Shown here in pieces: positions 1 through 64,000 of a DNA stretch of 64,000 bases. The position numbers and the translations under genes were made by a program. Numbering within the stretch: position 1 is the first letter of the stretch; each line of letters opens with the position of its first letter. The notes under the pieces are model-generated. The model had not been told where the DNA came from, did not search any database, and saw only the letters and a program-made list of their open reading frames with translations. This DNA comes from Muriicola marianensis (GTDB lineage: Bacteria; Bacteroidota; Bacteroidia; Flavobacteriales; Flavobacteriaceae): contig NZ_BMFH01000001.1 of the NCBI RefSeq assembly GCF_014638095.1, forward strand, positions 1,373,227 through 1,437,226, given 5' to 3'.

Positions 1-386
1 TTGAGCTTACCGAGCATTTTTTTCAATCGGGTGCTATCGAAATCCCTTTTATCATCCTCCTCCGGACGTTCCAAGATACCTACGAAGAAATCTGTTGAAA
101 GGTTCAGTTTTTCCCGTTTATGCGATTTTGAGCGCAGTTCGTCTATGGCCGCATTCCTGGCGATATTCAGGATCCACGTGAAAAACCTCCCCTTGGAAGG
201 ATCATACCGGTCTGCATTGTCCCAAACCTTGATAAAAACATCATGACAGATCTCCTCAGCCCTGGCCTCATTCCTGACAATGGTATTGATCACCCCGCAA
301 ATGTTGACCGCATACATCTCGTAAAGCTTTCCAAAGGCCTTTTTGTCCTTTTTTTGGAATTGTGAGATCAGTTCTTCAAGTCGCAT
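1..386 (-). CDS. ECF-family RNA polymerase sigma factor, C-terminus cut by window edge
   Basis: Translating the minus strand from the ATG at 386 gives MRLEELISQFQKKDKKAFGK and onward to the window edge, about 128 codons. Region 2 of sigma-70 is visible around residues 10-80 (LYEMYAVNICGVIN, EARAEEICHDVFIKVW, GRFFTWILNIARNAAIDELR). The -35-binding region 4 lies outside the window. The role is promoter recognition by core RNA polymerase, probably paired with an anti-sigma factor further left, which is not visible. A TAATTTTA -7-like element sits at 401-408. The family is clear; the stimulus is unknown. Confidence 0.85.
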   Translation of the reverse strand, partial: MRLEELISQFQKKDKKAFGKLYEMYAVNICGVINTIVRNEARAEEICHDVFIKVWDNADRYDPSKGRFFTWILNIARNAAIDELRSKSHKREKLNLSTDFFVGILERPEEDDKRDFDSTRLKKMLGKL

Positions 387-498
387 TCACAGATTTTGTT
401 TAAAATTAGGTGTTGGGATTTATTCAGACAAAAGGAGAAACCTCTGCAAGGTAGTTAAATTACCCGTTCGTAATGGATAATTTGACAGGAAAGAGTAC

Positions 499-527
499 AA
501 AAAAACCCCTGAAAATTCAGAGGTTTT
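499..527 (-). terminator. Intrinsic terminator of tRNA-Leu
   Basis: On the minus strand AAAACCTCTGAA pairs with TTCAGGGGTTTT around a two-base loop and runs into a T-tract. It begins just beyond the 3' end of tRNA-Leu and fits as its terminator. Confidence 0.75.
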
Positions 528-533
528 ACTTTG

Positions 534-615
534 TACAGGCGGAGAGACTCGAACTCTCACACCTTTCGGCACTAGATCCTAAGTCTAGCGTGTCTACCAA
601 TTCCACCACGCCTGC
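534..615 (-). tRNA. tRNA-Leu (anticodon TAG)
   Basis: The minus strand folds as a class II tRNA: acceptor GCAGGCG with CGCCTGT (a G-U closing pair), D-arm with TGGTAGACACG, anticodon stem CTAGA/TCTAG around loop CTTAGGA (anticodon TAG), a long variable arm (GTGCCGAAAGGTGT), and a T-arm containing GTTCGAGTC. The discriminator is A, as expected for leucine tRNA. CCA is not encoded. Confidence 0.95.
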
Positions 616-632
616 ATCAATAAATAAAAAAA

Positions 633-695
633 GGCACTAGTCTTCTTAAGTCTAGCTGGCTACCTCCCGATAGCTATCGGGACCACCAAGCCTGC
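633..695 (-). pseudogene. Decayed 5' half of a tRNA-Leu gene
   Basis: The minus strand reads GCAGGCTTGGTGGT, then a 16-bp perfect palindrome, then GGTAGCCAGCTAGACTTAAG and AGACTAGTGCC. This parallels the acceptor, D-arm and anticodon-arm half of the intact tRNA-Leu next door (GCAGGCGTGGTGG, GGTAGACACGCTAGACTTAG, ATCTAGTGCC). The T-arm and 3' acceptor strand are missing and the D-arm is split by the palindrome, so it cannot be a working tRNA. It probably arose by tandem duplication of the tRNA followed by decay, or by mobile-element activity at the tRNA. Confidence 0.55.
666..681. repeat. Perfect 16-bp palindrome inside the tRNA-Leu fragment
   Basis: CCCGATAGCTATCGGG is a self-complementary 16-mer that interrupts the tRNA-like sequence. 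It occurs only once in this window. It may be a dispersed palindromic repeat, but that cannot be tested here. Confidence 0.6.
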
Positions 696-811
696 ATTTC
701 CCGTTTGATCGGGCCTGCAAATATAACCCAATTTTTCAACTTTAAAATCCCCGGACTTCAAATTTAATACCCGCGGTTTTCGTAATTTTAGCCCCAATCA
801 ACGAACACACC

Positions 812-2200
812 ATGCAAGGACCTAAAGCCTATATCGAACAGAACAAAGACCGATTCCTCAATGAACTTATGGATCTGCTTAAGATCCCTTCCATCAGCGC
901 CGACTCTGCCTTTAGCCACGATGTACTCCACATGGCCGAGACCGTGGAAGAGGCCCTGAAAGCCGCCGGGTGTACCCATACAGAGATCTGTGAAACCGAT
1001 GGATATCCCATCGTATACGGAGAAAGGACCATAGATCCATCCCTACCCACCGTACTCGTCTACGGACATTATGACGTACAACCCCCGGATCCGCTCAACC
1101 TGTGGACGTCCCCTCCCTTTGAACCCGTTGTCAAAAAAACAAACCTCCATCCCAATGGGGCCATTTATGCCAGGGGCGCCTCTGACGATAAGGGTCAAAT
1201 GTACATGCACGTAAAAGCACTTGAATATATGGTGCAGAATGACAAACTGCCCTGTAATGTTAAATTCATGATCGAGGGGGAAGAAGAAGTGGGCAGCAAC
1301 AGCCTTGTCACCTTTGTAAAAGAAAATCAGGAGAGGCTGGCCAACGACATCATCCTCATCTCAGATACCGGGATGATCGCCAAGGATGTACCTTCGATCA
1401 CAACCGGACTCCGGGGATTGAGTTACGTAGAAGTGGAGGTCACCGGACCCAACCGCGACCTGCATTCGGGCCTTTACGGTGGCGCCGTGGCCAATCCCAT
1501 CAACATCCTCGCCAAGATGATCGCCTCCCTTCACGACGAGAACAACCACATCACCATACCGGGATTCTACGACAAGGTGCAGGAGCTTTCCAAAGAAGAA
1601 AGGGAAGCAATGGCCAAGGCGCCATTCGATCTAAAAGCGTACCAGGATGAGATTGGGATCGAGGCTGTATACGGAGAAAAGGGATATACTACCAACGAGC
1701 GAAATTCCATCAGACCCACACTCGATGTGAATGGGATCTGGGGCGGATATACGGGGGAAGGCGCCAAGACCGTGATCCCGAGCAAGGCCTACGCCAAGAT
1801 CTCCATGAGGCTGGTCCCCAACCAGGACTGGCACGAGATCACCGAACTCTTTTCAAACCACTTCAAAAGTATAGCGCCTAAAGGGGTGACCGTAAAAGTG
1901 ACCCCGCACCATGGCGGACAGGGGTATGTCACCCCAATCGATTTTGTGGGATACAGGGCAGCCGAAAAGGCGTACGAAAAGACCTTTGGCAAAACACCCA
2001 TCCCTCAACGAGGTGGAGGAAGTATTCCTATTGTAGCCCTCTTTGAAAAGGAACTGCAAAGCAAGACTATCCTGATGGGCTTTGGCCTGGACAGTGATTC
2101 CATCCACTCCCCCAATGAACATTTTGGCGTGGAGAACTATTTAAAGGGGATAGAGACGATACCGTATTTCTACCAGTATTTTACGGAAATGTCTAAATAA
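812..2200 (+). CDS. M20-family metallo-dipeptidase
   Basis: A 462-residue M20 peptidase of the carnosinase/CNDP-like group, which cleaves dipeptides or C-terminal residues using two zinc ions. Visible metal-site motifs are YGHYDVQP at 84-91 (H86, D88), RGASDDKGQ at 121-129, and EGEEEVGS at 155-162 with the catalytic and bridging glutamates. The inserted dimerisation domain carries the HSG motif (DLHSGLYGG). The length is normal. There is no signal peptide, so it is cytosolic. A TAATTTTA -7-like element at 783-790 leaves a short leader before the ATG at 812. The exact substrate is not evident. Confidence 0.9.
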   Translation: MQGPKAYIEQNKDRFLNELMDLLKIPSISADSAFSHDVLHMAETVEEALKAAGCTHTEICETDGYPIVYGERTIDPSLPTVLVYGHYDVQPPDPLNLWTSPPFEPVVKKTNLHPNGAIYARGASDDKGQMYMHVKALEYMVQNDKLPCNVKFMIEGEEEVGSNSLVTFVKENQERLANDIILISDTGMIAKDVPSITTGLRGLSYVEVEVTGPNRDLHSGLYGGAVANPINILAKMIASLHDENNHITIPGFYDKVQELSKEEREAMAKAPFDLKAYQDEIGIEAVYGEKGYTTNERNSIRPTLDVNGIWGGYTGEGAKTVIPSKAYAKISMRLVPNQDWHEITELFSNHFKSIAPKGVTVKVTPHHGGQGYVTPIDFVGYRAAEKAYEKTFGKTPIPQRGGGSIPIVALFEKELQSKTILMGFGLDSDSIHSPNEHFGVENYLKGIETIPYFYQYFTEMSK

Positions 2201-2290
2201 GGAAGCTTTAACACATTTACTTCCCTTTTTATGTAACAATTTTACCGGGGTTGCGTTCTAATAGTCTATCAATCACTTGAGAACACTATT

Positions 2291-3391
2291 ATGATACAAC
2301 GCTTTTTTATCCTCTGCTCAGGGGCAGACGCCTCTATTCTCGAAACTTGTTCCCCCGGAGAACGCAACAAATACGCCGGTATTGGTGCGACCGTTTTCTT
2401 TACAGCGGTCATGGCGTTTCTCGCTGCGGGTTATGCGCTTTACACCGTTTTTGACAACGTCTACACCGCCCTGGGCTTCGGGCTTATCTGGGGTCTTCTC
2501 ATTTTCAACCTCGACCGTTTCATCGTGTCCACTATCAAGAAGCGAAACAGTTTTAGAAGTGAGTTCCTCCAGGCCACCCCGCGGATCCTGCTGGCGGTCA
2601 TCATCGCCGTGGTGATCTCCAAACCCCTGGAGATGAAAATATTTGAGAAGGAGATCGACCGTGTACTGCTCGAACAAAAAAACGAGTTTACCCTGGCCAA
2701 CAAGAACCAGATCGCTCAGCAATATACCCCGGTGGTGGAGGATCTGGAACAGGACATCGCTAACTTGAAGGCAGAAGTGGCCACCAAGGAAGCTGAGACC
2801 AATGCCCTGTACGATATCTATATCTCCGAGGCAGAAGGTACCGCCGGCACCATGCTGCTCGGAAAAGGTCCGGTCTACAAAGAGAAGAGGGAAAAGCACG
2901 ATGCAGCCCTCCTGGAACTGAGGGAACTCAAAGCAGACAATGCCGAACGCATCGCCGCTATCGAATCCCAGATCCAGCAACTCAACACCGATTACGAAAC
3001 CGCGGTAACAGACTCCCAACCCATCATCGACGGGTTCGATGGCCTGATGGCCCGGATCAGCGCCTTAGGTGAACTCCCCTGGTTCCCCTCCTTTTTTATC
3101 TTCCTCCTCTTCCTCGCCATAGAGACCGCGCCTATTGTCGTCAAATTACTGGCTCCTAAAGGACCCTATGATTTTAAACTGGAAGAAGAAGAGAGTACCG
3201 TAGAGGCCTGGGTGACCCAAAAAGTGGAACAGCGGCAACACATTATGGCTACGGATGCTGCCTTGAATGAAAAGATATACGGGGAGATACGGGAAGAGGA
3301 AAGAGTGTACGCCCACAAGAAACAAAAGGCCGAAGAACTCCTCAGGCTACAGGCCGATGCCTTCCACGAATTGCAGGTGAAGAGTCTATAG
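2291..3391 (+). CDS. DUF4407 membrane protein with central coiled coil
   Basis: A 366-residue protein matching the DUF4407 family. Three hydrophobic segments lie at about residues 35-60, 63-80 and 95-115, followed by a long charged coiled coil (roughly 125-260, many K/E/Q with NLKAEVATKEAE), then a fourth membrane segment (FFIFLLFLAIETAPIVVKLL) and a charged C-terminal helix. The family is common in Bacteroidetes and its function is unknown; the four-TM plus coiled-coil plan suggests a scaffold or sensor in the inner membrane. It stands alone and ends 1 bp before a convergent gene. Confidence 0.8.
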   Translation: MIQRFFILCSGADASILETCSPGERNKYAGIGATVFFTAVMAFLAAGYALYTVFDNVYTALGFGLIWGLLIFNLDRFIVSTIKKRNSFRSEFLQATPRILLAVIIAVVISKPLEMKIFEKEIDRVLLEQKNEFTLANKNQIAQQYTPVVEDLEQDIANLKAEVATKEAETNALYDIYISEAEGTAGTMLLGKGPVYKEKREKHDAALLELRELKADNAERIAAIESQIQQLNTDYETAVTDSQPIIDGFDGLMARISALGELPWFPSFFIFLLFLAIETAPIVVKLLAPKGPYDFKLEEEESTVEAWVTQKVEQRQHIMATDAALNEKIYGEIREEERVYAHKKQKAEELLRLQADAFHELQVKSL

Positions 3392-3392
3392 C

Positions 3393-3749
3393 TCAGAGCG
3401 CGTCCAGGGCAGCCTTAAGTTTTTTTGTGAATCCGGCCACCACCAGGTCATAGCTGAGATCAGTGAGTTCCCTGATCAGAGTTGCAGGTAGCTGCTCCAG
3501 ATAAATTGTATTCCAGTGGGTCTTGCTCATGTGATAAGCGGGCATGACCACCCCGTCGTATTCCTCCCTGAGTTGTACTGCCCTTTCGGGTTCACATTTC
3601 AGGTTGGCCTGGGAAGGTATCCGCTCAAGGGGGACCAGGGCAAACATCTTGCCCATCACCTTGAAGACCAGGGTGACCTCATCAAAGGGAAATTCTTCAG
3701 TGACCCCTTTTTTAGCAAGGCAATATTGCCTGAACTCTTCCACATTCAT
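3393..3749 (-). CDS. MmcQ/YjbR family protein
   Basis: A 118-residue protein with the MmcQ/YjbR fold (CyaY-like). Visible family features are the start MNVEEFRQYCLAKKG, the EEFPFDEVTLVFKVMGKMFAL stretch, and HMSKTHWNTIYLE followed by a C-terminal helix. Members are predicted DNA-binding proteins of unclear role. It is the most downstream gene of a leftward block that starts near 8559; gaps to the upstream neighbour are short (15 bp). Confidence 0.8.
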   Translation of the reverse strand: MNVEEFRQYCLAKKGVTEEFPFDEVTLVFKVMGKMFALVPLERIPSQANLKCEPERAVQLREEYDGVVMPAYHMSKTHWNTIYLEQLPATLIRELTDLSYDLVVAGFTKKLKAALDAL

Positions 3750-3764
3750 CTAATGCAGTTTTCT

Positions 3765-4163
3765 TTATTCTGAGGGCAGTCCCAGGGCATCATAGATGAC
3801 GATCTTATCCCAAAGGTGGTTAGACTCCTCTATAAAGTCGAGGTGTGCCTTTTCTGTTTGATATCGATCCTGATCTTCCGCGGAGGCAAAGGTGACAATG
3901 AGGTTGTAGGTATAAGAGTCGTCCACGATCTCCCGGGTGGCCTTGGGCGGTGTTCCCAGGAATTTGGTCTTGGCGTAAAGGGAATGCTCCATAAACCGAT
4001 CCATGGATGCCTCAAAGGCTGCCCTGTCTTCCGCACTATCCGGATTCTTCAACCAGATGTAGACCGAATGCACAAAGGCAGGATCGAAATCAGAAGCGGC
4101 CTTCTCTTCCCTGCAGGAAAAGGAAGCCGTTAGTAAGACTACAATGAGGATGATCTTTTTCAT
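3765..4163 (-). CDS. Dabb-domain lipoprotein
   Basis: A 132-residue protein with a lipoprotein signal (MKKIILIVVLLTASFSC, lipidated Cys17) followed by a stress-responsive alpha/beta-barrel (Dabb) domain. The start of the domain, FVHSVYIWLKNPDSAEDRAAFE, is typical, as is the ending YQTEKAHLDFIEES. Dabb domains form ferredoxin-like dimeric barrels. An exported lipidated form is frequent in Flavobacteria, but its substrate is unknown. It lies 12 bp downstream of the DUF4230 gene. Confidence 0.75.
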   Translation of the reverse strand: MKKIILIVVLLTASFSCREEKAASDFDPAFVHSVYIWLKNPDSAEDRAAFEASMDRFMEHSLYAKTKFLGTPPKATREIVDDSYTYNLIVTFASAEDQDRYQTEKAHLDFIEESNHLWDKIVIYDALGLPSE

Positions 4164-4175
4164 ATGGTGAGGTAA

Positions 4176-4808
4176 TTAAATAGTTCCGCTTTCCAGGGAC
4201 TGCCGTTCGCTTTCCCGAAGTTCCAGGGCGGAATAGTCGAGTTTCCAGCCGATGGTCTCTACCAGTTTGCTCATCAGCAGCACTGCTTCCAGGGCCTCCC
4301 TCCGGGCGGTATCCATGAGTCCGCTTTTCGGTATCTTTTCCCTTATGTGCTGTATGGCTTCCTGGTTCAGGGCCGTAAGGTCGTTGGGTTTAAAGGCGTT
4401 GAACAGGCCGTTCTGTATATCGTAGAATTCGAGGTTAGGCTCTATGGAGAGGACCTGAGGTTGCGGGAAATTTGCCAGGATGATCTTCTTGTTCGCGGCA
4501 TCTGCCCGGAGTTCGATCTGTTGCAGGTCGTAGCCGATATGGGCCTTGGCATTAATCACGATCAGGGCTTTTTTGGTACTGCTCACCAGGCTCAGGAACC
4601 GTTCCCTCCTGTTTTCGTATTTGTAGATCTCGGCAAAATCCCCTTCCACGGAGATCAGTTTGCAGACGCTTTTGATGCGTTCCAGCAGGACGGTAGACTG
4701 CCTTTCGGTGGTCTCCCTATTCTGTCTTTTCCTGAAAAAGGAATACACCCAATACATGGTAATTGCCCCCAGTATCAGGCCTAATACCGCTTCTATAAAG
4801 CCATCCAT
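4176..4808 (-). CDS. DUF4230 membrane-anchored protein
   Basis: A 210-residue protein with one N-terminal membrane helix (about residues 5-24, VLGLILGAITMYWVYSFF), a short basic RKRQNRE stretch and a DUF4230 domain (VCKLISVEGDFAEIYKYENR, KALIVINAKAHIGYDLQQIEL). The rest is probably periplasmic. The family has no assigned function. It is co-directional with the cyclase gene upstream and the Dabb lipoprotein downstream. Confidence 0.75.
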   Translation of the reverse strand: MDGFIEAVLGLILGAITMYWVYSFFRKRQNRETTERQSTVLLERIKSVCKLISVEGDFAEIYKYENRRERFLSLVSSTKKALIVINAKAHIGYDLQQIELRADAANKKIILANFPQPQVLSIEPNLEFYDIQNGLFNAFKPNDLTALNQEAIQHIREKIPKSGLMDTARREALEAVLLMSKLVETIGWKLDYSALELRESERQSLESGTI

Positions 4809-4867
4809 AATGCCGACTATTCTGTGTTGTCCTTAAAGGTAAGGAAAGGTGCAGACATAGGACTTCC

Positions 4868-5614
4868 TTACCGAATTTTATAGAGTACGGGCCGACTTGG
4901 GCTGGCATCGTTCTCGATAGGGGCGAATTGTATCTCCAGCAAATACTCCCCGTCTTCGATCATGTGGGGTACGTAGATAAATTCGGTGATAGTAGATCCT
5001 GGCCGCATTTTGGCATTGAGCCCCCAGAAGGCCTTGTGGGCGAGTAATTTACCCTCATCCTTTTCCCTGTCTACCGAAGGCAGGTCTACCAGGAGGTGCT
5101 CAACCCCTCTCTCCACCAGGAGTTCCATTGCCTCTTCCGTGAAATAGGGCGGATTGGTATGGGAGTACTGTCTGTTCAACTTTCCCCGGGTATTGGGAAG
5201 TGTCCTGATCACGAGTGCCTCGTACCGGTCCTCTTTAAGGGTTCTCTCCAATTGTTTTCGGGATATGATGTGATCATCCCCCTTTTTTTCCGGAGCAAGG
5301 GTGATCAGCCAGGCGTGGAAAAAGAAGTGTTTCAGGGTCTGGTTTACAGACTGATTCTCCGGGGTGATATGGCCCAGGCATTCCGTATGCGTTACATGGG
5401 CGTGGGGGTTAAAGGAGATGTCATTGAAATTCGTGCTGGCCCCTTCCCGAATGCTGCCCGTAAAATCCCCTTCCCGGTGAGGTTCGATCCTCGGTGGATC
5501 CACATACCAGGCATTCACGTTCTCCGGGCCGCTGCGCAAGGGGATAGAGATGTCCATGGGTTGGTTCAGGTCTGCCTCTACGCTACGCTCCCCGATCTTA
5601 AAGGAAATGATCAT
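4868..5614 (-). CDS. Cyclase-family metal-dependent hydrolase (kynurenine-formamidase fold)
   Basis: A 248-residue member of the cyclase family (KynB-like). The metal site is visible at residues 71-82, HAHVTHTECLGH, where His73, His76, Glu78 and His82 match the family pattern HxxTHxDxPxH with Glu in place of Asp and no Pro. LERTLKEDRYEALVIRTLP and the ending GSTITEFIYVPHMIEDGEYLLEIQFAPI are also family-like. No tryptophan-degradation genes are nearby, so formamidase activity cannot be claimed. It lies between hemW and the DUF4230 gene on the same strand. Confidence 0.75.
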   Translation of the reverse strand: MIISFKIGERSVEADLNQPMDISIPLRSGPENVNAWYVDPPRIEPHREGDFTGSIREGASTNFNDISFNPHAHVTHTECLGHITPENQSVNQTLKHFFFHAWLITLAPEKKGDDHIISRKQLERTLKEDRYEALVIRTLPNTRGKLNRQYSHTNPPYFTEEAMELLVERGVEHLLVDLPSVDREKDEGKLLAHKAFWGLNAKMRPGSTITEFIYVPHMIEDGEYLLEIQFAPIENDASPSRPVLYKIR

Positions 5615-5634
5615 CTCTGATTATGTATCAGGGT

Positions 5635-6777
5635 TTATTTTTTCTTTTCTAAAGGTAGCATAAATAAATCGGCCGCCAGTCCGTCACTCAGGAACTTCCC
5701 TTTTTGGGAGACCCTCAGGACATCCCCATCGAGATAAAGATACCGGTCTGCAATATGCCTTTCAGCCTGCTCCAGGAGGTACTGCCGGAAGTGGTCTCCA
5801 AACTCATTTTCAACCCTATGAAGAGAGACCCCCCACATCGTCCTGAGGCCGGTCATCACGTATTCATTATACCGGTCTCTCTGACTCAAACTTTCTACCT
5901 CTAAAGGCAGCTCGCCGGTTTGTATACTTTTGATATAAAGGGAATTGTTTGAAATATTCCAGGCGCGTTCCCGTCCGTTGAAGGAGTGGGCTGAAGGTCC
6001 GATCCCCAGGTAGGTTTTCCCCTGCCAGTATGCTGTATTGTTCCGGGAGAAATACCCGGGCTTCCCGAAGTTCGACAATTCATAATGTACGAACCCTTTT
6101 ACCTCTAGTCTGCGAACCAGATGTTGGAACTGGGCTTCGGCCTGTTCATCATCGACCCCGGGGACAACCCCTTTCTCGATAAATTTCTTAAGGGCTGTGC
6201 CCGGTTCTACCGTCAGGGCGTAACTCGAAATGTGAGGCACCTCATAGCTGAGGGCAATAGAGATGTTCTCCTCCCATCTCTTGTCATCAGAGATGGGGAT
6301 ACCGTAGATCAGGTCGATGCTGATATTGTCGAATTTTTCTCTGGCATTGTGAAGGGCAATCCTGGCCTGCTCTGCATTATGAGCCCGGTTCATGAACTTG
6401 AGGTCCTCTTCAAAAAAGGACTGAATCCCAATGCTCAATCGGTTGACTTTTGATGCCGCGAGTCCCTGAATTTTTCCCTCTGTCAGGTCGTCGGGATTGG
6501 CTTCCAGGGTTATCTCCGGGTTTGACCCTACTGCATAGTGTTGCAATACGGTTTCTATGAGTCGGTCCGTCTCATCTATGTCCAAAACCGAAGGGGTTCC
6601 GCCTCCGAAGTAGATCGTTTCCACAACCTGGTCCTTTAGCTCATCCCTTCGCATCACTAATTCCTTTTCGAGAGCCTGCAACATCTCTTCCTTCTTCTTC
6701 AGACTCGTGGAGAAGTGGAAGTCGCAGTAATGACAGGCCTGTTTGCAGAAGGGGATATGGATGTAGATACCTGCCAT
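5635..6777 (-). CDS. hemW: Radical SAM heme chaperone HemW
   Basis: A 380-residue HemW, formerly annotated as coproporphyrinogen oxidase-like. It starts MAGIYIHIPFCKQACHYCDF, with the [4Fe-4S] radical SAM cysteines C11, C15 and C18 and the family-specific Phe after the third Cys. YFGGGTPS, LEANPDD and the C-terminal HemN-type domain are visible. HemW inserts heme into respiratory enzymes. An upstream in-frame extension exists to 6933, but it would run deep into the DUF3667 gene; the ATG at 6777 overlaps that gene's TGA by one base (TGATG), which indicates translational coupling and fixes the start. Confidence 0.93.
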   Translation of the reverse strand: MAGIYIHIPFCKQACHYCDFHFSTSLKKKEEMLQALEKELVMRRDELKDQVVETIYFGGGTPSVLDIDETDRLIETVLQHYAVGSNPEITLEANPDDLTEGKIQGLAASKVNRLSIGIQSFFEEDLKFMNRAHNAEQARIALHNAREKFDNISIDLIYGIPISDDKRWEENISIALSYEVPHISSYALTVEPGTALKKFIEKGVVPGVDDEQAEAQFQHLVRRLEVKGFVHYELSNFGKPGYFSRNNTAYWQGKTYLGIGPSAHSFNGRERAWNISNNSLYIKSIQTGELPLEVESLSQRDRYNEYVMTGLRTMWGVSLHRVENEFGDHFRQYLLEQAERHIADRYLYLDGDVLRVSQKGKFLSDGLAADLFMLPLEKKK

Positions 6778-7523
6778 CAGCCTTGTCTTGACAAAACGAT
6801 GAGATAGGACAGACCAAAGGATGTCATCCCATAGGTTATAAAGGCGAGGAGAAAGACAAAGATGGATTTCAGACCCACCCAAAATGCCGGTCGCTGGAGA
6901 AAAGTAACCATCGCGAAGATAAAGTACAGCCACATGATGGTGATACCCAATGGCTGCAAATAATCTCCCACATACTGGACCATAAACATATTGCCGGTCA
7001 CGAGTATCGTATAGATCCCCAGCAGGTAGAAGGAAACTGCGATATATTCCGCGAGGGAATACCTCTTAAAGAAAAACAACTTCATAAATAAGGCCAGCGT
7101 CATCACGAAGACAAACAGAAAATTGTTGATGTTGATCAGCATAAAATTCCTGGCCTCAGTCAGGAGGCTGGCAGTCACCTGATCTCCTTCTACCACCACC
7201 GTGCTGTCCCTGAACGGATCGAAACCTATAAGGGATCTTATCACGATATATAGAAAAGTCATCAGCAGAAAGAAGGCCACCGGCCGGTAGTACCTTCTAC
7301 GCTTGCCATCCAGATAATTTCTAAGGAGGTTCCCCGGCCTTAGGATCATGTCCCGGACAGTACGGAACAAGGGTGCATTTACCGAGAAAAAGGCGTCGGC
7401 CAGATCTTCCAGGGTCTCCCGGAATGTTACCTTGTGCACACTCAGGCGCTGCCCGCACTGCGTGCAATACCATCCTTCGGAGACCGTACCGCAATTTTTA
7501 CAGGATCTTGCTTCCTCTGCCAT
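6777..7523 (-). CDS. DUF3667 zinc-ribbon membrane protein
   Basis: A 248-residue protein starting MAEEARSCKNCG. An N-terminal zinc ribbon (C8, C11, C20, C23) is followed by the family signature RPGNLLRNYLDGKRRRYYRPVAFFL and about five membrane helices. The family is restricted mostly to Bacteroidetes and has no known function. An in-frame ATG at 7568 would add 15 residues and overlap ruvC; the ATG at 7523, two bases after the ruvC stop, is the better start. Confidence 0.8.
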   Translation of the reverse strand: MAEEARSCKNCGTVSEGWYCTQCGQRLSVHKVTFRETLEDLADAFFSVNAPLFRTVRDMILRPGNLLRNYLDGKRRRYYRPVAFFLLMTFLYIVIRSLIGFDPFRDSTVVVEGDQVTASLLTEARNFMLININNFLFVFVMTLALFMKLFFFKRYSLAEYIAVSFYLLGIYTILVTGNMFMVQYVGDYLQPLGITIMWLYFIFAMVTFLQRPAFWVGLKSIFVFLLAFITYGMTSFGLSYLIVLSRQG

Positions 7524-7525
7524 TA

Positions 7526-8077
7526 CTAATCGATTCTGTCTCCGTTCTGTTTCACAAAAGCGGCCCACCCTGTATAGGACTTACCCTGGCTTATCTTCCC
7601 CTGGTTGTAGAAATGGCAGACAGCAGCCGCAAGGCCGTCCGTGCTATCTAGATTTTTAGGAAGTGTCTTCAGTTTGAGTAACTGCTGCAGCATCTTAGCC
7701 ACTTGTTCCTTGCTGGCGTTTCCATTTCCTGTGATGGACATCTTGATCTTCTTGGGGAAGTACTCCGTGATGGGGATCTGCCTGCTGAGGCCGGCAGCCA
7801 TAGCCACCCCCTGGGCCCGACCTAATTTCAACATGGATTGTACATTCTTGCCGTAAAAAGGAGCTTCAATGGCTATCTCATCCGGGTGATAGGTCTCTAT
7901 AAGGGAGATCGTCCGGTCGTAGATCATCTTGAGCTTGGTGAATGGGTCATCGTATTTTTTTAGGATGAGTTCATTCATCTGAATAAAGGTCATTTGCGAT
8001 CCCACCACCCTGATGATCCCGAATCCCATGATCGTGGTCCCCGGGTCTATTCCCATGATGATCTTCTCCTTCTTCAC
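7526..8077 (-). CDS. ruvC: Holliday junction endonuclease RuvC
   Basis: A 183-residue RuvC resolvase that cuts Holliday junctions with RuvAB. Catalytic acidic residues are visible in MGIDPGTTIMGFG (Asp), DEIAIEAPFYGKN (Glu) and the C-terminal STDGLAAAVCHFYN (Asp). It starts with GTG (GTGAAGAAGGAG), and this GTG overlaps the stop of the upstream lipoprotein gene as GTGA, so translation is probably coupled. It has a normal length for the family. ruvA and ruvB are not in the window. Confidence 0.95.
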   Translation of the reverse strand: MKKEKIIMGIDPGTTIMGFGIIRVVGSQMTFIQMNELILKKYDDPFTKLKMIYDRTISLIETYHPDEIAIEAPFYGKNVQSMLKLGRAQGVAMAAGLSRQIPITEYFPKKIKMSITGNGNASKEQVAKMLQQLLKLKTLPKNLDSTDGLAAAVCHFYNQGKISQGKSYTGWAAFVKQNGDRID

Positions 8078-8559
8078 CCGTTTCTGTTTGTGGTTATTTC
8101 CATAGGCAACCTGAATCTACTTCTCACCGGAATCCCTCTTTTTAAGGCCGGTTCAGGCCTTGGCATGCTCCTCAGGCTTTTTATGATGACCTCCCGGAAC
8201 TGGGGGATCTGTCCCTGCAGCACACTGTCATTCTGCATCTCGACTACCTGTAATTCACCCGTGGTCTCCACCATAAAGTCGATATAAACCGTACTCTGAA
8301 GATCAGAATCAGAAGTGAACCTGAAATCCTGCAGGCTCATCGACAGGTTTTCCATGAGGTTCCTTTCAAAGCACAGTCGCTGGTCGGTCTTTGATGCGGT
8401 TTCATCACATGCCTCGAACAGGGGATACTGATCCACATCATTCCAGTCGATCCCCCTCAATTCATCCTCAACCAGCTTTTGGGTCCTGGTTTCAGTATTG
8501 GTCAGCCAGTCACAAGAAAGCAGGAGGAAAAAACTGCAGCATAATATGAGGGTCCTCAT
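8074..8559 (-). CDS. TonB-C-terminal-like lipoprotein
   Basis: A 161-residue protein with lipoprotein signal MRTLILCCSFFLLLSC (Cys16). Its C-terminal half (residues about 85-158: VYIDFMVETTGELQVVEMQ, FREVIIKSLRSMPRPEPALKRG, VRSRFRLPMEI) resembles the TonB C-terminal fold found in many Bacteroidetes energy-transducer-like proteins, but there is no ExbB/ExbD or proline-rich linker. It is translationally coupled to ruvC downstream. Function unknown; assignment rests on pattern only. Confidence 0.6.
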   Translation of the reverse strand: MRTLILCCSFFLLLSCDWLTNTETRTQKLVEDELRGIDWNDVDQYPLFEACDETASKTDQRLCFERNLMENLSMSLQDFRFTSDSDLQSTVYIDFMVETTGELQVVEMQNDSVLQGQIPQFREVIIKSLRSMPRPEPALKRGIPVRSRFRLPMEITTNRNG

Positions 8560-8666
8560 AGAAGTCTGTATTCAGGAGTGAAAATTACGCTTTTTTAGTC
8601 AAACCGAATTCACAGCCCCGGTGTAACAAATCTGCATTACCTTAGTCTTATCGGAAAAACAGGGAT

Positions 8667-9182
8667 ATGGACATCTTCTTGCTGCTCTTGGGATTTATCC
8701 TCATGCTCACAGGTATTCTGGGTAGTTTTTTGCCAGTTCTGCCGGGTACGCCGGTGAGCTGGGTGGGCCTGCTGCTGCTCTATCTGACAAGTGCAGTGCC
8801 AAACGATTGGTGGTTCCTCGGGATCACTTTGGTAGTGGCCCTGGTCGTCTTTGCCATGGACTATATCATCCCGGCTGTAGGGACCCGGAAATTCGGGGGT
8901 ACCAGATCGGGGATGATCGGCACCACCCTGGGACTCGTGGTTGCGATCATTTTTCCCGTACTCGGGATATTCGGTATTGTCTTTTGGCCCTTTCTGGGTG
9001 CTTTCCTGGGAGAATTGCTCAATAAGGCCGACCAGAAATCAGCTCTGAAAGCCGCCTTCGGATCCTTTATTGGATTCCTGACCGGGACCTTCCTGAAATT
9101 TGTAGTCACCGTCATCTTTTTTGGTCTTTTTATCGCAAAAGCCTGGGAATTCAGGACTGAGCTCTTTCCCTGGTTCAATTGA
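8667..9182 (+). CDS. DUF456 integral membrane protein
   Basis: A 171-residue, almost entirely hydrophobic protein with about four to five membrane spans. The DUF456 signature is visible: GSFLPVLPGTPVSWVGLLLLYL near the start, DYIIPAVGTRKFGGTRSGMIGTTLGLVVAIIF in the middle, and a glycine-zipper-rich helix pair (FLGAFLGELL, GSFIGFLTGTFLKF). Function unknown. It is convergent with the nitroreductase gene. Confidence 0.85.
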   Translation: MDIFLLLLGFILMLTGILGSFLPVLPGTPVSWVGLLLLYLTSAVPNDWWFLGITLVVALVVFAMDYIIPAVGTRKFGGTRSGMIGTTLGLVVAIIFPVLGIFGIVFWPFLGAFLGELLNKADQKSALKAAFGSFIGFLTGTFLKFVVTVIFFGLFIAKAWEFRTELFPWFN

Positions 9183-9197
9183 TCCGTTTTTTTTACC

Positions 9198-9752
9198 CTA
9201 GTTAAGCCAGACCGTTTTGTCCTCAATGGGTGTTCTGACCCCGGGTTCAGGATCTTCCTCATAATACCCCATATAGAAAAATCCCAGACATCGTTCTCCT
9301 TTTGCGAGGGGAAAGAACTCGTCCATAAATTGGATGAGGGAAGGCGAACTCCAGTAGGCCCCGATCTTCATGGCCGTACAACAAAGCCACATGTTCTGAA
9401 CGGCCATGGCCGTTGCTGCGATCTCCTCCCATTCAGGGACGCTCTCAGCAGGGTCTCGCTGCATGCAAATAGCGATCATAGCAGCCGCTTGTTGAGTCTT
9501 CTCGATCATTTTCCTGGCCTTGAGTTCCTTGGGTTTGGGGTCTGTTTCCCTGTACTTTTGTGAGAGAAAGTACCCCAGGCTTTCCTTGGAAGCACCCGTA
9601 AGCACTTTAAAGCGCCAGGGTTCGGTCTTTCTGTGGGTGGGCGCCCAGTTGGCCGCCTCGAGTATTTTTTCCAGGTCTTTCCGATCTATGGTTTTGTCGT
9701 TGTACTGGGCCGGGAATACTGCCCGGCGGTCTTTGATAAGGTCAAATATCAT
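9198..9752 (-). CDS. Nitroreductase-family flavoprotein
   Basis: A 184-residue FMN-dependent nitroreductase-family oxidoreductase. The FMN-binding start (FDLIKDRRAVFPAQYND), WAPTHRKTEPWRFKVLTG, and the C-terminal region GAYWSSPSLI and LGFFYMGYYEEDPEPG are typical of the YdjA/small nitroreductase group. The physiological substrate is unknown. It has its own good promoter (9822-9853) in the intergenic region shared with the hut operon. Confidence 0.88.
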   Translation of the reverse strand: MIFDLIKDRRAVFPAQYNDKTIDRKDLEKILEAANWAPTHRKTEPWRFKVLTGASKESLGYFLSQKYRETDPKPKELKARKMIEKTQQAAAMIAICMQRDPAESVPEWEEIAATAMAVQNMWLCCTAMKIGAYWSSPSLIQFMDEFFPLAKGERCLGFFYMGYYEEDPEPGVRTPIEDKTVWLN

Positions 9753-9821
9753 AGCGATTTTTCAGGTCTTCATTTAGTGATGGCCCTTCTTAGAGGGCAC
9801 AATGCATTTTCTGGCTCATCT

Positions 9822-9853
9822 CAAACTTAATGAATACATTTAGGGTATTCAAA
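9822..9853 (-). promoter_or_regulatory. Promoter of the nitroreductase gene
   Basis: On the minus strand TTTG (9853-9850), 20 bp, then TAAGTTTG (9829-9822) is a full match to the Bacteroidetes housekeeping promoter TTTG-N19/20-TAnnTTTG. It predicts a leader of about 65-70 nt. The plus-strand hut operon has only a weaker TACATTTA at 9835-9842, so the two promoters overlap. Confidence 0.65.
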
Positions 9854-9865
9854 TAATCAGCCGAG

Positions 9866-11443
9866 GTGGAAAAAAATTCAGTGTTTTATTACGGGGAAGA
9901 CCGACTGACAGCAGGGTTGGCTCTCTCTCTAGCCAGGCGTGAAAGGAAGGGCGAAATCAGGGAGGAGACTTGGAAAAGGATAGGGGAAAGCCATGAGGTC
10001 GTCCAGCAGATCGTAGATGCAGGAGAACCTGTATACGGAATCAATACGGGGTTTGGACCCCTCTGTACTACAAGTATATCCAGAGAAGAAACACGGATCC
10101 TGCAGAAAAACATCCTGCAAAGCCACAGTGTAGGTGTTGGAGACCCCGTAGACCCTGAGATCGCCGGGCTTATGCTGGTGCTCAAGATCCATTCCCTGGC
10201 CAAAGGATATTCAGGGATCTCTGAAGCAACTTTGAAGAGGTTACTCTGGCACCTCGAGAACGATGCCATCCCTGTGGTACCCTCCAAAGGATCCGTCGGG
10301 GCATCGGGAGACCTCGCTCCCCTGTCACACCTCTTCCTCCCTTTGCTCGGTCTCGGTAAAGTACAGTACAAAGGAGAAGTGATCACCGGAGAAAGGCTGC
10401 TGGAAAGAACAGGAATGAAACCGGTAGAACTGGGGCCAAAAGAAGGCCTGGCCCTGATCAATGGCACTCAGTTCATCGCCTCTCATGCCGTTAAAGTACT
10501 TGACGGATTCCACAATTGCCTGACCCACGCAGACATCATAGGGGCCATGATGATAGAAGGGTTGCAGGGCTCCATCAAACCATTCTACAGGGAGCTGCAC
10601 GACCTGAGGCCTTTCAAAGGCACTCAGCATGTGGCCAAACGCATCAAATCCCTCCTTGAAGGATCAGAGATCATGGAGGACCATATCGATTGTGAGCGGG
10701 TACAAGACCCTTATTCATTGCGCTGTATTCCCCAGGTGCACGGAGCCTCCCGAAATGCATGGCTTCACCTCAAAGAACTGCTCGAAGTAGAACTGAATTC
10801 GGTAACCGACAATCCCATTATTATAGACAGGGATCTGACCATCAGTGGGGGAAATTTTCACGGACAGCCCCTGGCCATGGCCCTGGATTATGCTTGCCTG
10901 GCGGCCGCGGAACTGGGCAACATATCAGACAGGAGGGTGTATCTGGCCCTGGAAGGCAACAGTCCGGGTATACCCAAACTCCTGATGAAAGAGACCGGAA
11001 TCAATTCGGGTTATATGATCCTCCAATACACCTCAGCGGCACTGGCCAGTGAAAATAAAACACTTTGTTTCCCCGCGAGTGCAGACAGCATTCCCACCTC
11101 CCTGGGGCAGGAAGACCATGTGAGTATGGGCTCCATTTCAGGAAGAAAGGCACTGCAGGTCATAGAGAACGTTGAGAAGATCCTGGCTATAGAATTGCTG
11201 ACTGCAGCCCAGGCTTTCGAATTCAGGAAACCTCTGAGGTCGGGGGCTATCCTCGAAAAGGTCCACATGGAAGTGCGGAAACGGGTCTCTTTCGCCTCTC
11301 ATGACCGTGTCTTTGCAGACGACATAGAGGCAGGGATTCAGTTGATCCGGGAACGCTCAGCCATTGAGGCCGTAAAAGCAATCAGCAATAAGAAGGGGTA
11401 TTCACTGAAAACGCCTTTTTCTAAAGAATTTGAAGTATACTGA
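9866..11443 (+). CDS. hutH: Histidine ammonia-lyase
   Basis: A 525-residue histidine ammonia-lyase, which converts histidine to urocanate. The MIO-forming Ala-Ser-Gly is at 146-148 within GSVGASGDLAPLSH, and the family motifs YGINTGFG, NGTQ and QDPYSLRCIPQVHG are present. It starts with GTG (GTGGAAAAAAAT), preceded by GCCGAG as a poor ribosome site. It is the first gene of the hutH-hutI-hutU-hutG operon; the gap to hutI is only 3 bp. Confidence 0.96.
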   Translation: MEKNSVFYYGEDRLTAGLALSLARRERKGEIREETWKRIGESHEVVQQIVDAGEPVYGINTGFGPLCTTSISREETRILQKNILQSHSVGVGDPVDPEIAGLMLVLKIHSLAKGYSGISEATLKRLLWHLENDAIPVVPSKGSVGASGDLAPLSHLFLPLLGLGKVQYKGEVITGERLLERTGMKPVELGPKEGLALINGTQFIASHAVKVLDGFHNCLTHADIIGAMMIEGLQGSIKPFYRELHDLRPFKGTQHVAKRIKSLLEGSEIMEDHIDCERVQDPYSLRCIPQVHGASRNAWLHLKELLEVELNSVTDNPIIIDRDLTISGGNFHGQPLAMALDYACLAAAELGNISDRRVYLALEGNSPGIPKLLMKETGINSGYMILQYTSAALASENKTLCFPASADSIPTSLGQEDHVSMGSISGRKALQVIENVEKILAIELLTAAQAFEFRKPLRSGAILEKVHMEVRKRVSFASHDRVFADDIEAGIQLIRERSAIEAVKAISNKKGYSLKTPFSKEFEVY

Positions 11444-11446
11444 CCT

Positions 11447-12703
11447 ATGGCTGCGTATTCCTATTTTGGTCCGATCACCGAACTCGTTTCAATGGATGCC
11501 CTCCCGCTCAAAGGGGCCATACCGGAGGATCACCTGCGCATTTTAAAACAACAGGGTATCCTGACCCGTGATGGGATGATACAAGAGATCGGAGGGCACG
11601 AAAAACTACTTCCCCTTGCAAAGGAGAACGGAGCAGAGGTCACGATTTTTGATACACCGGTAGTAGCCCTTCCGGGGCTCATCGACTGCCATACCCATAT
11701 CTGTTTCAGCGGCTCACGGGCCAGGGACTATGCCCTCAGGAATGCCGGCAGTACCTACCTGGAGATCGCCAAAGCCGGGGGAGGGATCTGGGACACGGTG
11801 ACCAGGACCAGGCTAGCCTCAGAGCAAGAACTCATAGAAGGTATAGCTGCACGAGCCGGGAAGCACATCACTCAGGGCGTGACCACAATCGAGGTCAAAA
11901 GCGGATATGGCCTCACCGTTGAAGAGGAACTCAAAATGCTCAGGGCTATCAGGAAGGCAGATCATTTGGTTTCTGCAGACCTGATCAGCACCTGCCTTGC
12001 GGCTCATATGCTGCCGAGGGATTACCCAGGTTCATCCAGAGAATATCTGGAGATGCTGGGGAATGAACTCCTTCCCCGGATCACTAAAGAAGGCCTCTCC
12101 AAAAGAGTAGATGCCTTTGTTGAAGAGGGCGCTTTTTCTCCTGCTGACATCCTTCCCTATTTTGAAAAAGCAAGGGATCTGGGTTTTGAGATTACCGTCC
12201 ACGCCGACCAGTTTACGACCGGAGGAAGCCAGGTGGCCATCGACTGCGGGGCACTCAGTGCGGATCACCTGGAGGCCAGCACGCCAAAGGAGGTTTCTGC
12301 CCTGGCTCAAAGCGACGTAATCGCCGTGGCCCTTCCGGGTGCAAGCCTAGGCCTGGGTTGCGATTTCACCCCGGCCCGTGCTCTCCTGGATGCCGGTGCC
12401 GGCCTGGCCATAGCCAGTGACCATAATCCCGGTTCTGCCCCAATGGGTCAGCTCCTGACCCAGGCAGCCATACTCGGGGCTAAGGAAAAACTGACCACCC
12501 CTGAGGTCATCGCAGGGATCACTTGCAGGGCTGCCGCAGCCCTTAACATTTCAGACAGGGGCATCCTCAGAAAAGGGATGCTTGCAGATCTCGTCCTGTT
12601 TCCTACCCATGACCATCGAGAGATACTCTATCACCAGGGGAGTCTCCAGCCCGCTTACACCGTTAAAAAGGGAAAAATCATCCATTCCAAACCAGAAGCA
12701 TGA
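11447..12703 (+). CDS. hutI: Imidazolonepropionase
   Basis: A 418-residue amidohydrolase that opens the imidazolone ring to formiminoglutamate. Metal ligands are visible in GLIDCHTHICFSGS (H82, H84), VHADQFTTGG and SADH, with the catalytic Asp in ASDHNPGSAP; EVKSGYG is family-specific. Its stop overlaps the hutU start as ATGA. Third enzyme of the histidine pathway, placed second in the operon. Confidence 0.95.
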   Translation: MAAYSYFGPITELVSMDALPLKGAIPEDHLRILKQQGILTRDGMIQEIGGHEKLLPLAKENGAEVTIFDTPVVALPGLIDCHTHICFSGSRARDYALRNAGSTYLEIAKAGGGIWDTVTRTRLASEQELIEGIAARAGKHITQGVTTIEVKSGYGLTVEEELKMLRAIRKADHLVSADLISTCLAAHMLPRDYPGSSREYLEMLGNELLPRITKEGLSKRVDAFVEEGAFSPADILPYFEKARDLGFEITVHADQFTTGGSQVAIDCGALSADHLEASTPKEVSALAQSDVIAVALPGASLGLGCDFTPARALLDAGAGLAIASDHNPGSAPMGQLLTQAAILGAKEKLTTPEVIAGITCRAAAALNISDRGILRKGMLADLVLFPTHDHREILYHQGSLQPAYTVKKGKIIHSKPEA

Positions 12704-14724
12704 GAACTACCACAGATAGATCGTTCAGAGAGCAACTGCTCGAGGGAATACCGGCCAGCCTTCCTCCCAGGCCCAAAGGCAGGAGTGCTCTGAGCCATGC
12801 TCCCGCTCGAAAACAGATCCTTTCCAGGGAGGAAAAACGCCTGGCAGTGCGGAATGCACTTCGCTATTTCCCAAAAGCCTGGCATGAAGAACTGGCACCT
12901 GAATTTGCAAAGGAATTAGAAGAGTACGGAAGGATCTACATGTACCGGTTCAAGCCCGCTTACGCCATGTACGCCAGACCTATTGCAGATTATCCTGCCA
13001 AGACACCGGAAGCCGCCGCCATCATGCTGATGATCCAGAACAACCTGGACCCCGCAGTGGCCCAGCATCCGGATGAACTCATCACTTATGGGGGAAACGG
13101 AGCCGTATTCCAGAACTGGGCCCAGTACTTACTTACCATGCAATACCTGGCGACCATGACAGATACCCAGACCCTGCATATGTATTCAGGCCATCCCATG
13201 GGCCTATTCCCTTCCTCCAAAGATGCTCCCAGGGTTGTGGTCACCAATGGGATGATGATCCCGAATTATTCCAAACCAGACGACTGGGAACGCTACAACG
13301 CCCTGGGTGTTACCCAGTACGGACAGATGACCGCTGGATCTTACATGTATATCGGCCCTCAGGGTATCGTTCACGGAACGACGATCACGGTGATGAATGC
13401 TTTCAGAAAGGTTCTCAAAACCGGGGAAAGCCCCAGGGGCAAACTCTTCCTTACCTCCGGTTTAGGAGGTATGAGCGGGGCCCAACCCAAGGCCGGGAAC
13501 ATTGCCGGATGTATTACCATTTGCGCCGAAGTAAATCCTGCGGCAGCCAGGAAAAGGCATGAGCAGGGATGGGTGGACGAGCTTCACGATTCCCTCGATG
13601 AGCTTGCCCTGCGAACACACCGTGCCATGGAAACTGAAGAAGTGGTTTCCCTGGCCTATGTGGGCAATGTGGTGGATGTATGGGATCGCTTCCTGGAAGA
13701 TAACATCTACATCAGCCTGGGATCAGACCAGACCTCCCTCCACAATCCCTGGGCCGGGGGATACTATCCCGCCGGTTTGAGTTTTGAGGATGCCAATGTA
13801 CTGATGGTGGAAAATCCCGAAGCCTTTAAGATCAAGGTGCAGGAATCACTGAGAAAACAGGTCGACCTGATCAACGCCCATACCGCAAGGGGCACCTATT
13901 TCTTTGATTACGGCAATGCCTTTCTGCTGGAAGCGGGTAAGGCAGGTGCAGATGTGATGGCAAATAATAAGATCGATTTCAGGTACCCTTCCTATGTTCA
14001 GGATATCCTCGGGCCTTTGTGTTTCGACTACGGCTTTGGTCCATTCCGATGGGTCTGTACCTCCGGTGATCCCGAAGATCTGAAGAAGACAGACCGGATC
14101 GCCCTGGAAGTCATGAAGGGGATTCAGGATAAAGCCCCTGAGGAGATCAGGCAGCAGATGCAGGACAATATCCTGTGGATAGAGCAGGCTGAAGAGAACA
14201 GACTTGTAGTGGGGTCCCAGGCCAGGATCCTCTATGCCGATGCCGAAGGGAGGACAGCCATTGCGCTGGCCTTCAACGAGGCGATCAAAAAAGGAGATCT
14301 GAAAGCACCCGTGGTCCTTGGGAGGGACCACCACGACGTAAGCGGAACGGATTCCCCTTTCAGGGAGACCAGCAATATCTACGACGGCAGTAAATTCACG
14401 GCAGACATGGCCATCCACAACGTGATAGGCGACAGTTTCCGGGGTGCCACCTGGGTATCTATCCACAATGGGGGAGGTGTTGGCTGGGGAGAAGTGATCA
14501 ACGGGGGCTTTGGAATGGTCCTCGACGGGAGTGAAAGTGCCGACCGGAGGATCCGCAGCATGTTGTTTTACGATGTAAACAACGGAATTGCCCGCAGAAG
14601 CTGGGCCCGGAATCCCGAAGCTCTGTTTGCAATCCGGCGGGAAATGGCAAGGACTCCGGAGCTGAAGATCACCCTGCCATCCCTGGTAGATGATGGGATC
14701 ATAGATAAGGCCATTGAAAAATAA
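12700..14724 (+). CDS. hutU: Urocanate hydratase
   Basis: A 674-residue urocanase, an NAD+-dependent enzyme that hydrates urocanate to imidazolonepropionate. The core is clear: YGGNGAVFQNWAQY, GQMTAGSYMYIGPQGIVHGT, GLGGMSGAQPKA, GSDQTSLH and HNGGGVGWGEVINGGFG. It is about 110 residues longer than the well-known Pseudomonas/Bacillus form (about 555), the extra length lying partly in the N-terminal 90 residues; this appears to be the longer variant. It starts inside the hutI stop codon. Confidence 0.95.
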   Translation: MRTTTDRSFREQLLEGIPASLPPRPKGRSALSHAPARKQILSREEKRLAVRNALRYFPKAWHEELAPEFAKELEEYGRIYMYRFKPAYAMYARPIADYPAKTPEAAAIMLMIQNNLDPAVAQHPDELITYGGNGAVFQNWAQYLLTMQYLATMTDTQTLHMYSGHPMGLFPSSKDAPRVVVTNGMMIPNYSKPDDWERYNALGVTQYGQMTAGSYMYIGPQGIVHGTTITVMNAFRKVLKTGESPRGKLFLTSGLGGMSGAQPKAGNIAGCITICAEVNPAAARKRHEQGWVDELHDSLDELALRTHRAMETEEVVSLAYVGNVVDVWDRFLEDNIYISLGSDQTSLHNPWAGGYYPAGLSFEDANVLMVENPEAFKIKVQESLRKQVDLINAHTARGTYFFDYGNAFLLEAGKAGADVMANNKIDFRYPSYVQDILGPLCFDYGFGPFRWVCTSGDPEDLKKTDRIALEVMKGIQDKAPEEIRQQMQDNILWIEQAEENRLVVGSQARILYADAEGRTAIALAFNEAIKKGDLKAPVVLGRDHHDVSGTDSPFRETSNIYDGSKFTADMAIHNVIGDSFRGATWVSIHNGGGVGWGEVINGGFGMVLDGSESADRRIRSMLFYDVNNGIARRSWARNPEALFAIRREMARTPELKITLPSLVDDGIIDKAIEK

Positions 14725-14747
14725 TCTTTCGAGAGAAACCTAGTAGG

Positions 14748-15719
14748 ATGAATGAGCTCCATAGTAAAACGAACCCCGCCCTTTGGTCGGGTCGCACCTC
14801 AGACAGGCAGGAGTACCTGCACGAAAAGGTCCGCCTAGCCGGCCCCGGCTTGAATACAAAAGTCAGGACTGATGCCCATTCCTTTGTCCTCCTGGGTTAT
14901 GCCTGCGATGAAGGGGTCAGGCGGAACGGGGGACGTGTCGGCGCTGCAGAAGGGCCGGATGCCATCCGCAGAGAATTGGGGAAAATGGCCAACCACCTCC
15001 CATCGCGGGTCGAGTTGATCGATATGGGAAATGTAGTCTGTCCTGAAGGTGATCTGGAAAAGACCCAGGAGGTCCTTTCGCGCCTTGTTGCAAAGACGGT
15101 TGGACAGGGAGGTATCCCCCTGCTCCTGGGAGGCGGACATGATATTTCCTACGCCCATTACAGTGGCCTACGATCGGCCCTGCCGCGATCACAAAGCCTG
15201 GGCATCATAAATTTCGATGCACACTTCGACCTCAGGACTAACCAAAATGGCAACCATTCTGGCAGTCCGTTTTATCAGATCGCCATGGATTGCCAGAAGG
15301 ATGATCTCGACTTTCATTATCTCTGCCTGGGGATACGCAGGGAGGCAAACCCACCGGAGTTATTCCAACGGGCAGAGGAACTTGGGGTAGACTATATGGA
15401 ATTGCAAGAATTCAGTATGCTCCGATGGGATGAAGTCTCAAAAAGGCTTGGCAACTTTCTAAGTACAACAGATAAGGTGTATGTCACCGTAGATATGGAC
15501 GGCTTCTCCTCAGCGTTTTCGCCAGGGGTGAGCGCCGCCTCTCCAGTAGGCTTTAGCCCGGAGATCGCATTGGCCTGCCTGCATCAAATTGTTATATCAG
15601 GAAAATTGCTGGGGATGGACGTGGCTGAGACCAACCCTAAATACGACAGGGACCAGCAGACCGCTAAACTCGCGGCCGGGATCATTCATCGCGTCATGCA
15701 TGAGACAAGTCTACTCTAG
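14748..15719 (+). CDS. hutG: Formimidoylglutamase
   Basis: A 323-residue ureohydrolase-family enzyme that releases formamide from formiminoglutamate, the last step to glutamate. Manganese-binding motifs are visible: LGGGHDISYAH, NFDAHFDLR and VTVDMDGFSSAFSPGVSA. It is 23 bp downstream of hutU and completes a four-gene pathway. Its last 9 bp overlap the end of the convergent homogentisate dioxygenase gene. Confidence 0.92.
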   Translation: MNELHSKTNPALWSGRTSDRQEYLHEKVRLAGPGLNTKVRTDAHSFVLLGYACDEGVRRNGGRVGAAEGPDAIRRELGKMANHLPSRVELIDMGNVVCPEGDLEKTQEVLSRLVAKTVGQGGIPLLLGGGHDISYAHYSGLRSALPRSQSLGIINFDAHFDLRTNQNGNHSGSPFYQIAMDCQKDDLDFHYLCLGIRREANPPELFQRAEELGVDYMELQEFSMLRWDEVSKRLGNFLSTTDKVYVTVDMDGFSSAFSPGVSAASPVGFSPEIALACLHQIVISGKLLGMDVAETNPKYDRDQQTAKLAAGIIHRVMHETSLL

Positions 15720-16868
15720 CCAGGACTTGTAGTACTTCCCGTCATCCAGATTGAGGGCAGTCTGTGTGAGCTGTAGAGGTTTGAAGGTGTCGATCATCAC
15801 CGCCAGCTCCTCCGTGCCCTTCTTACCAATACTCGCCTCATAGGTGCCCGGATGTGGCCCGTGAGGTATCCCCGCCGGATGCAGGGAGATATACCCCTTG
15901 TCTATCCCTTTCCTGCTCATAAAGTCCCCGTCCACGTAATACAGTACCTCATCCGAATCGATATTCGAGTGGTTGTAAGGGGCTGGAATCGCCTCAGGAT
16001 GATAATCGTACAGCCTGGGGCAGAATGAGCACACCACAAAGGCACCTGTCTCAAAGGTCTGGTGTACCGGTGGTGGCTGGTGAACTCTACCGGTGATAGG
16101 CTCAAAATCGTGTATGGAAAAGGCGTAGGGATAATTATATCCGTCCCAGCCTACAATGTCGAAAGGATGGGTGGCATAAACCAGGTGGTGCAGATGGCCC
16201 TGTTTTTTGACCTTGATTACAAAATCTCCTTTTTCGTCATGGGTCTCCAGGTTTTGTGGCAATCTGAAATCCCTTTCGCAAAACGGCGAATGCTCCAGGT
16301 GCTGCCCAAACCAGTTGCGGTATCTCTTCGGGGTATAGATCGGGTGGTAGGACTCTGTGATCAACAGGCGGTTGTCCTCCGAATCGAATTGGATCTGATA
16401 GATCATGCCTCTGGGGATCAGGATGTAGTCACCATATCCAAAGGGGATCTCTCCCAGCATGGTCTTCAGGGTACCCGAACCCTGGTGGATAAAAAGCAAC
16501 TCATCCGCGTCTGCGTTCTTGTAAAAGTAATCCTTCATGGACTTTCTCGGAGCCGCCAAACCTACGTGCACATCCCCGTTGAAGAGGATCACTTTCCTGC
16601 TCTGCAGGTAATCATCCTCAGGGGGGAGTTCCAGGCCCTTCAATAAACGCGATTTCACGTGGTATTGCACGGCGGCCTTTGGACTGATATCGATCGTCTT
16701 TTCTATCTCTTTCACCTGCGTAGGCCGATGGATATGGTACATAAGAGAAGACATCCCATCGAAACCTATTGTTCCGAATAATTGTTCGTAATACAGACTG
16801 CCATCAGGCTTTTTGAAGGTGGTGTGTCTCTTGTGCGGAATCTTCCCTAATTTGTGATAAAGCGGCAT
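15711..16868 (-). CDS. hmgA: Homogentisate 1,2-dioxygenase
   Basis: A 385-residue iron-dependent ring-cleavage dioxygenase of tyrosine/phenylalanine degradation. The cupin-type region (ELLFIHQGSGTLKTMLGEIPFGYGDYILIPRG), ESYHPIYTPKRYRNWFGQHLEHSPFCERDFRLP and the C-terminal iron site region SLHPAGIPHGPHPGTYEASIG with a preceding NHSNIDSDEVLYYVDGDF are typical of the shorter Bacteroidetes form. The catabolic partners (fumarylacetoacetase, HPPD) are not in the window. Convergent with hutG; both feed amino acid carbon to central metabolism. Confidence 0.9.
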   Translation of the reverse strand: MPLYHKLGKIPHKRHTTFKKPDGSLYYEQLFGTIGFDGMSSLMYHIHRPTQVKEIEKTIDISPKAAVQYHVKSRLLKGLELPPEDDYLQSRKVILFNGDVHVGLAAPRKSMKDYFYKNADADELLFIHQGSGTLKTMLGEIPFGYGDYILIPRGMIYQIQFDSEDNRLLITESYHPIYTPKRYRNWFGQHLEHSPFCERDFRLPQNLETHDEKGDFVIKVKKQGHLHHLVYATHPFDIVGWDGYNYPYAFSIHDFEPITGRVHQPPPVHQTFETGAFVVCSFCPRLYDYHPEAIPAPYNHSNIDSDEVLYYVDGDFMSRKGIDKGYISLHPAGIPHGPHPGTYEASIGKKGTEELAVMIDTFKPLQLTQTALNLDDGKYYKSWLE

Positions 16869-17000
16869 GGTGCAATGGCTTTTAATTAGGCTATAAAATT
16901 ACAACAATTACAGGCGACTAAAAAATTGGAGACCTCTCTATAAACCCGGGGAAATTTTGCTGCTTCAAGCGGGAAAAATAGAACCGTATCCCCCTGAAAA

Positions 17001-17092
17001 GAAAAAAGCCTCCCAACTTGGAAAGCCTTTCATTGGTGGTCACTGATCGCTCAGTGTACAACACCGGTCCCACTCTCGTGGAACCCAACACA
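17001..17092 (-). ncRNA. Candidate small structured RNA with two GNRA hairpins and terminator
   Basis: Read on the minus strand, three structures follow in about 90 nt: GGTTCCAC-GAGA-GTGGGACC (17085-17066, 8 bp with one G-U, GNRA loop), a second arm GGTG...CACTGA-GCGA-TCAGTG...CACC (about 17065-17035, GNRA loop, small internal loop), and an intrinsic terminator CTTTCCAA/TTGGGAGG followed by CTTTTTTC (17025-17001). A TATCTTTG -7 box lies just upstream (17106-17099), giving a predicted start near 17092. Loops are GNRA only on this strand, which fixes the direction. It could be a free sRNA or a terminator-bearing leader of hmgA, whose start is about 130 bp further on. I cannot match it to a named RNA family. 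Confidence 0.6.
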
Positions 17093-17098
17093 ACAAGG

Positions 17099-17106
17099 CA
17101 AAGATA
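17099..17106 (-). promoter_or_regulatory. -7 promoter element of the candidate small RNA
   Basis: TATCTTTG on the minus strand is a perfect TAnnTTTG. No convincing TTG is found at the usual distance, so the -33 side is weak. The element is 14 bp upstream of the first hairpin. Confidence 0.5.
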
Positions 17107-17431
17107 GGAAAGGTTTTCTAATCGCACGATATTGCTTCCATTTATTTATGGCCATCTGGCCGATTAAATGACAGAATTCTCAGACAAACTCATTATAACT
17201 TATTGATTATTAGCGCTATTTGACTGTCACACATCGACAAAGTACAGCTGTTCACTGAATTTAGAAATTCGGTCTATGTCGATGAAAAACCCTCCTTCAG
17301 GTTTAATCGCAGTTTTAGTATTCCTTCACCGAACAACCTGGTCCATTCATCGATAGCTTAAATTTTTTGAGAACACCAAAGTTAATTTTAATGAAGGTTG
17401 ACCCCAAATCGGCCTGTAAACACCTACAACT
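17107..17431. other. Intergenic stretch without recognisable gene
   Basis: About 325 bp, AT-rich, between the small RNA promoter and the lipoprotein gene at 17432. No open frame with coding character, repeat or clear terminator was seen. It must hold the promoter of the lipoprotein gene, but no full TTTG/TAnnTTTG pair was found. Confidence 0.4.
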
Positions 17432-18631
17432 ATGAACACAAGAAATTTTATAATAGGGATTATCGCATTCTCCATGATTTCCTGTATGGAAGACGTGACC
17501 ACAGTATACGAGCAGCCCTTGCCTGAAACTGTTGTCCCGGATATACCCGAGGAAGAATCCGCACAACCAGCCCAGGAAGCCAATCCCGAAAAGGCATATG
17601 AGTGGCTGATCCACATGCAGGGCACCAATGGACTGGTAGAAAGCTCTGAGTTCACAAACTTTGTTTCACTCTACGACAACGCATTAGCGGCCCTGGTCTT
17701 TATGGCTGAAGGAGATCTTGAGCGTGCAGAACAAATCCTTGATTTCTTTAATGACAGGCTACATTCAGAATTTGAGTCCAATCAGGGAGGGTTCTTTCAG
17801 TACCGGGATACCTCTGGCGAACAGGGATCCAGAATCTGGATGGGAGACAACGCCTGGCTCTTGCTGGCTCTGAACCAATATCACGAAATCTCCCAAACCA
17901 ACCGATATGAAATCCTGGCAAATGAACTGGAGACCTGGTTGCGTTCCCTGCAGGAAGAAGACGGAGGACTTAAAGGTGGTACAAATGAAGACGGGAGTGC
18001 CATTCCCAGGGTAACGGAAGGGATCATCACTGCTTTCAACGCAGTAAAGGGTTTTGATGAATTTCACGAAAAGATACTCCTGTTCCTCAGTGAACAGAGA
18101 TGGGATACCGAATGGCAGGTGCTTACCACAGATTCTGAGAATCCAGCATACGAACATGCCCTGGATCTTTACTCCCTTGGCTATCTCATTCTGGAGGATT
18201 TCCCAAAATCAGTCCTGCACAAAGCAGATCGATTCCTCACAGCACATACTCCTGCTTCACGGAGTACGATGATTACCGGTTATTGCTTCGATGAAGACAG
18301 GGACGTCGTATGGCTTGAAGGTACTGCCCAGATGGCTCTGGCTTTTCAAACTGCACAGGAGACTGGGAAAATGGAAGAAATTCTGTACGACCTTGAAGGG
18401 ACATTTTTAGTCAGTGAAATTAATCAGGAGGTCATAGGATTACCCTACACCACCAATCCCGGAACTAACTTTGGTGCCGTTGCCTTATGGGATCACGCGG
18501 ATAAAGCCGCCACTGTTTCCTCCACGTCCTGGTATTTATTTGTGAAAAACAACTTCGACCCCTTCCGGTTAGAGAAAAACAAACAAATTCCCGAGCATTT
18601 GAAATTCTGGTCGGCTACGGAAGCTGATTAA
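17432..18631 (+). CDS. Lipoprotein with alpha/alpha-toroid (six-hairpin) type domain
   Basis: A 399-residue exported protein: N-terminal hydrophobic signal with lipobox FSMISC (Cys18), an acidic Pro/Glu linker to about residue 45, then a helical-repeat domain. Alternating helices and short loops with GG and W (FFQYRDTSGEQGSRIWMGDNAWLLLALNQY, EEDGGLKGGTNEDGSAIPRVTEGIITAFNAVKGF, DRDVVWLEGTAQMALAFQTA) are like six-hairpin glycosidase or terpenoid-cyclase toroids. No family could be named and no catalytic pair is certain. Candidate roles are polysaccharide-related enzyme or binding protein. Confidence 0.6.
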   Translation: MNTRNFIIGIIAFSMISCMEDVTTVYEQPLPETVVPDIPEEESAQPAQEANPEKAYEWLIHMQGTNGLVESSEFTNFVSLYDNALAALVFMAEGDLERAEQILDFFNDRLHSEFESNQGGFFQYRDTSGEQGSRIWMGDNAWLLLALNQYHEISQTNRYEILANELETWLRSLQEEDGGLKGGTNEDGSAIPRVTEGIITAFNAVKGFDEFHEKILLFLSEQRWDTEWQVLTTDSENPAYEHALDLYSLGYLILEDFPKSVLHKADRFLTAHTPASRSTMITGYCFDEDRDVVWLEGTAQMALAFQTAQETGKMEEILYDLEGTFLVSEINQEVIGLPYTTNPGTNFGAVALWDHADKAATVSSTSWYLFVKNNFDPFRLEKNKQIPEHLKFWSATEAD

Positions 18632-18704
18632 TGCGGGCTCGAATTTTGCCATTTCCTTAACAGCAAAGCCCTTTCAAATCCTTTAATTTTACGAAAAAGA
18701 GGCT

Positions 18705-18923
18705 ATGAAAGATTCTGCAATGTTCTGGGTAGGGAGTACCACTCTCGTCCTGCTGACCGTCACCATCATGGCAGCTATGGACTTTCCCTTTAACTGGGTA
18801 TTCTATATCACCGTCTTGGGTCAGGTTATGATCGTCTATATGGTATACCGTGTCCTGACGGATAATTACACCACCTCAAAGACCTTTGAGGATTTCTATG
18901 AAGATCACCCGATCAGGGAGTAA
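18705..18923 (+). CDS. Small two-helix membrane protein
   Basis: A 72-residue protein with two hydrophobic helices (about residues 5-24 and 29-48) and an acidic C-terminal tail (TFEDFYEDHPIRE). A TAATTTTA -7-like element at 684-691 of this kilobase (18684-18691) precedes the ATG. It ends 1 bp before the convergent universal stress protein gene. No family recognised; its position beside the low-oxygen block is the only clue. Confidence 0.7.
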   Translation: MKDSAMFWVGSTTLVLLTVTIMAAMDFPFNWVFYITVLGQVMIVYMVYRVLTDNYTTSKTFEDFYEDHPIRE

Positions 18924-18924
18924 T

Positions 18925-19827
18925 TTACTTTGCTAATTGCAATTCCTTATCCTTCTTTGATTTACCGGGGGCATTCATGCCGAGTTCAGGGATCACTAAC
19001 AACGGCACCTGGGTGTGGAAGGCCATCCTGCGAACCACGGGTTCTCTGGTCATTCGTTCCATATAGCTGTGCTGGTAATTCAGCATGGCCAACAGGTGAA
19101 TATCCAACTCGTCTGCAAAGACTTCCAGGGTCTTGGAAACGGAATTGAGTTCGGAAACGGTGTGGACATAATGATCGATCTTATCGAAATACTTCCTCAG
19201 CATGTTGAGGTTAAACTGCTGTATCTCTGATAGCGCGCGAATTTTGTTCTGAACATAGACGATCCTAATCGAGGCCTTAAAGCTTTTGGCCAGTTCAATA
19301 AGAGGCTGAAGTTCCGAACGACTGTAATAACGCTTGAAATCCGTCGCAAAGACCAGTTCCTGTGGTTTTACGTAATCAAAATCCTTAGGGATGGTCAGCA
19401 CCGGACATTCCTTTACTGCCTTGATGATCCGAACCGTGTTACTACCCAGGAAGACCTCATCTACTCCTGAGGCTCCTTTGGTCCCGGTTACCACCAGGTC
19501 GATCCCCTCATTCTCCACCATATTCCTGATCTCTTCCACGAGGATGTTAAAAGACGATCTGAGTTTAAAGGTGTGCTTTTTATTCCTGAAATTCTCTTTG
19601 ATCTTGGTCAGGATCTCTTCCAGGCCTTTTTGGGAGTTCTCCCTACTACCCTCATCCAGTGGGCTCGACTGGGCATTGGAGGCCATAAACCTGCTGCTGG
19701 GAATCACAGGGGTGTAGGTGTTCAACAAATGGAATTCACATTCCTCTTTCTTAGTCAGCTCAAGGATATACCGGATGGCATTCCATGAATTATCCGAAAA
19801 ATCTGTGGGTAATAAGATGCGTTTCAT
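18925..19827 (-). CDS. Tandem universal stress protein (UspA family)
   Basis: A 300-residue protein with two Usp domains. The first (residues 1-150) starts MKRILLPTDFSDNSWNAI and has the ATP-binding pattern GxxGx9GS in GTKGASGVDEVFLGSN, then CPVLTIP. The second (about 155-280) starts ELVFATDFKRYYSRSEL but has lost the nucleotide motif (ERMTREPVVRRMAFHTQVPLLVIPE). This is usual for tandem Usp proteins. It has an Fnr-type dyad upstream (19883-19896), so induction at low oxygen is expected. Confidence 0.9.
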   Translation of the reverse strand: MKRILLPTDFSDNSWNAIRYILELTKKEECEFHLLNTYTPVIPSSRFMASNAQSSPLDEGSRENSQKGLEEILTKIKENFRNKKHTFKLRSSFNILVEEIRNMVENEGIDLVVTGTKGASGVDEVFLGSNTVRIIKAVKECPVLTIPKDFDYVKPQELVFATDFKRYYSRSELQPLIELAKSFKASIRIVYVQNKIRALSEIQQFNLNMLRKYFDKIDHYVHTVSELNSVSKTLEVFADELDIHLLAMLNYQHSYMERMTREPVVRRMAFHTQVPLLVIPELGMNAPGKSKKDKELQLAK

Positions 19828-19852
19828 AGGGATTTCTCTACAGTCACAGGGG

Positions 19853-19896
19853 TAAAAATAGAGAAGCCGTCCAGCGGAAACAATGACATTTATCAG
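19853..19896 (-). promoter_or_regulatory. Fnr-type dyad and -7 element of the stress protein gene
   Basis: ATGACATTTATCAG at 19883-19896 contains TGA-N6-TCA centred at 19889.5. On the minus strand a TATTTTTA -7-like element occupies 19860-19853. The centre-to-element distance is 29.5 bp, placing the dyad near -42 of a start at about 19846. Confidence 0.65.
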
Positions 19897-19970
19897 GTTT
19901 GACAGGGGCTCCCGGGAGATGGAGAAATTGTGATATTAAATCGGTAAGGAACTAGGTAGAGAAGATCCTG

Positions 19971-20660
19971 TCAGAAGCCGTCCACCAGATCGCGGAGTTT
20001 CTTTTCATCCTGGACTCCGATCTTTTTCCCGGAAGTCTTGATGTATTTCTTCTTCTTGAATTCAGAAATGATTCTGATACAGGACTCTGTGGCGGTCCCC
20101 ACGACATTGGCAATATCTTCCCTGGAAAGGGTAATGCTCAGGTAACCCTCTGCGTCTTCCCCAAAATTGTCTCTGAGATATAAGAATGCCTCTGCGATGC
20201 GTTGTTTCACTGTTTTTTGCGACATGTTTACAATCACGTCATCAGCTTCACGAAGATCATGCGCCATGTGCCGGAGTACCTCCACCGTAAAATTCGGGTT
20301 TTGATGCAAGGCGTCGACGATTCCCTCTTTAGGGATGTAACAGACCTCCATATCGCTCACAGCCACAGCGCTAAGATTGGAAGATTCCTCAGCGATCACA
20401 GAGCGTTGTCCCATGACCTCGCCCTTGCTGGCGAGTTTAACGATCTGGTCCTTGCCATTGGCGCTGAGTTTGGAAAGCTTTGATACCCCATCTCGAACAC
20501 AAAAGACACCATTGAGTTTTTCACCTTCGGAAAATATAGGATCTCCCTTCTTGATGATCTTGGTGGTTTTGGTATCCGAAACCCGTTTTAGCTCTTCTTT
20601 GCTCATAGCCCGCAAAGAATTGAATTGCCTGATGATGCAATTCTCGCATCTGCTTTTCAT
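19971..20660 (-). CDS. Crp/Fnr-family transcription regulator, FNR-like with three of four cluster cysteines
   Basis: A 229-residue regulator with N-terminal cysteine region, cyclic-nucleotide-type beta-roll (about 30-120), dimer helix (about 120-150) and winged HTH (about 170-215). RCENCIIRQFN at 4-14 aligns without gaps to E. coli FNR HCQDCSISQLC: C5 and C8 match C20 and C23, but N14 replaces C29. C107 (EVCYIP) matches C122 (MVCEIP) at the same 99-residue distance. C54 is extra. The recognition helix TESCIRII keeps FNR/CRP Glu and Arg but has Ile where FNR has Ser212. It sits divergently beside the fixI/cco genes and is the obvious reader of the dyads in this region. Confidence 0.9.
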   Translation of the reverse strand: MKSRCENCIIRQFNSLRAMSKEELKRVSDTKTTKIIKKGDPIFSEGEKLNGVFCVRDGVSKLSKLSANGKDQIVKLASKGEVMGQRSVIAEESSNLSAVAVSDMEVCYIPKEGIVDALHQNPNFTVEVLRHMAHDLREADDVIVNMSQKTVKQRIAEAFLYLRDNFGEDAEGYLSITLSREDIANVVGTATESCIRIISEFKKKKYIKTSGKKIGVQDEKKLRDLVDGF

Positions 20661-20747
20661 GAGGTACTTATTTCAATATTCTAAGGTACGACAATTTGAA
20701 GATTTCCCCATGGAACTCACGGGATTTTTCTGATTGGTAATACCGAT

Positions 20748-20760
20748 TCGCCCGAGGCGA
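20748..20760. repeat. Short inverted repeat upstream of the Fnr-like gene
   Basis: TCGCC-CGA-GGCGA, a 5-bp perfect inverted repeat in the fnr/fixI intergenic region. It might be an operator for the fnr side. No other support. Confidence 0.3.
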
Positions 20761-20776
20761 GGTGAAACGCTTTAAC

Positions 20777-20820
20777 CTGACTAATATCATGTTTTAGGGC
20801 TTCTCTTAATCGCATCTTTG
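20777..20820 (+). promoter_or_regulatory. Fnr-type dyad and -7 element of the fixI gene
   Basis: CTGACTAATATCATG (20777-20791) has TGA-N6-TCA centred at 20783.5. The -7-like element CATCTTTG is at 20813-20820, 29.5 bp from the centre, and 22 bp before the ATG at 20843. Same geometry as at the other low-oxygen promoters here. Confidence 0.65.
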
Positions 20821-20842
20821 CACCCAGGTATGAAGCAAATCT

Positions 20843-23218
20843 ATGGATAAAGAGCTCTGTTTTCACTGTGGGCTCCCCTGTGATGATGATACGGTCCTGT
20901 TTCAGGACAAGTCTTTTTGTTGCCCGGGTTGCAGAACAGTGTATGAGATATTCGACTCAAATGATCTCAGGTATTATTACGACCTGCAATCGGCTGCGGG
21001 AATCACTCCCAATTACACTCCGGGGAAATTCGATTTCCTGGGTGAACCCGAGATCGCAGAGCAACTGCTCGAGTTCAATGACGGAAGGCACGGGATCATC
21101 AACCTCTACATCCCCACCATGCATTGCAGTTCATGTATTTGGGTCCTGGAGAACCTGCAAAAACTGGCACCCGGGATTGTTCAGTCCCAGGTCGACTTTC
21201 CCAAAAAGACCGTAAGGATAACCTTCAATACAGATGAAGTATCCCTAAAGGATATAGCCATTTTGCTCGCCCGGATCGGGTATGAACCCACTATATCTCT
21301 TGCGGATTCAGGGCGAAAGGAAAAAACGGAGGACAAGAAACTTATCTATCAACTCGGGGTAGCGGGTTTTGCGTTCGGGAATATCATGTTCCTTTCCTTC
21401 CCTGAATACTTTGAAGTTGAAGAGTTCTGGCTAGAGCAGTATAAAGTTCTTTTCCGATGGCTGATGTTTGCCTTCTCCCTTCCCGTAGTATTCTACGCGG
21501 GACAGGACTATCTCATATCAGCCTACAAAGGTCTCAGGAGCAAATTCATGAATATAGACGTGCCTATTGCGCTCGGGATCCTCGTCCTCTTCATCCGCAG
21601 CACCCTGGAGATCACATTCGACTGGGGCAGTGGATTTTTTGACAGTTTGAGCGGACTCGTCTTCTTTCTCCTGCTGGGGAAGTATTTTCAAAAACGCACC
21701 TATTCCTTCCTCTCTTTTGAAAGGGATTATAAATCCTATTTCCCGGTAGCAGTTACCCGAATCGACCAGCAGGGTAGAGAGGAGATCGTACAGGTGAATC
21801 GGGTGATCAAAGGCGACCGACTCCTGATCAGGCACGGGGAGATCATACCTGTGGACGGGGTACTCGAGACCGGAGATGCAGAAATTGACTACAGTTTTGT
21901 CACCGGGGAGGCCAGGCCTGTCAACATAACAAAAGGTGAAAAGCTGTTTGCGGGCGGTAAGCAGCTCAGGGGACCCATAGAATTGCTGGCTACAGAAAAT
22001 GTCTCACAAAGCTATCTCACCCGGCTGTGGAGCCACTCCGTTTTCGGTGAGAAATCTGAAAGCAAGTTCAAGACCCTGACAGACCGCATCGGAAAAAGTT
22101 TTACCCTGGCGGTCCTTACTATTGCCCTTGTATCAGGGCTTTATTGGGCATTCACCGATCCTGCAGTGATCTGGAACGTCGTCACCGCCGTCCTGATCAT
22201 TGCCTGTCCCTGTGCCATTGCCCTGGCTGCACCCTTTACCATGGGCAATATGTTGCGCATTTTCGGCAAGCGCAAATTTTACCTCAAGGATGCTGTCGTG
22301 ATCGAAAAATTGGCAACAATAGACACAGTGATCTTTGATAAGACCGGGACCCTGTCCACCCGAAGATACGACCAGATAGAGTACGAGGGGAATGAACTTT
22401 CACCCCGGGAGAAATCCCTCTTGAAAAGTACCCTGAGAGCTTCCAACCACCCCCTGAGCCGTTCCCTGTACAACATGCTGAAAGAACAGGATATCACTGT
22501 TCTCGACTCTTATGAAGAACACATGGGACAGGGGCTTTACGGGAGCAAAGGGGATGCCTCTATCAAAATAGGGTCTTCGGAGTTTGTCGATAACTGCACC
22601 TCTGCTACTCCTGACAAATCGGTGGTTCACCTGAGTACAAACGAACAATACAGGGGACATTTTATCCTTCACAGCCAGTACAGGGACGGGGTCTCCCAAC
22701 TCATGTCAGAACTTGGAGAGCAGATGGAAATAGGGGTACTTTCAGGAGATCACGAGGGGGAGAGAAACCGCCTGGAAGCCTTGTTGCCGAACCTGACACC
22801 CATGTACTTCAACCAGAGTCCGGAAGATAAATTGTTCTTTGTCCGATCCCTGCAGGATTCAGGCAAAAAGGTCATGATGGTAGGTGACGGTCTGAACGAT
22901 GCTGGAGCCCTGGCACAAAGCGACGTGGGCATCGCCCTCTCAGAGGATATCAATGTCTTTTCCCCTGCTTGTGACGGTATCCTCGATGCGTCTAAGTTCA
23001 AATTCCTGGGCACCTATGTTGATGCCTCAAAACAGGCCATGCGCATTGTCAAAATTAGTTTTGTGCTGTCTCTGTTCTACAACCTCATCGGTTTGTATTT
23101 CGCCGTAACCGGCCAGTTGATGCCCGTTGTGGCAGCCATCCTCATGCCCCTGAGTTCGATCAGTATAGTGGCCTTCACCACCCTGGCGACCAACTGGGCA
23201 GGAAGAAAAATTAAATAA
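20843..23218 (+). CDS. ccoI: Copper-transporting P-type ATPase FixI/CcoI
   Basis: A 791-residue P1B ATPase that exports copper for assembly of the cbb3 oxidase. An N-terminal Cys-rich zinc-finger-like region (CFHCGLPC, CCPGC) precedes a heavy-metal-associated domain with MHCSSC. The intramembrane CPC is at 455-457, the phosphorylated Asp499 in DKTGT, and GDGLNDAGAL is the hinge motif; TGEARPV is the actuator loop. This plan matches CcoI rather than general CopA. It is followed by ccoS, which has its own promoter. Confidence 0.93.
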   Translation: MDKELCFHCGLPCDDDTVLFQDKSFCCPGCRTVYEIFDSNDLRYYYDLQSAAGITPNYTPGKFDFLGEPEIAEQLLEFNDGRHGIINLYIPTMHCSSCIWVLENLQKLAPGIVQSQVDFPKKTVRITFNTDEVSLKDIAILLARIGYEPTISLADSGRKEKTEDKKLIYQLGVAGFAFGNIMFLSFPEYFEVEEFWLEQYKVLFRWLMFAFSLPVVFYAGQDYLISAYKGLRSKFMNIDVPIALGILVLFIRSTLEITFDWGSGFFDSLSGLVFFLLLGKYFQKRTYSFLSFERDYKSYFPVAVTRIDQQGREEIVQVNRVIKGDRLLIRHGEIIPVDGVLETGDAEIDYSFVTGEARPVNITKGEKLFAGGKQLRGPIELLATENVSQSYLTRLWSHSVFGEKSESKFKTLTDRIGKSFTLAVLTIALVSGLYWAFTDPAVIWNVVTAVLIIACPCAIALAAPFTMGNMLRIFGKRKFYLKDAVVIEKLATIDTVIFDKTGTLSTRRYDQIEYEGNELSPREKSLLKSTLRASNHPLSRSLYNMLKEQDITVLDSYEEHMGQGLYGSKGDASIKIGSSEFVDNCTSATPDKSVVHLSTNEQYRGHFILHSQYRDGVSQLMSELGEQMEIGVLSGDHEGERNRLEALLPNLTPMYFNQSPEDKLFFVRSLQDSGKKVMMVGDGLNDAGALAQSDVGIALSEDINVFSPACDGILDASKFKFLGTYVDASKQAMRIVKISFVLSLFYNLIGLYFAVTGQLMPVVAAILMPLSSISIVAFTTLATNWAGRKIK

Positions 23219-23225
23219 GAAAACC

Positions 23226-23268
23226 TGATTTATGTCATTTTTTAAGGGTTTGAGCCAAAGTAGTTTTA
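23226..23268 (+). promoter_or_regulatory. Fnr-type dyad and -7 element of ccoS-ccoNOQP
   Basis: CTGATTTATGTCAT has TGA-N6-TCA at 23226-23237 (centre 23231.5). TAGTTTTA at 23261-23268 lies 29.5 bp from the centre and 19 bp before the ccoS ATG. This gives the oxidase structural genes a promoter separate from that of ccoI. Confidence 0.65.
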
Positions 23269-23287
23269 CGCCGGAATTCAGGTAGGT

Positions 23288-23503
23288 ATGAGTGTTATTT
23301 ATGTGTTACTCACCATTAGTATAGTGGTAGCAATCCTTTTTTTTATTGCCTTCATCCACTCTGTAAGGAGCGGCCAATACGAAGATTCCTATACCCCATC
23401 GGTAAGGATGCTCTTTGAGGATGAATTGCTCAAAACCGATGATTCCAAAGACCCCACCGCCCTTGAAACCCAAAAGACCAATTCTAAAAGCAAACAATTG
23501 TAA
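23288..23503 (+). CDS. ccoS: cbb3 oxidase assembly protein CcoS
   Basis: A 71-residue protein: one N-terminal membrane helix (VIYVLLTISIVVAILFFIAFI), then the family pattern SVRSGQYEDSYTPSVRMLFEDE. CcoS is needed for cofactor insertion into the cbb3 oxidase. It stops 2 bp before the ccoNO start. Confidence 0.9.
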   Translation: MSVIYVLLTISIVVAILFFIAFIHSVRSGQYEDSYTPSVRMLFEDELLKTDDSKDPTALETQKTNSKSKQL

Positions 23504-23505
23504 TT

Positions 23506-25707
23506 ATGGAAGTACAGCAATTTAGTTACGACAACCAGATCGTAAAGAAATTTATCTATGCCACCCTTTTCTGGGGGATCATTGGTATGCTGGTAGGCCT
23601 TCTGCTGGCCTTTATGTTTATGTTCCCCAACCTCACGGATGGGATCTCCTGGCTCAGTTTCGGGAGGCTGAGGCCGCTGCACACCAATGCAGTCATCTTT
23701 GCCTTTGTCGGTAATGCCATCTTTGCCGGGGTCTATTATTCCACCCAGCGATTGCTCAAAGCTCGCATGTTCAGCGACTTTCTGAGTAATCTGAATTTCT
23801 GGGGATGGCAGGCCATCATCGTGGCTGCGGCTGTTACCCTGCCCCTGGGATATACGACTTCAAAGGAATACGCAGAACTGGAATGGCCTATAGATCTGGC
23901 CATTGCCGTGATCTGGGTCGCCTTTGGCTTGAACCTCATAGGCACCATGATCAAGCGGCGCCAAAGGCACCTGTATGTAGCCATCTGGTTCTACCTGGCC
24001 ACCTTTGTGACCGTTGCGGTGCTTCATATTTTCAACAGCCTGGAACTACCCATCAGCGCCCTTAAGAGCTATTCGGTTTACGCTGGTGTACAGGACGCCC
24101 TGGTGCAGTGGTGGTACGGGCACAATGCTGTTGCCTTCTTCCTGACCACTCCCTTCCTGGGGCTTATGTATTACTTTGTTCCCAAAGCAGCCAACAGGCC
24201 GGTCTATTCCTACCGCCTGTCTATCGTGCACTTCTGGTCCCTGATCTTTATTTATATCTGGGCAGGACCCCACCACCTGCTGTACTCTGCCCTGCCAGAC
24301 TGGGCACAAAACCTGGGAGTTGCCTTCTCCGTTATGCTGATCGCACCTTCCTGGGGTGGTATGATCAACGGACTGCTGACTCTCAGAGGAGCCTGGGATA
24401 AGGTTCGCGTTGATCCTACCCTGAAATTTATGGTGGTCGCTATCACAGGATACGGGATGGCCACTTTTGAAGGCCCCATGCTCTCCCTGAAAAACGTAAA
24501 TGCAATTGCGCATTTCAGTGACTGGGTCATTGCACACGTGCATGTGGGAGCCCTCGCCTGGAACGGATTCCTGACCTTCGGTATGATCTACTGGTTGGTG
24601 CCAAAGATGTTCAAGACCCGCCTCCATTCGCTGCCCATGGCCAATTTCCATTTCTGGATTGGCACTCTTGGGATCATCCTCTACGCCCTGCCCATGTATG
24701 TGGCTGGATTCACACAGGCCCTGATGTGGAAGGACTTCAACCCGGATGGCAGCCTGGTGTACGGAAACTTCCTGGAAACTGTAAATGAGATCATGCCCAT
24801 GTATTGGATGAGAGCCATAGGAGGATCCCTCTACATTATCGGCTTTATCGTAATGCTGTACAACATTGTGGTCACCGTACGCTCGGGCAGTGCCGTGGTC
24901 GATGAGCAAGCAGAAGCCCCTGCCCTCACCAGGGTGTCCTCCAGAAGAACGGTTGGAGAGACCTTCCACACCTGGCTGGAGCGCAAACCTATACAGCTGA
25001 CCATTCTGGCCACTATCGCCATTCTCATTGGAGGGATCATACAGATCGTTCCTACCATCCTGGTGAAATCCAACATCCCGACCATCACCAGCGTAAAACC
25101 CTATACGCCTCTTGAATTGGAGGGGCGCGACCTCTATATACGCGAAGGCTGCGTCAGCTGCCACTCCCAAATGGTTCGTCCTTTCAGAAGCGAGGTGGAG
25201 CGATACGGGGAATACGCCAAAGCAGGGGAATTTGTCTATGACCATCCCTTCCTCTGGGGCAGTAAGCGCACCGGGCCAGACCTGCTGCGCGTGGGAGGCA
25301 AGTACTCCGATAACTGGCACCTGAACCATATGTACGACCCACAGAGTATGTCTGCCGGTTCCATTATGCCTGCCTACCAGTGGCTGGTAAGGGATGAGCA
25401 CGACCGAAGTGCAATTCAGGACAAGATGCGGGCCATGGTATCCCTCGGTGTTCCTTATACGGAGGAGGACATCAATAATGCCTTCGCCTCCATGGAAGAA
25501 CAGGCATTGCAGATCGAGATGAACCTGTATACAGATCCCGATTTTGCCAGGACATACGAAGAAGACAAGGCCAGGGCCTTGGAGGAAGGCAGGGAATTCG
25601 TGGAAATGAAAAACCGGGAGATCGTAGCCATGATCGCCTATCTCCAACGCCTGGGCACGGATATAAAGGTCAAGGAGACCGATCAACTCTTAACTGAAAA
25701 CAAATAA
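23506..25707 (+). CDS. ccoNO: Fused cbb3 cytochrome oxidase subunits I and II (CcoN-CcoO)
   Basis: A 733-residue fusion. Residues about 1-480 are the 12-helix heme-copper subunit CcoN (RLRPLHTNAVIFAFVGN with a heme ligand, WWYGHNAVAFFLTTPFLGLMYYFVPKAA, YIWAGPHHLLYSALPDW, WVIAHVHVGALAWNGF). After a linker (VSSRRTVGETFHTW) and one membrane helix, residues about 530-733 are CcoO with one c-type heme site EGCVSCHSQMVRPF (C549, C552, H553) and a methionine-bearing end (SIMPAYQWL). It reduces oxygen to water with high affinity and pumps protons. The fusion is usual in Bacteroidetes. Confidence 0.96.
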   Translation: MEVQQFSYDNQIVKKFIYATLFWGIIGMLVGLLLAFMFMFPNLTDGISWLSFGRLRPLHTNAVIFAFVGNAIFAGVYYSTQRLLKARMFSDFLSNLNFWGWQAIIVAAAVTLPLGYTTSKEYAELEWPIDLAIAVIWVAFGLNLIGTMIKRRQRHLYVAIWFYLATFVTVAVLHIFNSLELPISALKSYSVYAGVQDALVQWWYGHNAVAFFLTTPFLGLMYYFVPKAANRPVYSYRLSIVHFWSLIFIYIWAGPHHLLYSALPDWAQNLGVAFSVMLIAPSWGGMINGLLTLRGAWDKVRVDPTLKFMVVAITGYGMATFEGPMLSLKNVNAIAHFSDWVIAHVHVGALAWNGFLTFGMIYWLVPKMFKTRLHSLPMANFHFWIGTLGIILYALPMYVAGFTQALMWKDFNPDGSLVYGNFLETVNEIMPMYWMRAIGGSLYIIGFIVMLYNIVVTVRSGSAVVDEQAEAPALTRVSSRRTVGETFHTWLERKPIQLTILATIAILIGGIIQIVPTILVKSNIPTITSVKPYTPLELEGRDLYIREGCVSCHSQMVRPFRSEVERYGEYAKAGEFVYDHPFLWGSKRTGPDLLRVGGKYSDNWHLNHMYDPQSMSAGSIMPAYQWLVRDEHDRSAIQDKMRAMVSLGVPYTEEDINNAFASMEEQALQIEMNLYTDPDFARTYEEDKARALEEGREFVEMKNREIVAMIAYLQRLGTDIKVKETDQLLTENK

Positions 25708-25710
25708 GTC

Positions 25711-25890
25711 ATGCTGAAATTCGTCAAAAACCATATGGAGAGTATAGATGGAATAGCCACATATCCCATGATCTCCCTGCTGATCTTTTTTGTCTTCTTT
25801 GCCCTGTTGTTCTGGTGGGTCTTTACGGCCTCCAAAGAGCATATCAAAGAAGTAAGTGAAATCCCATTAGATGATAATCAACCAAAATAA
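25711..25890 (+). CDS. ccoQ: cbb3 oxidase small subunit CcoQ
   Basis: A 59-residue protein, MLKFVKNHMESIDGIATYP, with one membrane helix (ISLLIFFVFFALLFWWVFT) and a polar acidic tail (EVSEIPLDDNQPK). Position between ccoNO and ccoP, size and topology match CcoQ, which stabilises the complex. Only 3 bp separate it from ccoNO and 6 bp from ccoP. Confidence 0.88.
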   Translation: MLKFVKNHMESIDGIATYPMISLLIFFVFFALLFWWVFTASKEHIKEVSEIPLDDNQPK

Positions 25891-25896
25891 AAGGAC

Positions 25897-26841
25897 ATGA
25901 GAAATTCAACACCCTGGTGGATCAGGATCCCATTAATTTTCTTCTTTATTTTCGGCCTTGTCGAATACTACGTGGATTCGGGCGATAAGCCAGCCTTTAT
26001 CGAATACCCCATGGTACAGTTGTTCCTGTTCATGGTGCTACTTATCCTGATCGCCATTGAACTCATCGTGAATTCGGTAGAAAATGTGCTCTTTCAGACC
26101 CTGCCGGAAGACGCCAAGGAACGATACCTCAACGCAAAGTCCGGTTCCTGGTCCTGGGCTTGGGGCAAGAGGATGTACAAAAAACTCCTGGGATCAAGGC
26201 CTATTGAGGAAGAAGGGGAGATCATCCTGGACCACAACTATGACGGCATCAAAGAACTCGACAACAAACTTCCGCCCTGGTGGGTGTATCTCTTTTATGC
26301 CACCATCCTGTTCGGGGTGGTCTATATGGCCCGCTTCCACGTGTTCAATGACTACACACAGGATCAGGAATACGAGATGGAGGTAGCCTCGGCCCAGGCC
26401 GCTATAGAAGAATACCGAAGGACCGCCAAGGATCTGGTAGACGTCAATACGGTGACCCTCCTGACAGATGCATCCGACCTGAATGCAGGTAAGGTGATCT
26501 TCGAGACCAATTGCGTGGTGTGCCATATGGCAGACGGTGGCGGGGGTATCGGACCGAACCTTACAGATGATTACTGGATCCTCGGAGGAGGCATAAAGAA
26601 TGTCTACCGGACTATCTCAGAAGGGGGACGGGACGGAAAGGGAATGATCGCCTGGAAACAATCGCTTAAACCGGCCGAAATAGCGCAGGTAGCCAGCTAC
26701 CTGCTCACCTTCCAGGGCACGACCCCTGCCAATCCCAAGGCTCCTGAAGGAGAGATCTGGATAGATGAAAACGCCCCGAAAGAGGTGAGCCCACAGGAAG
26801 AGACTCTATCGGATTCTACTGATGTGGTCATGAACGAATAA
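25897..26841 (+). CDS. ccoP: cbb3 oxidase subunit III, mono-heme CcoP
   Basis: A 314-residue membrane-bound cytochrome c. Two N-terminal helices (about 11-26 and 38-58), a cytosolic loop, then a third helix (PPWWVYLFYATILFGVVYMARF) that matches the CcoP core anchor, and a single cytochrome c domain with CVVCH (C206, C209, H210) and GMIAWKQSLKP as the Met loop. Proteobacterial CcoP has two heme domains; here only one CXXCH exists. The extra N-terminal helix pair and the acidic C-tail are Bacteroidetes features. Confidence 0.93.
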   Translation: MRNSTPWWIRIPLIFFFIFGLVEYYVDSGDKPAFIEYPMVQLFLFMVLLILIAIELIVNSVENVLFQTLPEDAKERYLNAKSGSWSWAWGKRMYKKLLGSRPIEEEGEIILDHNYDGIKELDNKLPPWWVYLFYATILFGVVYMARFHVFNDYTQDQEYEMEVASAQAAIEEYRRTAKDLVDVNTVTLLTDASDLNAGKVIFETNCVVCHMADGGGGIGPNLTDDYWILGGGIKNVYRTISEGGRDGKGMIAWKQSLKPAEIAQVASYLLTFQGTTPANPKAPEGEIWIDENAPKEVSPQEETLSDSTDVVMNE

Positions 26842-26861
26842 GAGAGTAAAGGGCTGTACTT

Positions 26862-28277
26862 GTGGCTGATAATGAACGATTCCGGGATTCCATAGGGACC
26901 ATCAATGAAGAAGGCAAGCGAGCCTGGGTGTTCCCAAAAAAACCTGCAGGCAGGTTTTACGAGTATCGGAAATACGTCAGTTATGTGCTGCTGGTATTCC
27001 TTTTTGCGGCTCCCTTTGTCAAGATCAACGGAAACCAGTTCCTGATGTTCAACGTGCTGGAAAGGCGGTTCAATATCTTTAGCTACCCATTCTGGCCCCA
27101 GGATTTTCACTTATTTGTCATCTCCATGATCACAGGGGTGATCTTCGTGGCCCTGTTCACTGTGGCCTATGGCAGGATATTCTGCGGATGGATGTGCCCC
27201 CAGACTATTTTTATGGAAATGGTCTTCAGACGGATAGAGTACTGGATAGACGGGGACAGGGGAGCCCAGATGAGACTGGCCAGGCAATCCTGGAATGGGG
27301 AAAAGATCCGGAAGCGAGTCTTGAAATGGAGTATTTTTTTCCTTATCTCCTTTCTGATCGCCAATGTGTTCCTCGCCTACCTCATCGGCAGCGATACCCT
27401 GATCCGTTATATAACCGAAGGGCCATTGCAACACCTCAGTACCCTGGCCTCCCTCCTGATCTTTACGGGAGTATTCTACTTTGTCTTTGCTTGGTTCAGG
27501 GAACAGGTCTGCATCATTGCCTGCCCCTACGGCCGGTTACAGGGGGTTCTGCTCGATAATAAATCCATCGTTGTGGCCTATGACCACAAAAGGGGAGAAG
27601 CGGAAAAGGGCAGGAAGAAATTCAGGAAAGGAGAGGACCGCGAAGCCCTTGGATACGGGGATTGTATCGACTGCTTTCAATGCGTACACGTCTGTCCGAC
27701 AGGGATAGACATCCGCAACGGCACCCAACTGGAATGTGTGAATTGTACGGCCTGTATTGATGCCTGCGATGAAATCATGGAAAAGGTAAATCTTCCCAAA
27801 GGGCTGATCCGCTACGCCAGCGAGGATAATATAGAAAAGAAAGCAAAGTTCTCCTTTACGCCGAGGATGATGGGATACTCCGCAGTGCTTGTTGTCCTAA
27901 CCGGGATTTTGGTCGGGATGCTCTTCCTCAGGAACGATCTGGAAGCTGCTATTTTGCGCCTACCGGGTCAGTTGTACGAACGAAAGGAGGGGAATATCAT
28001 CAGCAATGTGTACACCTTCAAACTCATCAATAAGACCACCCGGGATGTGGAGGATGTCAGCTTTAAACTGCTCTCCCACCCCGGTAAGATCGAGGTGGTC
28101 ACGCACAGGAATTTCAAGGTTCCAGCAGAGCAGTTAACGGAAGGCACATTATTTATAGAAATCAACACCGGAGACCTGGATACAGATAAGGATAAACTGA
28201 GTATTGGAGTGTTCAGCGGGGAAACACTGCTGGAAACTGCTACGACGCGTTTTCTAGGGCCGAGGAATTATTATTGA
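26862..28277 (+). CDS. ccoG: cbb3 oxidase accessory ferredoxin CcoG
   Basis: A 471-residue membrane protein with five or so helices and a FixG/CcoG ferredoxin domain. NapH-like CGWMCPQTIF and CIIACPYGRLQG motifs precede two [4Fe-4S] clusters (CIDCFQCVHVCP and CVNCTACIDACDE), then a C-terminal Ig-like IG_FixG domain ending TTRFLGPRNYY. It starts with GTG (GTGGCTGATAAT) 20 bp after ccoP; a TTG two bases upstream is out of frame. CcoG is a copper reductase for oxidase assembly. Confidence 0.94.
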   Translation: MADNERFRDSIGTINEEGKRAWVFPKKPAGRFYEYRKYVSYVLLVFLFAAPFVKINGNQFLMFNVLERRFNIFSYPFWPQDFHLFVISMITGVIFVALFTVAYGRIFCGWMCPQTIFMEMVFRRIEYWIDGDRGAQMRLARQSWNGEKIRKRVLKWSIFFLISFLIANVFLAYLIGSDTLIRYITEGPLQHLSTLASLLIFTGVFYFVFAWFREQVCIIACPYGRLQGVLLDNKSIVVAYDHKRGEAEKGRKKFRKGEDREALGYGDCIDCFQCVHVCPTGIDIRNGTQLECVNCTACIDACDEIMEKVNLPKGLIRYASEDNIEKKAKFSFTPRMMGYSAVLVVLTGILVGMLFLRNDLEAAILRLPGQLYERKEGNIISNVYTFKLINKTTRDVEDVSFKLLSHPGKIEVVTHRNFKVPAEQLTEGTLFIEINTGDLDTDKDKLSIGVFSGETLLETATTRFLGPRNYY

Positions 28278-28307
28278 AATCAAAATTGAACTGGTAAAAC
28301 AAAGATT

Positions 28308-28754
28308 ATGAAACTGAATTGGGGAACGGGTATCGTACTGGCCTTCGTAGGATTTATAGGGTTTATACTGTTTTTTGTAGTCAGGATGAGCCTGGATGAC
28401 AGGTCGAATCACGACCTGGTGACGGAAGACTACTACAAAAAAGAACTGGTATTCCAGCAGGATATCGATGCGATGAAAAAGGCGAAGGCTCTGTCCTATC
28501 CACCCCGAGTGGAAAAGACCGAAGCCGGCATGCTCATCCATTTCCCGGAAAATATGTCTCCTGAAAAAATAGAAGGTAAAGTGTCCCTGTACAGACCGTC
28601 CAATAAACACTTGGATTTCGACTTACCCATAAGTGTATCCAAACCAAATTTGCTCATACCTGACAAACGTTTATTGGATGGTCGCTGGGACATGGATGTA
28701 AGGTGGACCTATGAAGGAGAAACCTATCTATTAAGGGAGCATTTTACCTATTGA
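28308..28754 (+). CDS. ccoH: FixH family protein
   Basis: A 148-residue protein with one N-terminal helix (GTGIVLAFVGFIGFILFFVVRMS) followed by the signature DLVTEDYYKKELVFQQDID and a periplasmic beta domain ending WTYEGETYLLREHFTY. FixH/CcoH is required for stable assembly of the cbb3 oxidase. Located 30 bp after ccoG. Confidence 0.9.
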   Translation: MKLNWGTGIVLAFVGFIGFILFFVVRMSLDDRSNHDLVTEDYYKKELVFQQDIDAMKKAKALSYPPRVEKTEAGMLIHFPENMSPEKIEGKVSLYRPSNKHLDFDLPISVSKPNLLIPDKRLLDGRWDMDVRWTYEGETYLLREHFTY

Positions 28755-28763
28755 TTAAACGTA

Positions 28764-29471
28764 ATGATCTACACTGCATTTCTATTAGGGTTACTTGGAA
28801 GCCTCCACTGTGTGGGAATGTGCGGCCCTATTGCCTTTATGCTTCCTCTTGATCGGGGCAGCAAGCCCAGGATGTTCGGGCAGCTATTCCTGTACCACGC
28901 TGGCAGGATCTTCTCCTACAGCCTGATGGGGCTCATTTTCGGTTACTTTGGCAAGGGACTTTACCTCTTTGGTATACAGCAAAACCTGTCCATAGCAATT
29001 GGTATCCTGATCCTTCTGGTCCTGGTGATCCCCAAGAAGTTTGTCCGGCGTTTTGAGATATCCCGACCTGTCTACCGGTGGGTCGGCAAACTCAAATCCG
29101 GTCTTGGAGATGCGTTGAAAAAAAGAACAGCTGATACCTTTCTCACAATCGGAGTATTGAATGGCTTTTTGCCCTGTGGACTCGTCTATATGGCAGTCTT
29201 TGCTTCCATCGCAATGAGTTCTCCTGTACTCGGAGCTTCATATATGGCCTTGTTCGGTCTCGGAACCATTCCGCTCATGAGTTCTGCCGCCTATATTGGC
29301 GGAATCCTTCAGCCTGCGGTCCGGGCCAGGATCCGAAGACTAATTCCTATCTTCGTGGCAGTATTGGGGCTTCTGTTTATCTTAAGAGGCATGGGTCTTG
29401 GCATACCCTATGTTTCACCCAAACCGGCATCGCCCCAGGTCACAGCTCAAATGGAATGTCATCAACCCTAA
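28764..29471 (+). CDS. TauE/SafE-like (CcdA-fold) membrane protein
   Basis: A 235-residue protein with six or seven membrane helices. The N-terminal helix carries LGSLHCVGMCGPIAFMLPL, the CxxxCGP pattern of the urease-accessory/TauE-SafE-type group that regularly follows fixH in Bacteroidetes and proteobacteria. FLPCGLVYMAVFASIA in the second half mirrors it. A copper or thiol role in oxidase assembly is likely from context, not shown by sequence. It is the last gene of the cco operon, 9 bp after fixH. Confidence 0.8.
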   Translation: MIYTAFLLGLLGSLHCVGMCGPIAFMLPLDRGSKPRMFGQLFLYHAGRIFSYSLMGLIFGYFGKGLYLFGIQQNLSIAIGILILLVLVIPKKFVRRFEISRPVYRWVGKLKSGLGDALKKRTADTFLTIGVLNGFLPCGLVYMAVFASIAMSSPVLGASYMALFGLGTIPLMSSAAYIGGILQPAVRARIRRLIPIFVAVLGLLFILRGMGLGIPYVSPKPASPQVTAQMECHQP

Positions 29472-29521
29472 TGTACCCGTGTGATACAAACCGTATTCTG
29501 TAATAAAATTAAACTTACCCT

Positions 29522-30793
29522 ATGAAAATAGTTTCCAAGACCGAGGCTGCTGCCATGGTCAAATCAGGAGACAGGGTGTTCCTTCAGGGAGCAGCCATGA
29601 CCCCAAACACCCTGATGAATGCTGTCTGTGAACGGTATCAGGAATTGTCGGATGTAGAGATTATTTCCATCCATACCGAAGGAGATGTCCTCTATGCCAC
29701 TCCACCCTATAACAAGGCTTTCAGGATCAATAGTTGCTTTGTCGGCGGGAATGTGAGGAAGGCTGTGAATACCAATAAAGGAGATTATATTCCCATTTTC
29801 CTCAGCGAGATTCACCTCCTATTCAGAAGGAATATACTTCCACTGGATGTTGCTCTTATTCAGGTATCGCCTCCGGACCGGCACGGGTATTGTTCCCTGG
29901 GTGTTTCTGTAGACGTGACCCTGCCGGCCATTCAGACCGCCAAACTCGTCATCGCCCAGATAAATCCCAGGGTACCGAGGACTCATGGAGATGGGATCAT
30001 CCACCAGAGTGCGATTGATGCTGCCATAGAGATAGATAAACCCCTTCACGTGCATCCCATGGGATCCATTTCGGAGATAGAACACAAAATTGGTAAACAT
30101 GTGGCCGAGCTGATCGATGACGGAGCCACCTTGCAGTTGGGAATAGGCAATATCCCCAATGCGGTACTGACGAACCTGGATAATCACAAGAGGCTGGGAA
30201 TTCATACCGAGATGTTCTCTGATGGTCTCTTGCCCCTTGTGGAGAAAGGGGTGATCACAGGGGAGGAAAAAACCTTGAAATCAGGTCGAATCGTTACTTG
30301 TTTTGCGGCAGGTTCCCAAAAACTATATGATTTTGTAGATGACAACCCCATTGTTAATTTCAAGGAAGCAGCCTATACCAATGACACTAATGTCATCCTC
30401 CAAAACCCGAAAGTAACAGCTATCAACAGTGCCGTGGAAATTGATCTCACCGGACAGATCTGTGCTGACAGTGTGGGAACCAAACAGATCTCAGGGGTTG
30501 GAGGGCAAATGGATTTTATCCGGGCAGCCTCCCTCTCCAATGGGGGTAAACCCATCTTTGCCTTCACCTCCCAGACCAAGAACGGAGCTTCCAAGATCGT
30601 TCCCCTCCTCAAGAATGGAGCGGGAGTCACCACCACCCGTGCCCACGTGCATTATGTGGCTACGGAATACGGGGTGGTGAATTTATTCGGCAAGAACCTC
30701 CATCAAAGAGCCAAGGCCCTGATCTCAATTGCACATCCTAATCATCAGGAAGAGTTATCCAGGGCTGCATATGACAGGTTTGAACGCGACTAA
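29522..30793 (+). CDS. Acetyl-CoA hydrolase/CoA-transferase family enzyme
   Basis: A 423-residue class I CoA-transferase of the 4-hydroxybutyrate/acetate CoA-transferase type. The catalytic Glu is in GIHTEMFSDGLLPL, and DGATLQLGIGNIPNAVL and the C-terminal GVGGQMDFIRAASLSNGGKPIFAF are family motifs. It shuttles CoA between short-chain acids; the natural substrate is not readable from sequence. It is followed by deoC at 10 bp, so the three genes to 32158 are probably one transcript. Confidence 0.9.
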   Translation: MKIVSKTEAAAMVKSGDRVFLQGAAMTPNTLMNAVCERYQELSDVEIISIHTEGDVLYATPPYNKAFRINSCFVGGNVRKAVNTNKGDYIPIFLSEIHLLFRRNILPLDVALIQVSPPDRHGYCSLGVSVDVTLPAIQTAKLVIAQINPRVPRTHGDGIIHQSAIDAAIEIDKPLHVHPMGSISEIEHKIGKHVAELIDDGATLQLGIGNIPNAVLTNLDNHKRLGIHTEMFSDGLLPLVEKGVITGEEKTLKSGRIVTCFAAGSQKLYDFVDDNPIVNFKEAAYTNDTNVILQNPKVTAINSAVEIDLTGQICADSVGTKQISGVGGQMDFIRAASLSNGGKPIFAFTSQTKNGASKIVPLLKNGAGVTTTRAHVHYVATEYGVVNLFGKNLHQRAKALISIAHPNHQEELSRAAYDRFERD

Positions 30794-30803
30794 AAATACA
30801 GAG

Positions 30804-31451
30804 ATGGGACCTTTGAATACTTACATTGACCACACCCTGTTAAAACCGACTGCCACTGCAAAAGAGATCATCGATCTCTGCGAGGAAGCCAAAACGAACA
30901 GGTTTTTCGCTGTCTGCGTCAATAGCGGTTACCTGTCGCTGGCAGACAAAAACCTCCGTAATTCCGGAGTGAAACTCGCTGCGGTCATAGGGTTTCCCCT
31001 GGGTGCAATGGCGACTCAGGTCAAACTGAGTGAAGTACGCTATTGCCTGGACCAGGGTGCAGAGGAGATCGATATGGTCATAAATTTAGGCTGGCTGAGG
31101 TCCGGGATGCATGAAGAGATCGTTGAAGAGATCCGGCAGATCAAGGAACTCATGGGATCACACACCCTCAAGGTCATCCTTGAAATATGTTACCTTTCGG
31201 AAGAAGAAATCCGGAAGGCCTGCGACCTTGCCCTGAGGGGAGGGGCCGACTTTGTCAAAACCTCCACGGGGTTTGGACCGGGCGGCGCAACCCTGGAAGC
31301 AGTTCGCATTATGAAAGAAGTAGTTGGTAATCGGGCAGAGATCAAGGCCTCCGGAGGTATCAGGGACAGGGAGACCGCCCTCGAATACATCAAGGCCGGG
31401 GCGACCAGGATAGGTACATCATCGGGAATAGAGATTGTAAAGGAACAATAA
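30804..31451 (+). CDS. deoC: Deoxyribose-phosphate aldolase
   Basis: A 215-residue class I aldolase cleaving deoxyribose 5-phosphate to acetaldehyde and glyceraldehyde 3-phosphate. The start MGPLNTYIDHTLLKPTATAK is typical; an in-frame upstream ATG at 30729 would overlap the CoA-transferase by 65 bp and is rejected. The Schiff-base lysine is in DFVKTSTGFGPGGA, with IKASGGIRD near the phosphate site. It acts with the purine nucleoside phosphorylase 8 bp downstream; the acetaldehyde or acetyl-CoA link may explain the CoA-transferase neighbour. Confidence 0.94.
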   Translation: MGPLNTYIDHTLLKPTATAKEIIDLCEEAKTNRFFAVCVNSGYLSLADKNLRNSGVKLAAVIGFPLGAMATQVKLSEVRYCLDQGAEEIDMVINLGWLRSGMHEEIVEEIRQIKELMGSHTLKVILEICYLSEEEIRKACDLALRGGADFVKTSTGFGPGGATLEAVRIMKEVVGNRAEIKASGGIRDRETALEYIKAGATRIGTSSGIEIVKEQ

Positions 31452-31459
31452 GAGAAATT

Positions 31460-32158
31460 ATGGGTACGCATATCAATGCCCGCAAAGGGGATGTAGCCGA
31501 AACAGTATTATTACCAGGCGACCCTCTTCGGGCAAAATGGATAGCAGAAACCTTCCTGGAAGATGCCATATGTTACAACCAGGTAAGGGGCATGCTGGGT
31601 TTTACAGGGCATTATAAGGGGAAGCGCATTTCCGTGCAGGGAAGCGGCATGGGCGTTCCGTCTGCCTTGATCTATTACCACGAACTGATCACAAATTACA
31701 ACGCCAAAACCCTGATAAGAGTGGGTACAGCAGGGAGTTTCCAGAAAGACATCGGTCTCAGGGATGTGATCCTCGCTATGTCTGCTTCTACTACCTCATC
31801 TATCAATGACGAGCGTTTCCCTTCTGCCCACTTCGCACCCACAGCCGATTTCGAACTCTTTCAGAAGGCCGTGGAATTCGCCAGATCGCAAAAAATACCC
31901 ATCAAAGCCGGGAATATACTCACACACGACATGTATTATGAAGATGATATGGAGGATTACAAACGATGGGCTGCCTATGGAGTATTGTGCGTGGAGATGG
32001 AGACAGCCGGGTTGTACACGATTGCTGCCAGGCAGGGAGTAAAGGCACTTTCTGTCCTCACAATTTCAGACTCCCTGGTAACCGGCAAGGTTACCTCCCC
32101 TGAAGACAGAGAGCAGAGTTTTAGCGATATGGTAAACATCGCTTTGAATATTGCCTGA
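31460..32158 (+). CDS. deoD: Purine nucleoside phosphorylase, DeoD type
   Basis: A 232-residue hexameric-type phosphorylase that releases purine bases from (deoxy)ribonucleosides. TVLLPGDPLRAKWIAETFL, GSGMGVPSALIYYHEL, LIRVGTAGSF, CVEMETAGLY (nucleoside-binding Glu-Met-Glu) and SDSLVTGKVTSPEDRE (catalytic Asp) are all present. Forms a nucleoside salvage pair with deoC. Confidence 0.95.
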   Translation: MGTHINARKGDVAETVLLPGDPLRAKWIAETFLEDAICYNQVRGMLGFTGHYKGKRISVQGSGMGVPSALIYYHELITNYNAKTLIRVGTAGSFQKDIGLRDVILAMSASTTSSINDERFPSAHFAPTADFELFQKAVEFARSQKIPIKAGNILTHDMYYEDDMEDYKRWAAYGVLCVEMETAGLYTIAARQGVKALSVLTISDSLVTGKVTSPEDREQSFSDMVNIALNIA

Positions 32159-32181
32159 AATACATCTCATGCATTTATGAA

Positions 32182-32958
32182 ATGAAAGAAAACCGAGATA
32201 AGTACCGCCTTCAAGCCCCTGAATCAGCATTCCTGGAAGGTCCCTTATCCCGAATCCGGGAGCTTTTGTTCACCTTCAGGGTGCAGTGGAGTTTTATTAA
32301 AGGTTTTCGCAAGATGCACTTTATCGGGCCCTGTGTGACTATTTTCGGGTCTGCGAGGTTTGATGAGGAGAACCCCTATTACAAGAAAGCTGAAGAGATC
32401 GGAGCGGAAATGGCAAAGCTGGGATTTACGGTCATGACGGGCGGAGGACCCGGGATCATGGAAGCGGCCAACAAGGGGGCCTACGAGGCCGGAGGGTATT
32501 CGGTAGGGTGCAATATAATCCTCCCTTTTGAACAAAAACCCAACAGATTCCTGCATCGCTGGATCGATATCCGCTATTTCTTTGTCCGCAAGTTCCTGCT
32601 GTTGAAATATTCTTACGCCTTTGTGGTCATGCCCGGAGGGATGGGGACCCTGGACGAGCTGTTCGAATCCCTCACTCTGATACAGACCAAAATGATCCAG
32701 AATTTCCCGGTGGTCATCTTCGGATCTGAATACCACAAAGAACTTTGCCAGCACATTGAAGTGATGGCAGAAAATGAAAGTATCAGCCCGGAAGACATGA
32801 AGCTCCTCTTTGTTACAGATTCCGTGCCCGATCTAGTGGAACACATCAGGCTCTACGCCATTAAACGTTTTCACCTCGTGAAAAAACCTGTATCCCCAAG
32901 CTGGTGGTTGGGGGAAAAGAAAAAGAAAGGGACTTTGCATTCCCTCCCAGTGGAATAA
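32182..32958 (+). CDS. LOG-family nucleotide-processing protein
   Basis: A 258-residue Rossmann-fold protein of the TIGR00730/LOG group (cytokinin-activating-like phosphoribohydrolases). Phosphate-binding GGGPGIMEAANKGAYEAGG and the catalytic PGGMGTLDELFE are intact, with IFGSARFDEENPYY before them. N- and C-terminal extensions exceed the core of about 190 residues. Likely hydrolyses nucleoside 5'-monophosphates, consistent with the nearby nucleoside salvage genes. Its TAA overlaps the next ATG as TAATG. Confidence 0.85.
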   Translation: MKENRDKYRLQAPESAFLEGPLSRIRELLFTFRVQWSFIKGFRKMHFIGPCVTIFGSARFDEENPYYKKAEEIGAEMAKLGFTVMTGGGPGIMEAANKGAYEAGGYSVGCNIILPFEQKPNRFLHRWIDIRYFFVRKFLLLKYSYAFVVMPGGMGTLDELFESLTLIQTKMIQNFPVVIFGSEYHKELCQHIEVMAENESISPEDMKLLFVTDSVPDLVEHIRLYAIKRFHLVKKPVSPSWWLGEKKKKGTLHSLPVE

Positions 32959-33461
32959 TGATATACCGCCACCTCCCAAATATTGGTGTGAAAGCTGTAT
33001 TCTCTGAGTGCAGGAGATTCAGATACCTCCTGAACCTCACCGATACCACTCGTCATCCTTCTAAAACGGTTTGTGTGGTCATGCAGAACCCGAGTATAGC
33101 GGATGAAGAAGTGGCCGATAAATCTGTACAATTCCTTGAACAACTGATCTTTAAAAAGGACTTGCCTGAATTCAAGGGGGTCCATAGTTGCAGCATCGTC
33201 AACCAATTTGGGAAGGTACAGACCACAAACTTCCGGGGCGGAACGGGGGATATCGGCGTGGAAAACGACCGGCATTTGGAGGAGGCCATTGAAGAAGCAG
33301 ACATCGTTCTTATCGCCTGGGGAAAGAAAAATGCCTATGAGTCACGGAAGGAGTTCATAATGGAACTCCTCAGGAGATCGGGTAAAAAGACTGTTCTGGA
33401 AACAAGGAAGCATCCCTCCAGGGGCCATTACCGGGACTTTATCGTTCCCCTGGCTCTTTAA
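32958..33461 (+). CDS. DUF1643 family protein
   Basis: A 167-residue protein with DUF1643 features: an N-terminal FSECRRFRYLLNLT, VCVVMQNPSIADEEVADKSV, and IVNQFGKVQTTNF, then a Rossmann-like end (ADIVLIAWGKKNAYESRKEFIMELL, KHPSRGHY). The function is unknown. The start at 32958 shares one base with the LOG gene's stop (TAATG); a longer frame from 32904 is unlikely. Its 3' end overlaps the convergent nosY by 4 bp. Confidence 0.8.
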   Translation: MIYRHLPNIGVKAVFSECRRFRYLLNLTDTTRHPSKTVCVVMQNPSIADEEVADKSVQFLEQLIFKKDLPEFKGVHSCSIVNQFGKVQTTNFRGGTGDIGVENDRHLEEAIEEADIVLIAWGKKNAYESRKEFIMELLRRSGKKTVLETRKHPSRGHYRDFIVPLAL

Positions 33462-34240
33462 AAATCTTTTCTTTTAGCAACAAATACAATCCGCCATACA
33501 GGAAGGACCGTCCACATCAGTAGCATTAGGGCAGAAATGACCAGGCCGGCATTCGTCCCGAAGAATTGTTTGAATACCGCACCTGTGTATCCCAGCAAGG
33601 CAGAGATATCGAGCTTTAGGAGAATGAGTGTCCTGGACAGGTCGACGGGATTCAGCAAAGTAGCTACCAGCGAAAAGTTGTCGAGGGGATATTCTTCAAA
33701 TAGGATGAGAGAGATCAGGAACAGGCCGTCATAGATCACTGCCATAAACAGCCAGAGAAGCACCGCATAGCCAAAGCCTTTAATCCTGTTCTCATTGGAG
33801 ATGGCAATATTGAAAGCCAGGGCCGTAAAGATCATGGTCAGGAACGCCCCGGTAACCAGAAGAAGGGTAAAGTCGAATATAGCATTACTCTTAAACAAGC
33901 CATAGATCACAAAGGGTATCCCCAGGCCAAAAACCAGACTAAACGTAAGGGAGCCGGCCACTCCTAAATACTGTCCTAGAAAAATGGATCGGCGGGGAAT
34001 TGGCTGGGCGAGCAGGAGTTCTGTGAATTCCTTGGAATTGTAGCAGTACATGATCCCAAAAATGGTCCCGATCAGAGGGACCAATACAATGATAATATTC
34101 ATCAGCGTAATCACGGCCTTGGAAACATCGTTATTCAAAAAGAGAAGCACGAATCCCAGCAAGAGGTAAAACAAAAAATAGACGTAGCTCCACCGGCTTC
34201 GCATCAGATCGTAAAAACTGTATTTCAGTATTTTAAGCAT
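33458..34240 (-). CDS. nosY: N2O-reductase maturation ABC permease NosY
   Basis: A 260-residue membrane protein with six helices and the NosY/ABC-2 signature (MYCYNSKEFTELLLAQPIPRRSIFLGQYLG). With NosF and NosD it forms the NosDFY transporter that matures the CuZ centre of NosZ. Last gene of the leftward nos operon; its start overlaps the nosF end by 8 bp. Confidence 0.9.
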   Translation of the reverse strand: MLKILKYSFYDLMRSRWSYVYFLFYLLLGFVLLFLNNDVSKAVITLMNIIIVLVPLIGTIFGIMYCYNSKEFTELLLAQPIPRRSIFLGQYLGVAGSLTFSLVFGLGIPFVIYGLFKSNAIFDFTLLLVTGAFLTMIFTALAFNIAISNENRIKGFGYAVLLWLFMAVIYDGLFLISLILFEEYPLDNFSLVATLLNPVDLSRTLILLKLDISALLGYTGAVFKQFFGTNAGLVISALMLLMWTVLPVWRIVFVAKRKDF

Positions 34241-34943
34241 CAGCAGTGGTGGTTGTTAAAGCCGCTATGGCGTGTTCCAGATTCTTCTGTTTGGTCATCT
34301 TTTTCAATTCCTCCACGCTGCCCTGAAAGTAGATTCGACCCTCCAGAAGGTAGATGACCTCATCCGCTATCTCCGCGACGAATTCCATGATATGCGAGGT
34401 GATCAGGATGGTCTTCCCCCGGGAGTGTTCTTCCCGGATCAATCTCTTCAGCCGGATCAGCGCAGCAGGGTCGAGTCCGGTCGTAGGTTCATCGAGGATC
34501 AGCAGGGGGCAGTCGAACATAAAGGTAAGGACGATATTCACCTTTTGTTTCGTCCCTCCTGAAAGGGTGGAAAGCCGTTTCTGCATATGGGGCTCAAGGC
34601 CAAAAAGCTCCACGAGTTCCTCCTGCCTGTCGGGCCTTTGCCTTAGGTCCCTGATCATGTCGAAGAGTTCCCTGACCCTCACATTTCCGGGAAAGTCAGC
34701 GATCTGAGGCATATAGTTGATCTCCGACCTGTATTTCCAGGTACGCCTGATCGGGGTATCCATGACCTCTATAGAACCCTTATCGGGGATGACCATGCCG
34801 AGTATACACTTGATCAATGTGGTTTTACCCGATCCGTTTGGCCCCAGGACAGCAATGATGCCACCCTTCCCGATTTGAAGGTCCAGTCCGTCGAGGACCT
34901 GATTCTTACCAAATTTTTTATAGAGGTTTTCTACTTTGATCAT
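34233..34943 (-). CDS. nosF: N2O-reductase maturation ABC ATPase NosF
   Basis: A 236-residue ABC ATPase. Walker A GPNGSGKTT, Q-loop region YMPQIADFPGNVRV, signature LSGGTKQKVN, Walker B LLILDEPTTGLD and switch His (ITSHIMEF) are intact. It powers NosY. Coupled to nosD by an ATGA-type 4-bp overlap. Confidence 0.92.
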   Translation of the reverse strand: MIKVENLYKKFGKNQVLDGLDLQIGKGGIIAVLGPNGSGKTTLIKCILGMVIPDKGSIEVMDTPIRRTWKYRSEINYMPQIADFPGNVRVRELFDMIRDLRQRPDRQEELVELFGLEPHMQKRLSTLSGGTKQKVNIVLTFMFDCPLLILDEPTTGLDPAALIRLKRLIREEHSRGKTILITSHIMEFVAEIADEVIYLLEGRIYFQGSVEELKKMTKQKNLEHAIAALTTTTADA

Positions 34944-36178
34944 TGCTGTTTCTTCATCATTGGGTTCGCATCTACCAGGTTATCCGGGGTAAAGACAGGA
35001 GATACTTTTTCTGAAAAGTCGATGATATCCATAAAAAGGCTGCGCAGTAAAATAATGGTCTCCGGTGTTCGATTCACAATATAGGAAAACAGTTTTACCG
35101 GGCGATAGGGCACATCCCCTACCCCGTCCTTATCCAGGTCATAGCCTGTGTATTCACTCCAGTAATTCCCGTCGAATATATTGTCGTTCATCTTGCTATT
35201 GTATGAAATATCAAAGGAGTTGTAGAGGAAGTTGTTCCTGCTGAAGGTATTCGTGTAACAGGCCCCCAGGACTTTCACGGCCCAGCCGTTCTTGATAAAG
35301 TCATTGTCTGAATAGACCACCCTGTTGGATCCGTCTATATTGATGCCAATCGTATTTTCCTCAAAGGTATTCCCGCTGATCTCCGCATCGTTGATCTCCT
35401 TGAGTAACAAGCCGAAGGACGCACTGCCCCAGTTCTTGCGAAAGGTATTCCCGACCATCCGGATATTCCTCGAGAACATGACGGCTACCCCAGCCCCGTT
35501 ATCCTCGAAGGTATTCCCTGTATAAATGTCGTTGTTTGAAAACATAAAGTGCAGGCCGTACCTGAGGTTTTTGGTGCTGACATTATCAGCGATCCTGACC
35601 TCATCGGCAAACTCTAGGTAGATCCCATCCCTCACACCCTGTACGTGATTACCTTCTACATCCACATGTTTGGAATACCAGAGCTGAATCCCATTGCCCG
35701 AATTGTATTCATCAGTAGCATCTCCAAGGATCCTGTTGTTCACGACCACGCCGTGGTCGGATCTTTCCAGGTAGATTCCGAAAAAGAGGTTCTCGAGGGT
35801 CACGTTCTGGATGCGGTAATGCCGACTTTTAACCACACGAATGGCTGCCCAGTCGGTCATATAGCTGGTGCCTACATTCCTGATCGTCAGCCCGTCAACG
35901 GTTACACTGTCGGAAACGATCCTGAGGATCTCCCCCCTGTCTTCCCCATCTATTACAGATCCGGGTTCACCCTGGAGGATTAGGGGTTTGTTTACCACGA
36001 TATTGAATTCTTTATAAATTCCCTCACGGATCAGCAGGGTATCCCCCTTCATCCCAGCCTCTATTCCGTCTTTCAATGTTTTCACCTCACAAGTGGGACA
36101 GATTTCAATACGCCCGGGATTTTGAGCGAACACAGAAGTCGCAAATGAGAAAATCAGAAAGTAGAAGGTGGCCTTCAT
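34940..36178 (-). CDS. nosD: Periplasmic copper-maturation protein NosD
   Basis: A 412-residue protein with signal peptide (MKATFYFLIFSFATSVFAQ) and a right-handed parallel beta-helix made of CASH-type repeats (NRILGDATDEYNSGNGIQLW, NVSTKNLRYGLHFMFSNNDIY, NTFEENTIGINIDGS). The conserved ending NYWSEYTGYDLDKDGVGDVPYRPV is a NosD hallmark. It delivers copper or sulfur for CuZ formation with NosFY and NosL. Confidence 0.93.
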   Translation of the reverse strand: MKATFYFLIFSFATSVFAQNPGRIEICPTCEVKTLKDGIEAGMKGDTLLIREGIYKEFNIVVNKPLILQGEPGSVIDGEDRGEILRIVSDSVTVDGLTIRNVGTSYMTDWAAIRVVKSRHYRIQNVTLENLFFGIYLERSDHGVVVNNRILGDATDEYNSGNGIQLWYSKHVDVEGNHVQGVRDGIYLEFADEVRIADNVSTKNLRYGLHFMFSNNDIYTGNTFEDNGAGVAVMFSRNIRMVGNTFRKNWGSASFGLLLKEINDAEISGNTFEENTIGINIDGSNRVVYSDNDFIKNGWAVKVLGACYTNTFSRNNFLYNSFDISYNSKMNDNIFDGNYWSEYTGYDLDKDGVGDVPYRPVKLFSYIVNRTPETIILLRSLFMDIIDFSEKVSPVFTPDNLVDANPMMKKQQ

Positions 36179-36192
36179 CCGTTCTTTATCAA

Positions 36193-36627
36193 TTATTCAA
36201 GGTATTTCTTTTGAAGTTCGGCCCAGCTTAACAGGATCCCGGTATTGGCTTCCCGCACCCTTTCTGCATCCACCTGATTCTCAAACGCCGAGAGGAAGGC
36301 TCCCATCGGACTCGGAATGTCCTCACTGATCAGGTAGGTGGCTTCCTGAGCGCTGACTAGCTTCCCGGGGGTCACATAATCATTTACCAGAAACAGGGCG
36401 ATCTCAGAAATATCCTCTTTGTTTAACTGATTCATCATGCACTCTACTGCATCAAATTTGAACACCTTGCCCTTGGAGGTTACAAATTCTGCGGCGTGCT
36501 GCCTGTCTACAATGGTCATGCTGCAAAAATGGCAACCGTCCATCCCGTACTGAATGGGTTCAGGCTTGATCTCACAGGAGGTCAATAAGATCAGAAAACT
36601 TAGGAATAGGTATCTGAGTATTTTCAT
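36193..36627 (-). CDS. nosL: Copper-binding lipoprotein NosL
   Basis: A 144-residue lipoprotein (lipobox LLTSC, Cys18) with the NosL metal site GCHFCSMTIVDRQHAAEFVT (C32, C35, M37), a Cu(I) chaperone for NosZ. The rest is the two-lobed NosL fold ending ILLSWAELQKKYLE. Between the unnamed membrane protein and nosD, as expected. Confidence 0.93.
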   Translation of the reverse strand: MKILRYLFLSFLILLTSCEIKPEPIQYGMDGCHFCSMTIVDRQHAAEFVTSKGKVFKFDAVECMMNQLNKEDISEIALFLVNDYVTPGKLVSAQEATYLISEDIPSPMGAFLSAFENQVDAERVREANTGILLSWAELQKKYLE

Positions 36628-36639
36628 TTCTTCTCAAGT

Positions 36640-37263
36640 TCAGGTGAACAATCGTTTCGATCTCTGGTGTTTCCGCCCGAGGAAAAAGGCAACAACCGTC
36701 AGCATCATCCCTGTGAACATGAACCAGGCTCCTGTTGCAGGCAGGGAGGTGACATCGAAATTCAGCATCTTCGTATGCCCAAACAGGGGTGGCTTATAAG
36801 TCATGGGCGTACCGTCCGGATTGGCGAGCTTCATAATGGCATTGGGATCCAGATTGGTTCCATAATCTACCATCCAGGCGTTGAAGTCATACATCCCCAG
36901 TACCCCCAGGACAGACATGATGAGGAACCAGCCCAGGAACCATGGGTATTTCAGCTTACCGATTAATGCCAGCAAGCCGATCAGGGATCCCAAAAATACC
37001 ATGACACCTATGATGATCGGAAAGGTACTGAATTCCCACATGTCTTCAGGTTTGGGAAGTGTCTTCATCCCTATATAGTGGTTCAGGCCATCGATATTCT
37101 GGATATCGAATTCATTGACGTCCCTGATCCCGTCTATGTGGATATGGATCCCCAGAGGATCGGGATATTGGGGCGCCCCGAGCATGATTGTCCACAATGG
37201 AAAGACATACAATCCGACCAGGAACAAAGGACCCAGGATCATCAGTATACTCGCTTTTTTCAT
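36640..37263 (-). CDS. Unnamed nos-operon membrane protein
   Basis: A 207-residue protein with four membrane helices: residues about 5-25, 82-102, 107-127 and 178-198. Between the first two lies a periplasmic loop (PQYPDPLGIHIHIDGIRDVNEFDIQNIDGLNHYIGMKTL) rich in His and Met (HIHI, HYIGM), and a second loop carries GHTKM. These His/Met residues could bind copper. It is not NosR or a known Nos protein; location between nosZ and nosL argues for a role in NosZ maturation or electron supply. Confidence 0.8.
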   Translation of the reverse strand: MKKASILMILGPLFLVGLYVFPLWTIMLGAPQYPDPLGIHIHIDGIRDVNEFDIQNIDGLNHYIGMKTLPKPEDMWEFSTFPIIIGVMVFLGSLIGLLALIGKLKYPWFLGWFLIMSVLGVLGMYDFNAWMVDYGTNLDPNAIMKLANPDGTPMTYKPPLFGHTKMLNFDVTSLPATGAWFMFTGMMLTVVAFFLGRKHQRSKRLFT

Positions 37264-37298
37264 GATCTTATTGCATTTGAAAGATTCTTTTACCCAGC

Positions 37299-37334
37299 AA
37301 AAAAGCGGGCAGGCTTACGCTTCTACCCGCTTTT
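37299..37334 (-). terminator. Terminator between nosZ and the downstream nos maturation genes
   Basis: On the minus strand AAAAGCGGG pairs with CCCGCTTTT around a 16-base region that itself can pair (GAAGCGTAAGC), followed by six T. It lies 21 bp after the nosZ stop. It probably attenuates, giving more nosZ than nosLDFY mRNA. Confidence 0.7.
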
Positions 37335-37354
37335 CAACTCATGGGAAATCAATA

Positions 37355-39307
37355 TTATTCACCCAGTGACCAGGACAATTCCACATTGGAATTAGCCGGA
37401 GATACGCGAACATATCCCTGCATTTCCTGGTGCAGAGCCGAACAGAAGTCGGTGCAATAGAATGGCCATACCCCTACTTGTTTGGGTTCCCAAAGCGTGG
37501 TCTTGGTCTGGCCCGGCATCACCAGGATCTCAGAGGTATTTTGCCCGATGATCGAAAAACCATGGGGGACATCAAAGTCCTGTTCGTGGTTGGTAATATG
37601 GAAATACACCTTATCCCCTACCTTGATACCCTCTATATTATCAGGAGTGAAGTGGCTTCGGATGGTCGACATATAGACATGTACCTCGTTTCCACTGCGC
37701 TCTACTCTTGCCTGATCCGGACTCGGGGTGACGTATGCGTGCTTGTTCTCGTCTAACCGGTAAATTTTCTTGGATCTTGGCTCCAGCAACTCAGCAGGAC
37801 AACCCGCAGCATAGTGGGGTTCCCCGTGGGTTGGGAAGTCGTACAGCAACTCCATCTTTTCACCGGAAATATCATAGATCTGGGCAGAGTGCTCCATTTC
37901 CGGACCTGTTGGCAGGTAGCGGTCCTTGGTGATCTTATTCATGGCCACCAGATACTTGGCAAAAGGTTTCCTTGAATTTCCTCCCGGGATCATCAGGTGT
38001 CCCACGGAGTAATAAGTGGGTTTCCTGTCGAGTACTTCCCAGGTACCCACATTCCATTTCACAACTTCGGAAGAGATGAAGAAGGTGGTATAAGCGTTAC
38101 CTCTGTCGTCAAATTCGGTGTGTAATGGGCCTAATCCTCCACTTTTTACGGTTCCTGCAAGTACCTCTTCGAACTTGAGAATAGGAATTCCATAGGCCTC
38201 TCCGTCAAATTTTTCACCTTCTATCGCTGCCATCATCTTATCAAAGGAATGTACAGTTATATCGGCAGACAACTTACCGCTACCAATGATATACTGACCT
38301 GTGGGATCCACGTCACATCCGTGAGGGGATTTTGGAGTGGGAAGCAGGTAAATCGCTCCGGGTACTTCTGTTGGATCAACGGTAATGACCTCTTTTTTCA
38401 TCGTAGAGGTACCTGTATGGGTGTGTTCATCGTAGACGTTATGGGCGTAATTGGCAGCCATCTTTGTACCGCCGCCGTTCTTCACATACTCTTCTATCTT
38501 CATCCAGTTCACAGCGGCAATAAAATCCTTGTCATTCTGTGAAGCCATAACTTCCAGGAGGGAATTGGCCTCTTCGGTATTATAGGTGGAGAAGAAGAAC
38601 CAACCGTGAGATTTAGCTCTTCCCGGACGAGAAAGGTCATAATTGAATCCGGGCATCAGAACCTGAAATTCAAGGTTGAGACGGCCATTATCAGGAGCCA
38701 CACTCACAAAGGAAAGGGCTCCCTTGAAGTTGCCTTTGTACTCATTGATCGGCATATCTCGTTGTGGAACTGGTACTGAAAAACGGGTTCCCGCCACGAC
38801 ATACTCTGTATTCTCAGTGATAAAGGAAGAACTGTGGTTCCCTGCACTATTGGGGATCTCGATGATCTCCTCGGTCTCAAAAGTGCTCAGGCTCACCCGG
38901 GCCAGACGGGGCGTATTGTTTCCGTTTACAAAGATCCAGCGACCATCGAGTTCTCCATTGGTCTGGGAGATATCAGGGTGGTGCAGGTCATCCCAGGGCA
39001 CAAAACCAAAGGAGGTGTTGAGCATGGGCTTGGTCTCTTCAGAATAGCCATATCCGGAAGTTGGGAACTGCGAGAAAACGGGGATTTCTTTGAACATACG
39101 TCCGGAAGGTAATCCGTATACTGTTAGGTTACCACTATAACCCCCGGACAGGAAGGCGTAATAGGTATCCCTTTCACCGGGCGCGACGTACACCTTTTCG
39201 GCCGCACTGGAGGATAAGGCCCCATTTGATTTGCCCGAGTCGTTACAGCCGATGAAGACCATCGCCAGTCCGAGCAATCCAAGTATTGAATATCTGACTT
39301 TTTTCAT
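37355..39307 (-). CDS. nosZ: Nitrous-oxide reductase NosZ, clade II (Sec-exported lipoprotein form)
   Basis: A 650-residue copper enzyme reducing N2O to N2. The N-terminus is a Sec-type lipoprotein signal (LAMVFIGC, Cys21), not a twin-arginine leader, which is the clade II hallmark. The seven-bladed propeller holds CuZ histidines (AYGIPILKFEEV and LHTEFDDRGNAY regions, ISPHGCDVDP-type motif KSPHGCDVDPTGQYI). The C-terminal cupredoxin carries CuA ligands in CTDFCSALHQEM (C618, C622, H626, M629). No nitrite or nitric-oxide reductase genes are in the window, so this may be a non-denitrifying N2O reducer. Confidence 0.96.
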   Translation of the reverse strand: MKKVRYSILGLLGLAMVFIGCNDSGKSNGALSSSAAEKVYVAPGERDTYYAFLSGGYSGNLTVYGLPSGRMFKEIPVFSQFPTSGYGYSEETKPMLNTSFGFVPWDDLHHPDISQTNGELDGRWIFVNGNNTPRLARVSLSTFETEEIIEIPNSAGNHSSSFITENTEYVVAGTRFSVPVPQRDMPINEYKGNFKGALSFVSVAPDNGRLNLEFQVLMPGFNYDLSRPGRAKSHGWFFFSTYNTEEANSLLEVMASQNDKDFIAAVNWMKIEEYVKNGGGTKMAANYAHNVYDEHTHTGTSTMKKEVITVDPTEVPGAIYLLPTPKSPHGCDVDPTGQYIIGSGKLSADITVHSFDKMMAAIEGEKFDGEAYGIPILKFEEVLAGTVKSGGLGPLHTEFDDRGNAYTTFFISSEVVKWNVGTWEVLDRKPTYYSVGHLMIPGGNSRKPFAKYLVAMNKITKDRYLPTGPEMEHSAQIYDISGEKMELLYDFPTHGEPHYAAGCPAELLEPRSKKIYRLDENKHAYVTPSPDQARVERSGNEVHVYMSTIRSHFTPDNIEGIKVGDKVYFHITNHEQDFDVPHGFSIIGQNTSEILVMPGQTKTTLWEPKQVGVWPFYCTDFCSALHQEMQGYVRVSPANSNVELSWSLGE

Positions 39308-39340
39308 TGTATTTGATTTAATTGATTCATGGTTTCTTTA

Positions 39341-39922
39341 TTATTCTGAAGGAGGCAACATTACCTTGTCTACGACATGGACAATTCCGTTCCCAGCTTC
39401 AATACTGGCAACGATCTTTGCACCGCCTACATAGACTTCACCGTCTTTCACTTCGATACCTACACTTTGGTCGTTGGCCTGCCCCAGCTTTTTGAATTTC
39501 ATCAGGAAATCCTTGCTATAGTTACCAGGTGTAACATGGAATTTGAGGATGTTGGCCAGGGCATCTTTGTTTTCCGGTTTCAAAAGGTCTTCAACGGTTC
39601 CGGCAGGCAGGGCGTCAAAAGCTGCGTTGGTTGGTGCGAATACCATTAATGGTCCCGCGTTTACCAGCGCATTTTCCAGGTCAGCTGCCTGAACCGCGGC
39701 TACCAGAGTGGTGTGGTCCGGCGAACCGATAGCAATCTGAAGCACGTTGGGAACAGATTCATCATCTTCGATAAAGGCCTGTCCCTGTTCTTTGGCTTCA
39801 GAGGTGGTCGCCGAGGGAGAAGCGGTGTCTCCCGAGGTCTTTCCTTCATTCTTGCAAGCCGTAAAAGCTACCAGAACCAGGAAGGATACCAGTATCAGTT
39901 TTAAAATGTTGGAAGTTTTCAT
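39341..39922 (-). CDS. Fasciclin (FAS1) domain lipoprotein in the nos operon
   Basis: A 193-residue protein: lipoprotein signal with lipobox AFTAC (Cys23), a Ser/Thr/Glu linker to about residue 55, then one FAS1 domain (NVLQIAIGSPDHTTLVAAVQAADLENAL, LMVFAPTNAAFDALPAGTVEDLL, LKFHVTPGNYSKDFLMK, GNGIVHVVDKVMLPP). FAS1 domains mediate adhesion or protein contacts. It stands between the cytochrome c gene (12 bp) and nosZ (33 bp), so it is cotranscribed; a periplasmic docking role is an inference. Confidence 0.9.
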   Translation of the reverse strand: MKTSNILKLILVSFLVLVAFTACKNEGKTSGDTASPSATTSEAKEQGQAFIEDDESVPNVLQIAIGSPDHTTLVAAVQAADLENALVNAGPLMVFAPTNAAFDALPAGTVEDLLKPENKDALANILKFHVTPGNYSKDFLMKFKKLGQANDQSVGIEVKDGEVYVGGAKIVASIEAGNGIVHVVDKVMLPPSE

Positions 39923-39933
39923 AGGAATGTATC

Positions 39934-40437
39934 TTAAAGGGTTCTGAAATATTCTAGGATAGCACGGGCCTGTTCCTCGGTCAGATTCTGATTGGCCATG
40001 GCCGCTCCGTTAAACTCAACCAGGAGGTCTTTAGCGCAGCGGTCCTGCTCTACCATCAATTGTGGGTCCAGTATCATATTCATGATCCATTCAGGGCTGC
40101 GCCTTTCCATGATGCCTTTTGGGCTTGGGCCGATAAACCGCTTGTCTATCTTGTGACAGGCCGTGCAATTGGTCTTGAAGATAGCTTCGCCTTGGGCGAC
40201 CATCTCGGTATTGATCTCAGGGTCCAGGGTAAGCTCTTTGATAGGCCCCACCCCTTTTTCATCCAGGGTGATTCGCTGGGAAGCAGGTACCTCATTGGTG
40301 GTCGCAGGTGTTTCTGTATTGACCTCAGAGGATTTGCTCCTTTCGACGCTGAATCCTTCTTTTTTTTCTTCTTTGTCCCCACAAGCGAACAGTAGCAGGG
40401 AGCATAATAAAACAATAGATCTTACAATGATTTTCAT
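39934..40437 (-). CDS. Mono-heme c-type cytochrome lipoprotein of the nos operon
   Basis: A 167-residue lipoprotein (lipobox LLFAC, Cys19) with a disordered linker (about 22-70) and one cytochrome c domain: heme site CTACH (C91, C94, H95), a GPSPKGIMERRSPEWIMNMILDPQLMVEQD region with candidate Met ligands, and the closing helix LTEEQARAILEYFRTL. As the first gene of the nos operon it is the likely electron donor to NosZ. Transcribed from the shared Fnr-type promoter region. Confidence 0.92.
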   Translation of the reverse strand: MKIIVRSIVLLCSLLLFACGDKEEKKEGFSVERSKSSEVNTETPATTNEVPASQRITLDEKGVGPIKELTLDPEINTEMVAQGEAIFKTNCTACHKIDKRFIGPSPKGIMERRSPEWIMNMILDPQLMVEQDRCAKDLLVEFNGAAMANQNLTEEQARAILEYFRTL

Positions 40438-40461
40438 GGATTTACGGATTAATTTTCGGGG

Positions 40462-40506
40462 CTAAATTAGGGGTGGAGGAAGGGATAAAGTATGATAAAT
40501 ATCATA
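40462..40506 (-). promoter_or_regulatory. Fnr-type dyad and -7 element of the nos operon
   Basis: TATGATAAATATCATA at 40491-40506 is the best dyad in the window, with perfect half-sites TATGAT/ATCATA (centre 40498.5). The minus-strand -7-like element TAATTTAG is at 40469-40462, again 29.5 bp from the centre. Predicted start near 40456, 19 nt before the cytochrome c ATG. Confidence 0.7.
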
Positions 40507-40510
40507 TTTC

Positions 40511-40535
40511 GGATAATAATATCCTTTTATATTTT
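40511..40535 (+). promoter_or_regulatory. Rrf2-gene promoter with a second inverted repeat
   Basis: The plus-strand -7-like element TATATTTT is at 40528-40535, also 29.5 bp from the same dyad centre (40498.5), so the one dyad can serve both directions. GGATAATAATATCC (40511-40524), a perfect inverted repeat GGATA-ATAA-TATCC, fills the spacer on the Rrf2 side only. It is a good candidate operator for autorepression by the Rrf2 protein. Confidence 0.5.
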
Positions 40536-40571
40536 TCCTGAATTTTTAAGTAATACCCTTACCTTTATCAC

Positions 40572-41009
40572 ATGCTGAGTAACTCCTCAAAATACGCCCT
40601 CACAGCCGTCCTTTACCTCGCAGCGCATACGGATGACCGTCAAAAAAAAATGGTGAAGGACCTGAGTGCCTCCACCAATATCCCAAAAGCCTATCTGGCT
40701 AAACTGTTGCAACAACTTTCGAGACATAACATAATTTCAGCCACCAAAGGACCAAAGGGAGGGTATTACCTCACGGAAGAGAACAGAAACCTGCCGGTCT
40801 ACAGCCTTATAGAGGTGATCGACGGCACGCAGCGGATGGAATCCTGTGTACTGGGAATTGAAGAATGTAATGCAGAACGGCCCTGTCCCCTTCACGACCA
40901 TGTGTATCCGGCTCGAGATGCATTTCTGGGGACATTGAAGAAAATGACGATCGGAGACCTGTCACGGGACCTGAAGAACGGGAGTTCTTTTTTAACCGCG
41001 CAGCAATAG
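40572..41009 (+). CDS. Rrf2-family Fe-S transcription regulator
   Basis: A 145-residue Rrf2 regulator: winged HTH in residues 1-70 (LSNSSKYALTAVLYLAAH, IPKAYLAKLLQQLSRHNIISATKGPKGGYYL) and the cluster-binding cysteines C92, C99 and C105 in ESCVLGIEECNAERPCPLHDH. This Cys triad is as in NsrR and IscR, which sense NO or Fe-S state. Divergent from the nos operon and sharing its control region, an NsrR-like NO-responsive role is plausible. No isc or suf genes are nearby, which makes an IscR role less likely. Confidence 0.88.
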   Translation: MLSNSSKYALTAVLYLAAHTDDRQKKMVKDLSASTNIPKAYLAKLLQQLSRHNIISATKGPKGGYYLTEENRNLPVYSLIEVIDGTQRMESCVLGIEECNAERPCPLHDHVYPARDAFLGTLKKMTIGDLSRDLKNGSSFLTAQQ

Positions 41010-41087
41010 AATCACATCCGACATATAACTAATTATGCCGGAATCAAATACTGGGTTCAACCCCCATGATCTTATTTACAGAAAATC

Positions 41088-41909
41088 CTAGATCTTAAAA
41101 GTGATCACAGGCACCTTGGAATGGTTAGTGATGTCTTCCCCTATACTGCCCATAAAGAAATGTGACAATCCCTTTCTGCCATGGGTGGGAATACCGATCA
41201 GGTCGGCATTGATACTCTCACTGAAATTCAGTACGCCCTTCTCCACACTGTAGTCATTGTAAATAGTCACTTCCTGTCCGGCACCTGCCATTTCCAGGTA
41301 TTTGTTGATCTTTTCATAGGCATCATTGGTGCTGAGAAAATCATCTCCCGGGGTATTGATATAGACCATGTGCAGTTTAGCCCCGAGCTTGGAGGCGAAG
41401 TCCCTTGCCTTTTGGAAAGCGCTCAGGCTTTCGCTCTTGAAGTTACAGGCAAAGACGAAGTTGTCTATCTTGAAACCCGGTAGTTCACTCTTTACGACCA
41501 GGACGGGTATCTCGGAATGCCTGACCACCTTCTCGGCGTTAGATCCCACAAAAATCTCCCTAAGACCGTCTGATCCGTGAGACCCCATGATGATCATATC
41601 GGCATTGTGTTTCTCCGCAATCTCATTCACCTCTCCAAAAACTTTAAAGTGCTTGATCACCGGAGTGAGCTTGATCCCTTTCAAATAGTCCTTATCCAGA
41701 AATTCGCTCAGCCTTTTCTCTGCGAGCTTCAGCAGGAAAACAGTTTGTTCCGGATGGAAGCCTTCTGAGGAGGTAATCATGGCCTCGTTCAATTCGAGCA
41801 TGTGCAGTACCAGGATCTCAGACTGTTGTTTTTTAGCAAGGGAGGCTGCTACTTTAAGGGCGTATTCTGATTGTTCTGAGAAATCGACAGGAACGATAAT
41901 AGTTTTCAT
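41088..41909 (-). CDS. Tandem universal stress protein (UspA family)
   Basis: A 273-residue protein with two Usp domains. The first starts MKTIIVPVDFSEQSEYALKVA and has the ATP motif GxxGx9GS in GSHGSDGLREIFVGSN, then IPVLVVK. The second (about 148-273) begins NFVFACNFKSESLSAFQKARDF and ends THGRKGLSHFFMGSIGEDITNHSKVPVITFKI, a shortened motif. It lies 17 bp after hemN on the same strand and is thus under the hemN Fnr-type promoter, giving a second stress protein in the same regulon. Confidence 0.9.
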   Translation of the reverse strand: MKTIIVPVDFSEQSEYALKVAASLAKKQQSEILVLHMLELNEAMITSSEGFHPEQTVFLLKLAEKRLSEFLDKDYLKGIKLTPVIKHFKVFGEVNEIAEKHNADMIIMGSHGSDGLREIFVGSNAEKVVRHSEIPVLVVKSELPGFKIDNFVFACNFKSESLSAFQKARDFASKLGAKLHMVYINTPGDDFLSTNDAYEKINKYLEMAGAGQEVTIYNDYSVEKGVLNFSESINADLIGIPTHGRKGLSHFFMGSIGEDITNHSKVPVITFKI

Positions 41910-41926
41910 GGATTAGGATTAAAGGG

Positions 41927-43288
41927 TTAAATCGTCATTGAAAATACTCTTTTTTCCGGAGCTTTTCTATGCAGTAACAGGTCAAATGCCATACAGACAT
42001 TCCGGATAAATGGACGCCCCGCTTCAGTAACGCGAAGAGTGGCATCATTAGTATCCACCAGTACGTCTAATTTCATCTCTTCCAGATGATCCAGGACGAG
42101 GTCGAGTTCGTCAAATTTCATGTAATCCTCTTCCCAGGATGTCTCCAGCCTGCACATCAAGTTAAGGATGTGGCGGCGGATTACCAAATCTTCCCTGTTG
42201 AGAATGTGCCCCCTGTAAATGGGGATGATCCCATTCTCAATCAGGTGCTGGTATTCCTCTATACTCTTGACATTCTGGGCAAATCCATACCAGCTGTCGC
42301 TGATACTTGAAGCTCCAAGCCCTATCATCAACTGGGTCTTTGAAGCCGTATAACCCATGAAATTACGATGCATTCTCTTCTCGGTGAAAGATTTGTACAG
42401 GCCATCCGACTGCAGTGCAAAATGATCCATACCAATCTCAAAGTAACCCGCCTCCGTCAGTCGTTTTTTTCCATATTCATATTGCATCCTCTTCGCTTCG
42501 GGAGAGGGCAGGTCCTCGTCTCTGAATCCTCTCTGTCCATTCCCTTTCATCCAGGGCACATGGGCATAACTGTAGAAGGCCAGCCTGTCTGGAAGCAATT
42601 CCAGGGTACGGGCCATGGTCTCCTCAATATCTTCAATCCTCTGGTGAGGCAGGCCAAAGATCAGGTCGTGCCCTACGGATGTATACCCTATTTCCCTTGA
42701 CCATTCAGTTACCTTTTTTACATTTTCAAAGGGCTGGACCCTCGAAATAGCTTTCTGTACCTTTAAACTGTAATCCTGTACCCCGTAACTCACCCTGCGG
42801 AAACCGAGGTCGTACAAGGTCTGCAAGTGTTCCCGGGTCGTATTGTTGGGGTGTCCTTCAAAGCTGAATTCACAATTTTTGTCGATCTCCGCGTTGCGAA
42901 AGAGGCCTTTTATCAGCACCCCCAGGTGTTCGGGTGAAAAGAAGGTGGGAGTTCCTCCCCCCAGGTGCAACTCCTTTATTTTGGGCTTGGAAGAGAATAG
43001 ATCGCAGTACAGTTGCCATTCCCTGAGAACAGATTTTATATAGGGGATCTCTACTTCATGCCTCTTGGTGATGCGTTTGTGACACCCGCAAAAAGTACAC
43101 ATGCTCTCACAATAGGGCAAGTGGATGTAAAGGCTTATACCCTCTTTGTCATTGCTCTCCTCAAAGCTCCTTTTCACGGATTCTTTCCAGGCCTTACCGG
43201 AAAATGTGTTGACATCCCAGTAAGGTACGGTGGGGTAACTGGTGTACCTCGGACCCTGAACATTGTACTTCTGGATCAGATTGCTCAT
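41927..43288 (-). CDS. hemN: Oxygen-independent coproporphyrinogen III oxidase
   Basis: A 453-residue radical SAM enzyme making protoporphyrinogen for heme without oxygen. The cluster motif is YIHLPYCESMCTFCGCHK (C60, C64, C67, plus C69), the genuine HemN form CxxxCxxC-x-C rather than the HemW form. LHLGGGTPTFF, ISYGVQDYS-like VSYGVQDYSLKVQKAISRVQPF and GHDLIFGLPHQ also fit. Heme supply under low oxygen matches the cbb3 and nos genes nearby. Confidence 0.95.
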   Translation of the reverse strand: MSNLIQKYNVQGPRYTSYPTVPYWDVNTFSGKAWKESVKRSFEESNDKEGISLYIHLPYCESMCTFCGCHKRITKRHEVEIPYIKSVLREWQLYCDLFSSKPKIKELHLGGGTPTFFSPEHLGVLIKGLFRNAEIDKNCEFSFEGHPNNTTREHLQTLYDLGFRRVSYGVQDYSLKVQKAISRVQPFENVKKVTEWSREIGYTSVGHDLIFGLPHQRIEDIEETMARTLELLPDRLAFYSYAHVPWMKGNGQRGFRDEDLPSPEAKRMQYEYGKKRLTEAGYFEIGMDHFALQSDGLYKSFTEKRMHRNFMGYTASKTQLMIGLGASSISDSWYGFAQNVKSIEEYQHLIENGIIPIYRGHILNREDLVIRRHILNLMCRLETSWEEDYMKFDELDLVLDHLEEMKLDVLVDTNDATLRVTEAGRPFIRNVCMAFDLLLHRKAPEKRVFSMTI

Positions 43289-43304
43289 AGAAATCGATTT
43301 CTTT

Positions 43305-43348
43305 CAAAATTACACAGAGGCCGGCAGGTAAAACATGACAAAAATCAT
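43305..43348 (-). promoter_or_regulatory. Fnr-type dyad and -7 element of hemN-usp
   Basis: CATGACAAAAATCATC has TGA-N6-TCA at 43336-43347 (centre 43341.5). The minus-strand -7 element TAATTTTG at 43312-43305 is a perfect TAnnTTTG, 29.5 bp from the centre. Predicted start about 10 nt upstream of the hemN ATG. Confidence 0.7.
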
Positions 43349-43399
43349 CTGAGGTCGACGCTCGTCGAATTGTGTTCAGGACAGTTCCCAGGGAAAAGG

Positions 43400-44758
43400 C
43401 TAATACGCATCCTTCATCCAGGAATAGGGCTCCCGCTTTATCCACGACCCACGCGTAAAATCAGGAAAATCCTGGGGTTCCCCTTTCCTGTTGATAGATG
43501 CTTCTGATAGAGGGGTTACCGCACTCCAGGCTGCCGCATCATAGGCATCCATCGGTGGAGCCACATTGGCCTTGGCCGATTCCACAAATGCGTTGAGCAC
43601 AAAGAAGTCCATCCCACTATGGCCCGCGCCGGCCGCGTATTCCCCGTACTTCTTCCATAGAGGGTGATCGTATTTCTCCAGCCAGGCGGTCGCCTCATCC
43701 CACTTGTGGGGTTCAGACATGCCTTCGATATAGATGCGGTTCCCATCGACCTCCCATAAACCATTAGCTCCCTGAACCCTGAATCCCAGGGAATAAGGCC
43801 TGGGCAGGTTACAGTCGTGCGTAATGATAATGGTCTCTCCCCTGGCTGTATCTACAGTCGTGGTGATCACATCACCCTGTTTAAACTTTACTCTGGCGTT
43901 GGGATGGTCTTCTCCCCCCTGCTTTACAATATGATTGTGCAGACCTATGGCCTTACTCGCATGGGAAGTGAGAGATACCAAGCGGTTCCCCCTGTTGATA
44001 TCCGCCATCACGGCCACCGGACCCAGTCCGTGGGTAGGATAGACATCGGCATTCCTCTTTACAGAATGCAGGGTACGCCAGCGTGCTTCTGAAACGGCCT
44101 TTTCTCCGAATTCAACCCCACCCCCGTAGGGTTGTTTCCCATTGTTGAATTTCACTTCCCGCAAATCGTGCTGATATCCGCAACGGAAATGAACCAGTTC
44201 ACCAAAGATCCCCTGTTTCACCATGTTGAGTACCGCCATGACATCCCTTCTGTAGTTGACGTTCTCCAGGATCATCATATGGGTGCCGGTGGCCTCATGG
44301 GTATTGACCAGGTCCCAGCACTCCTCCAGGGTATTGGCCGCAGAAACCTCGACCCCAGCATACTTTCCGGCCTTCATGGCATCGACGGTCATTCGGGTAT
44401 GCCAGAGCCAGGGGGTGGAGATAATTACCGCATCCACCTTATCTGAGGCCAGGAGGTTTAGGTAATCATGATCATTTTTGCCAAATACCAGTGCTTTTGA
44501 CTTTCCCATTTCCCTGATAAGGGCTTCACAAAGGGTGATCCGATCTGGGTCGATATCACAGATGGCGGTCACCCTGACATCTTTCCGCTGCAGGAGGTTC
44601 CGCAGATGGTTGGTTCCCCTGAGCCCGACCCCGATAAGTCCGACCCTTAGTTCTTCCCTGGCGGATTGCTCGTGCATGGCTGCCACGTACTGCGGCAGGA
44701 TACTCATCCCCGCCCCCGCAATCGCGGTATTTCGGATAAAATCCCTTCTGCTTGTCAT
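43400..44758 (-). CDS. Gfo/Idh/MocA oxidoreductase-fold protein, GH109-like, with Tat signal
   Basis: A 452-residue secreted protein. A twin-arginine leader (SRRDFIRNTAIAGAGMSILP) precedes a Rossmann NAD-binding domain (LRVGLIGVGLRGTNHLRNLL) and a C-terminal domain with AGVEVSAANTLEECW, THGLGPVAVMADINRG and GAGHSGMDFFVLNAFVESA. The THGLGP and GHSGMD motifs resemble GH109 glycosidases (NAD-dependent alpha-N-acetylgalactosaminidase). Other exported family members act on unknown sugars, so the substrate is open. Divergent from a sugar nucleotidyltransferase and kinase pair that could use the freed amino sugar. Confidence 0.82.
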   Translation of the reverse strand: MTSRRDFIRNTAIAGAGMSILPQYVAAMHEQSAREELRVGLIGVGLRGTNHLRNLLQRKDVRVTAICDIDPDRITLCEALIREMGKSKALVFGKNDHDYLNLLASDKVDAVIISTPWLWHTRMTVDAMKAGKYAGVEVSAANTLEECWDLVNTHEATGTHMMILENVNYRRDVMAVLNMVKQGIFGELVHFRCGYQHDLREVKFNNGKQPYGGGVEFGEKAVSEARWRTLHSVKRNADVYPTHGLGPVAVMADINRGNRLVSLTSHASKAIGLHNHIVKQGGEDHPNARVKFKQGDVITTTVDTARGETIIITHDCNLPRPYSLGFRVQGANGLWEVDGNRIYIEGMSEPHKWDEATAWLEKYDHPLWKKYGEYAAGAGHSGMDFFVLNAFVESAKANVAPPMDAYDAAAWSAVTPLSEASINRKGEPQDFPDFTRGSWIKREPYSWMKDAY

Positions 44759-44840
44759 ATTCCTATTTGATTTGATGGGTTGCTCATCGATGAAAATATG
44801 AAATTCTCCCTGTCCCCCTTCGTTTTCTTTTCTAAAAACT

Positions 44841-44848
44841 TATTTTTG
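44841..44848 (+). promoter_or_regulatory. -7 element of the nucleotidyltransferase gene
   Basis: TATTTTTG is a perfect TAnnTTTG, 17 bp before the ATG at 44866. A TTCG at 44819-44822 lies 18 bp upstream as a partial -33 match. Confidence 0.5.
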
Positions 44849-44865
44849 GGCCCAAAGAAAAATAG

Positions 44866-45750
44866 ATGACCTTATTACTGATGGCTGCCGGCAGAGGCAG
44901 TCGATACGGAGCCCTCAAACAGTTCGATGGGCTTGGCCCAAAGGAAGAATTCCTGATGGAGTTCAGCATATACGATGCCCTGGAGAATGGCTTCGACCAT
45001 ATCGTGGTGATCACCCAGAAAGACAATGTCAGTTTCCTGCAGGAATATCTGTCGGCCAGGATCCCGGCCGGAATAAAACTCGATGTGGTCTCCCAGGACC
45101 TCAATGATCTCCCGGAAGGAGTGTCCTATTCGGGAGAAAGGGCAAAACCCTGGGGTACCGCCCATGCCGTTTGGTCTGCCAGAAAGGTTATTGACGGTCC
45201 TTTTTCCGTTATCAACGCCGACGATTACTACGGAAAGAAGGCCTTCGAAAATGCAGCGGCCTTCGTGGAGAGGGATGAGGATAACAACTCCTTCGGCCTT
45301 GTTGCCTACACCCTGAAGGATACACTGTCCCCCTACGGTTCTGTCTCCAGAGGCGTCTGTAAACAGGAAGGGAAGTACCTGAGTTCGGTACAGGAGCGGA
45401 CGGAGATCGCAGAAGGTGAAAACGGGATCGTGGATGCCGATTCGGGAATTGAATTTAAGGGAGATGAGCTGGTCAGTATGAACTTCTGGGTGTGCAGACC
45501 CTCTGTTTTCGACCGGATCGAGCAGGACCTCAGAAGCTTTATCAAAAAAGGTGAGAACCTCGAAAAAGGGGAAGTCTACCTGCCCTTTGTGATCCAGGCT
45601 ATGCTGGAGGAAGGTGCCACCCGCGTGGAAGTCATTCCCTCTAAAAGTATGTGGTTTGGGGTCACCTATGCCAATGACAAGGAAACGGCCATGGACCACC
45701 TCAGGAAGATGACGGAGGCAGGACAGTACAGGTCGCCCCTCTGGAACTAA
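44866..45750 (+). CDS. Sugar-phosphate nucleotidyltransferase
   Basis: A 294-residue NTP-transferase fold protein. The nucleotide loop LLMAAGRGSRYGALKQFDGLGP is the usual GxGxR...K pattern, and NADDYYGKKAFENAA is the metal-binding Asp motif. The start MTLLLMAAGRGSRYGA is close to the family consensus. It lacks a left-handed beta-helix, so it is not GlmU-like. It stops 19 bp before the kinase gene, so the two probably activate the same sugar 1-phosphate. Confidence 0.82.
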   Translation: MTLLLMAAGRGSRYGALKQFDGLGPKEEFLMEFSIYDALENGFDHIVVITQKDNVSFLQEYLSARIPAGIKLDVVSQDLNDLPEGVSYSGERAKPWGTAHAVWSARKVIDGPFSVINADDYYGKKAFENAAAFVERDEDNNSFGLVAYTLKDTLSPYGSVSRGVCKQEGKYLSSVQERTEIAEGENGIVDADSGIEFKGDELVSMNFWVCRPSVFDRIEQDLRSFIKKGENLEKGEVYLPFVIQAMLEEGATRVEVIPSKSMWFGVTYANDKETAMDHLRKMTEAGQYRSPLWN

Positions 45751-45769
45751 CCGGTTAGTCTTTATAGCG

Positions 45770-46822
45770 ATGGGAGGTATCACCCCGAAAATGGCCCTGG
45801 ATCATTTTGTGATCGAAAGAAAAACCTACGGTGTAAAACCCCTGTCTACGGGCTATATCAACGATACCTACACCATCTTTGACGGACATGTCCCGGTTTT
45901 TCTCCTTCAGCGTGTAAACGAAAAAGTTTTCCATGACATTCCCGGACTCATGGAGAATTTGGAGGCTGTTTTACCCGCTCTCAAAGGTATGGGCTATCAC
46001 CCCGTATCCTTTTACTACACCAAGGCACGTCATCCTTATTATTGCGATAAAAATGGGCAGTACTGGCGCCTGATGTCCTTTGTGCCAAACGGAGTTTCTT
46101 ACGATTTCACTACCGATCCGGATATTGCCTTTGAATCAGGCAGGATCCTGGGAATATTTCATCGACTTACCGAAAAAATCGCTACGAAATCGATCAAAGA
46201 AATACTGGTGGGTTTCCACCACCTCAGTAAAAGAGAAGGAGAATTCAAAATGGCAGTTGAGAATGCTTCAGAGGAAAGGAAACAAAAAGCCCGGGAAGAG
46301 ATCTCATTTGCAAACGATTTGCTCGAGAAATTACATGGGAATAGACCCATTGACCTTCCCCTCCGCATTTGCCACAATGACACCAAGCTCAATAATTTCT
46401 TATTCGATTCCAAAACAGGGAAAGGGCTGTGCCTGGTCGATTTGGATACCGTCATGCCGGGTTACCTGCACTATGACCTGGGGGATGCGATCCGGATCCT
46501 GGCCAACCCAAACCCGGAGGATGAGCGGGATTTAGAAAAGATCACCTTCGATCTGCACATGGTCAAAACCTTCCTGGAAGGGATAAGGGAAAGCGGACTG
46601 GAACTCAGCGAGAGCGAAAGACTCGCAATACCCTATGGTGCAATCCTCATGCCTTTTTTGCACGGGATCAGGGCACTTACGGATTATCTGCAGCACGACC
46701 GCTATTATCGGGTGACCTACCCGCAGGAAAACCTCAACCGAGCCAGAAGCCTCTTCGCAGTGGCTCTCAAAGCCTCAGAGAACAGCGCAGCGCTCGCTGG
46801 GATCGTAAAAGAAGTATTTTGA
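45770..46822 (+). CDS. Aminoglycoside phosphotransferase-fold sugar kinase
   Basis: A 350-residue kinase of the APH/choline-kinase fold. The nucleotide loop includes GYINDTYTIFDG and LLQRVN (ATP-binding Lys/Arg region), and the Brenner motif is RICHNDTKLNNFLFD (catalytic Asp) followed by CLVDLDTVMPG (metal Asp). It resembles N-acetylhexosamine 1-kinase (NahK) type enzymes. Pairing with a nucleotidyltransferase supports a route from free sugar to NDP-sugar. Confidence 0.82.
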   Translation: MGGITPKMALDHFVIERKTYGVKPLSTGYINDTYTIFDGHVPVFLLQRVNEKVFHDIPGLMENLEAVLPALKGMGYHPVSFYYTKARHPYYCDKNGQYWRLMSFVPNGVSYDFTTDPDIAFESGRILGIFHRLTEKIATKSIKEILVGFHHLSKREGEFKMAVENASEERKQKAREEISFANDLLEKLHGNRPIDLPLRICHNDTKLNNFLFDSKTGKGLCLVDLDTVMPGYLHYDLGDAIRILANPNPEDERDLEKITFDLHMVKTFLEGIRESGLELSESERLAIPYGAILMPFLHGIRALTDYLQHDRYYRVTYPQENLNRARSLFAVALKASENSAALAGIVKEVF

Positions 46823-46834
46823 GAAACAGATATT

Positions 46835-48013
46835 TTATTTGAATGCCTGGTGACCGGTAATGTCTGCTCCTGTGATCAACAGGTGAATGTCATGGGTCCC
46901 TTCATAGGTGATCACCGATTCCAGGTTCATCATATGCCTCATGATGGAGTATTCTCCGGTGATGCCCATTCCGCCCAGTACCTGCCTTGCTTCCCTGGCG
47001 ATCTTGATCGCCATCTCCACGTTGTTCCTTTTGGCCATGGAGATCTGCGCCGTGGTGGCCCTGCCCTCGTTCTTCAGTTGTCCCAGCCGGAAGGCGAGCA
47101 ACTGGGCCTTTGTGATCTCGGTGATCATCTCTGCCAGTTTCTTTTGTTGCAACTGGGTAGCCGCAATAGGCTTGCCGAATTGTACCCTCTCCTTGGCGTA
47201 CCTCAGGGCGGTATCATAGCAATCCATTGCCGCTCCTATCGCTCCCCAGGCAATTCCGTATCGGGCAGAGTCCAGGCACCCCAGTGGAGCCCCCAGGCCA
47301 TTTTTACCGGGAAGGAGGTTTTCTTTTGGTACTTTGACATTGTCGAAGATCAATTCCCCGGTCGCTGAAGCCCGCAACGACCATTTGTTGTGCGTCTCGG
47401 GGGTTGAGAAGCCTTCCATCCCTCTCTCGACGATCAGGCCGTGGATCCTGCCTTCCTCGTTCTTGGCCCATACAATAGCGATATCGGCAAAGGGAGAATT
47501 GGAGATCCAGAGTTTTGCCCCGTTGAGAAGATAATGATCCCCTTTATCCTTGAAGTTCGTGGTCATCCCACCGGGATTGGAACCGTGGTCTGGCTCCGTG
47601 AGCCCGAAGCATCCCATCAGTTCTCCCGTTGCCAGTTTAGGCAGGTATTTCTTTCGCTGCTCCTCTGTACCGTATGTGTATATGGGATACATCACCAGGG
47701 AGGATTGTACGGAAGCTGTGGACCGTACCCCGCTGTCTCCCCTTTCGATCTCCTGCATGATCAGACCATAGCTGATCTGGTCCAAGCCTGCACCTCCGTA
47801 CTCTTCCGGGATATAAGGGCCAAATGCCCCGATTTCAGCCAGGCCTTTAAGGATCTGGGTGGGGAATTCTGCCTTTTGTGCATACTCCTCGATAATGGGC
47901 GAAATATCGCGTTTCACCCATTGGCGGGCAGCATCCCTAACCAGCAGGTGCTCCTCGCTCAACAGATCGTCCAAATTGTAATAATCAGGTGCTTCAAAAA
48001 GGTCGGGCCTCAT
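46835..48013 (-). CDS. Acyl-CoA dehydrogenase, glutaryl-CoA-dehydrogenase-like
   Basis: A 392-residue flavoprotein starting MRPDLFEAPDYYNLDDLL. FGLTEPDHGSNPGGMTT (FAD/substrate loop) and the end with catalytic Glu YEGTHDIHLLITG are typical of the glutaryl-CoA dehydrogenase branch, which also decarboxylates. A longer start at 48031 is possible, but a perfect minus-strand -7 element (TACCTTTG, 48036-48029) overlaps it, so 48013 is preferred. Two domains of the pathway, lysine or tryptophan catabolism, are not otherwise seen. Confidence 0.88.
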   Translation of the reverse strand: MRPDLFEAPDYYNLDDLLSEEHLLVRDAARQWVKRDISPIIEEYAQKAEFPTQILKGLAEIGAFGPYIPEEYGGAGLDQISYGLIMQEIERGDSGVRSTASVQSSLVMYPIYTYGTEEQRKKYLPKLATGELMGCFGLTEPDHGSNPGGMTTNFKDKGDHYLLNGAKLWISNSPFADIAIVWAKNEEGRIHGLIVERGMEGFSTPETHNKWSLRASATGELIFDNVKVPKENLLPGKNGLGAPLGCLDSARYGIAWGAIGAAMDCYDTALRYAKERVQFGKPIAATQLQQKKLAEMITEITKAQLLAFRLGQLKNEGRATTAQISMAKRNNVEMAIKIAREARQVLGGMGITGEYSIMRHMMNLESVITYEGTHDIHLLITGADITGHQAFK

Positions 48014-48028
48014 AATAGAAAATTTTGT

Positions 48029-48036
48029 CAAAGGTA
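48029..48036 (-). promoter_or_regulatory. -7 element of the acyl-CoA dehydrogenase gene
   Basis: TACCTTTG on the minus strand is a perfect TAnnTTTG 15 bp upstream of the preferred ATG at 48013. No TTG at the usual distance was seen. Confidence 0.4.
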
Positions 48037-48085
48037 CTCAAAGAAACCCATGGATAAAACAGATTATCGGGGGAAAAAGATAACC

Positions 48086-49186
48086 TCAATACTCCCCTTC
48101 ACGATTGAGGTAATGCGCCAGAAGGGAATGGAAATGGTGCACTCCTCTCTCCCGTGTAGGGGAAAAACGCCCGGCCTGATAGAAGCGGGAACGTATCCCC
48201 TTATGTACTCCTTCCACCACCGCCTCGTCTTCCATCTCCACCTTGTCCAGACCGGTACCCGCACCCTTATCGAGCTTAGAGGCATCGTATACATAGGTGA
48301 GGAATGACACTTTAGTCTTGGAAAGGTCGATGGGGTTGACGATGTTGACCGAGAGTCCCCAGGGATAAAAATTGAACATCATGTTAGGAAAGACCCAAAA
48401 GTAGTAGGCAGCCACTTTTTTACCGTGATCTACATGGCCTTCAGGCAAGTCGAATATATCGTCTGTCCCTTCGGCGTAGCCGATCTGCAGATTACAGTGG
48501 TCAAAGAGAACTGTCTCGTAATTGCCGTAATCCAGTACCTCATTGAGATCCTCGTGAACAAAGGGAATGTGAAATCCCTCGAGGTAATTATCGCAATACA
48601 GGGCCCAATGGGCGTGGATCGCATATTCTTTGTCCCTGGATGCATCCCTTTTAAATTTATCCAGGGGCATGAATCCTATACGCTCTTCCATACGGTCGAT
48701 GACCGATTGAAAGTCGAATGCCGGCGTGAGTCCGGCAAAAATGAAGGGACCCCATTGGCGCACTGGAAAGGCATGGAGATCGTCGCAGGTCCTGGGAAAA
48801 TCAAGGGTTTCCGCGAATTCCGGCATAAATTCGAATTTGCCGTCAAGGCCGAATCGTCTGCCGTGGTATCCGCAGACCAGTTTTCTGTATTTGCCTGCAT
48901 TCTCAACGACCAGGTTCCCCCGGTGGGTACAGACGTTGCTCAGGCAATGGACCCTCCCTTCCCCGTCTTTTGAAAGCAACAAAGGTTCATCCAGAAAGCC
49001 CGGAAGGAGGGTTGAAGGAGTCGCATAGCCCTTTTCTTTCAGGCTGGATGTGTCACCCATCCAATGCCAGGATCGATAGAATACCTTTTCCCTCAAGGCT
49101 TCAAATACTTCAGGATGGCGATAAAAACTGGTAGGCAGGGTACTGGCTTTCCGAATATCCGGATCGATAGAGAATTTTGGGATCAC
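48086..49186 (-). CDS. Rieske-type ring-hydroxylating oxygenase alpha subunit
   Basis: A protein of about 366 residues with an N-terminal Rieske [2Fe-2S] domain, CTHRGNLV ... CGYHGRRF (CxH-x17-CxxH), and a C-terminal catalytic domain with mononuclear iron ligands expected in NYLEGFHIPFVHEDLNEVLDY. The family hydroxylates aromatic or quaternary-amine substrates; GHVDHGKKVAAYYFWVFPNMMFNFYPWGLSVNIV is like the choline/carnitine oxygenase branch. Two starts are possible: ATG at 49252, overlapping the divergent permease gene, or GTG at 49186, which removes the overlap and is preferred. Confidence 0.85.
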   Translation of the reverse strand: MIPKFSIDPDIRKASTLPTSFYRHPEVFEALREKVFYRSWHWMGDTSSLKEKGYATPSTLLPGFLDEPLLLSKDGEGRVHCLSNVCTHRGNLVVENAGKYRKLVCGYHGRRFGLDGKFEFMPEFAETLDFPRTCDDLHAFPVRQWGPFIFAGLTPAFDFQSVIDRMEERIGFMPLDKFKRDASRDKEYAIHAHWALYCDNYLEGFHIPFVHEDLNEVLDYGNYETVLFDHCNLQIGYAEGTDDIFDLPEGHVDHGKKVAAYYFWVFPNMMFNFYPWGLSVNIVNPIDLSKTKVSFLTYVYDASKLDKGAGTGLDKVEMEDEAVVEGVHKGIRSRFYQAGRFSPTRERGVHHFHSLLAHYLNREGEY

Positions 49187-49245
49187 AACCCTATTAATTT
49201 GTACTTTTAAAAGTATGGAATTCTTTTCGATTAACTGCCCGTCTG

Positions 49246-50565
49246 ATGTCATCGAAACCTAAGAAGGGCAAATTAGGAATCTGGATGGCCACCTCTCTGG
49301 TCATCGGGAATATGATCGGAGCGGGGGTCTTTATGATGCCGGCCGCACTCGCAGAATTTGGCGGGATAAGCATCTTGGGCTGGCTGGCCTCCTCCATAGG
49401 AGCTATCCTCCTCGCCCTGGTTTTCAGCAGACTTAGCAACATGGTCCGTGACAATAATGGCGGACCTTACGCCTTTGCAAGACAAGGGTTCGGAGACTAT
49501 GTGGGTTTTATGGTCGCTTGGGGATACTGGATCGCCGTCTGGACCGCAGTCGCAGCCCTCTCCATCGCCTTTGTCAGTGCTATGAGTATTTTTTTTCCGG
49601 TTTTAAATCAGGAACCTGTGGCGGCCCTGATGACCGGCCTTTCTGCCATATGGTTCCTCAGCTGGGTCAATTCCAGAGGAGTTCGGTCTTCCGGAAAGAT
49701 GCAGGTTCTGACCACCATTCTTAAGCTTTCTCCAATACTGATTATCATACTTGGAGGATTTTTCTTTTTTAATGCGGATAACTTTATCCCGTTCAATGCC
49801 AGTGATACATCCTCCTTCAATGCCATTGCCATCACTGGAACAATGACTCTTTACGCCTTCCTCGGACTCGAATGTGCAACAATCCCGGCAGATAATGTCA
49901 AGGACCCGGAAAAGACCATCCCCAGGGCTACCCTTCTCGGAACATTGATCACTACCGCGGTATATATCCTCGGTACTGTGGTGGTCATGGGTCTCGTTCC
50001 ACTCGATAAATTGACGAATTCTCCGGCTCCCTTTGCCGATGCGATGAAGGTCATGACCGGAGAAACAGGAAGTTATATTGTGGCCGGAGGTGCTGCCATT
50101 GCTGCCTTTGGCGCACTCAACGGTTGGATCCTGATACAGAGTCAGCTGGCCAGGGCCATCTCCAATGATGGACTTTTCCCTAAGGTATTTCAGAAAGAAA
50201 ATTCTAACGGGGTCCCGGTCTGGGGAATTGTCATTGGCAGTGCCCTCAGTTCCCTGGTCATGCTGATGAATTATACGGAAGGACTGGTGGAACAGTTTAA
50301 GTTCATTATTCTTCTCTCTACCCTTTGTACCCTGGTACCCTATCTGTTCTCGGCCGCTGCCTATGTAGCTATTTCCCTGGACAGGACCGGAACCAACAGG
50401 CCGGGGTTGCGGATCTTTATCCTGGGCGGACTCACATTTTTGTATGCGATGTGGGCCGTTTTCGGTGCCGGGGAAGAGGCTGTTTTCTGGGGCTTTATCC
50501 TGTTGCTGGCAGGCACACCGTTCTACGTCTGGCTGAAATGGAAAAACGACCTATCAAACAGGTAA
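49246..50565 (+). CDS. APC-family amino acid permease
   Basis: A 439-residue, 12-helix transporter. The substrate loop of helix 1 is GNMIGAGVFMMPAALAEFGG, as in AdiC-type arginine/agmatine and related antiporters; GLECATIPADNVKDPEKTIPRAT in helix 6-7 also fits that group. It overlaps or abuts the dimethylargininase-like gene, which suggests an arginine-type substrate. A TTAATTTG -7-like element is at 49194-49201. Confidence 0.88.
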   Translation: MSSKPKKGKLGIWMATSLVIGNMIGAGVFMMPAALAEFGGISILGWLASSIGAILLALVFSRLSNMVRDNNGGPYAFARQGFGDYVGFMVAWGYWIAVWTAVAALSIAFVSAMSIFFPVLNQEPVAALMTGLSAIWFLSWVNSRGVRSSGKMQVLTTILKLSPILIIILGGFFFFNADNFIPFNASDTSSFNAIAITGTMTLYAFLGLECATIPADNVKDPEKTIPRATLLGTLITTAVYILGTVVVMGLVPLDKLTNSPAPFADAMKVMTGETGSYIVAGGAAIAAFGALNGWILIQSQLARAISNDGLFPKVFQKENSNGVPVWGIVIGSALSSLVMLMNYTEGLVEQFKFIILLSTLCTLVPYLFSAAAYVAISLDRTGTNRPGLRIFILGGLTFLYAMWAVFGAGEEAVFWGFILLLAGTPFYVWLKWKNDLSNR

Positions 50566-50567
50566 AG

Positions 50568-51452
50568 ATGCCCGAGAAATATACAAGTCAATCCGAATAC
50601 TTACCCCTGGACCAGGTGTTGGTCATGCCGGTCGCTGAGGCGTTTCAGGATAGGAGTAAAATAGAAGCAGAATGGGAAAAGCTGAATTACCTGGAGCTTC
50701 CGGACCTGCCACTCGCGCTGGCAGAATATCAGGATTTCATGAGCCTTTTGCGTAAGAGCGGAGCGGAGATATTCTCTTTTGCCAAAGGGGATTCCCTTAC
50801 CCTGGATGCCGTTTATTGCCGGGATGCCAGTATTGTGACCGACCAGGGAGTGATCCTTTGCCGGATGGGAAAGGAACAGAGGCAGGGTGAGCCTTTGATC
50901 CAGGAAAAAGTCTTCGAAACATTGGATATTCCCATTCTGGGGAGGATCGAGGCGCCGGGTACCCTGGAGGGGGGTGATGTGGCCTGGCTCGACAGACAAA
51001 CCCTGGCCGTGGGCCGTAGTTACCGTACAAATTCTAACGGGATTGAACAACTGACCGGTATGATGAGGGCGATAGGCGTTGATGTGATTACGGTCGCCCT
51101 GCCCCATTTCAGGGGTCCTTCGGACGTATTTCACCTTATGTCTATCCTGAGTCCCCTGGACCGGGATCTAGCCGCGGTGTATTCTCCCCTCATGCCGATA
51201 GCCTTCCGGAATATTCTGCTGGAACGCGGGTATCAGCTGGTTGAAGTGCCGGAATCCGAGTTTGACAGCCTGGGATGCAACATCCTGGCTACCGGACCCA
51301 GACAGTGTGTGATGGCCGAAGGAAATCCCATTACGGAAGCGGCCCTTCGCAAGGAAGGATGTACGGTATCCACCTATACGGGAAATGAGGTCAGTGTTAA
51401 GGGAGGGGGCGGACCTACCTGCCTGACAAGGCCCTTGAGAAGAAGAATATAG
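50568..51452 (+). CDS. Dimethylargininase / amidinotransferase-family hydrolase
   Basis: A 294-residue guanidino-modifying enzyme starting MPEKYTSQSEYLPLDQVL, 2 bp after the permease stop; a longer start at 50538 would overlap it by 28 bp. Catalytic residues are visible: DAVYCRDASIV, GTLEGGDVAWLD, the His in LPHFRGPSDVFHLMSIL (family HLDT-like position), and the nucleophile Cys in GGGPTCLTRPLRR. It would hydrolyse methylarginines (or arginine) to citrulline. Pairing with an amino acid permease supports use of an external arginine derivative. Confidence 0.85.
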   Translation: MPEKYTSQSEYLPLDQVLVMPVAEAFQDRSKIEAEWEKLNYLELPDLPLALAEYQDFMSLLRKSGAEIFSFAKGDSLTLDAVYCRDASIVTDQGVILCRMGKEQRQGEPLIQEKVFETLDIPILGRIEAPGTLEGGDVAWLDRQTLAVGRSYRTNSNGIEQLTGMMRAIGVDVITVALPHFRGPSDVFHLMSILSPLDRDLAAVYSPLMPIAFRNILLERGYQLVEVPESEFDSLGCNILATGPRQCVMAEGNPITEAALRKEGCTVSTYTGNEVSVKGGGGPTCLTRPLRRRI

Positions 51453-51453
51453 G

Positions 51454-52176
51454 CTACATTTTCAGATAGAAATCCCTGCACAGGGCCTTGTAATCCTTCG
51501 TATACTCGTGCCGCCGTTTTTCTATGGTCAATTGGTCTTCCTGAACCTCCTGTTCTCTTCTTGAAAACGCGAGCAAACTGCGTTTGATGGGGGATTTGGG
51601 AGTACCTTTTACCCTTGTAGCCTTGAAAAGGTTAAGTCCGGCTTCACGGGCCATCTGCCGAAATGAAGTTTCTGTATGGAAAGGGATAATAGTTGCAAAG
51701 ACCCCCTCGTCTGCTAAAAGCATCTCCACCCCATGGATGAGTTCACTGAAAGGCAGGGCGATGTTTTGTCGTGCCCTGTCCCGGGACTCGGAACCACTGG
51801 TCACGGTCTCGGAATGGAAAGGAGGGTTGGAGACGATCAGATCATAGGACGCATCGCATTCTTCAACCATCTCATCCAACCCTGCGTGGTAACAAAAGAG
51901 TCGGTCTGACCAGGGTGATGCCTCAAAATTTTCCACACATTGCTCAAAAGCATCTCCATCGATCTCCACCGCATCGATGGTATCAGCCATAGTGCGTTGT
52001 GCGAGCATAAGAGCAATGAGGCCGGTACCTGTGCCTATATCCAATATAGATGCCGGTTCAGTATCCACCGGTGTCCATGCACCGAGAAGGACTCCGTCCG
52101 TGCCAACCTTCATGGCACATCGGTCCTGACAGATCTCGAATTGCTTAAAACGAAACGGACTTTCCATTCCCTGCAT
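51454..52176 (-). CDS. trmN: tRNA1(Val) A37 N6-methyltransferase-like protein
   Basis: A 240-residue SAM-dependent methyltransferase: SAM loop ASILDIGTGTGLIALMLAQ and catalytic motif IVSNPPFHSE, with the start FRFKQFEICQDRCAMKVGTDGVLLGAW that is specific to the TrmN6/YfiC group. Coupled to rimM by a TAATG overlap, so it belongs to the rpsP-rimM-trmN translation operon. Confidence 0.9.
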   Translation of the reverse strand: MQGMESPFRFKQFEICQDRCAMKVGTDGVLLGAWTPVDTEPASILDIGTGTGLIALMLAQRTMADTIDAVEIDGDAFEQCVENFEASPWSDRLFCYHAGLDEMVEECDASYDLIVSNPPFHSETVTSGSESRDRARQNIALPFSELIHGVEMLLADEGVFATIIPFHTETSFRQMAREAGLNLFKATRVKGTPKSPIKRSLLAFSRREQEVQEDQLTIEKRRHEYTKDYKALCRDFYLKM

Positions 52177-52721
52177 TAATCCTCCAGATATAAGGAGACC
52201 AGTCCTTCAGGAGTTTTGACAAAGATGGTCTTTTCTGTGCGATCGATCTCGGTAATGATCTCGTCGTTTATGGGGATGAGGAGCTGTTTACCGTCCTTGT
52301 CCGCAACGAACAGTGCCTGTGCAGCTGAATCATTGATGGAAACGATAGTCCCAATATCTCCATATTCACTGTCGACAAGACTGAAGCCGATGACTTCATG
52401 GTAGTAAAACTTCTTCCCGCTTAAGGGGGGTAATCGATCCAGCGGCAGGTAGACCTCTGAGCCAATGATCTTGTCTGCTTCTGCCTCATTGCTGATCTCC
52501 TCAAAATCTACTCGCAGGAGATTCGACCTGTGGAGTCGGCTTTGCGCAATAAAAAAAGGAACCAGGCTATTTCCGAGGGAAATGAACACTGATTCCAGAT
52601 TTTCGTATGTTTCGGGTTCGTCTGTATCTAATTTGATAAGAACTTCCCCTTTAAAGCTGTATTTGGAAACGATCTTGCCCAGGTAGAAACACTCTTCCTT
52701 TCGCATAGACCGGGTTGCCAT
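52176..52721 (-). CDS. rimM: Ribosome maturation factor RimM
   Basis: A 181-residue 16S processing protein that binds S19 and matures the 30S head. The N-terminal RimM domain (FYLGKIVSKYSFKGEVLIKLDTDEP) and C-terminal PRC-barrel (FYYHEVIGFSLVDSEYGDIGTIVSI) are clear. The ATG at 52721 overlaps the rpsP stop as TAATG; an internal ATG at 52706 is the alternative. rpsP-rimM adjacency is conserved in bacteria. Confidence 0.94.
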   Translation of the reverse strand: MATRSMRKEECFYLGKIVSKYSFKGEVLIKLDTDEPETYENLESVFISLGNSLVPFFIAQSRLHRSNLLRVDFEEISNEAEADKIIGSEVYLPLDRLPPLSGKKFYYHEVIGFSLVDSEYGDIGTIVSINDSAAQALFVADKDGKQLLIPINDEIITEIDRTEKTIFVKTPEGLVSLYLED

Positions 52722-53374
52722 TACTCCTTCTCCTCAGCCGGCTTGGTTTCCTCAGCGGCAGGGGCTTCTTCTACAGCGGCTTCAGGAGTTTCCTCAGCGG
52801 CTTCGGCAGCTTCCTCTGCAGGAGCCTCAGCTTCCTGTGCTACAGAGTCTTCTGGAGTCGGAGCGGCTTCAACAGCAGCCACTTCTTCTTCAGCAGAAAC
52901 GGCTTCAGGTGTCTCCGGAAGTTCAGCTTCTGCGGCAGCCTGGGCCCTCTTCTCAGCTACTTCTTTTTCGGCTTCCAGGGCTTTTTTCTTAGCCTCCTCC
53001 TGAGCTTTGCTCAAATTCTTTTCTTTATCGGCTACTTTTTTCGCCTTCTCATCCAACCAGGCCTGGAATTTCTTTTCAGCCTCTTCTTCCGTCAGTGCTC
53101 CTTTGCGGACACCTCCCATGAGGTGATGCTTTAAAAGGACACCTTTATATGAGAGGATCCTGCGAGCGGTATCGGAAGGCTGAGCCCCGTTGTTCAACCA
53201 CTGTACGGATTGATCTACATTGATGTCGATAGTAGCAGGATTGGTATTGGGGTTGTAGATCCCTAATTTCTCAAGGAATTTCCCATCCCTTTTTGCACGG
53301 CTGTCGGCGGCTACGATCCAATAAAAAGGCTTTCCTTTTTTACCGTGTCTTTGAAGTCTGATTCTAACTGGCAT
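52721..53374 (-). CDS. rpsP: 30S ribosomal protein S16 with long Ala/Glu-rich tail
   Basis: A 217-residue S16. Residues 1 to about 80 are the conserved core ([40 protein letters not shown]). The rest is a charged helix ([27 protein letters not shown]-type) and then a tail of about 100 residues built almost only from A, E, P, V and T. E. coli S16 has 82 residues, so the tail more than doubles the length. Long tails occur in Bacteroidetes S16; the length here is at the high end. First gene of the translation operon. Confidence 0.95.
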
Positions 53375-53446
53375 ATCACATTAATTTTGCAGGGTACCCG
53401 ACCCTCGGTTATTAATTCTTTCACTCGCTTTGTCCTAAAGCGGGTG

Positions 53447-53454
53447 CAAATATA
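53447..53454 (-). promoter_or_regulatory. -7 element of the rpsP operon
   Basis: TATATTTG on the minus strand, a perfect TAnnTTTG. A TTTG at 53480-53477 lies 22 bp upstream, slightly more than usual. The leader of about 65 nt contains a GGGTACCC palindrome at about 53389-53404. Confidence 0.5.
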
Positions 53455-53534
53455 CATTTTCTTATCCAAATTACACCAAAGAGTTCCCAAGAAAAATCAG
53501 GGCTTATAAATAACTCTAAATGTCCTTGGTAATC

Positions 53535-54476
53535 CTATTTTTTGGCGCGTTTCTTTTTTTCCCTTTTGGACATTTCCTGGGTAATTAACTCCTCACTGAT
53601 CGCAGCTGTTGCAAAATCTCCTTTTTTAAGTTTACTCAGGCCTTCTGCGGTAAGAAAGACGGGGTTCACATAAGAATAAAAGACATTGCCATCAGCCACA
53701 GTTCGGGGGTTATTTAATACAACCTTGTCTACCTTGTTGAGATAATACACATAAAAACGAAGCTGTTTATTTTCCAGCTTGTCATAGGTTCCGGCCATGG
53801 CAAGGAAATCTCCGGGGAACACTTCATCTCCTACTTCAGGAACCACACTGTTCTTTTCCAGCACTCCATACCTGGCCAGGGTGCCATCCCTGTGCTCTAT
53901 GATCACGTAGTTCGCCTCTTGTTTAAAGGAGTACTCCTGATTGTAATCCCTGTTCATGTCTTCTACCACTTCAACAACAAGGCCTTTTCTGGCCACGAAA
54001 ACGCTGTCTGTTCTGGACGAAGTGGTGAACTGAAAGGCCTTCCAGTTTCCCTTTTTAGCAGCACCTGCACTTTCCCGAATGTTGGATAACTCATCAACCT
54101 TTATCTCCTTCCCGTTCCGAAAAGGCAGGGCGTAGACAAAATCGAAATCGGGTTTTGGATTGTATTCTCCCCTGAGGTATCCATAGCTGAACCTGAAATT
54201 TATTCCCATCTTTTCATTGATCGGTTTCAAGGTAAAGAGGTTGCCACTCCGCCCGGATACAGTCATGAATTCTCTGGGGGCTATCGCGTTGCCGATCTGT
54301 TGGATATCCAGGTATATAAAATGACTTCCAGGAGTATTTTTCTGATAGGAATACGTGATGGAATTATCATCATTACGCTTGGAAGTGATTGTGATCTTAT
54401 CCTGAAATGAACCTTCAAAAGGCAACAGGGCTATCAGGATAAGTAGTGGTCTTGAGAAAAATTTGATCGGCTTCAT
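53535..54476 (-). CDS. Exported degenerate M23 (LytM-like) protein
   Basis: A 313-residue exported protein. After a hydrophobic leader (PLLILIALLPFEGSFQ) and a beta-rich region, residues about 165-265 follow the M23 fold (RKGLVVEVVEDMNRD, ANYVIIEHRDGTLARYGVLEKNSVVPEVGDEVFPGDFLAMAGTYD, LRFYVYYLN). The zinc residues of active LytM (HxxxD and HxH) are missing: the usual YxHL is YGVL and the usual HLHF is LRFYVYY. It is thus probably a non-catalytic regulator, like EnvC-type LytM factors. It ends in a basic KKRAKK tail. Confidence 0.78.
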   Translation of the reverse strand: MKPIKFFSRPLLILIALLPFEGSFQDKITITSKRNDDNSITYSYQKNTPGSHFIYLDIQQIGNAIAPREFMTVSGRSGNLFTLKPINEKMGINFRFSYGYLRGEYNPKPDFDFVYALPFRNGKEIKVDELSNIRESAGAAKKGNWKAFQFTTSSRTDSVFVARKGLVVEVVEDMNRDYNQEYSFKQEANYVIIEHRDGTLARYGVLEKNSVVPEVGDEVFPGDFLAMAGTYDKLENKQLRFYVYYLNKVDKVVLNNPRTVADGNVFYSYVNPVFLTAEGLSKLKKGDFATAAISEELITQEMSKREKKKRAKK

Positions 54477-54685
54477 AAAAATGATTTAAGTAACGGAAAT
54501 TCAATTGAGACGGCACTAATGCACGAAAGCTCAAAATAGAAAGATTTCCGTACCCGGTCCTGTATGAAAACCATAAAATAATTAAGGGATTTATTTATTG
54601 TAATGATCTCTTTCACAAGAGCGAAGAAGTGCTTTAACATTCATTAAGAGAATCCGTTAAATCCCTTTTAAAGTCCCGTAATTCC

Positions 54686-54715
54686 TTGGTTTTCTGAGGA
54701 TTTCTTATATCTTAT
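54686..54715 (+). promoter_or_regulatory. Likely promoter of the DUF2383 gene
   Basis: TTG (54686-54688), 19 bp, TATCTTAT (54708-54715), a partial match to the Bacteroidetes consensus. The 291-bp gap 54477-54767 is AT-rich and holds nothing else recognisable. Confidence 0.35.
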
Positions 54716-54767
54716 TAACAGTTGTCGAGAGTCGATAACACTTGAATTTTAAAATGACGATTGATTA

Positions 54768-55223
54768 ATGAAGTATTCTGAAAAAATTTCAAACAAATTA
54801 AATGATTTACTAACTCTCACCTATGATGCTAAAAGGGGCTATTCTCTGGCAGCTGAAAAGGTAGAGAACCCATCCATTAAAAAATTCCTTGAAGACAAAG
54901 CGAATCAGCGATACAATTTCGGACAGGAACTTAAATCCGAAATCCTGACCTATGGAAACCTGCCCGAAGACAGTGGAAGTATAAAAGGAGATTTTCACAG
55001 GCTGTGGATGAAATTCATTTCAGGAATAAGTTCCAATGAGAGTGAAAAGATCCTGGATGAAGTAGAGCGAGGAGAAAAGAAAATCCTCAACGCCTATAAA
55101 GATATCCTCGAGAACAAGGAATGGATCCTACCAAATTCGACCCGCGATCTGCTGAGCAAACAGCGAAACGCGATCGAGAAGGCACTGCAGACTTCCAGAA
55201 TGTATGAGGAAGCAGTCTCCTAG
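54768..55223 (+). CDS. DUF2383 ferritin-like four-helix protein
   Basis: A 151-residue, all-helical protein of the PA2169/DUF2383 group (KISNKLNDLLTLTYDAKRGYSLAAEKVENPSIKKFLEDKANQRYNFGQEL, GDFHRLWMKF, ILDEVERGEKKILNAYKDIL). Members are ferritin-like bundles found in stress or general-protection contexts; function unknown. Followed by a strong terminator, so monocistronic. Confidence 0.8.
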   Translation: MKYSEKISNKLNDLLTLTYDAKRGYSLAAEKVENPSIKKFLEDKANQRYNFGQELKSEILTYGNLPEDSGSIKGDFHRLWMKFISGISSNESEKILDEVERGEKKILNAYKDILENKEWILPNSTRDLLSKQRNAIEKALQTSRMYEEAVS

Positions 55224-55248
55224 TTTAAGGTAACACCCAAATCGAAAG

Positions 55249-55272
55249 ATCCGGCTTCGGCCGGATTTTTTT
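55249..55272 (+). terminator. Intrinsic terminator with UUCG loop
   Basis: ATCCGGC-TTCG-GCCGGAT followed by seven T. Stem of 7 bp with the very stable TTCG tetraloop, ends the DUF2383 transcript. Confidence 0.9.
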
Positions 55273-55360
55273 GTGGTTGATAACTCCTGAAAAGAAGGTT
55301 TTCCCGGGCCTCCTTAAATATGTATTTTTAACCCTTCGATCATCCCACGAAACACGCCTT

Positions 55361-58300
55361 ATGTACCTTATTTTTGATACAGAGACTACCGGATTACCCA
55401 AACGCTGGAACGCCCCTGTCACCGATGTGGACAACTGGCCGCGATGCGTGCAGCTCGCCTGGCAGCTGCACGACGAGATGGGAGAGCTCATCGAGCAGCA
55501 GGATTTTCTGATCCAGCCGGAAGGGTTCGACATCCCCTTTGATGCAGAACAGATCCACGGCATCTCTACAGAACTCGCGGCAAAGGACGGGATACCACTG
55601 CTTGAAGCCCTGGAACTATTCAACGGTGCACTGGAAAAGGCCAGCTTTGTCGTGGGCCAGAACGTGGGCTTTGATATCAACATCACAGGAGCCGAATTCC
55701 ACAGGGCTGGAATAGACACCAAACTGCTGGAATTGCCGGTACTGGATACCTGTACTGAAGAGACCGCAGCCCTGTGCCAGATCCCGGGCGGACGCGGCGG
55801 GAAGTTTAAACTCCCCACCCTGACCGAACTGCACGAACACCTTTTTCACGATTCCTTTGCCGAGGCGCACAACGCAGCAGCGGATGTGGAGGCAACCAGT
55901 CGCTGTTTCTTCGAATTGATACGGAAACAAGTATTCACTATTCAGGAGCTGAATACCCAGCCCGACTACTTTGTAAGATTCAAAAAGGAAAATCCTGATA
56001 CCATTCCTTCTTTGGGCCTGAGTCACAGAAACCTGAAAGAAGCTTCTGATAAGATCAAATCGAAACAGGAGAGCGATCAGCCTGAAATATCCAGGGAAGA
56101 CATCAGGGCAAACCTCAAAAGCCTTGAAGAGACTCCCTTTGTCCACCTTCATAACCACTCCCAGTTTTCCGTCCTTCAGTCTACAATCAGGATTAGGGAC
56201 CTTGTGGCGGTTACTGCAGAACAGGGGATGCCCGCCGTGGCCCTTACAGACCACGCCAATATGATGGGTGCCTTCCATTTTGTCAAGGAGGTCAAGGCTC
56301 ATAATGCTTCACTCGAAAACCGTAGGGCAAAAGCTGAAGAATCAGGTGAAGAATTTCAGGAGAAGCCGATCCTGCCGATTCTGGGTTGCGAATTCTTTGT
56401 ATGTGAGGACCATCAGAATAAGAATCAAAAAGACTACGGCTACCAGGTGGTTTTCCTGGCCAAGAATAAAAATGGATACCACAACCTGGCAAAAATGGCC
56501 TCCCTGGCGTACACGGATGGGTTCTATTATGTCCCCAGAATAGACCGGGAGATCATTACCCAATTCAAGGATGATCTCATCGTCCTGAGCGGAAACCTAT
56601 ACGGGGAGATAGCCTCCAAGATCCTGAACACGGGAGAAAAACAGGCCGAGGAAGCCCTGGAATGGTGGCATGGCATGTTTGGGGAGGATTTCTATATCGA
56701 ACTCATGAGGCACAACCAGGAGGATGAAGACCGGGCCAACCCGGTTTTGCTCTCCCTTGCCCGAAAGCATGGCATCAAGGTTGTAGCCACCAACAATACC
56801 TATTACTGCAAGAAGGAAGAAGCGGAAGCACATGACATCCTCCTATGTGTAAAGGACGGGGAAAAACAGGCCACGCCTATCGGAAGAGGTCGCGGGTACC
56901 GCTATGGCCTGCCCAACCAGGAATACTATTTTAAGTCGGCCGACGAGATGAAAGTCCTCTTCAAGGACATACCCGAGGCCATATCCAACATCCAGGAGAT
57001 CGTAGATAAGATTGAACCCTATGACCTGGCAAGGGAGGTACTGCTACCCAAATTTGAGATCCCTGCTGAATTCAGGGTGGCTGAAGATGAGGAGGACGGA
57101 GGCAAGCGGGGAGAAAATGCCTATTTGAGGCATATCACCTATGAGGGTGCCAGAGAGCGCTATGGGGAGATCTCTTCAGAAATAGAGGAGCGAATCGACT
57201 TTGAGTTGGCTACCATAGAGAATTCCGGCTACCCGGGATATTTCCTCATCGTGGAGGATTTTATTCGGGAGGCGAGAAACATGGGTGTATCCGTAGGTCC
57301 CGGGAGGGGTTCTGCCGCCGGATCCGTTGTGGCCTATTGCCTGAAGATCACCAACATCGACCCCTTGAAATACAACCTCCTGTTCGAGCGGTTTCTCAAT
57401 CCGGACCGGGTATCCATGCCCGATATCGATATCGACTTTGATGACGAGGGCCGGGGCAAGGTTATGGACTACGTGATCCGCAAATACGGGGCGAACCAGG
57501 TGGCACAAATCATCACCTATGGCACCATGGCCGCCAAATCCTCCATCCGGGATACGGCCAGGGTATTGGATCTGCCGTTGCCTGATGCCGATCGCATTGC
57601 CAAACTCATCCCGAACATGTCAAAACTCGGCAAGATCTTCGGCGTACCTGAAGAAGACCTGAGAAAGAAATTCAGGGCGGATGATATGGAAAAGATCAAT
57701 CAGCTTCTGAATATCTCAGAGGGAGACGACCTGGAAGCTCAGACCGTCAATATGGCCAGGGTACTGGAAGGATCTCTGCGAAACACCGGGATCCATGCCT
57801 GCGGGGTCATCATCACCCCTGATGATATCACCAATTTTGTCCCTGTGGCCACTGCCAAGGACTCCGACCTCTACGTCACCCAATTCGACAACTCCGTGGT
57901 GGAAAGTGCAGGTCTGCTCAAGATGGATTTTCTCGGGCTGAAAACGCTGACACTCATCAAGGACACTGTAAAGATCGTCAAGGCCAAGCACGGGGTAGAA
58001 CTGGTCCCTGATGATTTTCCGCTGGATGACCAAAAAACTTATGAACTCTTCCAGAGGGGGGATACGGTCGGGATATTCCAGTATGAATCCCCCGGGATGC
58101 AAAAACACCTGAAGGAACTCAAACCTACGGTATTTGACGACCTGATTGCCATGAATGCCCTGTACCGTCCCGGGCCCATGGAGTACATACCGAGCTTTAT
58201 CGCCCGAAAACACGGAAAGGAAGAGATCACTTACGACCTCCCGGAGATGGAGGAATACCTGCAGGACACCTACGGGATCACTGTATACCAGGAACAGGTG

Positions 58301-59743
58301 ATGTTGCTTTCCCAGAAGCTGGCCGGATTTTCCAAAGGCGAGGCAGACATTCTCAGGAAAGCCATGGGTAAGAAGATCTTTTCCCTCCTGCAAAAACTTA
58401 AACCTCAGTTCCTCGATGGAGGGGAAAAGAACGGTCATCCAAGAGATGTTCTGGAGAAGATCTGGAAAGACTGGGAGGCCTTTGCGTCCTATGCGTTCAA
58501 CAAGAGTCACTCTACCTGTTATGCTTACATCGCTTACCAGACGGCTTACCTGAAAGCCCATTATCCTGCGGAATACATGGCAGCCGTACTGTCCAACAAC
58601 ATGAATGACATCAAACAGGTTACCTTCTTTATGGAGGAATGCAAGCGCATGGGGCTGGAGGTACTGGGCCCGGATGTCAATGAATCCTATTACAAGTTTG
58701 CCGTGAACCAGGAAGGAGCTATCCGCTTTGGAATGGGAGCCGTCAAGGGAGTCGGGCGTTCTGCGGTAAGGACCATCGTTGAGGAACGAAAAGCCAACGG
58801 AGCGTACAAATCGGTTTTTGATCTGGCTAAGCGCATCGATCTCAGGGCAGCCAATAAAAAGGCCTTCGAAAACCTGGCCCTGGCCGGCGGGTTCGACTCG
58901 TTCGGTGATACGCACAGGGCACAATACTTTCACATGGAAGGAGAGGGAATCACCTTCCTGGAAAAAGTGATCCGGTACGGGGCCAAATACCAGGAGAATG
59001 AGAACTCTGCCCAGGTCAGTTTGTTTGGTGAGGCCAGCGAAGTACAGATCCCGGAACCTGTGGTACCCCCCTGTACGGAATGGGGGACCATGGAAAAACT
59101 CCGCCGCGAAAAGGAGGTAGTGGGAATCTATATTTCTGGCCATCCTCTGGACGATTTTAAAGCAGAGATCAAGGCTTTCGCCAATGCCAACATTTCCTTT
59201 TTCCACCATTTGGATGACCAGATCAACCGGGAATTGAGCTTTGCAGGCGTGATCACCGATGTCCAGCACCGGGTTAGCCGTAACGGGAAAGGATGGGCCC
59301 TGTTCACCCTGGAAGATTATACAGATTCTATTGAATTCAGGATCTTCGGGGAGGAATACCTCAAATTCCGGCATTTCCTGATGATCAACTCCTTTGTCTT
59401 TATCAAGGTCTTCGTCAGGGAAGGATGGGTGAACCGGGAAACCGGGAAAAAGGGAGATCCCAGGCTGCAGTTCAACCAGTTCTTATTGCTGCAGGATGTG
59501 ATGGAAAATTTTGCCAAGAAACTCACTATCAAACTCGATATAGATCAACTAAGAGAAGAGCGTATACTGGACCTGAAAGACACGCTGAGGTCCCATAAAG
59601 GAAAACAACCCCTGCATTTTACGGTTTACGAAATGCAGGAAGAGATCAAGGTTACTCTTTCAAGCAGGAAGCAGAAGGTAGAGATCAGCAGTGAACTGCT
59701 GGCCACCCTCGAAGAGAAGGAGGTACATTACAAACTCAACTGA
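55361..59743 (+). CDS. dnaE: DNA polymerase III alpha subunit with fused N-terminal exonuclease
   Basis: A 1460-residue replicative polymerase. Residues 1 to about 190 form a DnaQ-type 3'-5' exonuclease (IFDTETTG with D6 and E8; HNAAADVEAT near the end). A linker leads to a PHP domain from about residue 260 (FVHLHNHSQFSVLQS), then the C-family palm with catalytic aspartates 688, 690 and 692 (PDIDIDFDD), fingers, tandem HhH, and OB and C-terminal domains. Fused proofreading is a known Bacteroidetes arrangement. The ATG at 55361 is used; an in-frame ATG at 55271 would put 30 residues across the terminator. Confidence 0.95.
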   Translation: MYLIFDTETTGLPKRWNAPVTDVDNWPRCVQLAWQLHDEMGELIEQQDFLIQPEGFDIPFDAEQIHGISTELAAKDGIPLLEALELFNGALEKASFVVGQNVGFDINITGAEFHRAGIDTKLLELPVLDTCTEETAALCQIPGGRGGKFKLPTLTELHEHLFHDSFAEAHNAAADVEATSRCFFELIRKQVFTIQELNTQPDYFVRFKKENPDTIPSLGLSHRNLKEASDKIKSKQESDQPEISREDIRANLKSLEETPFVHLHNHSQFSVLQSTIRIRDLVAVTAEQGMPAVALTDHANMMGAFHFVKEVKAHNASLENRRAKAEESGEEFQEKPILPILGCEFFVCEDHQNKNQKDYGYQVVFLAKNKNGYHNLAKMASLAYTDGFYYVPRIDREIITQFKDDLIVLSGNLYGEIASKILNTGEKQAEEALEWWHGMFGEDFYIELMRHNQEDEDRANPVLLSLARKHGIKVVATNNTYYCKKEEAEAHDILLCVKDGEKQATPIGRGRGYRYGLPNQEYYFKSADEMKVLFKDIPEAISNIQEIVDKIEPYDLAREVLLPKFEIPAEFRVAEDEEDGGKRGENAYLRHITYEGARERYGEISSEIEERIDFELATIENSGYPGYFLIVEDFIREARNMGVSVGPGRGSAAGSVVAYCLKITNIDPLKYNLLFERFLNPDRVSMPDIDIDFDDEGRGKVMDYVIRKYGANQVAQIITYGTMAAKSSIRDTARVLDLPLPDADRIAKLIPNMSKLGKIFGVPEEDLRKKFRADDMEKINQLLNISEGDDLEAQTVNMARVLEGSLRNTGIHACGVIITPDDITNFVPVATAKDSDLYVTQFDNSVVESAGLLKMDFLGLKTLTLIKDTVKIVKAKHGVELVPDDFPLDDQKTYELFQRGDTVGIFQYESPGMQKHLKELKPTVFDDLIAMNALYRPGPMEYIPSFIARKHGKEEITYDLPEMEEYLQDTYGITVYQEQVMLLSQKLAGFSKGEADILRKAMGKKIFSLLQKLKPQFLDGGEKNGHPRDVLEKIWKDWEAFASYAFNKSHSTCYAYIAYQTAYLKAHYPAEYMAAVLSNNMNDIKQVTFFMEECKRMGLEVLGPDVNESYYKFAVNQEGAIRFGMGAVKGVGRSAVRTIVEERKANGAYKSVFDLAKRIDLRAANKKAFENLALAGGFDSFGDTHRAQYFHMEGEGITFLEKVIRYGAKYQENENSAQVSLFGEASEVQIPEPVVPPCTEWGTMEKLRREKEVVGIYISGHPLDDFKAEIKAFANANISFFHHLDDQINRELSFAGVITDVQHRVSRNGKGWALFTLEDYTDSIEFRIFGEEYLKFRHFLMINSFVFIKVFVREGWVNRETGKKGDPRLQFNQFLLLQDVMENFAKKLTIKLDIDQLREERILDLKDTLRSHKGKQPLHFTVYEMQEEIKVTLSSRKQKVEISSELLATLEEKEVHYKLN

Positions 59744-59812
59744 TAGCCTCGGGTAATGGTGTTATAGGGAAAACGAATATATCTCATGTAAGGAATTAGG
59801 TAATTAATTGTC

Positions 59813-59820
59813 TAAATTTG
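59813..59820 (+). promoter_or_regulatory. -7 element of trxA
   Basis: TAAATTTG, a perfect TAnnTTTG, 21 bp before the trxA ATG. It overlaps the alternative TTG start at 59818, which is therefore rejected. Confidence 0.5.
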
Positions 59821-59841
59821 CGTAATCTAAATCAAAAAAAC

Positions 59842-60159
59842 ATGGCATTAGAAATAACAGATGCAACCTTTGACGAAGTGGTTTTGAAGAGTGATAAACC
59901 GGTGGTAGTCGACTTTTGGGCGGCCTGGTGTGGTCCATGCCGAATGGTTGGACCCATCATTGACGAGGTGAGCAGTGAATACGAAGGCAAGGCTGTAGTC
60001 GGTAAAGTGGATGTAGACAGCAATCAGGAGTACGCGGCCAAATACGGCGTAAGGAACATTCCTACCGTACTCGTCTTCAAGGATGGCGAGATCGTGAGCC
60101 GGCAGGTTGGGGTCTCTCCCAAAAAAGTATACACAGACGCTATTGACGCGGCGCTCTGA
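59842..60159 (+). CDS. trxA: Thioredoxin
   Basis: A 105-residue thioredoxin, MALEITDATFDEVVLKSDKP, with active site WCGPC (C30, C33) and the cis-Pro motif IPTVLVFKDGE. Reduces protein disulfides in the cytosol. Flanked by its own promoter and terminator, so monocistronic. Confidence 0.96.
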   Translation: MALEITDATFDEVVLKSDKPVVVDFWAAWCGPCRMVGPIIDEVSSEYEGKAVVGKVDVDSNQEYAAKYGVRNIPTVLVFKDGEIVSRQVGVSPKKVYTDAIDAAL

Positions 60160-60180
60160 TTATAATTTTCAAATTTTTAA

Positions 60181-60207
60181 AAGCCCGGATTCTCCGGGCT
60201 TTTTTTG
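60181..60207 (+). terminator. Intrinsic terminator of trxA
   Basis: AAGCCCGGA-TTC-TCCGGGCTT followed by seven T: perfect 9-bp stem, three-base loop. Confidence 0.9.
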
Positions 60208-60256
60208 TTTCCGAACGGTATGCCGAAATGATGGGTAAGAATTGGGACCCTCTCCG

Positions 60257-60264
60257 TATCTTTG
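60257..60264 (+). promoter_or_regulatory. -7 element of the DUF58 gene, leaderless layout
   Basis: TATCTTTG ends 4 bp before the ATG at 60269. With a start site 5-7 bp after the element, the mRNA would begin at or just inside the start codon, so this gene would be leaderless or nearly so. Confidence 0.5.
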
Positions 60265-60268
60265 AAAT

Positions 60269-61198
60269 ATGGACCTGCAGCAACAGATAGAACAAAGCGG
60301 TTTATTTCAAAACCTGGAACTCCTGGCTAGGCAGGTAGTGGAGGGCTTTATCAGTGGGATCCACAAAAGCCCCTTCCACGGGTTCTCGGCAGAATTCGCC
60401 GAGCACAAGATCTACAACACAGGGGAAAGTACCAAGCATATCGACTGGAAGCTCTACGGCAAAACAGACAAACTCTACACCAAGCGATATGAGGAAGAGA
60501 CCAATCTGAGGTGCCATATGATCCTGGACAACTCGGCCTCCATGTATTATCCAGAGGTGAAAGAACTCCGTTTAGATTCCCTGAATAAGATCGGTTTTGG
60601 GGTACTGGCCATCGCAGCCCTGATGAATATATTAAAAAGGCAGAGGGATGCCGTGGGGTTGAGTATCTATTCGGATAAGTATTCGCACTATTCCCCCGAA
60701 AAAGGGAGCGAACGTCACTACCAGATGTTGTTGGCCAGATTGAACGAAGTGGGTAAAATCAAGGGAAGCGGAAGTGGAACAAAAACGTATACCTACCTCC
60801 ACCAGATCGCGGAAAAATTAAAGCGTCGCAGCCTGGTCTTTTTATTTACGGACATGTTTCAAACGGAAACCGAGGACGAACAGTTATTCGATGCCCTGCG
60901 CCATATGAAATTCAACAAGCACGAGGTCGTACTTTTCCATTTACTCGACAGGGAGACGGAACTCTCTTTTAATTTTGAAAATACTCCTAAGCGATTCAAA
61001 GATGTAGAAACAGGCGTGCATGTAGACCTCTTTGCAGATACCATCAAGGACGCATATGAGGAAGAGGTAAAGACATTCATGGCCGAATTAAAACTGACAT
61101 GCGCCAAGTATAAGATCAAGTATGTACCTGTGGATATCAGGGAGTCCTTTGCCAAGGTGCTCAACACCTTTATGATTGAAAGGCAGGCATTTGGATAG
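60269..61198 (+). CDS. DUF58 domain (vWA-like) protein
   Basis: A 309-residue protein with DUF58: FHGFSAEFAEHKIYNTGESTKHIDWKLYGKTDKLYTKRYEEE is the signature and LDNSASM is a MIDAS-like metal motif of the vWA fold (DxSxS replaced by DNSAS). DUF58 proteins usually act beside MoxR AAA ATPases, TPR and BatA/B proteins in envelope stress; none of these is adjacent here. No membrane segments, unlike many DUF58 proteins. Confidence 0.88.
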   Translation: MDLQQQIEQSGLFQNLELLARQVVEGFISGIHKSPFHGFSAEFAEHKIYNTGESTKHIDWKLYGKTDKLYTKRYEEETNLRCHMILDNSASMYYPEVKELRLDSLNKIGFGVLAIAALMNILKRQRDAVGLSIYSDKYSHYSPEKGSERHYQMLLARLNEVGKIKGSGSGTKTYTYLHQIAEKLKRRSLVFLFTDMFQTETEDEQLFDALRHMKFNKHEVVLFHLLDRETELSFNFENTPKRFKDVETGVHVDLFADTIKDAYEEEVKTFMAELKLTCAKYKIKYVPVDIRESFAKVLNTFMIERQAFG

Positions 61199-61220
61199 GG
61201 GGTTTATTTTGAAGAAATTG

Positions 61221-61251
61221 TTTGTGTAATTCGAGAAGCGACGTATATTTG
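61221..61251 (+). promoter_or_regulatory. Strong promoter upstream of tRNA-Asp
   Basis: TTTG (61221-61224), 19 bp, TATATTTG (61244-61251): an ideal Bacteroidetes promoter. Start expected near 61258, giving a leader of about 110 nt to the tRNA. The leader contains CCTGAC-TGTC-GTCAGG (61328-61343), a 6-bp hairpin. Confidence 0.75.
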
Positions 61252-61370
61252 CAACCTCTTAAACACCTAAGCAGGTGTGGCGGTACATGAACTGGCTTTT
61301 TCGGAAGCAGTTGCAGCAAGATTTGAACCTGACTGTCGTCAGGATTCCGATAAAAAGGAGTAAAATCATT

Positions 61371-61444
61371 GGTCTGGTAGTTCAGTTGGTTAGAATACCT
61401 GCCTGTCACGCAGGGGGTCGCGGGTTCGAGTCCCGTCCAGACCG
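61371..61444 (+). tRNA. tRNA-Asp (anticodon GTC)
   Basis: Acceptor GGTCTGG/CCAGACC, D-arm with GTAGTTCAGTTGGTTAGA, anticodon stem CCTGC/GCAGG with loop CTGTCAC (anticodon GTC), T-arm CGGGTTCGAGTCCCG, discriminator G as for aspartate. All stems are perfect. CCA is not encoded. Confidence 0.97.
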
Positions 61445-61455
61445 CATAGAAGTAG

Positions 61456-61486
61456 AGCCCTTCGCACTATGTGCGAGGGGCTTTTT
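61456..61486 (+). terminator. Intrinsic terminator of tRNA-Asp
   Basis: AGCCCTTCGCAC pairs with GTGCGAGGGGCT around TAT, one T-G pair, followed by five T. Confidence 0.85.
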
Positions 61487-61498
61487 CATTTCGCAGCG

Positions 61499-61514
61499 CG
61501 CAAGCTCGCTTGCG
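61499..61514. repeat. Inverted repeat after the tRNA terminator
   Basis: CGCAAGC-TC-GCTTGCG, a perfect 7-bp inverted repeat leading into the repeat block. It has no T-tract. Confidence 0.45.
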
Positions 61515-61520
61515 AAAGCG

Positions 61521-61895
61521 GAGAAATGGAAAAGTCTCTAAGGCTGCGCAGCAGCCGGAGGGGCTCGGGCACACTTCTCTGCAGGACCACCTCCTTGGGC
61601 CGTTTCCGAGCTGGAAGCGAGGAAACAATCCCAACCTTTTATTCCCTTGAATCGCGGAGAAATGGAATAGACTACTGCCTGCGCAGCAGGCAGAAGGGCT
61701 TTGATTCTCTGCAAGGCCCCTTATTGGGAGGCTTCCGAAGTGAAACGAAGGAAGCAATCCCGTGCTCAAAATCGGTTGGATAGACAAAAAGAAAAAAACT
61801 ACCGGCTGCGAAAGCAGTCGGAAGGGCTCGGGCACACTTCTCTGCAGGACCACCTCCTTGGGCCGTTTTCCGAATATAGTGAGGGAAACAATCCC
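61521..61895. repeat. Three diverged tandem-like repeat units of about 105-112 bp
   Basis: Unit A 61521-61632, B 61657-61761 and C about 61790-61895 share the order: purine-rich start (GAGAAATGGA in A and B), a GC-rich hairpin (GGCTGCGCAGCAGCC, CTGCCTGCGCAGCAGGCAG, CCGGCTGCGAAAGCAGTCGG), GGAAGGGCT-like, TTCTCTGCA, and an end CAATCCC. Units A and C share an identical 45-bp block (61561-61605 and 61824-61868), while B is diverged. Unit spacing is about 135 bp. No coding frame is sensible across it. Confidence 0.75.
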
Positions 61896-61963
61896 ATCAA
61901 AGGGGCATTGGCAACGATCAATATGCCGGATTTAAGTATCTTTCTCGTAATTAATCAGAGATC

Positions 61964-62704
61964 ATGAAGAAGTTAGCCTGTTTGCTCTCCCTATTATTTT
62001 TGGTTGTCAGTTCCATCAGGGCTCAGGACCAGGTATATGAACTCAGGATGTATGAGCTGGAATTCTTTCGGCCTGCGGAGGTGCTGCACTCGTATTTTGA
62101 AGATGCACTCATCCCCGCCTTAAACAGACAGGGAGTAAGCAATGTGGGAGCCTTTGAAGAGATCGGCGAGTCACTTCCCAAAAAGATTTACTTGCTTATC
62201 CCCTATAAGGATATCACTTCCTTTCAGAATAGCAGTAGTGAGCTGTCCACAGATGAGGCCTACCAACAGGCCGCGAGCCCCTATCTGACCTCAGGCCAGG
62301 ACATGATTCCTTACAAGAGGATTAATGTGAGTCTCATTCATAGTACAGAAAGCTTTCCGGAACTTCAGGTCCCCGCAGATCCAGGATTATTTGAGCTCAG
62401 GATCTATGAAAGCCATAATGAAGATGCCTTGAGGCGAAAGTTGAAGATGTTTGAAAGCGAATTTAACATCTTCGAGGATGCCGGATTATCCATGGTATTC
62501 TTTGGCAAGAATATTACCGGAGACCAGATGCCTTGTCTGACCTATATGCTGGCTACTGCTGATATGGAAGAAAATAAAAAGGGCTGGGCTAATTTTGTTG
62601 AACATCCTCAATGGAAAAAACTTCTTGCTATGGAAGAGTTTAAAAATTCCATGAGTGACATCACACGTGTATTTTTAAAACCATTGAATTATTCCCAATT
62701 GTAA
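61964..62704 (+). CDS. Exported NIPSNAP-domain protein
   Basis: A 246-residue protein with a Sec signal (MKKLACLLSLLFLVVSSIRAQ) and two NIPSNAP-type ferredoxin-like domains: VYELRMYELEFFRPAEVLHSYFEDALIPALNRQG and LFELRIYESHNEDALRRKLKMFESEFNIFEDAG, each ELRxYE. The fold resembles Dabb barrels; exported bacterial members have no known role. A TATCTTTC -7-like element is at 61937-61944. Confidence 0.85.
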   Translation: MKKLACLLSLLFLVVSSIRAQDQVYELRMYELEFFRPAEVLHSYFEDALIPALNRQGVSNVGAFEEIGESLPKKIYLLIPYKDITSFQNSSSELSTDEAYQQAASPYLTSGQDMIPYKRINVSLIHSTESFPELQVPADPGLFELRIYESHNEDALRRKLKMFESEFNIFEDAGLSMVFFGKNITGDQMPCLTYMLATADMEENKKGWANFVEHPQWKKLLAMEEFKNSMSDITRVFLKPLNYSQL

Positions 62705-62785
62705 TATGTAGTTCCGTTTTTGTCTTTTTGTTTCTAACACGGTCCATTTTAGCCGATTAGGTTCTGCTTTGTGATTCCACGACGA

Positions 62786-64000
62786 TCACCTTTCTTCCTG
62801 CTCCTCACCTTTATCGATTACTTCTTCCCTCCTGTCATTCAGCAGCCTGCTTTGAGTAGCCGTCTTCATTTCCGCATATCTCGGATCCTGTATATAATCC
62901 TCCTTCTGCATCTTCATCACCTCAATGCTCAGAAACCCGAATTCACTCACCACCTTTCCGTAAAAACGATAAATACCCCGCCCCCGGAACCGGTATTTGG
63001 CGGCCACAGGCGGGAAGAGGACCGTGTCGAACACCTCCCCCTGCTGGTCGACCAGGGTGGCGAAATTCATCCGCTTGCCGGTATGGGTCTTGGTATTCTT
63101 GACCGTGACCAGGTAGCCATAGATGTCTATATAACGCCCCTCGTACCGGGGGAGGTCCTTGCTGCCATGGTCGTTCTTCGGAGGCTCCTTCAGCAAACGA
63201 AAGGGACTGCACAGGCAGAACCCCAGAAGTTCCCACTGGGTAAAGGCTGTCTCCAGCTCCGTAGAGTGGAGATGGGGAATACTGAAATCCTGGTGGACGG
63301 GCGGGAACAGCTTGGGGTGGTCTATGGCATTGCCTTTGTTCAGAAACAGATGAGCCTCCCACAGGAGTTCGTGCTTATTAATGCCCGTAAAGCGGAAGGC
63401 ATCGATACGGATCAGGATGCTCACCTGCTCGATAGAGATCATCACCCGGTCCAGGAAATCTTCCAGGGACAGGAAAAGGCCGCGGGCCTTCCGCTCCTTC
63501 AGGATGCGGTCCATCACCCGGGCCTCCAGTTCCTTAAGGTATGCAAAGCCCAGGTAAATCTCTTTTCCGTAGATGCAGTTCACCGCTATACTCCTGTTGA
63601 TACAGGGAGCATGGATCACCGCGCCCAGCATCCGCGCTTCATGCACGTAGAATTCCGGCCGGTAAAAACCACCCCCGTTGTTAAGTACGGCTACCAGGTA
63701 CTCTAACGGGTAATACGTCCTCAAAAAGAGGCTCTGGTAGCTTTCCACAGCATAGGAGGCCGAGTGGCCCTTGGCAAAGGCATAGCCCGCAAAACTGGCC
63801 ACCTGGTGCCAGACCTCGTCGATCAGGGAGTCTTCGTACCCCTTCCGACGACAGTTCTCCACAAACTTGTCTTTGATCTTCTGGAACTCCTCCCGGGACC
63901 TGTATTTCCCGCTCATCCCCCTGCGAAGGACATCGGCTTCCCCCAGGGTAAGGCCCGCAAAATAGTGGGCCACCTTGATCACGTCTTCCTGGTAGACCAT
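62786..64000 (-). CDS. Second DNA polymerase III alpha-like protein (DnaE2-type), C-terminal part
   Basis: The visible 404 residues are the C-terminal part of a C-family polymerase; the true start lies beyond 64000. EDVIKVAHYFAGLTLGEADVLRRGMSGKYRS is the fingers motif, ASFAGYAFAKGHSASYAVESYQSLFLRTYYPLEYLVAVLNN is the thumb-fingers motif, and the end has an OB fold (IDIYGYLVTVKNTKTHTGKRMNFATLVDQQGEVFDTVLFP). It differs clearly from the dnaE in this window and lacks its long C-terminal domain. In Bacteroidetes this second alpha is often SOS-linked and error-prone; the partner genes would be outside. Confidence 0.88.
   Translation of the reverse strand: MVYQEDVIKVAHYFAGLTLGEADVLRRGMSGKYRSREEFQKIKDKFVENCRRKGYEDSLIDEVWHQVASFAGYAFAKGHSASYAVESYQSLFLRTYYPLEYLVAVLNNGGGFYRPEFYVHEARMLGAVIHAPCINRSIAVNCIYGKEIYLGFAYLKELEARVMDRILKERKARGLFLSLEDFLDRVMISIEQVSILIRIDAFRFTGINKHELLWEAHLFLNKGNAIDHPKLFPPVHQDFSIPHLHSTELETAFTQWELLGFCLCSPFRLLKEPPKNDHGSKDLPRYEGRYIDIYGYLVTVKNTKTHTGKRMNFATLVDQQGEVFDTVLFPPVAAKYRFRGRGIYRFYGKVVSEFGFLSIEVMKMQKEDYIQDPRYAEMKTATQSRLLNDRREEVIDKGEEQEER

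Follow-up and report, generated by a model that had tools for sequence, protein, structure and literature searches.

Introduction

The stretch of DNA analysed here, from the marine flavobacterium Muriicola marianensis (64,000 nt, hereafter the window) raises the question of whether the TGA-N6-TCA dyads lying in front of its respiratory, haem-synthesis and stress genes are sites of one low-oxygen regulator, and which protein reads them. We propose, with a probability of roughly 0.8, that the FNR-like activator whose gene lies at 19971–20660 binds at the dyads and acts there in a class II-type manner at low oxygen; the proposal is built on sequence comparison.

Results and Discussion

Dyads, -7 octamers and their spacing

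The dyad and -7 observation is real and larger than first described. All five dyads of the original prediction were reproduced at their centres, and all six octamers were found again, 29.5 bp from the dyad centre and with the letters as given (Table 1).

Table 1. Dyads, -7 octamers and genes in the window (positions within the 64,000 nt; n/n, relatives or loci keeping the dyad).
Feature	Position	Strand	Remarks
Dyad TGACATTTATCA, usp promoter	19884..19895, centre 19889.5	.	Located in sequence; 77/78 relatives
-7 octamer TATTTTTA for usp	19853..19860	-	29.5 bp from dyad centre
Universal stress protein gene, target	18925..19827	-	Pfam Usp 4.2e-23
Fnr-like regulator, 229 aa	19971..20660	-	C5, C8, C54, C107; recognition helix T-E-S-C-I-R
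Dyad TGACTAATATCA, fixI promoter	20778..20789, centre 20783.5	.	79/79 relatives; fnr-side -7 absent here
-7 octamer CATCTTTG for fixI	20813..20820	+	Located in sequence; compared in relatives
fixI/ccoI-type metal ATPase, target	20843..23218	+	Pfam E1-E2_ATPase, HMA, ATPase-cat_bd
Dyad TGATTTATGTCA, ccoS-ccoNO-ccoP promoter	23226..23237, centre 23231.5	.	74/74 relatives
-7 octamer TAGTTTTA for ccoS	23261..23268	+	Located in sequence
ccoS (FixS)	23288..23503	+	Pfam
Fused ccoN-ccoO, cbb3 oxidase	23506..25707	+	Pfam COX1 and FixO within a single ORF
ccoP (FixP)	25897..26841	+	Pfam
Dyad TGATAAATATCA, divergent nos/Rrf2 promoters	40493..40504, centre 40498.5	.	30/30 nos loci, own genome counted
-7 octamer TAATTTAG towards nos	40462..40469	-	Located in sequence; compared in nos loci
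-7 octamer TATATTTT towards Rrf2	40528..40535	+	Least conserved direction tested
Cytochrome c, first gene of nos cluster	39934..40437	-	Pfam
nosZ, Sec-dependent nitrous-oxide reductase	37355..39307	-	TIGR04246, 920.2 bits (cut-off 625)
Rrf2-family regulator	40572..41009	+	Pfam
Dyad TGACAAAAATCA, hemN promoter	43336..43347, centre 43341.5	.	Located in sequence
-7 octamer TAATTTTG for hemN	43305..43312	-	Located in sequence
hemN, oxygen-independent coproporphyrinogen III oxidase, target	41927..43288	-	TIGR00538, 413.9 bits (cut-off 324.95)
Universal stress protein gene, downstream of hemN	41088..41909	-	Pfam

The bare TGA-N6-TCA was rejected as an informative signal: the window holds 47 (22 expected from shuffles), 10 in the tight form TGAY-N4-RTCA and five with a spaced -7. 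Within the window, the five noted dyads are the only tight ones with an octamer matching at least 5 of 6 letters of TAnnTTTG at the claimed spacing; such an octamer occurs there in 6 of the 20 directions of tight dyads, whereas its frequency of 0.44% across the whole window would lead one to expect about 0.1. The octamers had been described as TAnnTTTG-like, which stands for the six at their spacing, except that the one for fixI begins with C and not with T; among 79 relatives its first base is C in 65 and T in none.

The genome-wide scan for dyad plus spacing that had been suggested as a check was run on the whole 3.03 Mb genome (TGAY-N4-RTCA followed by TANNTTT, gaps 8–38), and the peak fell at the claimed spacing, with 21 of the 49 exact pairs at gap 23 and the other 28 spread over 30 other gaps. 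When one mismatch was allowed at gap 23, the genome gave 69 matches versus 13 for the reversed pattern. The exact gap-23 pairs represent 19 distinct dyads, and three of these fall within a stop-to-stop frame of at least 150 aa; the figure for dyads at other gaps that have a locus and are not also gap-23 sites is 8 of 9, the ninth being a gap-24 site outside long frames. The reversed-pattern control is itself imperfect, as 131 genomes with neither of the two regulators discussed below (Fnr-like protein and REC-Crp fusion) gave 182 sites versus 66, and among them the 40 small genomes of family f16 gave 54 versus 11.

In class II activation, the dyad centre lies at -41.5. The proposed class II-like geometry is supported in the genome and in relatives by the fixed 29.5 bp between the dyad centre and the first base of the -7 element. 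PMC7366714 places a promoter element of B. thetaiotaomicron at a centre of -7, so that, if the same applies here, the dyad would lie at about -40 to -42; the exact value of -42 depends on assumed start sites.

The predicted regulon

In the stretches examined, 37 dyads gave 42 promoter directions, 41 of them with a candidate first gene (mechanically assigned as an ORF of at least 80 aa starting within 450 bp), and 40 of these 41 genes were scanned, 8 without a Pfam match. By this rule ccoS (71 aa) is skipped and ccoN taken instead, and a few assigned genes are doubtful, e.g., frames of 83 and 92 aa. The first genes include metabolic ones (PFOR, 2-oxoacid:ferredoxin oxidoreductase, ferredoxin, PPDK, PEPCK and carbonic anhydrase), together with thioredoxin, S30AE, a multihaem cytochrome, hemN, cco, fixI, nos and four Usp genes, a fifth Usp gene standing behind hemN. 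The claim of a low-oxygen regulon gains support from these predicted sites, which lie genome-wide beside low-oxygen-type genes. According to PMC9723704, the cbb3 oxidase and haem-synthesis enzymes of F. psychrophilum go up at oxygen limitation.

Conservation in relatives

The promoters compared in relatives were those of fixI, ccoS, usp and nos, not of hemN, for which 80 fnr loci gave no match. Beside the conserved dyads (Table 1), a good -7 element stands at the claimed spacing in 75 fixI, 74 ccoS, 77 usp and 30 nos loci. The Rrf2-ward octamer TATATTTT reaches a score of 5 in 8 of the 30 nos loci versus 2.2% at other gaps, and sites taken singly, the Rrf2-ward promoter among them, are uncertain. 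In 62 of 79 relatives, fnr and fixI share a single dyad that faces both as a mirror image, and therefore autoactivation of fnr is predicted; in the window's own fnr-fixI dyad, the fnr side has been lost. Across 246 genomes of the order, with kinship ignored, an excess of at least five sites over the control was found in 74 of 110 genomes with an Fnr match versus 7 of 136 without one; four genomes of family f1 with an Fnr match have an excess below five.

The Fnr-like protein

The regulator belongs to the Crp/Fnr superfamily, with a cNMP-binding beta-roll (PF00027, 6.5e-17) and HTH_Crp_2 (PF13545, 6.4e-15). Its best family match is NCBIfam Fnr NF008365, although at 100.9 bits it stays below the cut-off of 228. 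Of all PDB matches the best is 2gau, a different Crp/Fnr regulator, in an alignment that excludes the N-terminus, and the best matches covering the N-terminus are chains of FNR-type regulators (5e44 and others), in which C107 aligns with the cysteine of a VCEIP stretch.

The four cysteines of FNR are C20, C23, C29 and C122. The protein studied here shares with FNR of E. coli and A. fischeri, a class II activator, the Crp/Fnr domains, the N-terminal CxxC and the C122-equivalent cysteine; C5, C8 and C107 align with three of the four, whereas the third N-terminal cysteine of FNR is absent and the fourth invariant residue is C54, which is not at the C29 position. The set C5, C8, C54 and C107 is unusual and is invariant in 80/80 orthologues; strains with the orthologue include Muriicola jejuensis and a Zobellia. 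FNR binds an oxygen-labile [4Fe-4S] cluster, and on the presence of such a cluster here the cysteines of homologues bear only indirectly. Among 21 homologues in 20 fetched stretches, 18 have all four cysteines, a tandem paralogue has two, and two from family f5 lack a cysteine at each of these positions; one of the two has a cysteine one residue off C107.

The FNR box is TTGAT-N4-ATCAA. In 42 sites, selected on TGAY-N4-RTCA, the base preceding TGA is A in 23, C in 16, G in 2 and T in 1, and the predicted box, (A/C)TGAY-N4-RTCAT, is neither FNR's nor CRP's. In class II activation the activator contacts RNA polymerase and takes the place of the upstream promoter element; that the dyad here may replace a -33 element was part of the original prediction. 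Counted in these 42 sites alone, TTTG stands at any given place between dyad and -7 in no more than two of them. FNR class II promoters likewise have a TGA core, respiration targets and a dyad that lies upstream of the -10/-7 element at a distance that does not vary; the difference is the box, which is (A/C)TGAY here and TTGAT in FNR, and the promoters, which are here of TAnnTTTG type. The claim of an FNR-like regulator is supported; its gene adjoins its own predicted sites and is itself a predicted target in the 62 relatives mentioned above.

To hypothesize, when oxygen falls, the Fnr-like protein would dimerise and bind (A/C)TGAY-N4-RTCAT, the signal being perceived through a putative oxygen-labile cluster on C5, C8, C54 and C107. 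The bound dimer, about 41 bp upstream of the inferred start site, would act in a class II manner and, at promoters of the TAnnTTTG type, recruit RNA polymerase that carries the primary sigma factor of Bacteroidota, and the genes turned on would be those of the cbb3 oxidase, nitrous oxide reductase, anaerobic haem synthesis and ferredoxin-linked oxoacid metabolism, as well as a ribosome-hibernation-type protein and several Usp proteins. Binding, activation and oxygen sensing are in this way inferred from sites, fixed spacing, genome-wide enrichment, conservation, gene linkage and co-conserved cysteines that were observed.

Possible other readers of the code

It seems rather probable that the code does not belong to the Fnr-like protein alone, and that any Crp/Fnr protein with an E-x-x-I-R helix can read the dyad, with sensors (FNR-like proteins, short Crp proteins and a REC-Crp fusion combined with a PAS histidine kinase) exchanged between lineages. 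The E-x-x-I-R helix is common to the Fnr-like protein and REC-Crp, and five same-family relatives without an Fnr orthologue keep the code, all five carrying the two-component REC-Crp fusion. Three of the five (G039, G236 and G241) possess ccoN, and all three keep the gap-23 site at ccoS; G039 and G241 also have a gap-23 site 1.2–1.3 kb upstream of nosZ by coordinates. ccoN is missing from the other two, G102 and G167, and no exact site lies near the nosZ that G102 has. In family f1, the mean number of sites per genome is 11.7 with Fnr only (n = 18), 13.8 with REC-Crp only (n = 5) and 23.1 with both (n = 17), a correlation that may reflect shared ancestry or genome size. Since Fnr-less relatives keep the code and carry another regulator, the code does not prove its reader. 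On the other side, this genome has no REC-Crp at E 1e-60 and the frames of its four Crp-type proteins are just 213–245 aa, and therefore the Fnr-like protein is still the best candidate for the window. The original claim that it drives all sites is thus well supported here but not as an exclusive role. We tentatively suggest, at somewhat less than even odds, one low-oxygen promoter code across Bacteroidia, with the dyad locked 23 bp from the -7, which has outlived its reader: an FNR-like protein with new cluster ligands (C5, C8, C54, C107), a PAS-kinase/REC-Crp fusion and possibly short Crp proteins would be interchangeable sensors, the sensing chemistry being swapped while regulon and geometry are kept.

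That the dyads are read by another Crp/Fnr protein of this genome (the candidates lie at C2:138 kb, C1:96 kb and C1:2243 kb) is improbable. Four Crp-type HTH proteins are above the Pfam cut-off in the genome, the E-x-x-I-R recognition helix being found only in the Fnr-like protein, and in none of the other three are the four cysteines present at aligned positions. The C2:138 kb and C1:96 kb proteins are without the recognition glutamate, and the 3.3–3.5 kb loci around them hold no TGAY-N4-RTCA. The C1:2243 kb protein keeps the recognition-helix glutamate and arginine, and its HTH is closely followed by a dyad whose -7 has a score of 5 (TGACCGCAGTCA). In E. coli CRP, however, an arginine reads the G before TGA, and this protein has arginine at that place, although the base is G in only 2 of the 42 sites.

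A reading slightly less probable still takes the dyads for repressor sites, or for class I sites whose promoters lie elsewhere. A 23-bp gap to the -7 that stays rigid among promoters with no relation to each other, and on both sides of a single dyad, fits activation next to polymerase, and the cbb3 genes of F. psychrophilum, whose promoters may or may not carry the dyad, go up, not down, at oxygen limitation (PMC9723704). Chance matches in AT-rich intergenic DNA have next to no probability: the bare dyad is common in the window, but for the set as a whole the spacing peak and the reversed-pattern control rule chance out, and conservation opposes it too.

Known systems and significance

The rhizobial FixL-FixJ-FixK/FixK2 system also controls cbb3 and fixI-type genes under microoxia, and what Fnr-less relatives have, a REC-Crp fusion together with a PAS kinase, resembles FixJ and FixK joined. 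As differences, no REC-Crp was found in this genome, the Fnr-like protein bears its own cysteines, and haem binding by the PAS kinase would be conjecture. In the mycobacterial DosR dormancy regulon, as in the one predicted here, hypoxia controls Usp genes, ferredoxin and a ribosome protein of hibernation type; DosR, however, is a response regulator of the LuxR type and has no relation to Crp. In PMC8510549, homologues in Flavobacteriales, Saprospiraceae and Ignavibacteria are hypothesised to be MalR-like carbon sensors; these Crp/Fnr proteins of Bacteroidota share the superfamily with the Fnr-like protein and may or may not form one subgroup with it. What sets the protein studied here apart is its four invariant cysteines and its predicted gene set of low-oxygen type. 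In the open literature searched, no description of a Bacteroidota FNR box or regulon was found, and the words bacteroidota, bacteroidetes and flavobacter are absent from the main text of PMC12531629.

The primary sigma factor and the promoter of Bacteroidota are unusual, and little seems to have been described of their global activators. A dyad-to-promoter rule that is rigid and easy to scan for would make it possible to predict, from sequence alone, the low-oxygen regulon of many flavobacteria, with nitrous oxide reductase as a part of it. The rule would also permit a clean test of class II activation on a different promoter, and it indicates natural experiments in relatives whose sensor differs while the promoters are kept.

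Fixed Spacing of Dyads and -7 Elements

The original prediction described five TGA-N6-TCA dyads in the window and six octamers resembling the promoter element TAnnTTTG, each beginning 29.5 bp from a dyad centre, and all of them were found in their places. This distance equals 23 bases between dyad and octamer (gap 23). The tight form of the dyad, TGAY-N4-RTCA, occurs 10 times in the window, and only the five reported dyads have an octamer matching at least five of the six letters of TAnnTTTG at gap 23, which amounts to 6 of 20 directions versus about 0.1 expected. The genome-wide scan proposed as a check was run on the 3.03 Mb of the organism's own genome, where TGAY-N4-RTCA followed by TANNTTT at gaps 8–38 gave 49 matches, 21 of them at gap 23 and 28 at the remaining 30 gaps together. 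When one mismatch was allowed, gap 23 gave 69 matches versus 13 for the reversed pattern. Among the dyads tested, 8 of 9 with other gaps lay within long open frames, compared with 3 of 19 distinct gap-23 dyads. The observation of a set spacing between dyad and -7 element is confirmed, and it is general.

A -7 score of 4 or more out of 6 was reached in 42 promoter directions, belonging to 37 dyads, within the 20 stretches around hits, three loci and the window (a count for these stretches, not a whole-genome total). The base before TGA, a position outside the selection pattern, is A or C in 39 of the 42 sites, the unselected middle of the dyad is A/T, and a T follows the promoter-side TCA in 37 sites, with the matching A at the far-side mirror position in 23. 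Between dyad and -7 element, TTTG recurs at most twice at any one place. One good-looking dyad outside long frames has its -7 element at gap 24 (see table).

The -7 consensus TAnnTTTG has been described, as has a -33 motif in Bacteroides; no -33 motif could be identified in F. johnsoniae (PMC7366714). Our literature search found no Bacteroidota dyad with this promoter spacing, which is weak evidence of absence, since subscription journals were mostly outside the search.

Coordinates of the features discussed
Feature	Sequence	Positions	Strand	Length
Fnr-like protein (fnr)	window	19971-20660	-	229 aa
fnr side of the fnr/fixI dyad (-7 element missing)	window	20660-20783		
Fused ccoN and ccoO (COX1 plus FixO), single frame	window	23506-25707		733 aa
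Fused ccoNO and adjacent genes (ccoP up to acetyl-CoA hydrolase-type gene)	window	23506-30793		
Cluster with five dyad promoter directions (L153)	G000 (own genome):C2	483400-494500		
Dyad with gap 24	G000 (own genome):C1	1361252-1361294		
Tandem second Fnr-like gene (L239)	G201:C12	115900-117600		

Predicted Target Genes

First genes were assigned mechanically, with a candidate for 41 of the 42 directions, and 40 of those 41 were scanned with Pfam, 8 of them without a match. In the window they encode cbb3 oxidase, FixI, nos, Rrf2, hemN and a universal stress protein (Usp). Elsewhere, the same assignment gives pyruvate:ferredoxin oxidoreductase, a second oxoacid:ferredoxin oxidoreductase whose gene faces that of a ferredoxin, pyruvate phosphate dikinase, PEP carboxykinase, thioredoxin, a protein of the hibernation type (S30AE), a multihaem cytochrome and a further three Usp genes, among others CBS-domain proteins, carbonic anhydrase, MlaE, a phosphate transporter, an amino acid permease and a glycosyltransferase. 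The predicted set reads as one for low-oxygen life, although some members give no such sign. With two Usp genes, a flavin reductase, a metallo-beta-lactamase/rhodanese protein and a protein related to one with DUF2267, the cluster L153 has the look of a hypoxia island. The ccoN and ccoO genes of the window are fused.

In published work, cbb3 oxidase and haem-synthesis enzymes are upregulated in F. psychrophilum under oxygen limitation, with the words crp and palindrom absent from that main text (PMC9723704), and Rrf2 regulators are enriched on clade II nos scaffolds (PMC6264515).

Conservation in Relatives

The promoters of fixI, ccoS, usp, nos and Rrf2 were compared among relatives. In the 80 closest loci of the 563 relatives found, the dyad is kept in nearly every readable upstream region (fixI 79/79, ccoS 74/74, usp 77/78). 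At gap 23 the -7 element scores about 5.0 of 6 on average, with all other gaps from 15 to 33 at 3.3 or below, and a gap-23 score of at least 5 accompanies 75 of 79 fixI, 74 of 74 ccoS and 77 of 77 usp dyads. The spacer has drifted (mean commonest-base frequency 0.54–0.57), and the -7 core has been kept (0.95–1.00). Each of these three promoters (L034-L113) shows a departure of its own, about one letter, from TAnnTTTG: at fixI the initial T is present in 0 of 79 loci, and the octamer ends in A in 73 of 74 loci at ccoS and 76 of 77 at usp. These departures perhaps keep the promoters activator-dependent.

For nosZ, the dyad with the highest score within 1.5 kb was selected in the best 30 of 89 nosZ genomes, own included; a gap-23 site lies upstream in 30 of 30 loci (mean score 5.9), nearly all octamers being full matches. 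The Rrf2-ward octamer reaches a score of 5 in 8 of these 30, versus 2.2% at other gaps.

Between fnr and fixI, exactly one dyad is present in each of 79 intergenic regions (one of the 80 loci lacks fixI), and 62 of the 79 dyads have a -7 element of score at least 5 at 29.5 bp on both sides, so in most of these relatives fnr probably activates its own expression. In E. coli, one CRP site can act on two divergent promoters. The fixI-ward octamer is CAnnTTTG in 62 of 79, and the fnr-ward one is TAnnTTTG in 49 of 70 upstream regions having a dyad. The fnr-ward -7 element at 29.5 bp is missing from the window and from three Muriicola-labelled loci (L034-L036), so that control of fnr seems to be rewired there; in these four, fnr lies 60–125 bp beyond the usual distance of 61 bp. 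It is also absent in fourteen further loci of the 79 regions.

The Fnr-like Regulator

The Fnr-like protein, proposed earlier as the driver of all window dyads, contains both Crp/Fnr domains, and its closest named orthologue is 95% identical (Muriicola jejuensis), the next named ones also being Flavobacteriaceae. Its best PDB match is 2gau, with the N-terminus outside the alignment; FNR-type regulator chains come next, with the N-terminus aligned. All 80 of the 80 orthologues from the closest loci carry the cysteines C5, C8, C54 and C107. Among 20 further stretches across the order, all four are kept in 18 homologues (35–79% identity), and two homologues, each from family f5, lack cysteine at all four, one of them with a cysteine one residue off C107. 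The CxxC of FNR aligns with C5 and C8 and the cysteine of its VCEIP stretch with C107, whereas FNR has alanine opposite C54, and its third N-terminal cysteine is absent from the Fnr-like protein. We infer a putative metal cluster on the four cysteines. The protein is FNR-like and departs from FNR proper in three respects: its cysteine positions, a score below the family cut-off, and its box.

Most orthologues have T-E-S-[AC]-I-R as their recognition helix. Three other Crp-type proteins of the own genome are above the Pfam cut-off, two without the recognition glutamate and one with R-E-V-V-T-R; close behind the HTH of the latter gene are a dyad and a score-5 octamer. In G201, fnr has a second Fnr-like gene in tandem with it, whose product keeps two of the four cysteines and differs in its recognition helix.

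The Fnr-like protein is the likely reader of the code in this organism, and the whole is best read as a low-oxygen regulon under a class II-like activator. A wastewater study put forward the hypothesis that the Crp/Fnr homologues of Flavobacteriales resemble MalR and act in carbon sensing (PMC8510549).

The Code Across the Order and Without Fnr

In 246 genomes sampled from the order (Fnr match at 1e-30, reversed-pattern hits as control, all counts raw and with kinship ignored), the gap-23 pattern occurred 1090 times versus 129 reversed where an Fnr match was present (110 genomes), and 251 versus 70 where it was absent (136 genomes). The pattern exceeded its control by 5 or more in 74 of 110 versus 7 of 136, likewise with kinship ignored. 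The contrast holds within family f7 (133 versus 16 in 24 genomes with a match; 7 versus 2 in 15 without). Small f16 genomes without a match show 54 versus 11 (n = 40), so the reversed-pattern control is imperfect. Family f5, where the two homologues examined lack the cysteines, gave 262 versus 40 in 38 genomes; the class outside the order gave 174 versus 18 in 28, and other classes of the phylum 202 versus 55 in 149.

Five of the seven Fnr-less genomes with an excess of at least 5 belong to family f1, taken as Flavobacteriaceae, the window's family (G039, G102, G167, G236, G241). In these five, the best match to the Fnr-like query lies in a frame of 350–372 aa. The protein of G236 and G102 joins receiver, cNMP and Crp-HTH domains in one fusion (REC-Crp) behind a PAS histidine kinase; the G241 counterpart, judged by reading its sequence, looks similar, and G039 and G167 match the fusion along its length. 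At 1e-60 the fusion is found in 28 of 246 genomes of the order and is absent from the window's own. Raw mean sites in family f1 were 11.7 with Fnr only (n = 18), 23.1 with both (n = 17) and 13.8 with the fusion only (n = 5), with control means of 1.8, 1.6 and 0.8, respectively; genomes of the order with neither regulator averaged 1.4 versus 0.5 (n = 131).

The site at ccoS is kept in all three of these five Fnr-less genomes having ccoN, a ccoN match being absent in G102 and G167. A gap-23 site lies, by coordinates, 1.2–1.3 kb upstream of nosZ in G039 and G241; G102 has nosZ and no exact site near it, and no nosZ of G236 or G167 is among the matches listed. Two stretches of G102 (L192 and L193) stand out: in one, sites cluster at the PAS kinase/REC-Crp pair and at neighbouring Usp genes with dyad promoters, and the other carries acetate kinase and phosphate acetyltransferase with dyad sites. 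In G241, where no fnr orthologue was found, the ccoNO-adjacent genes match those of the window at 56–83% identity. A shorter Crp-like match is also present in G039, G236 (with an internal stop) and G241 (the only copy domain-scanned), and therefore these genomes have more than one candidate reader.

Judged from these genomes, the promoter code seems to be retained even where the sensor is a different one, and this, which lies outside the window, is the most interesting part of the finding.
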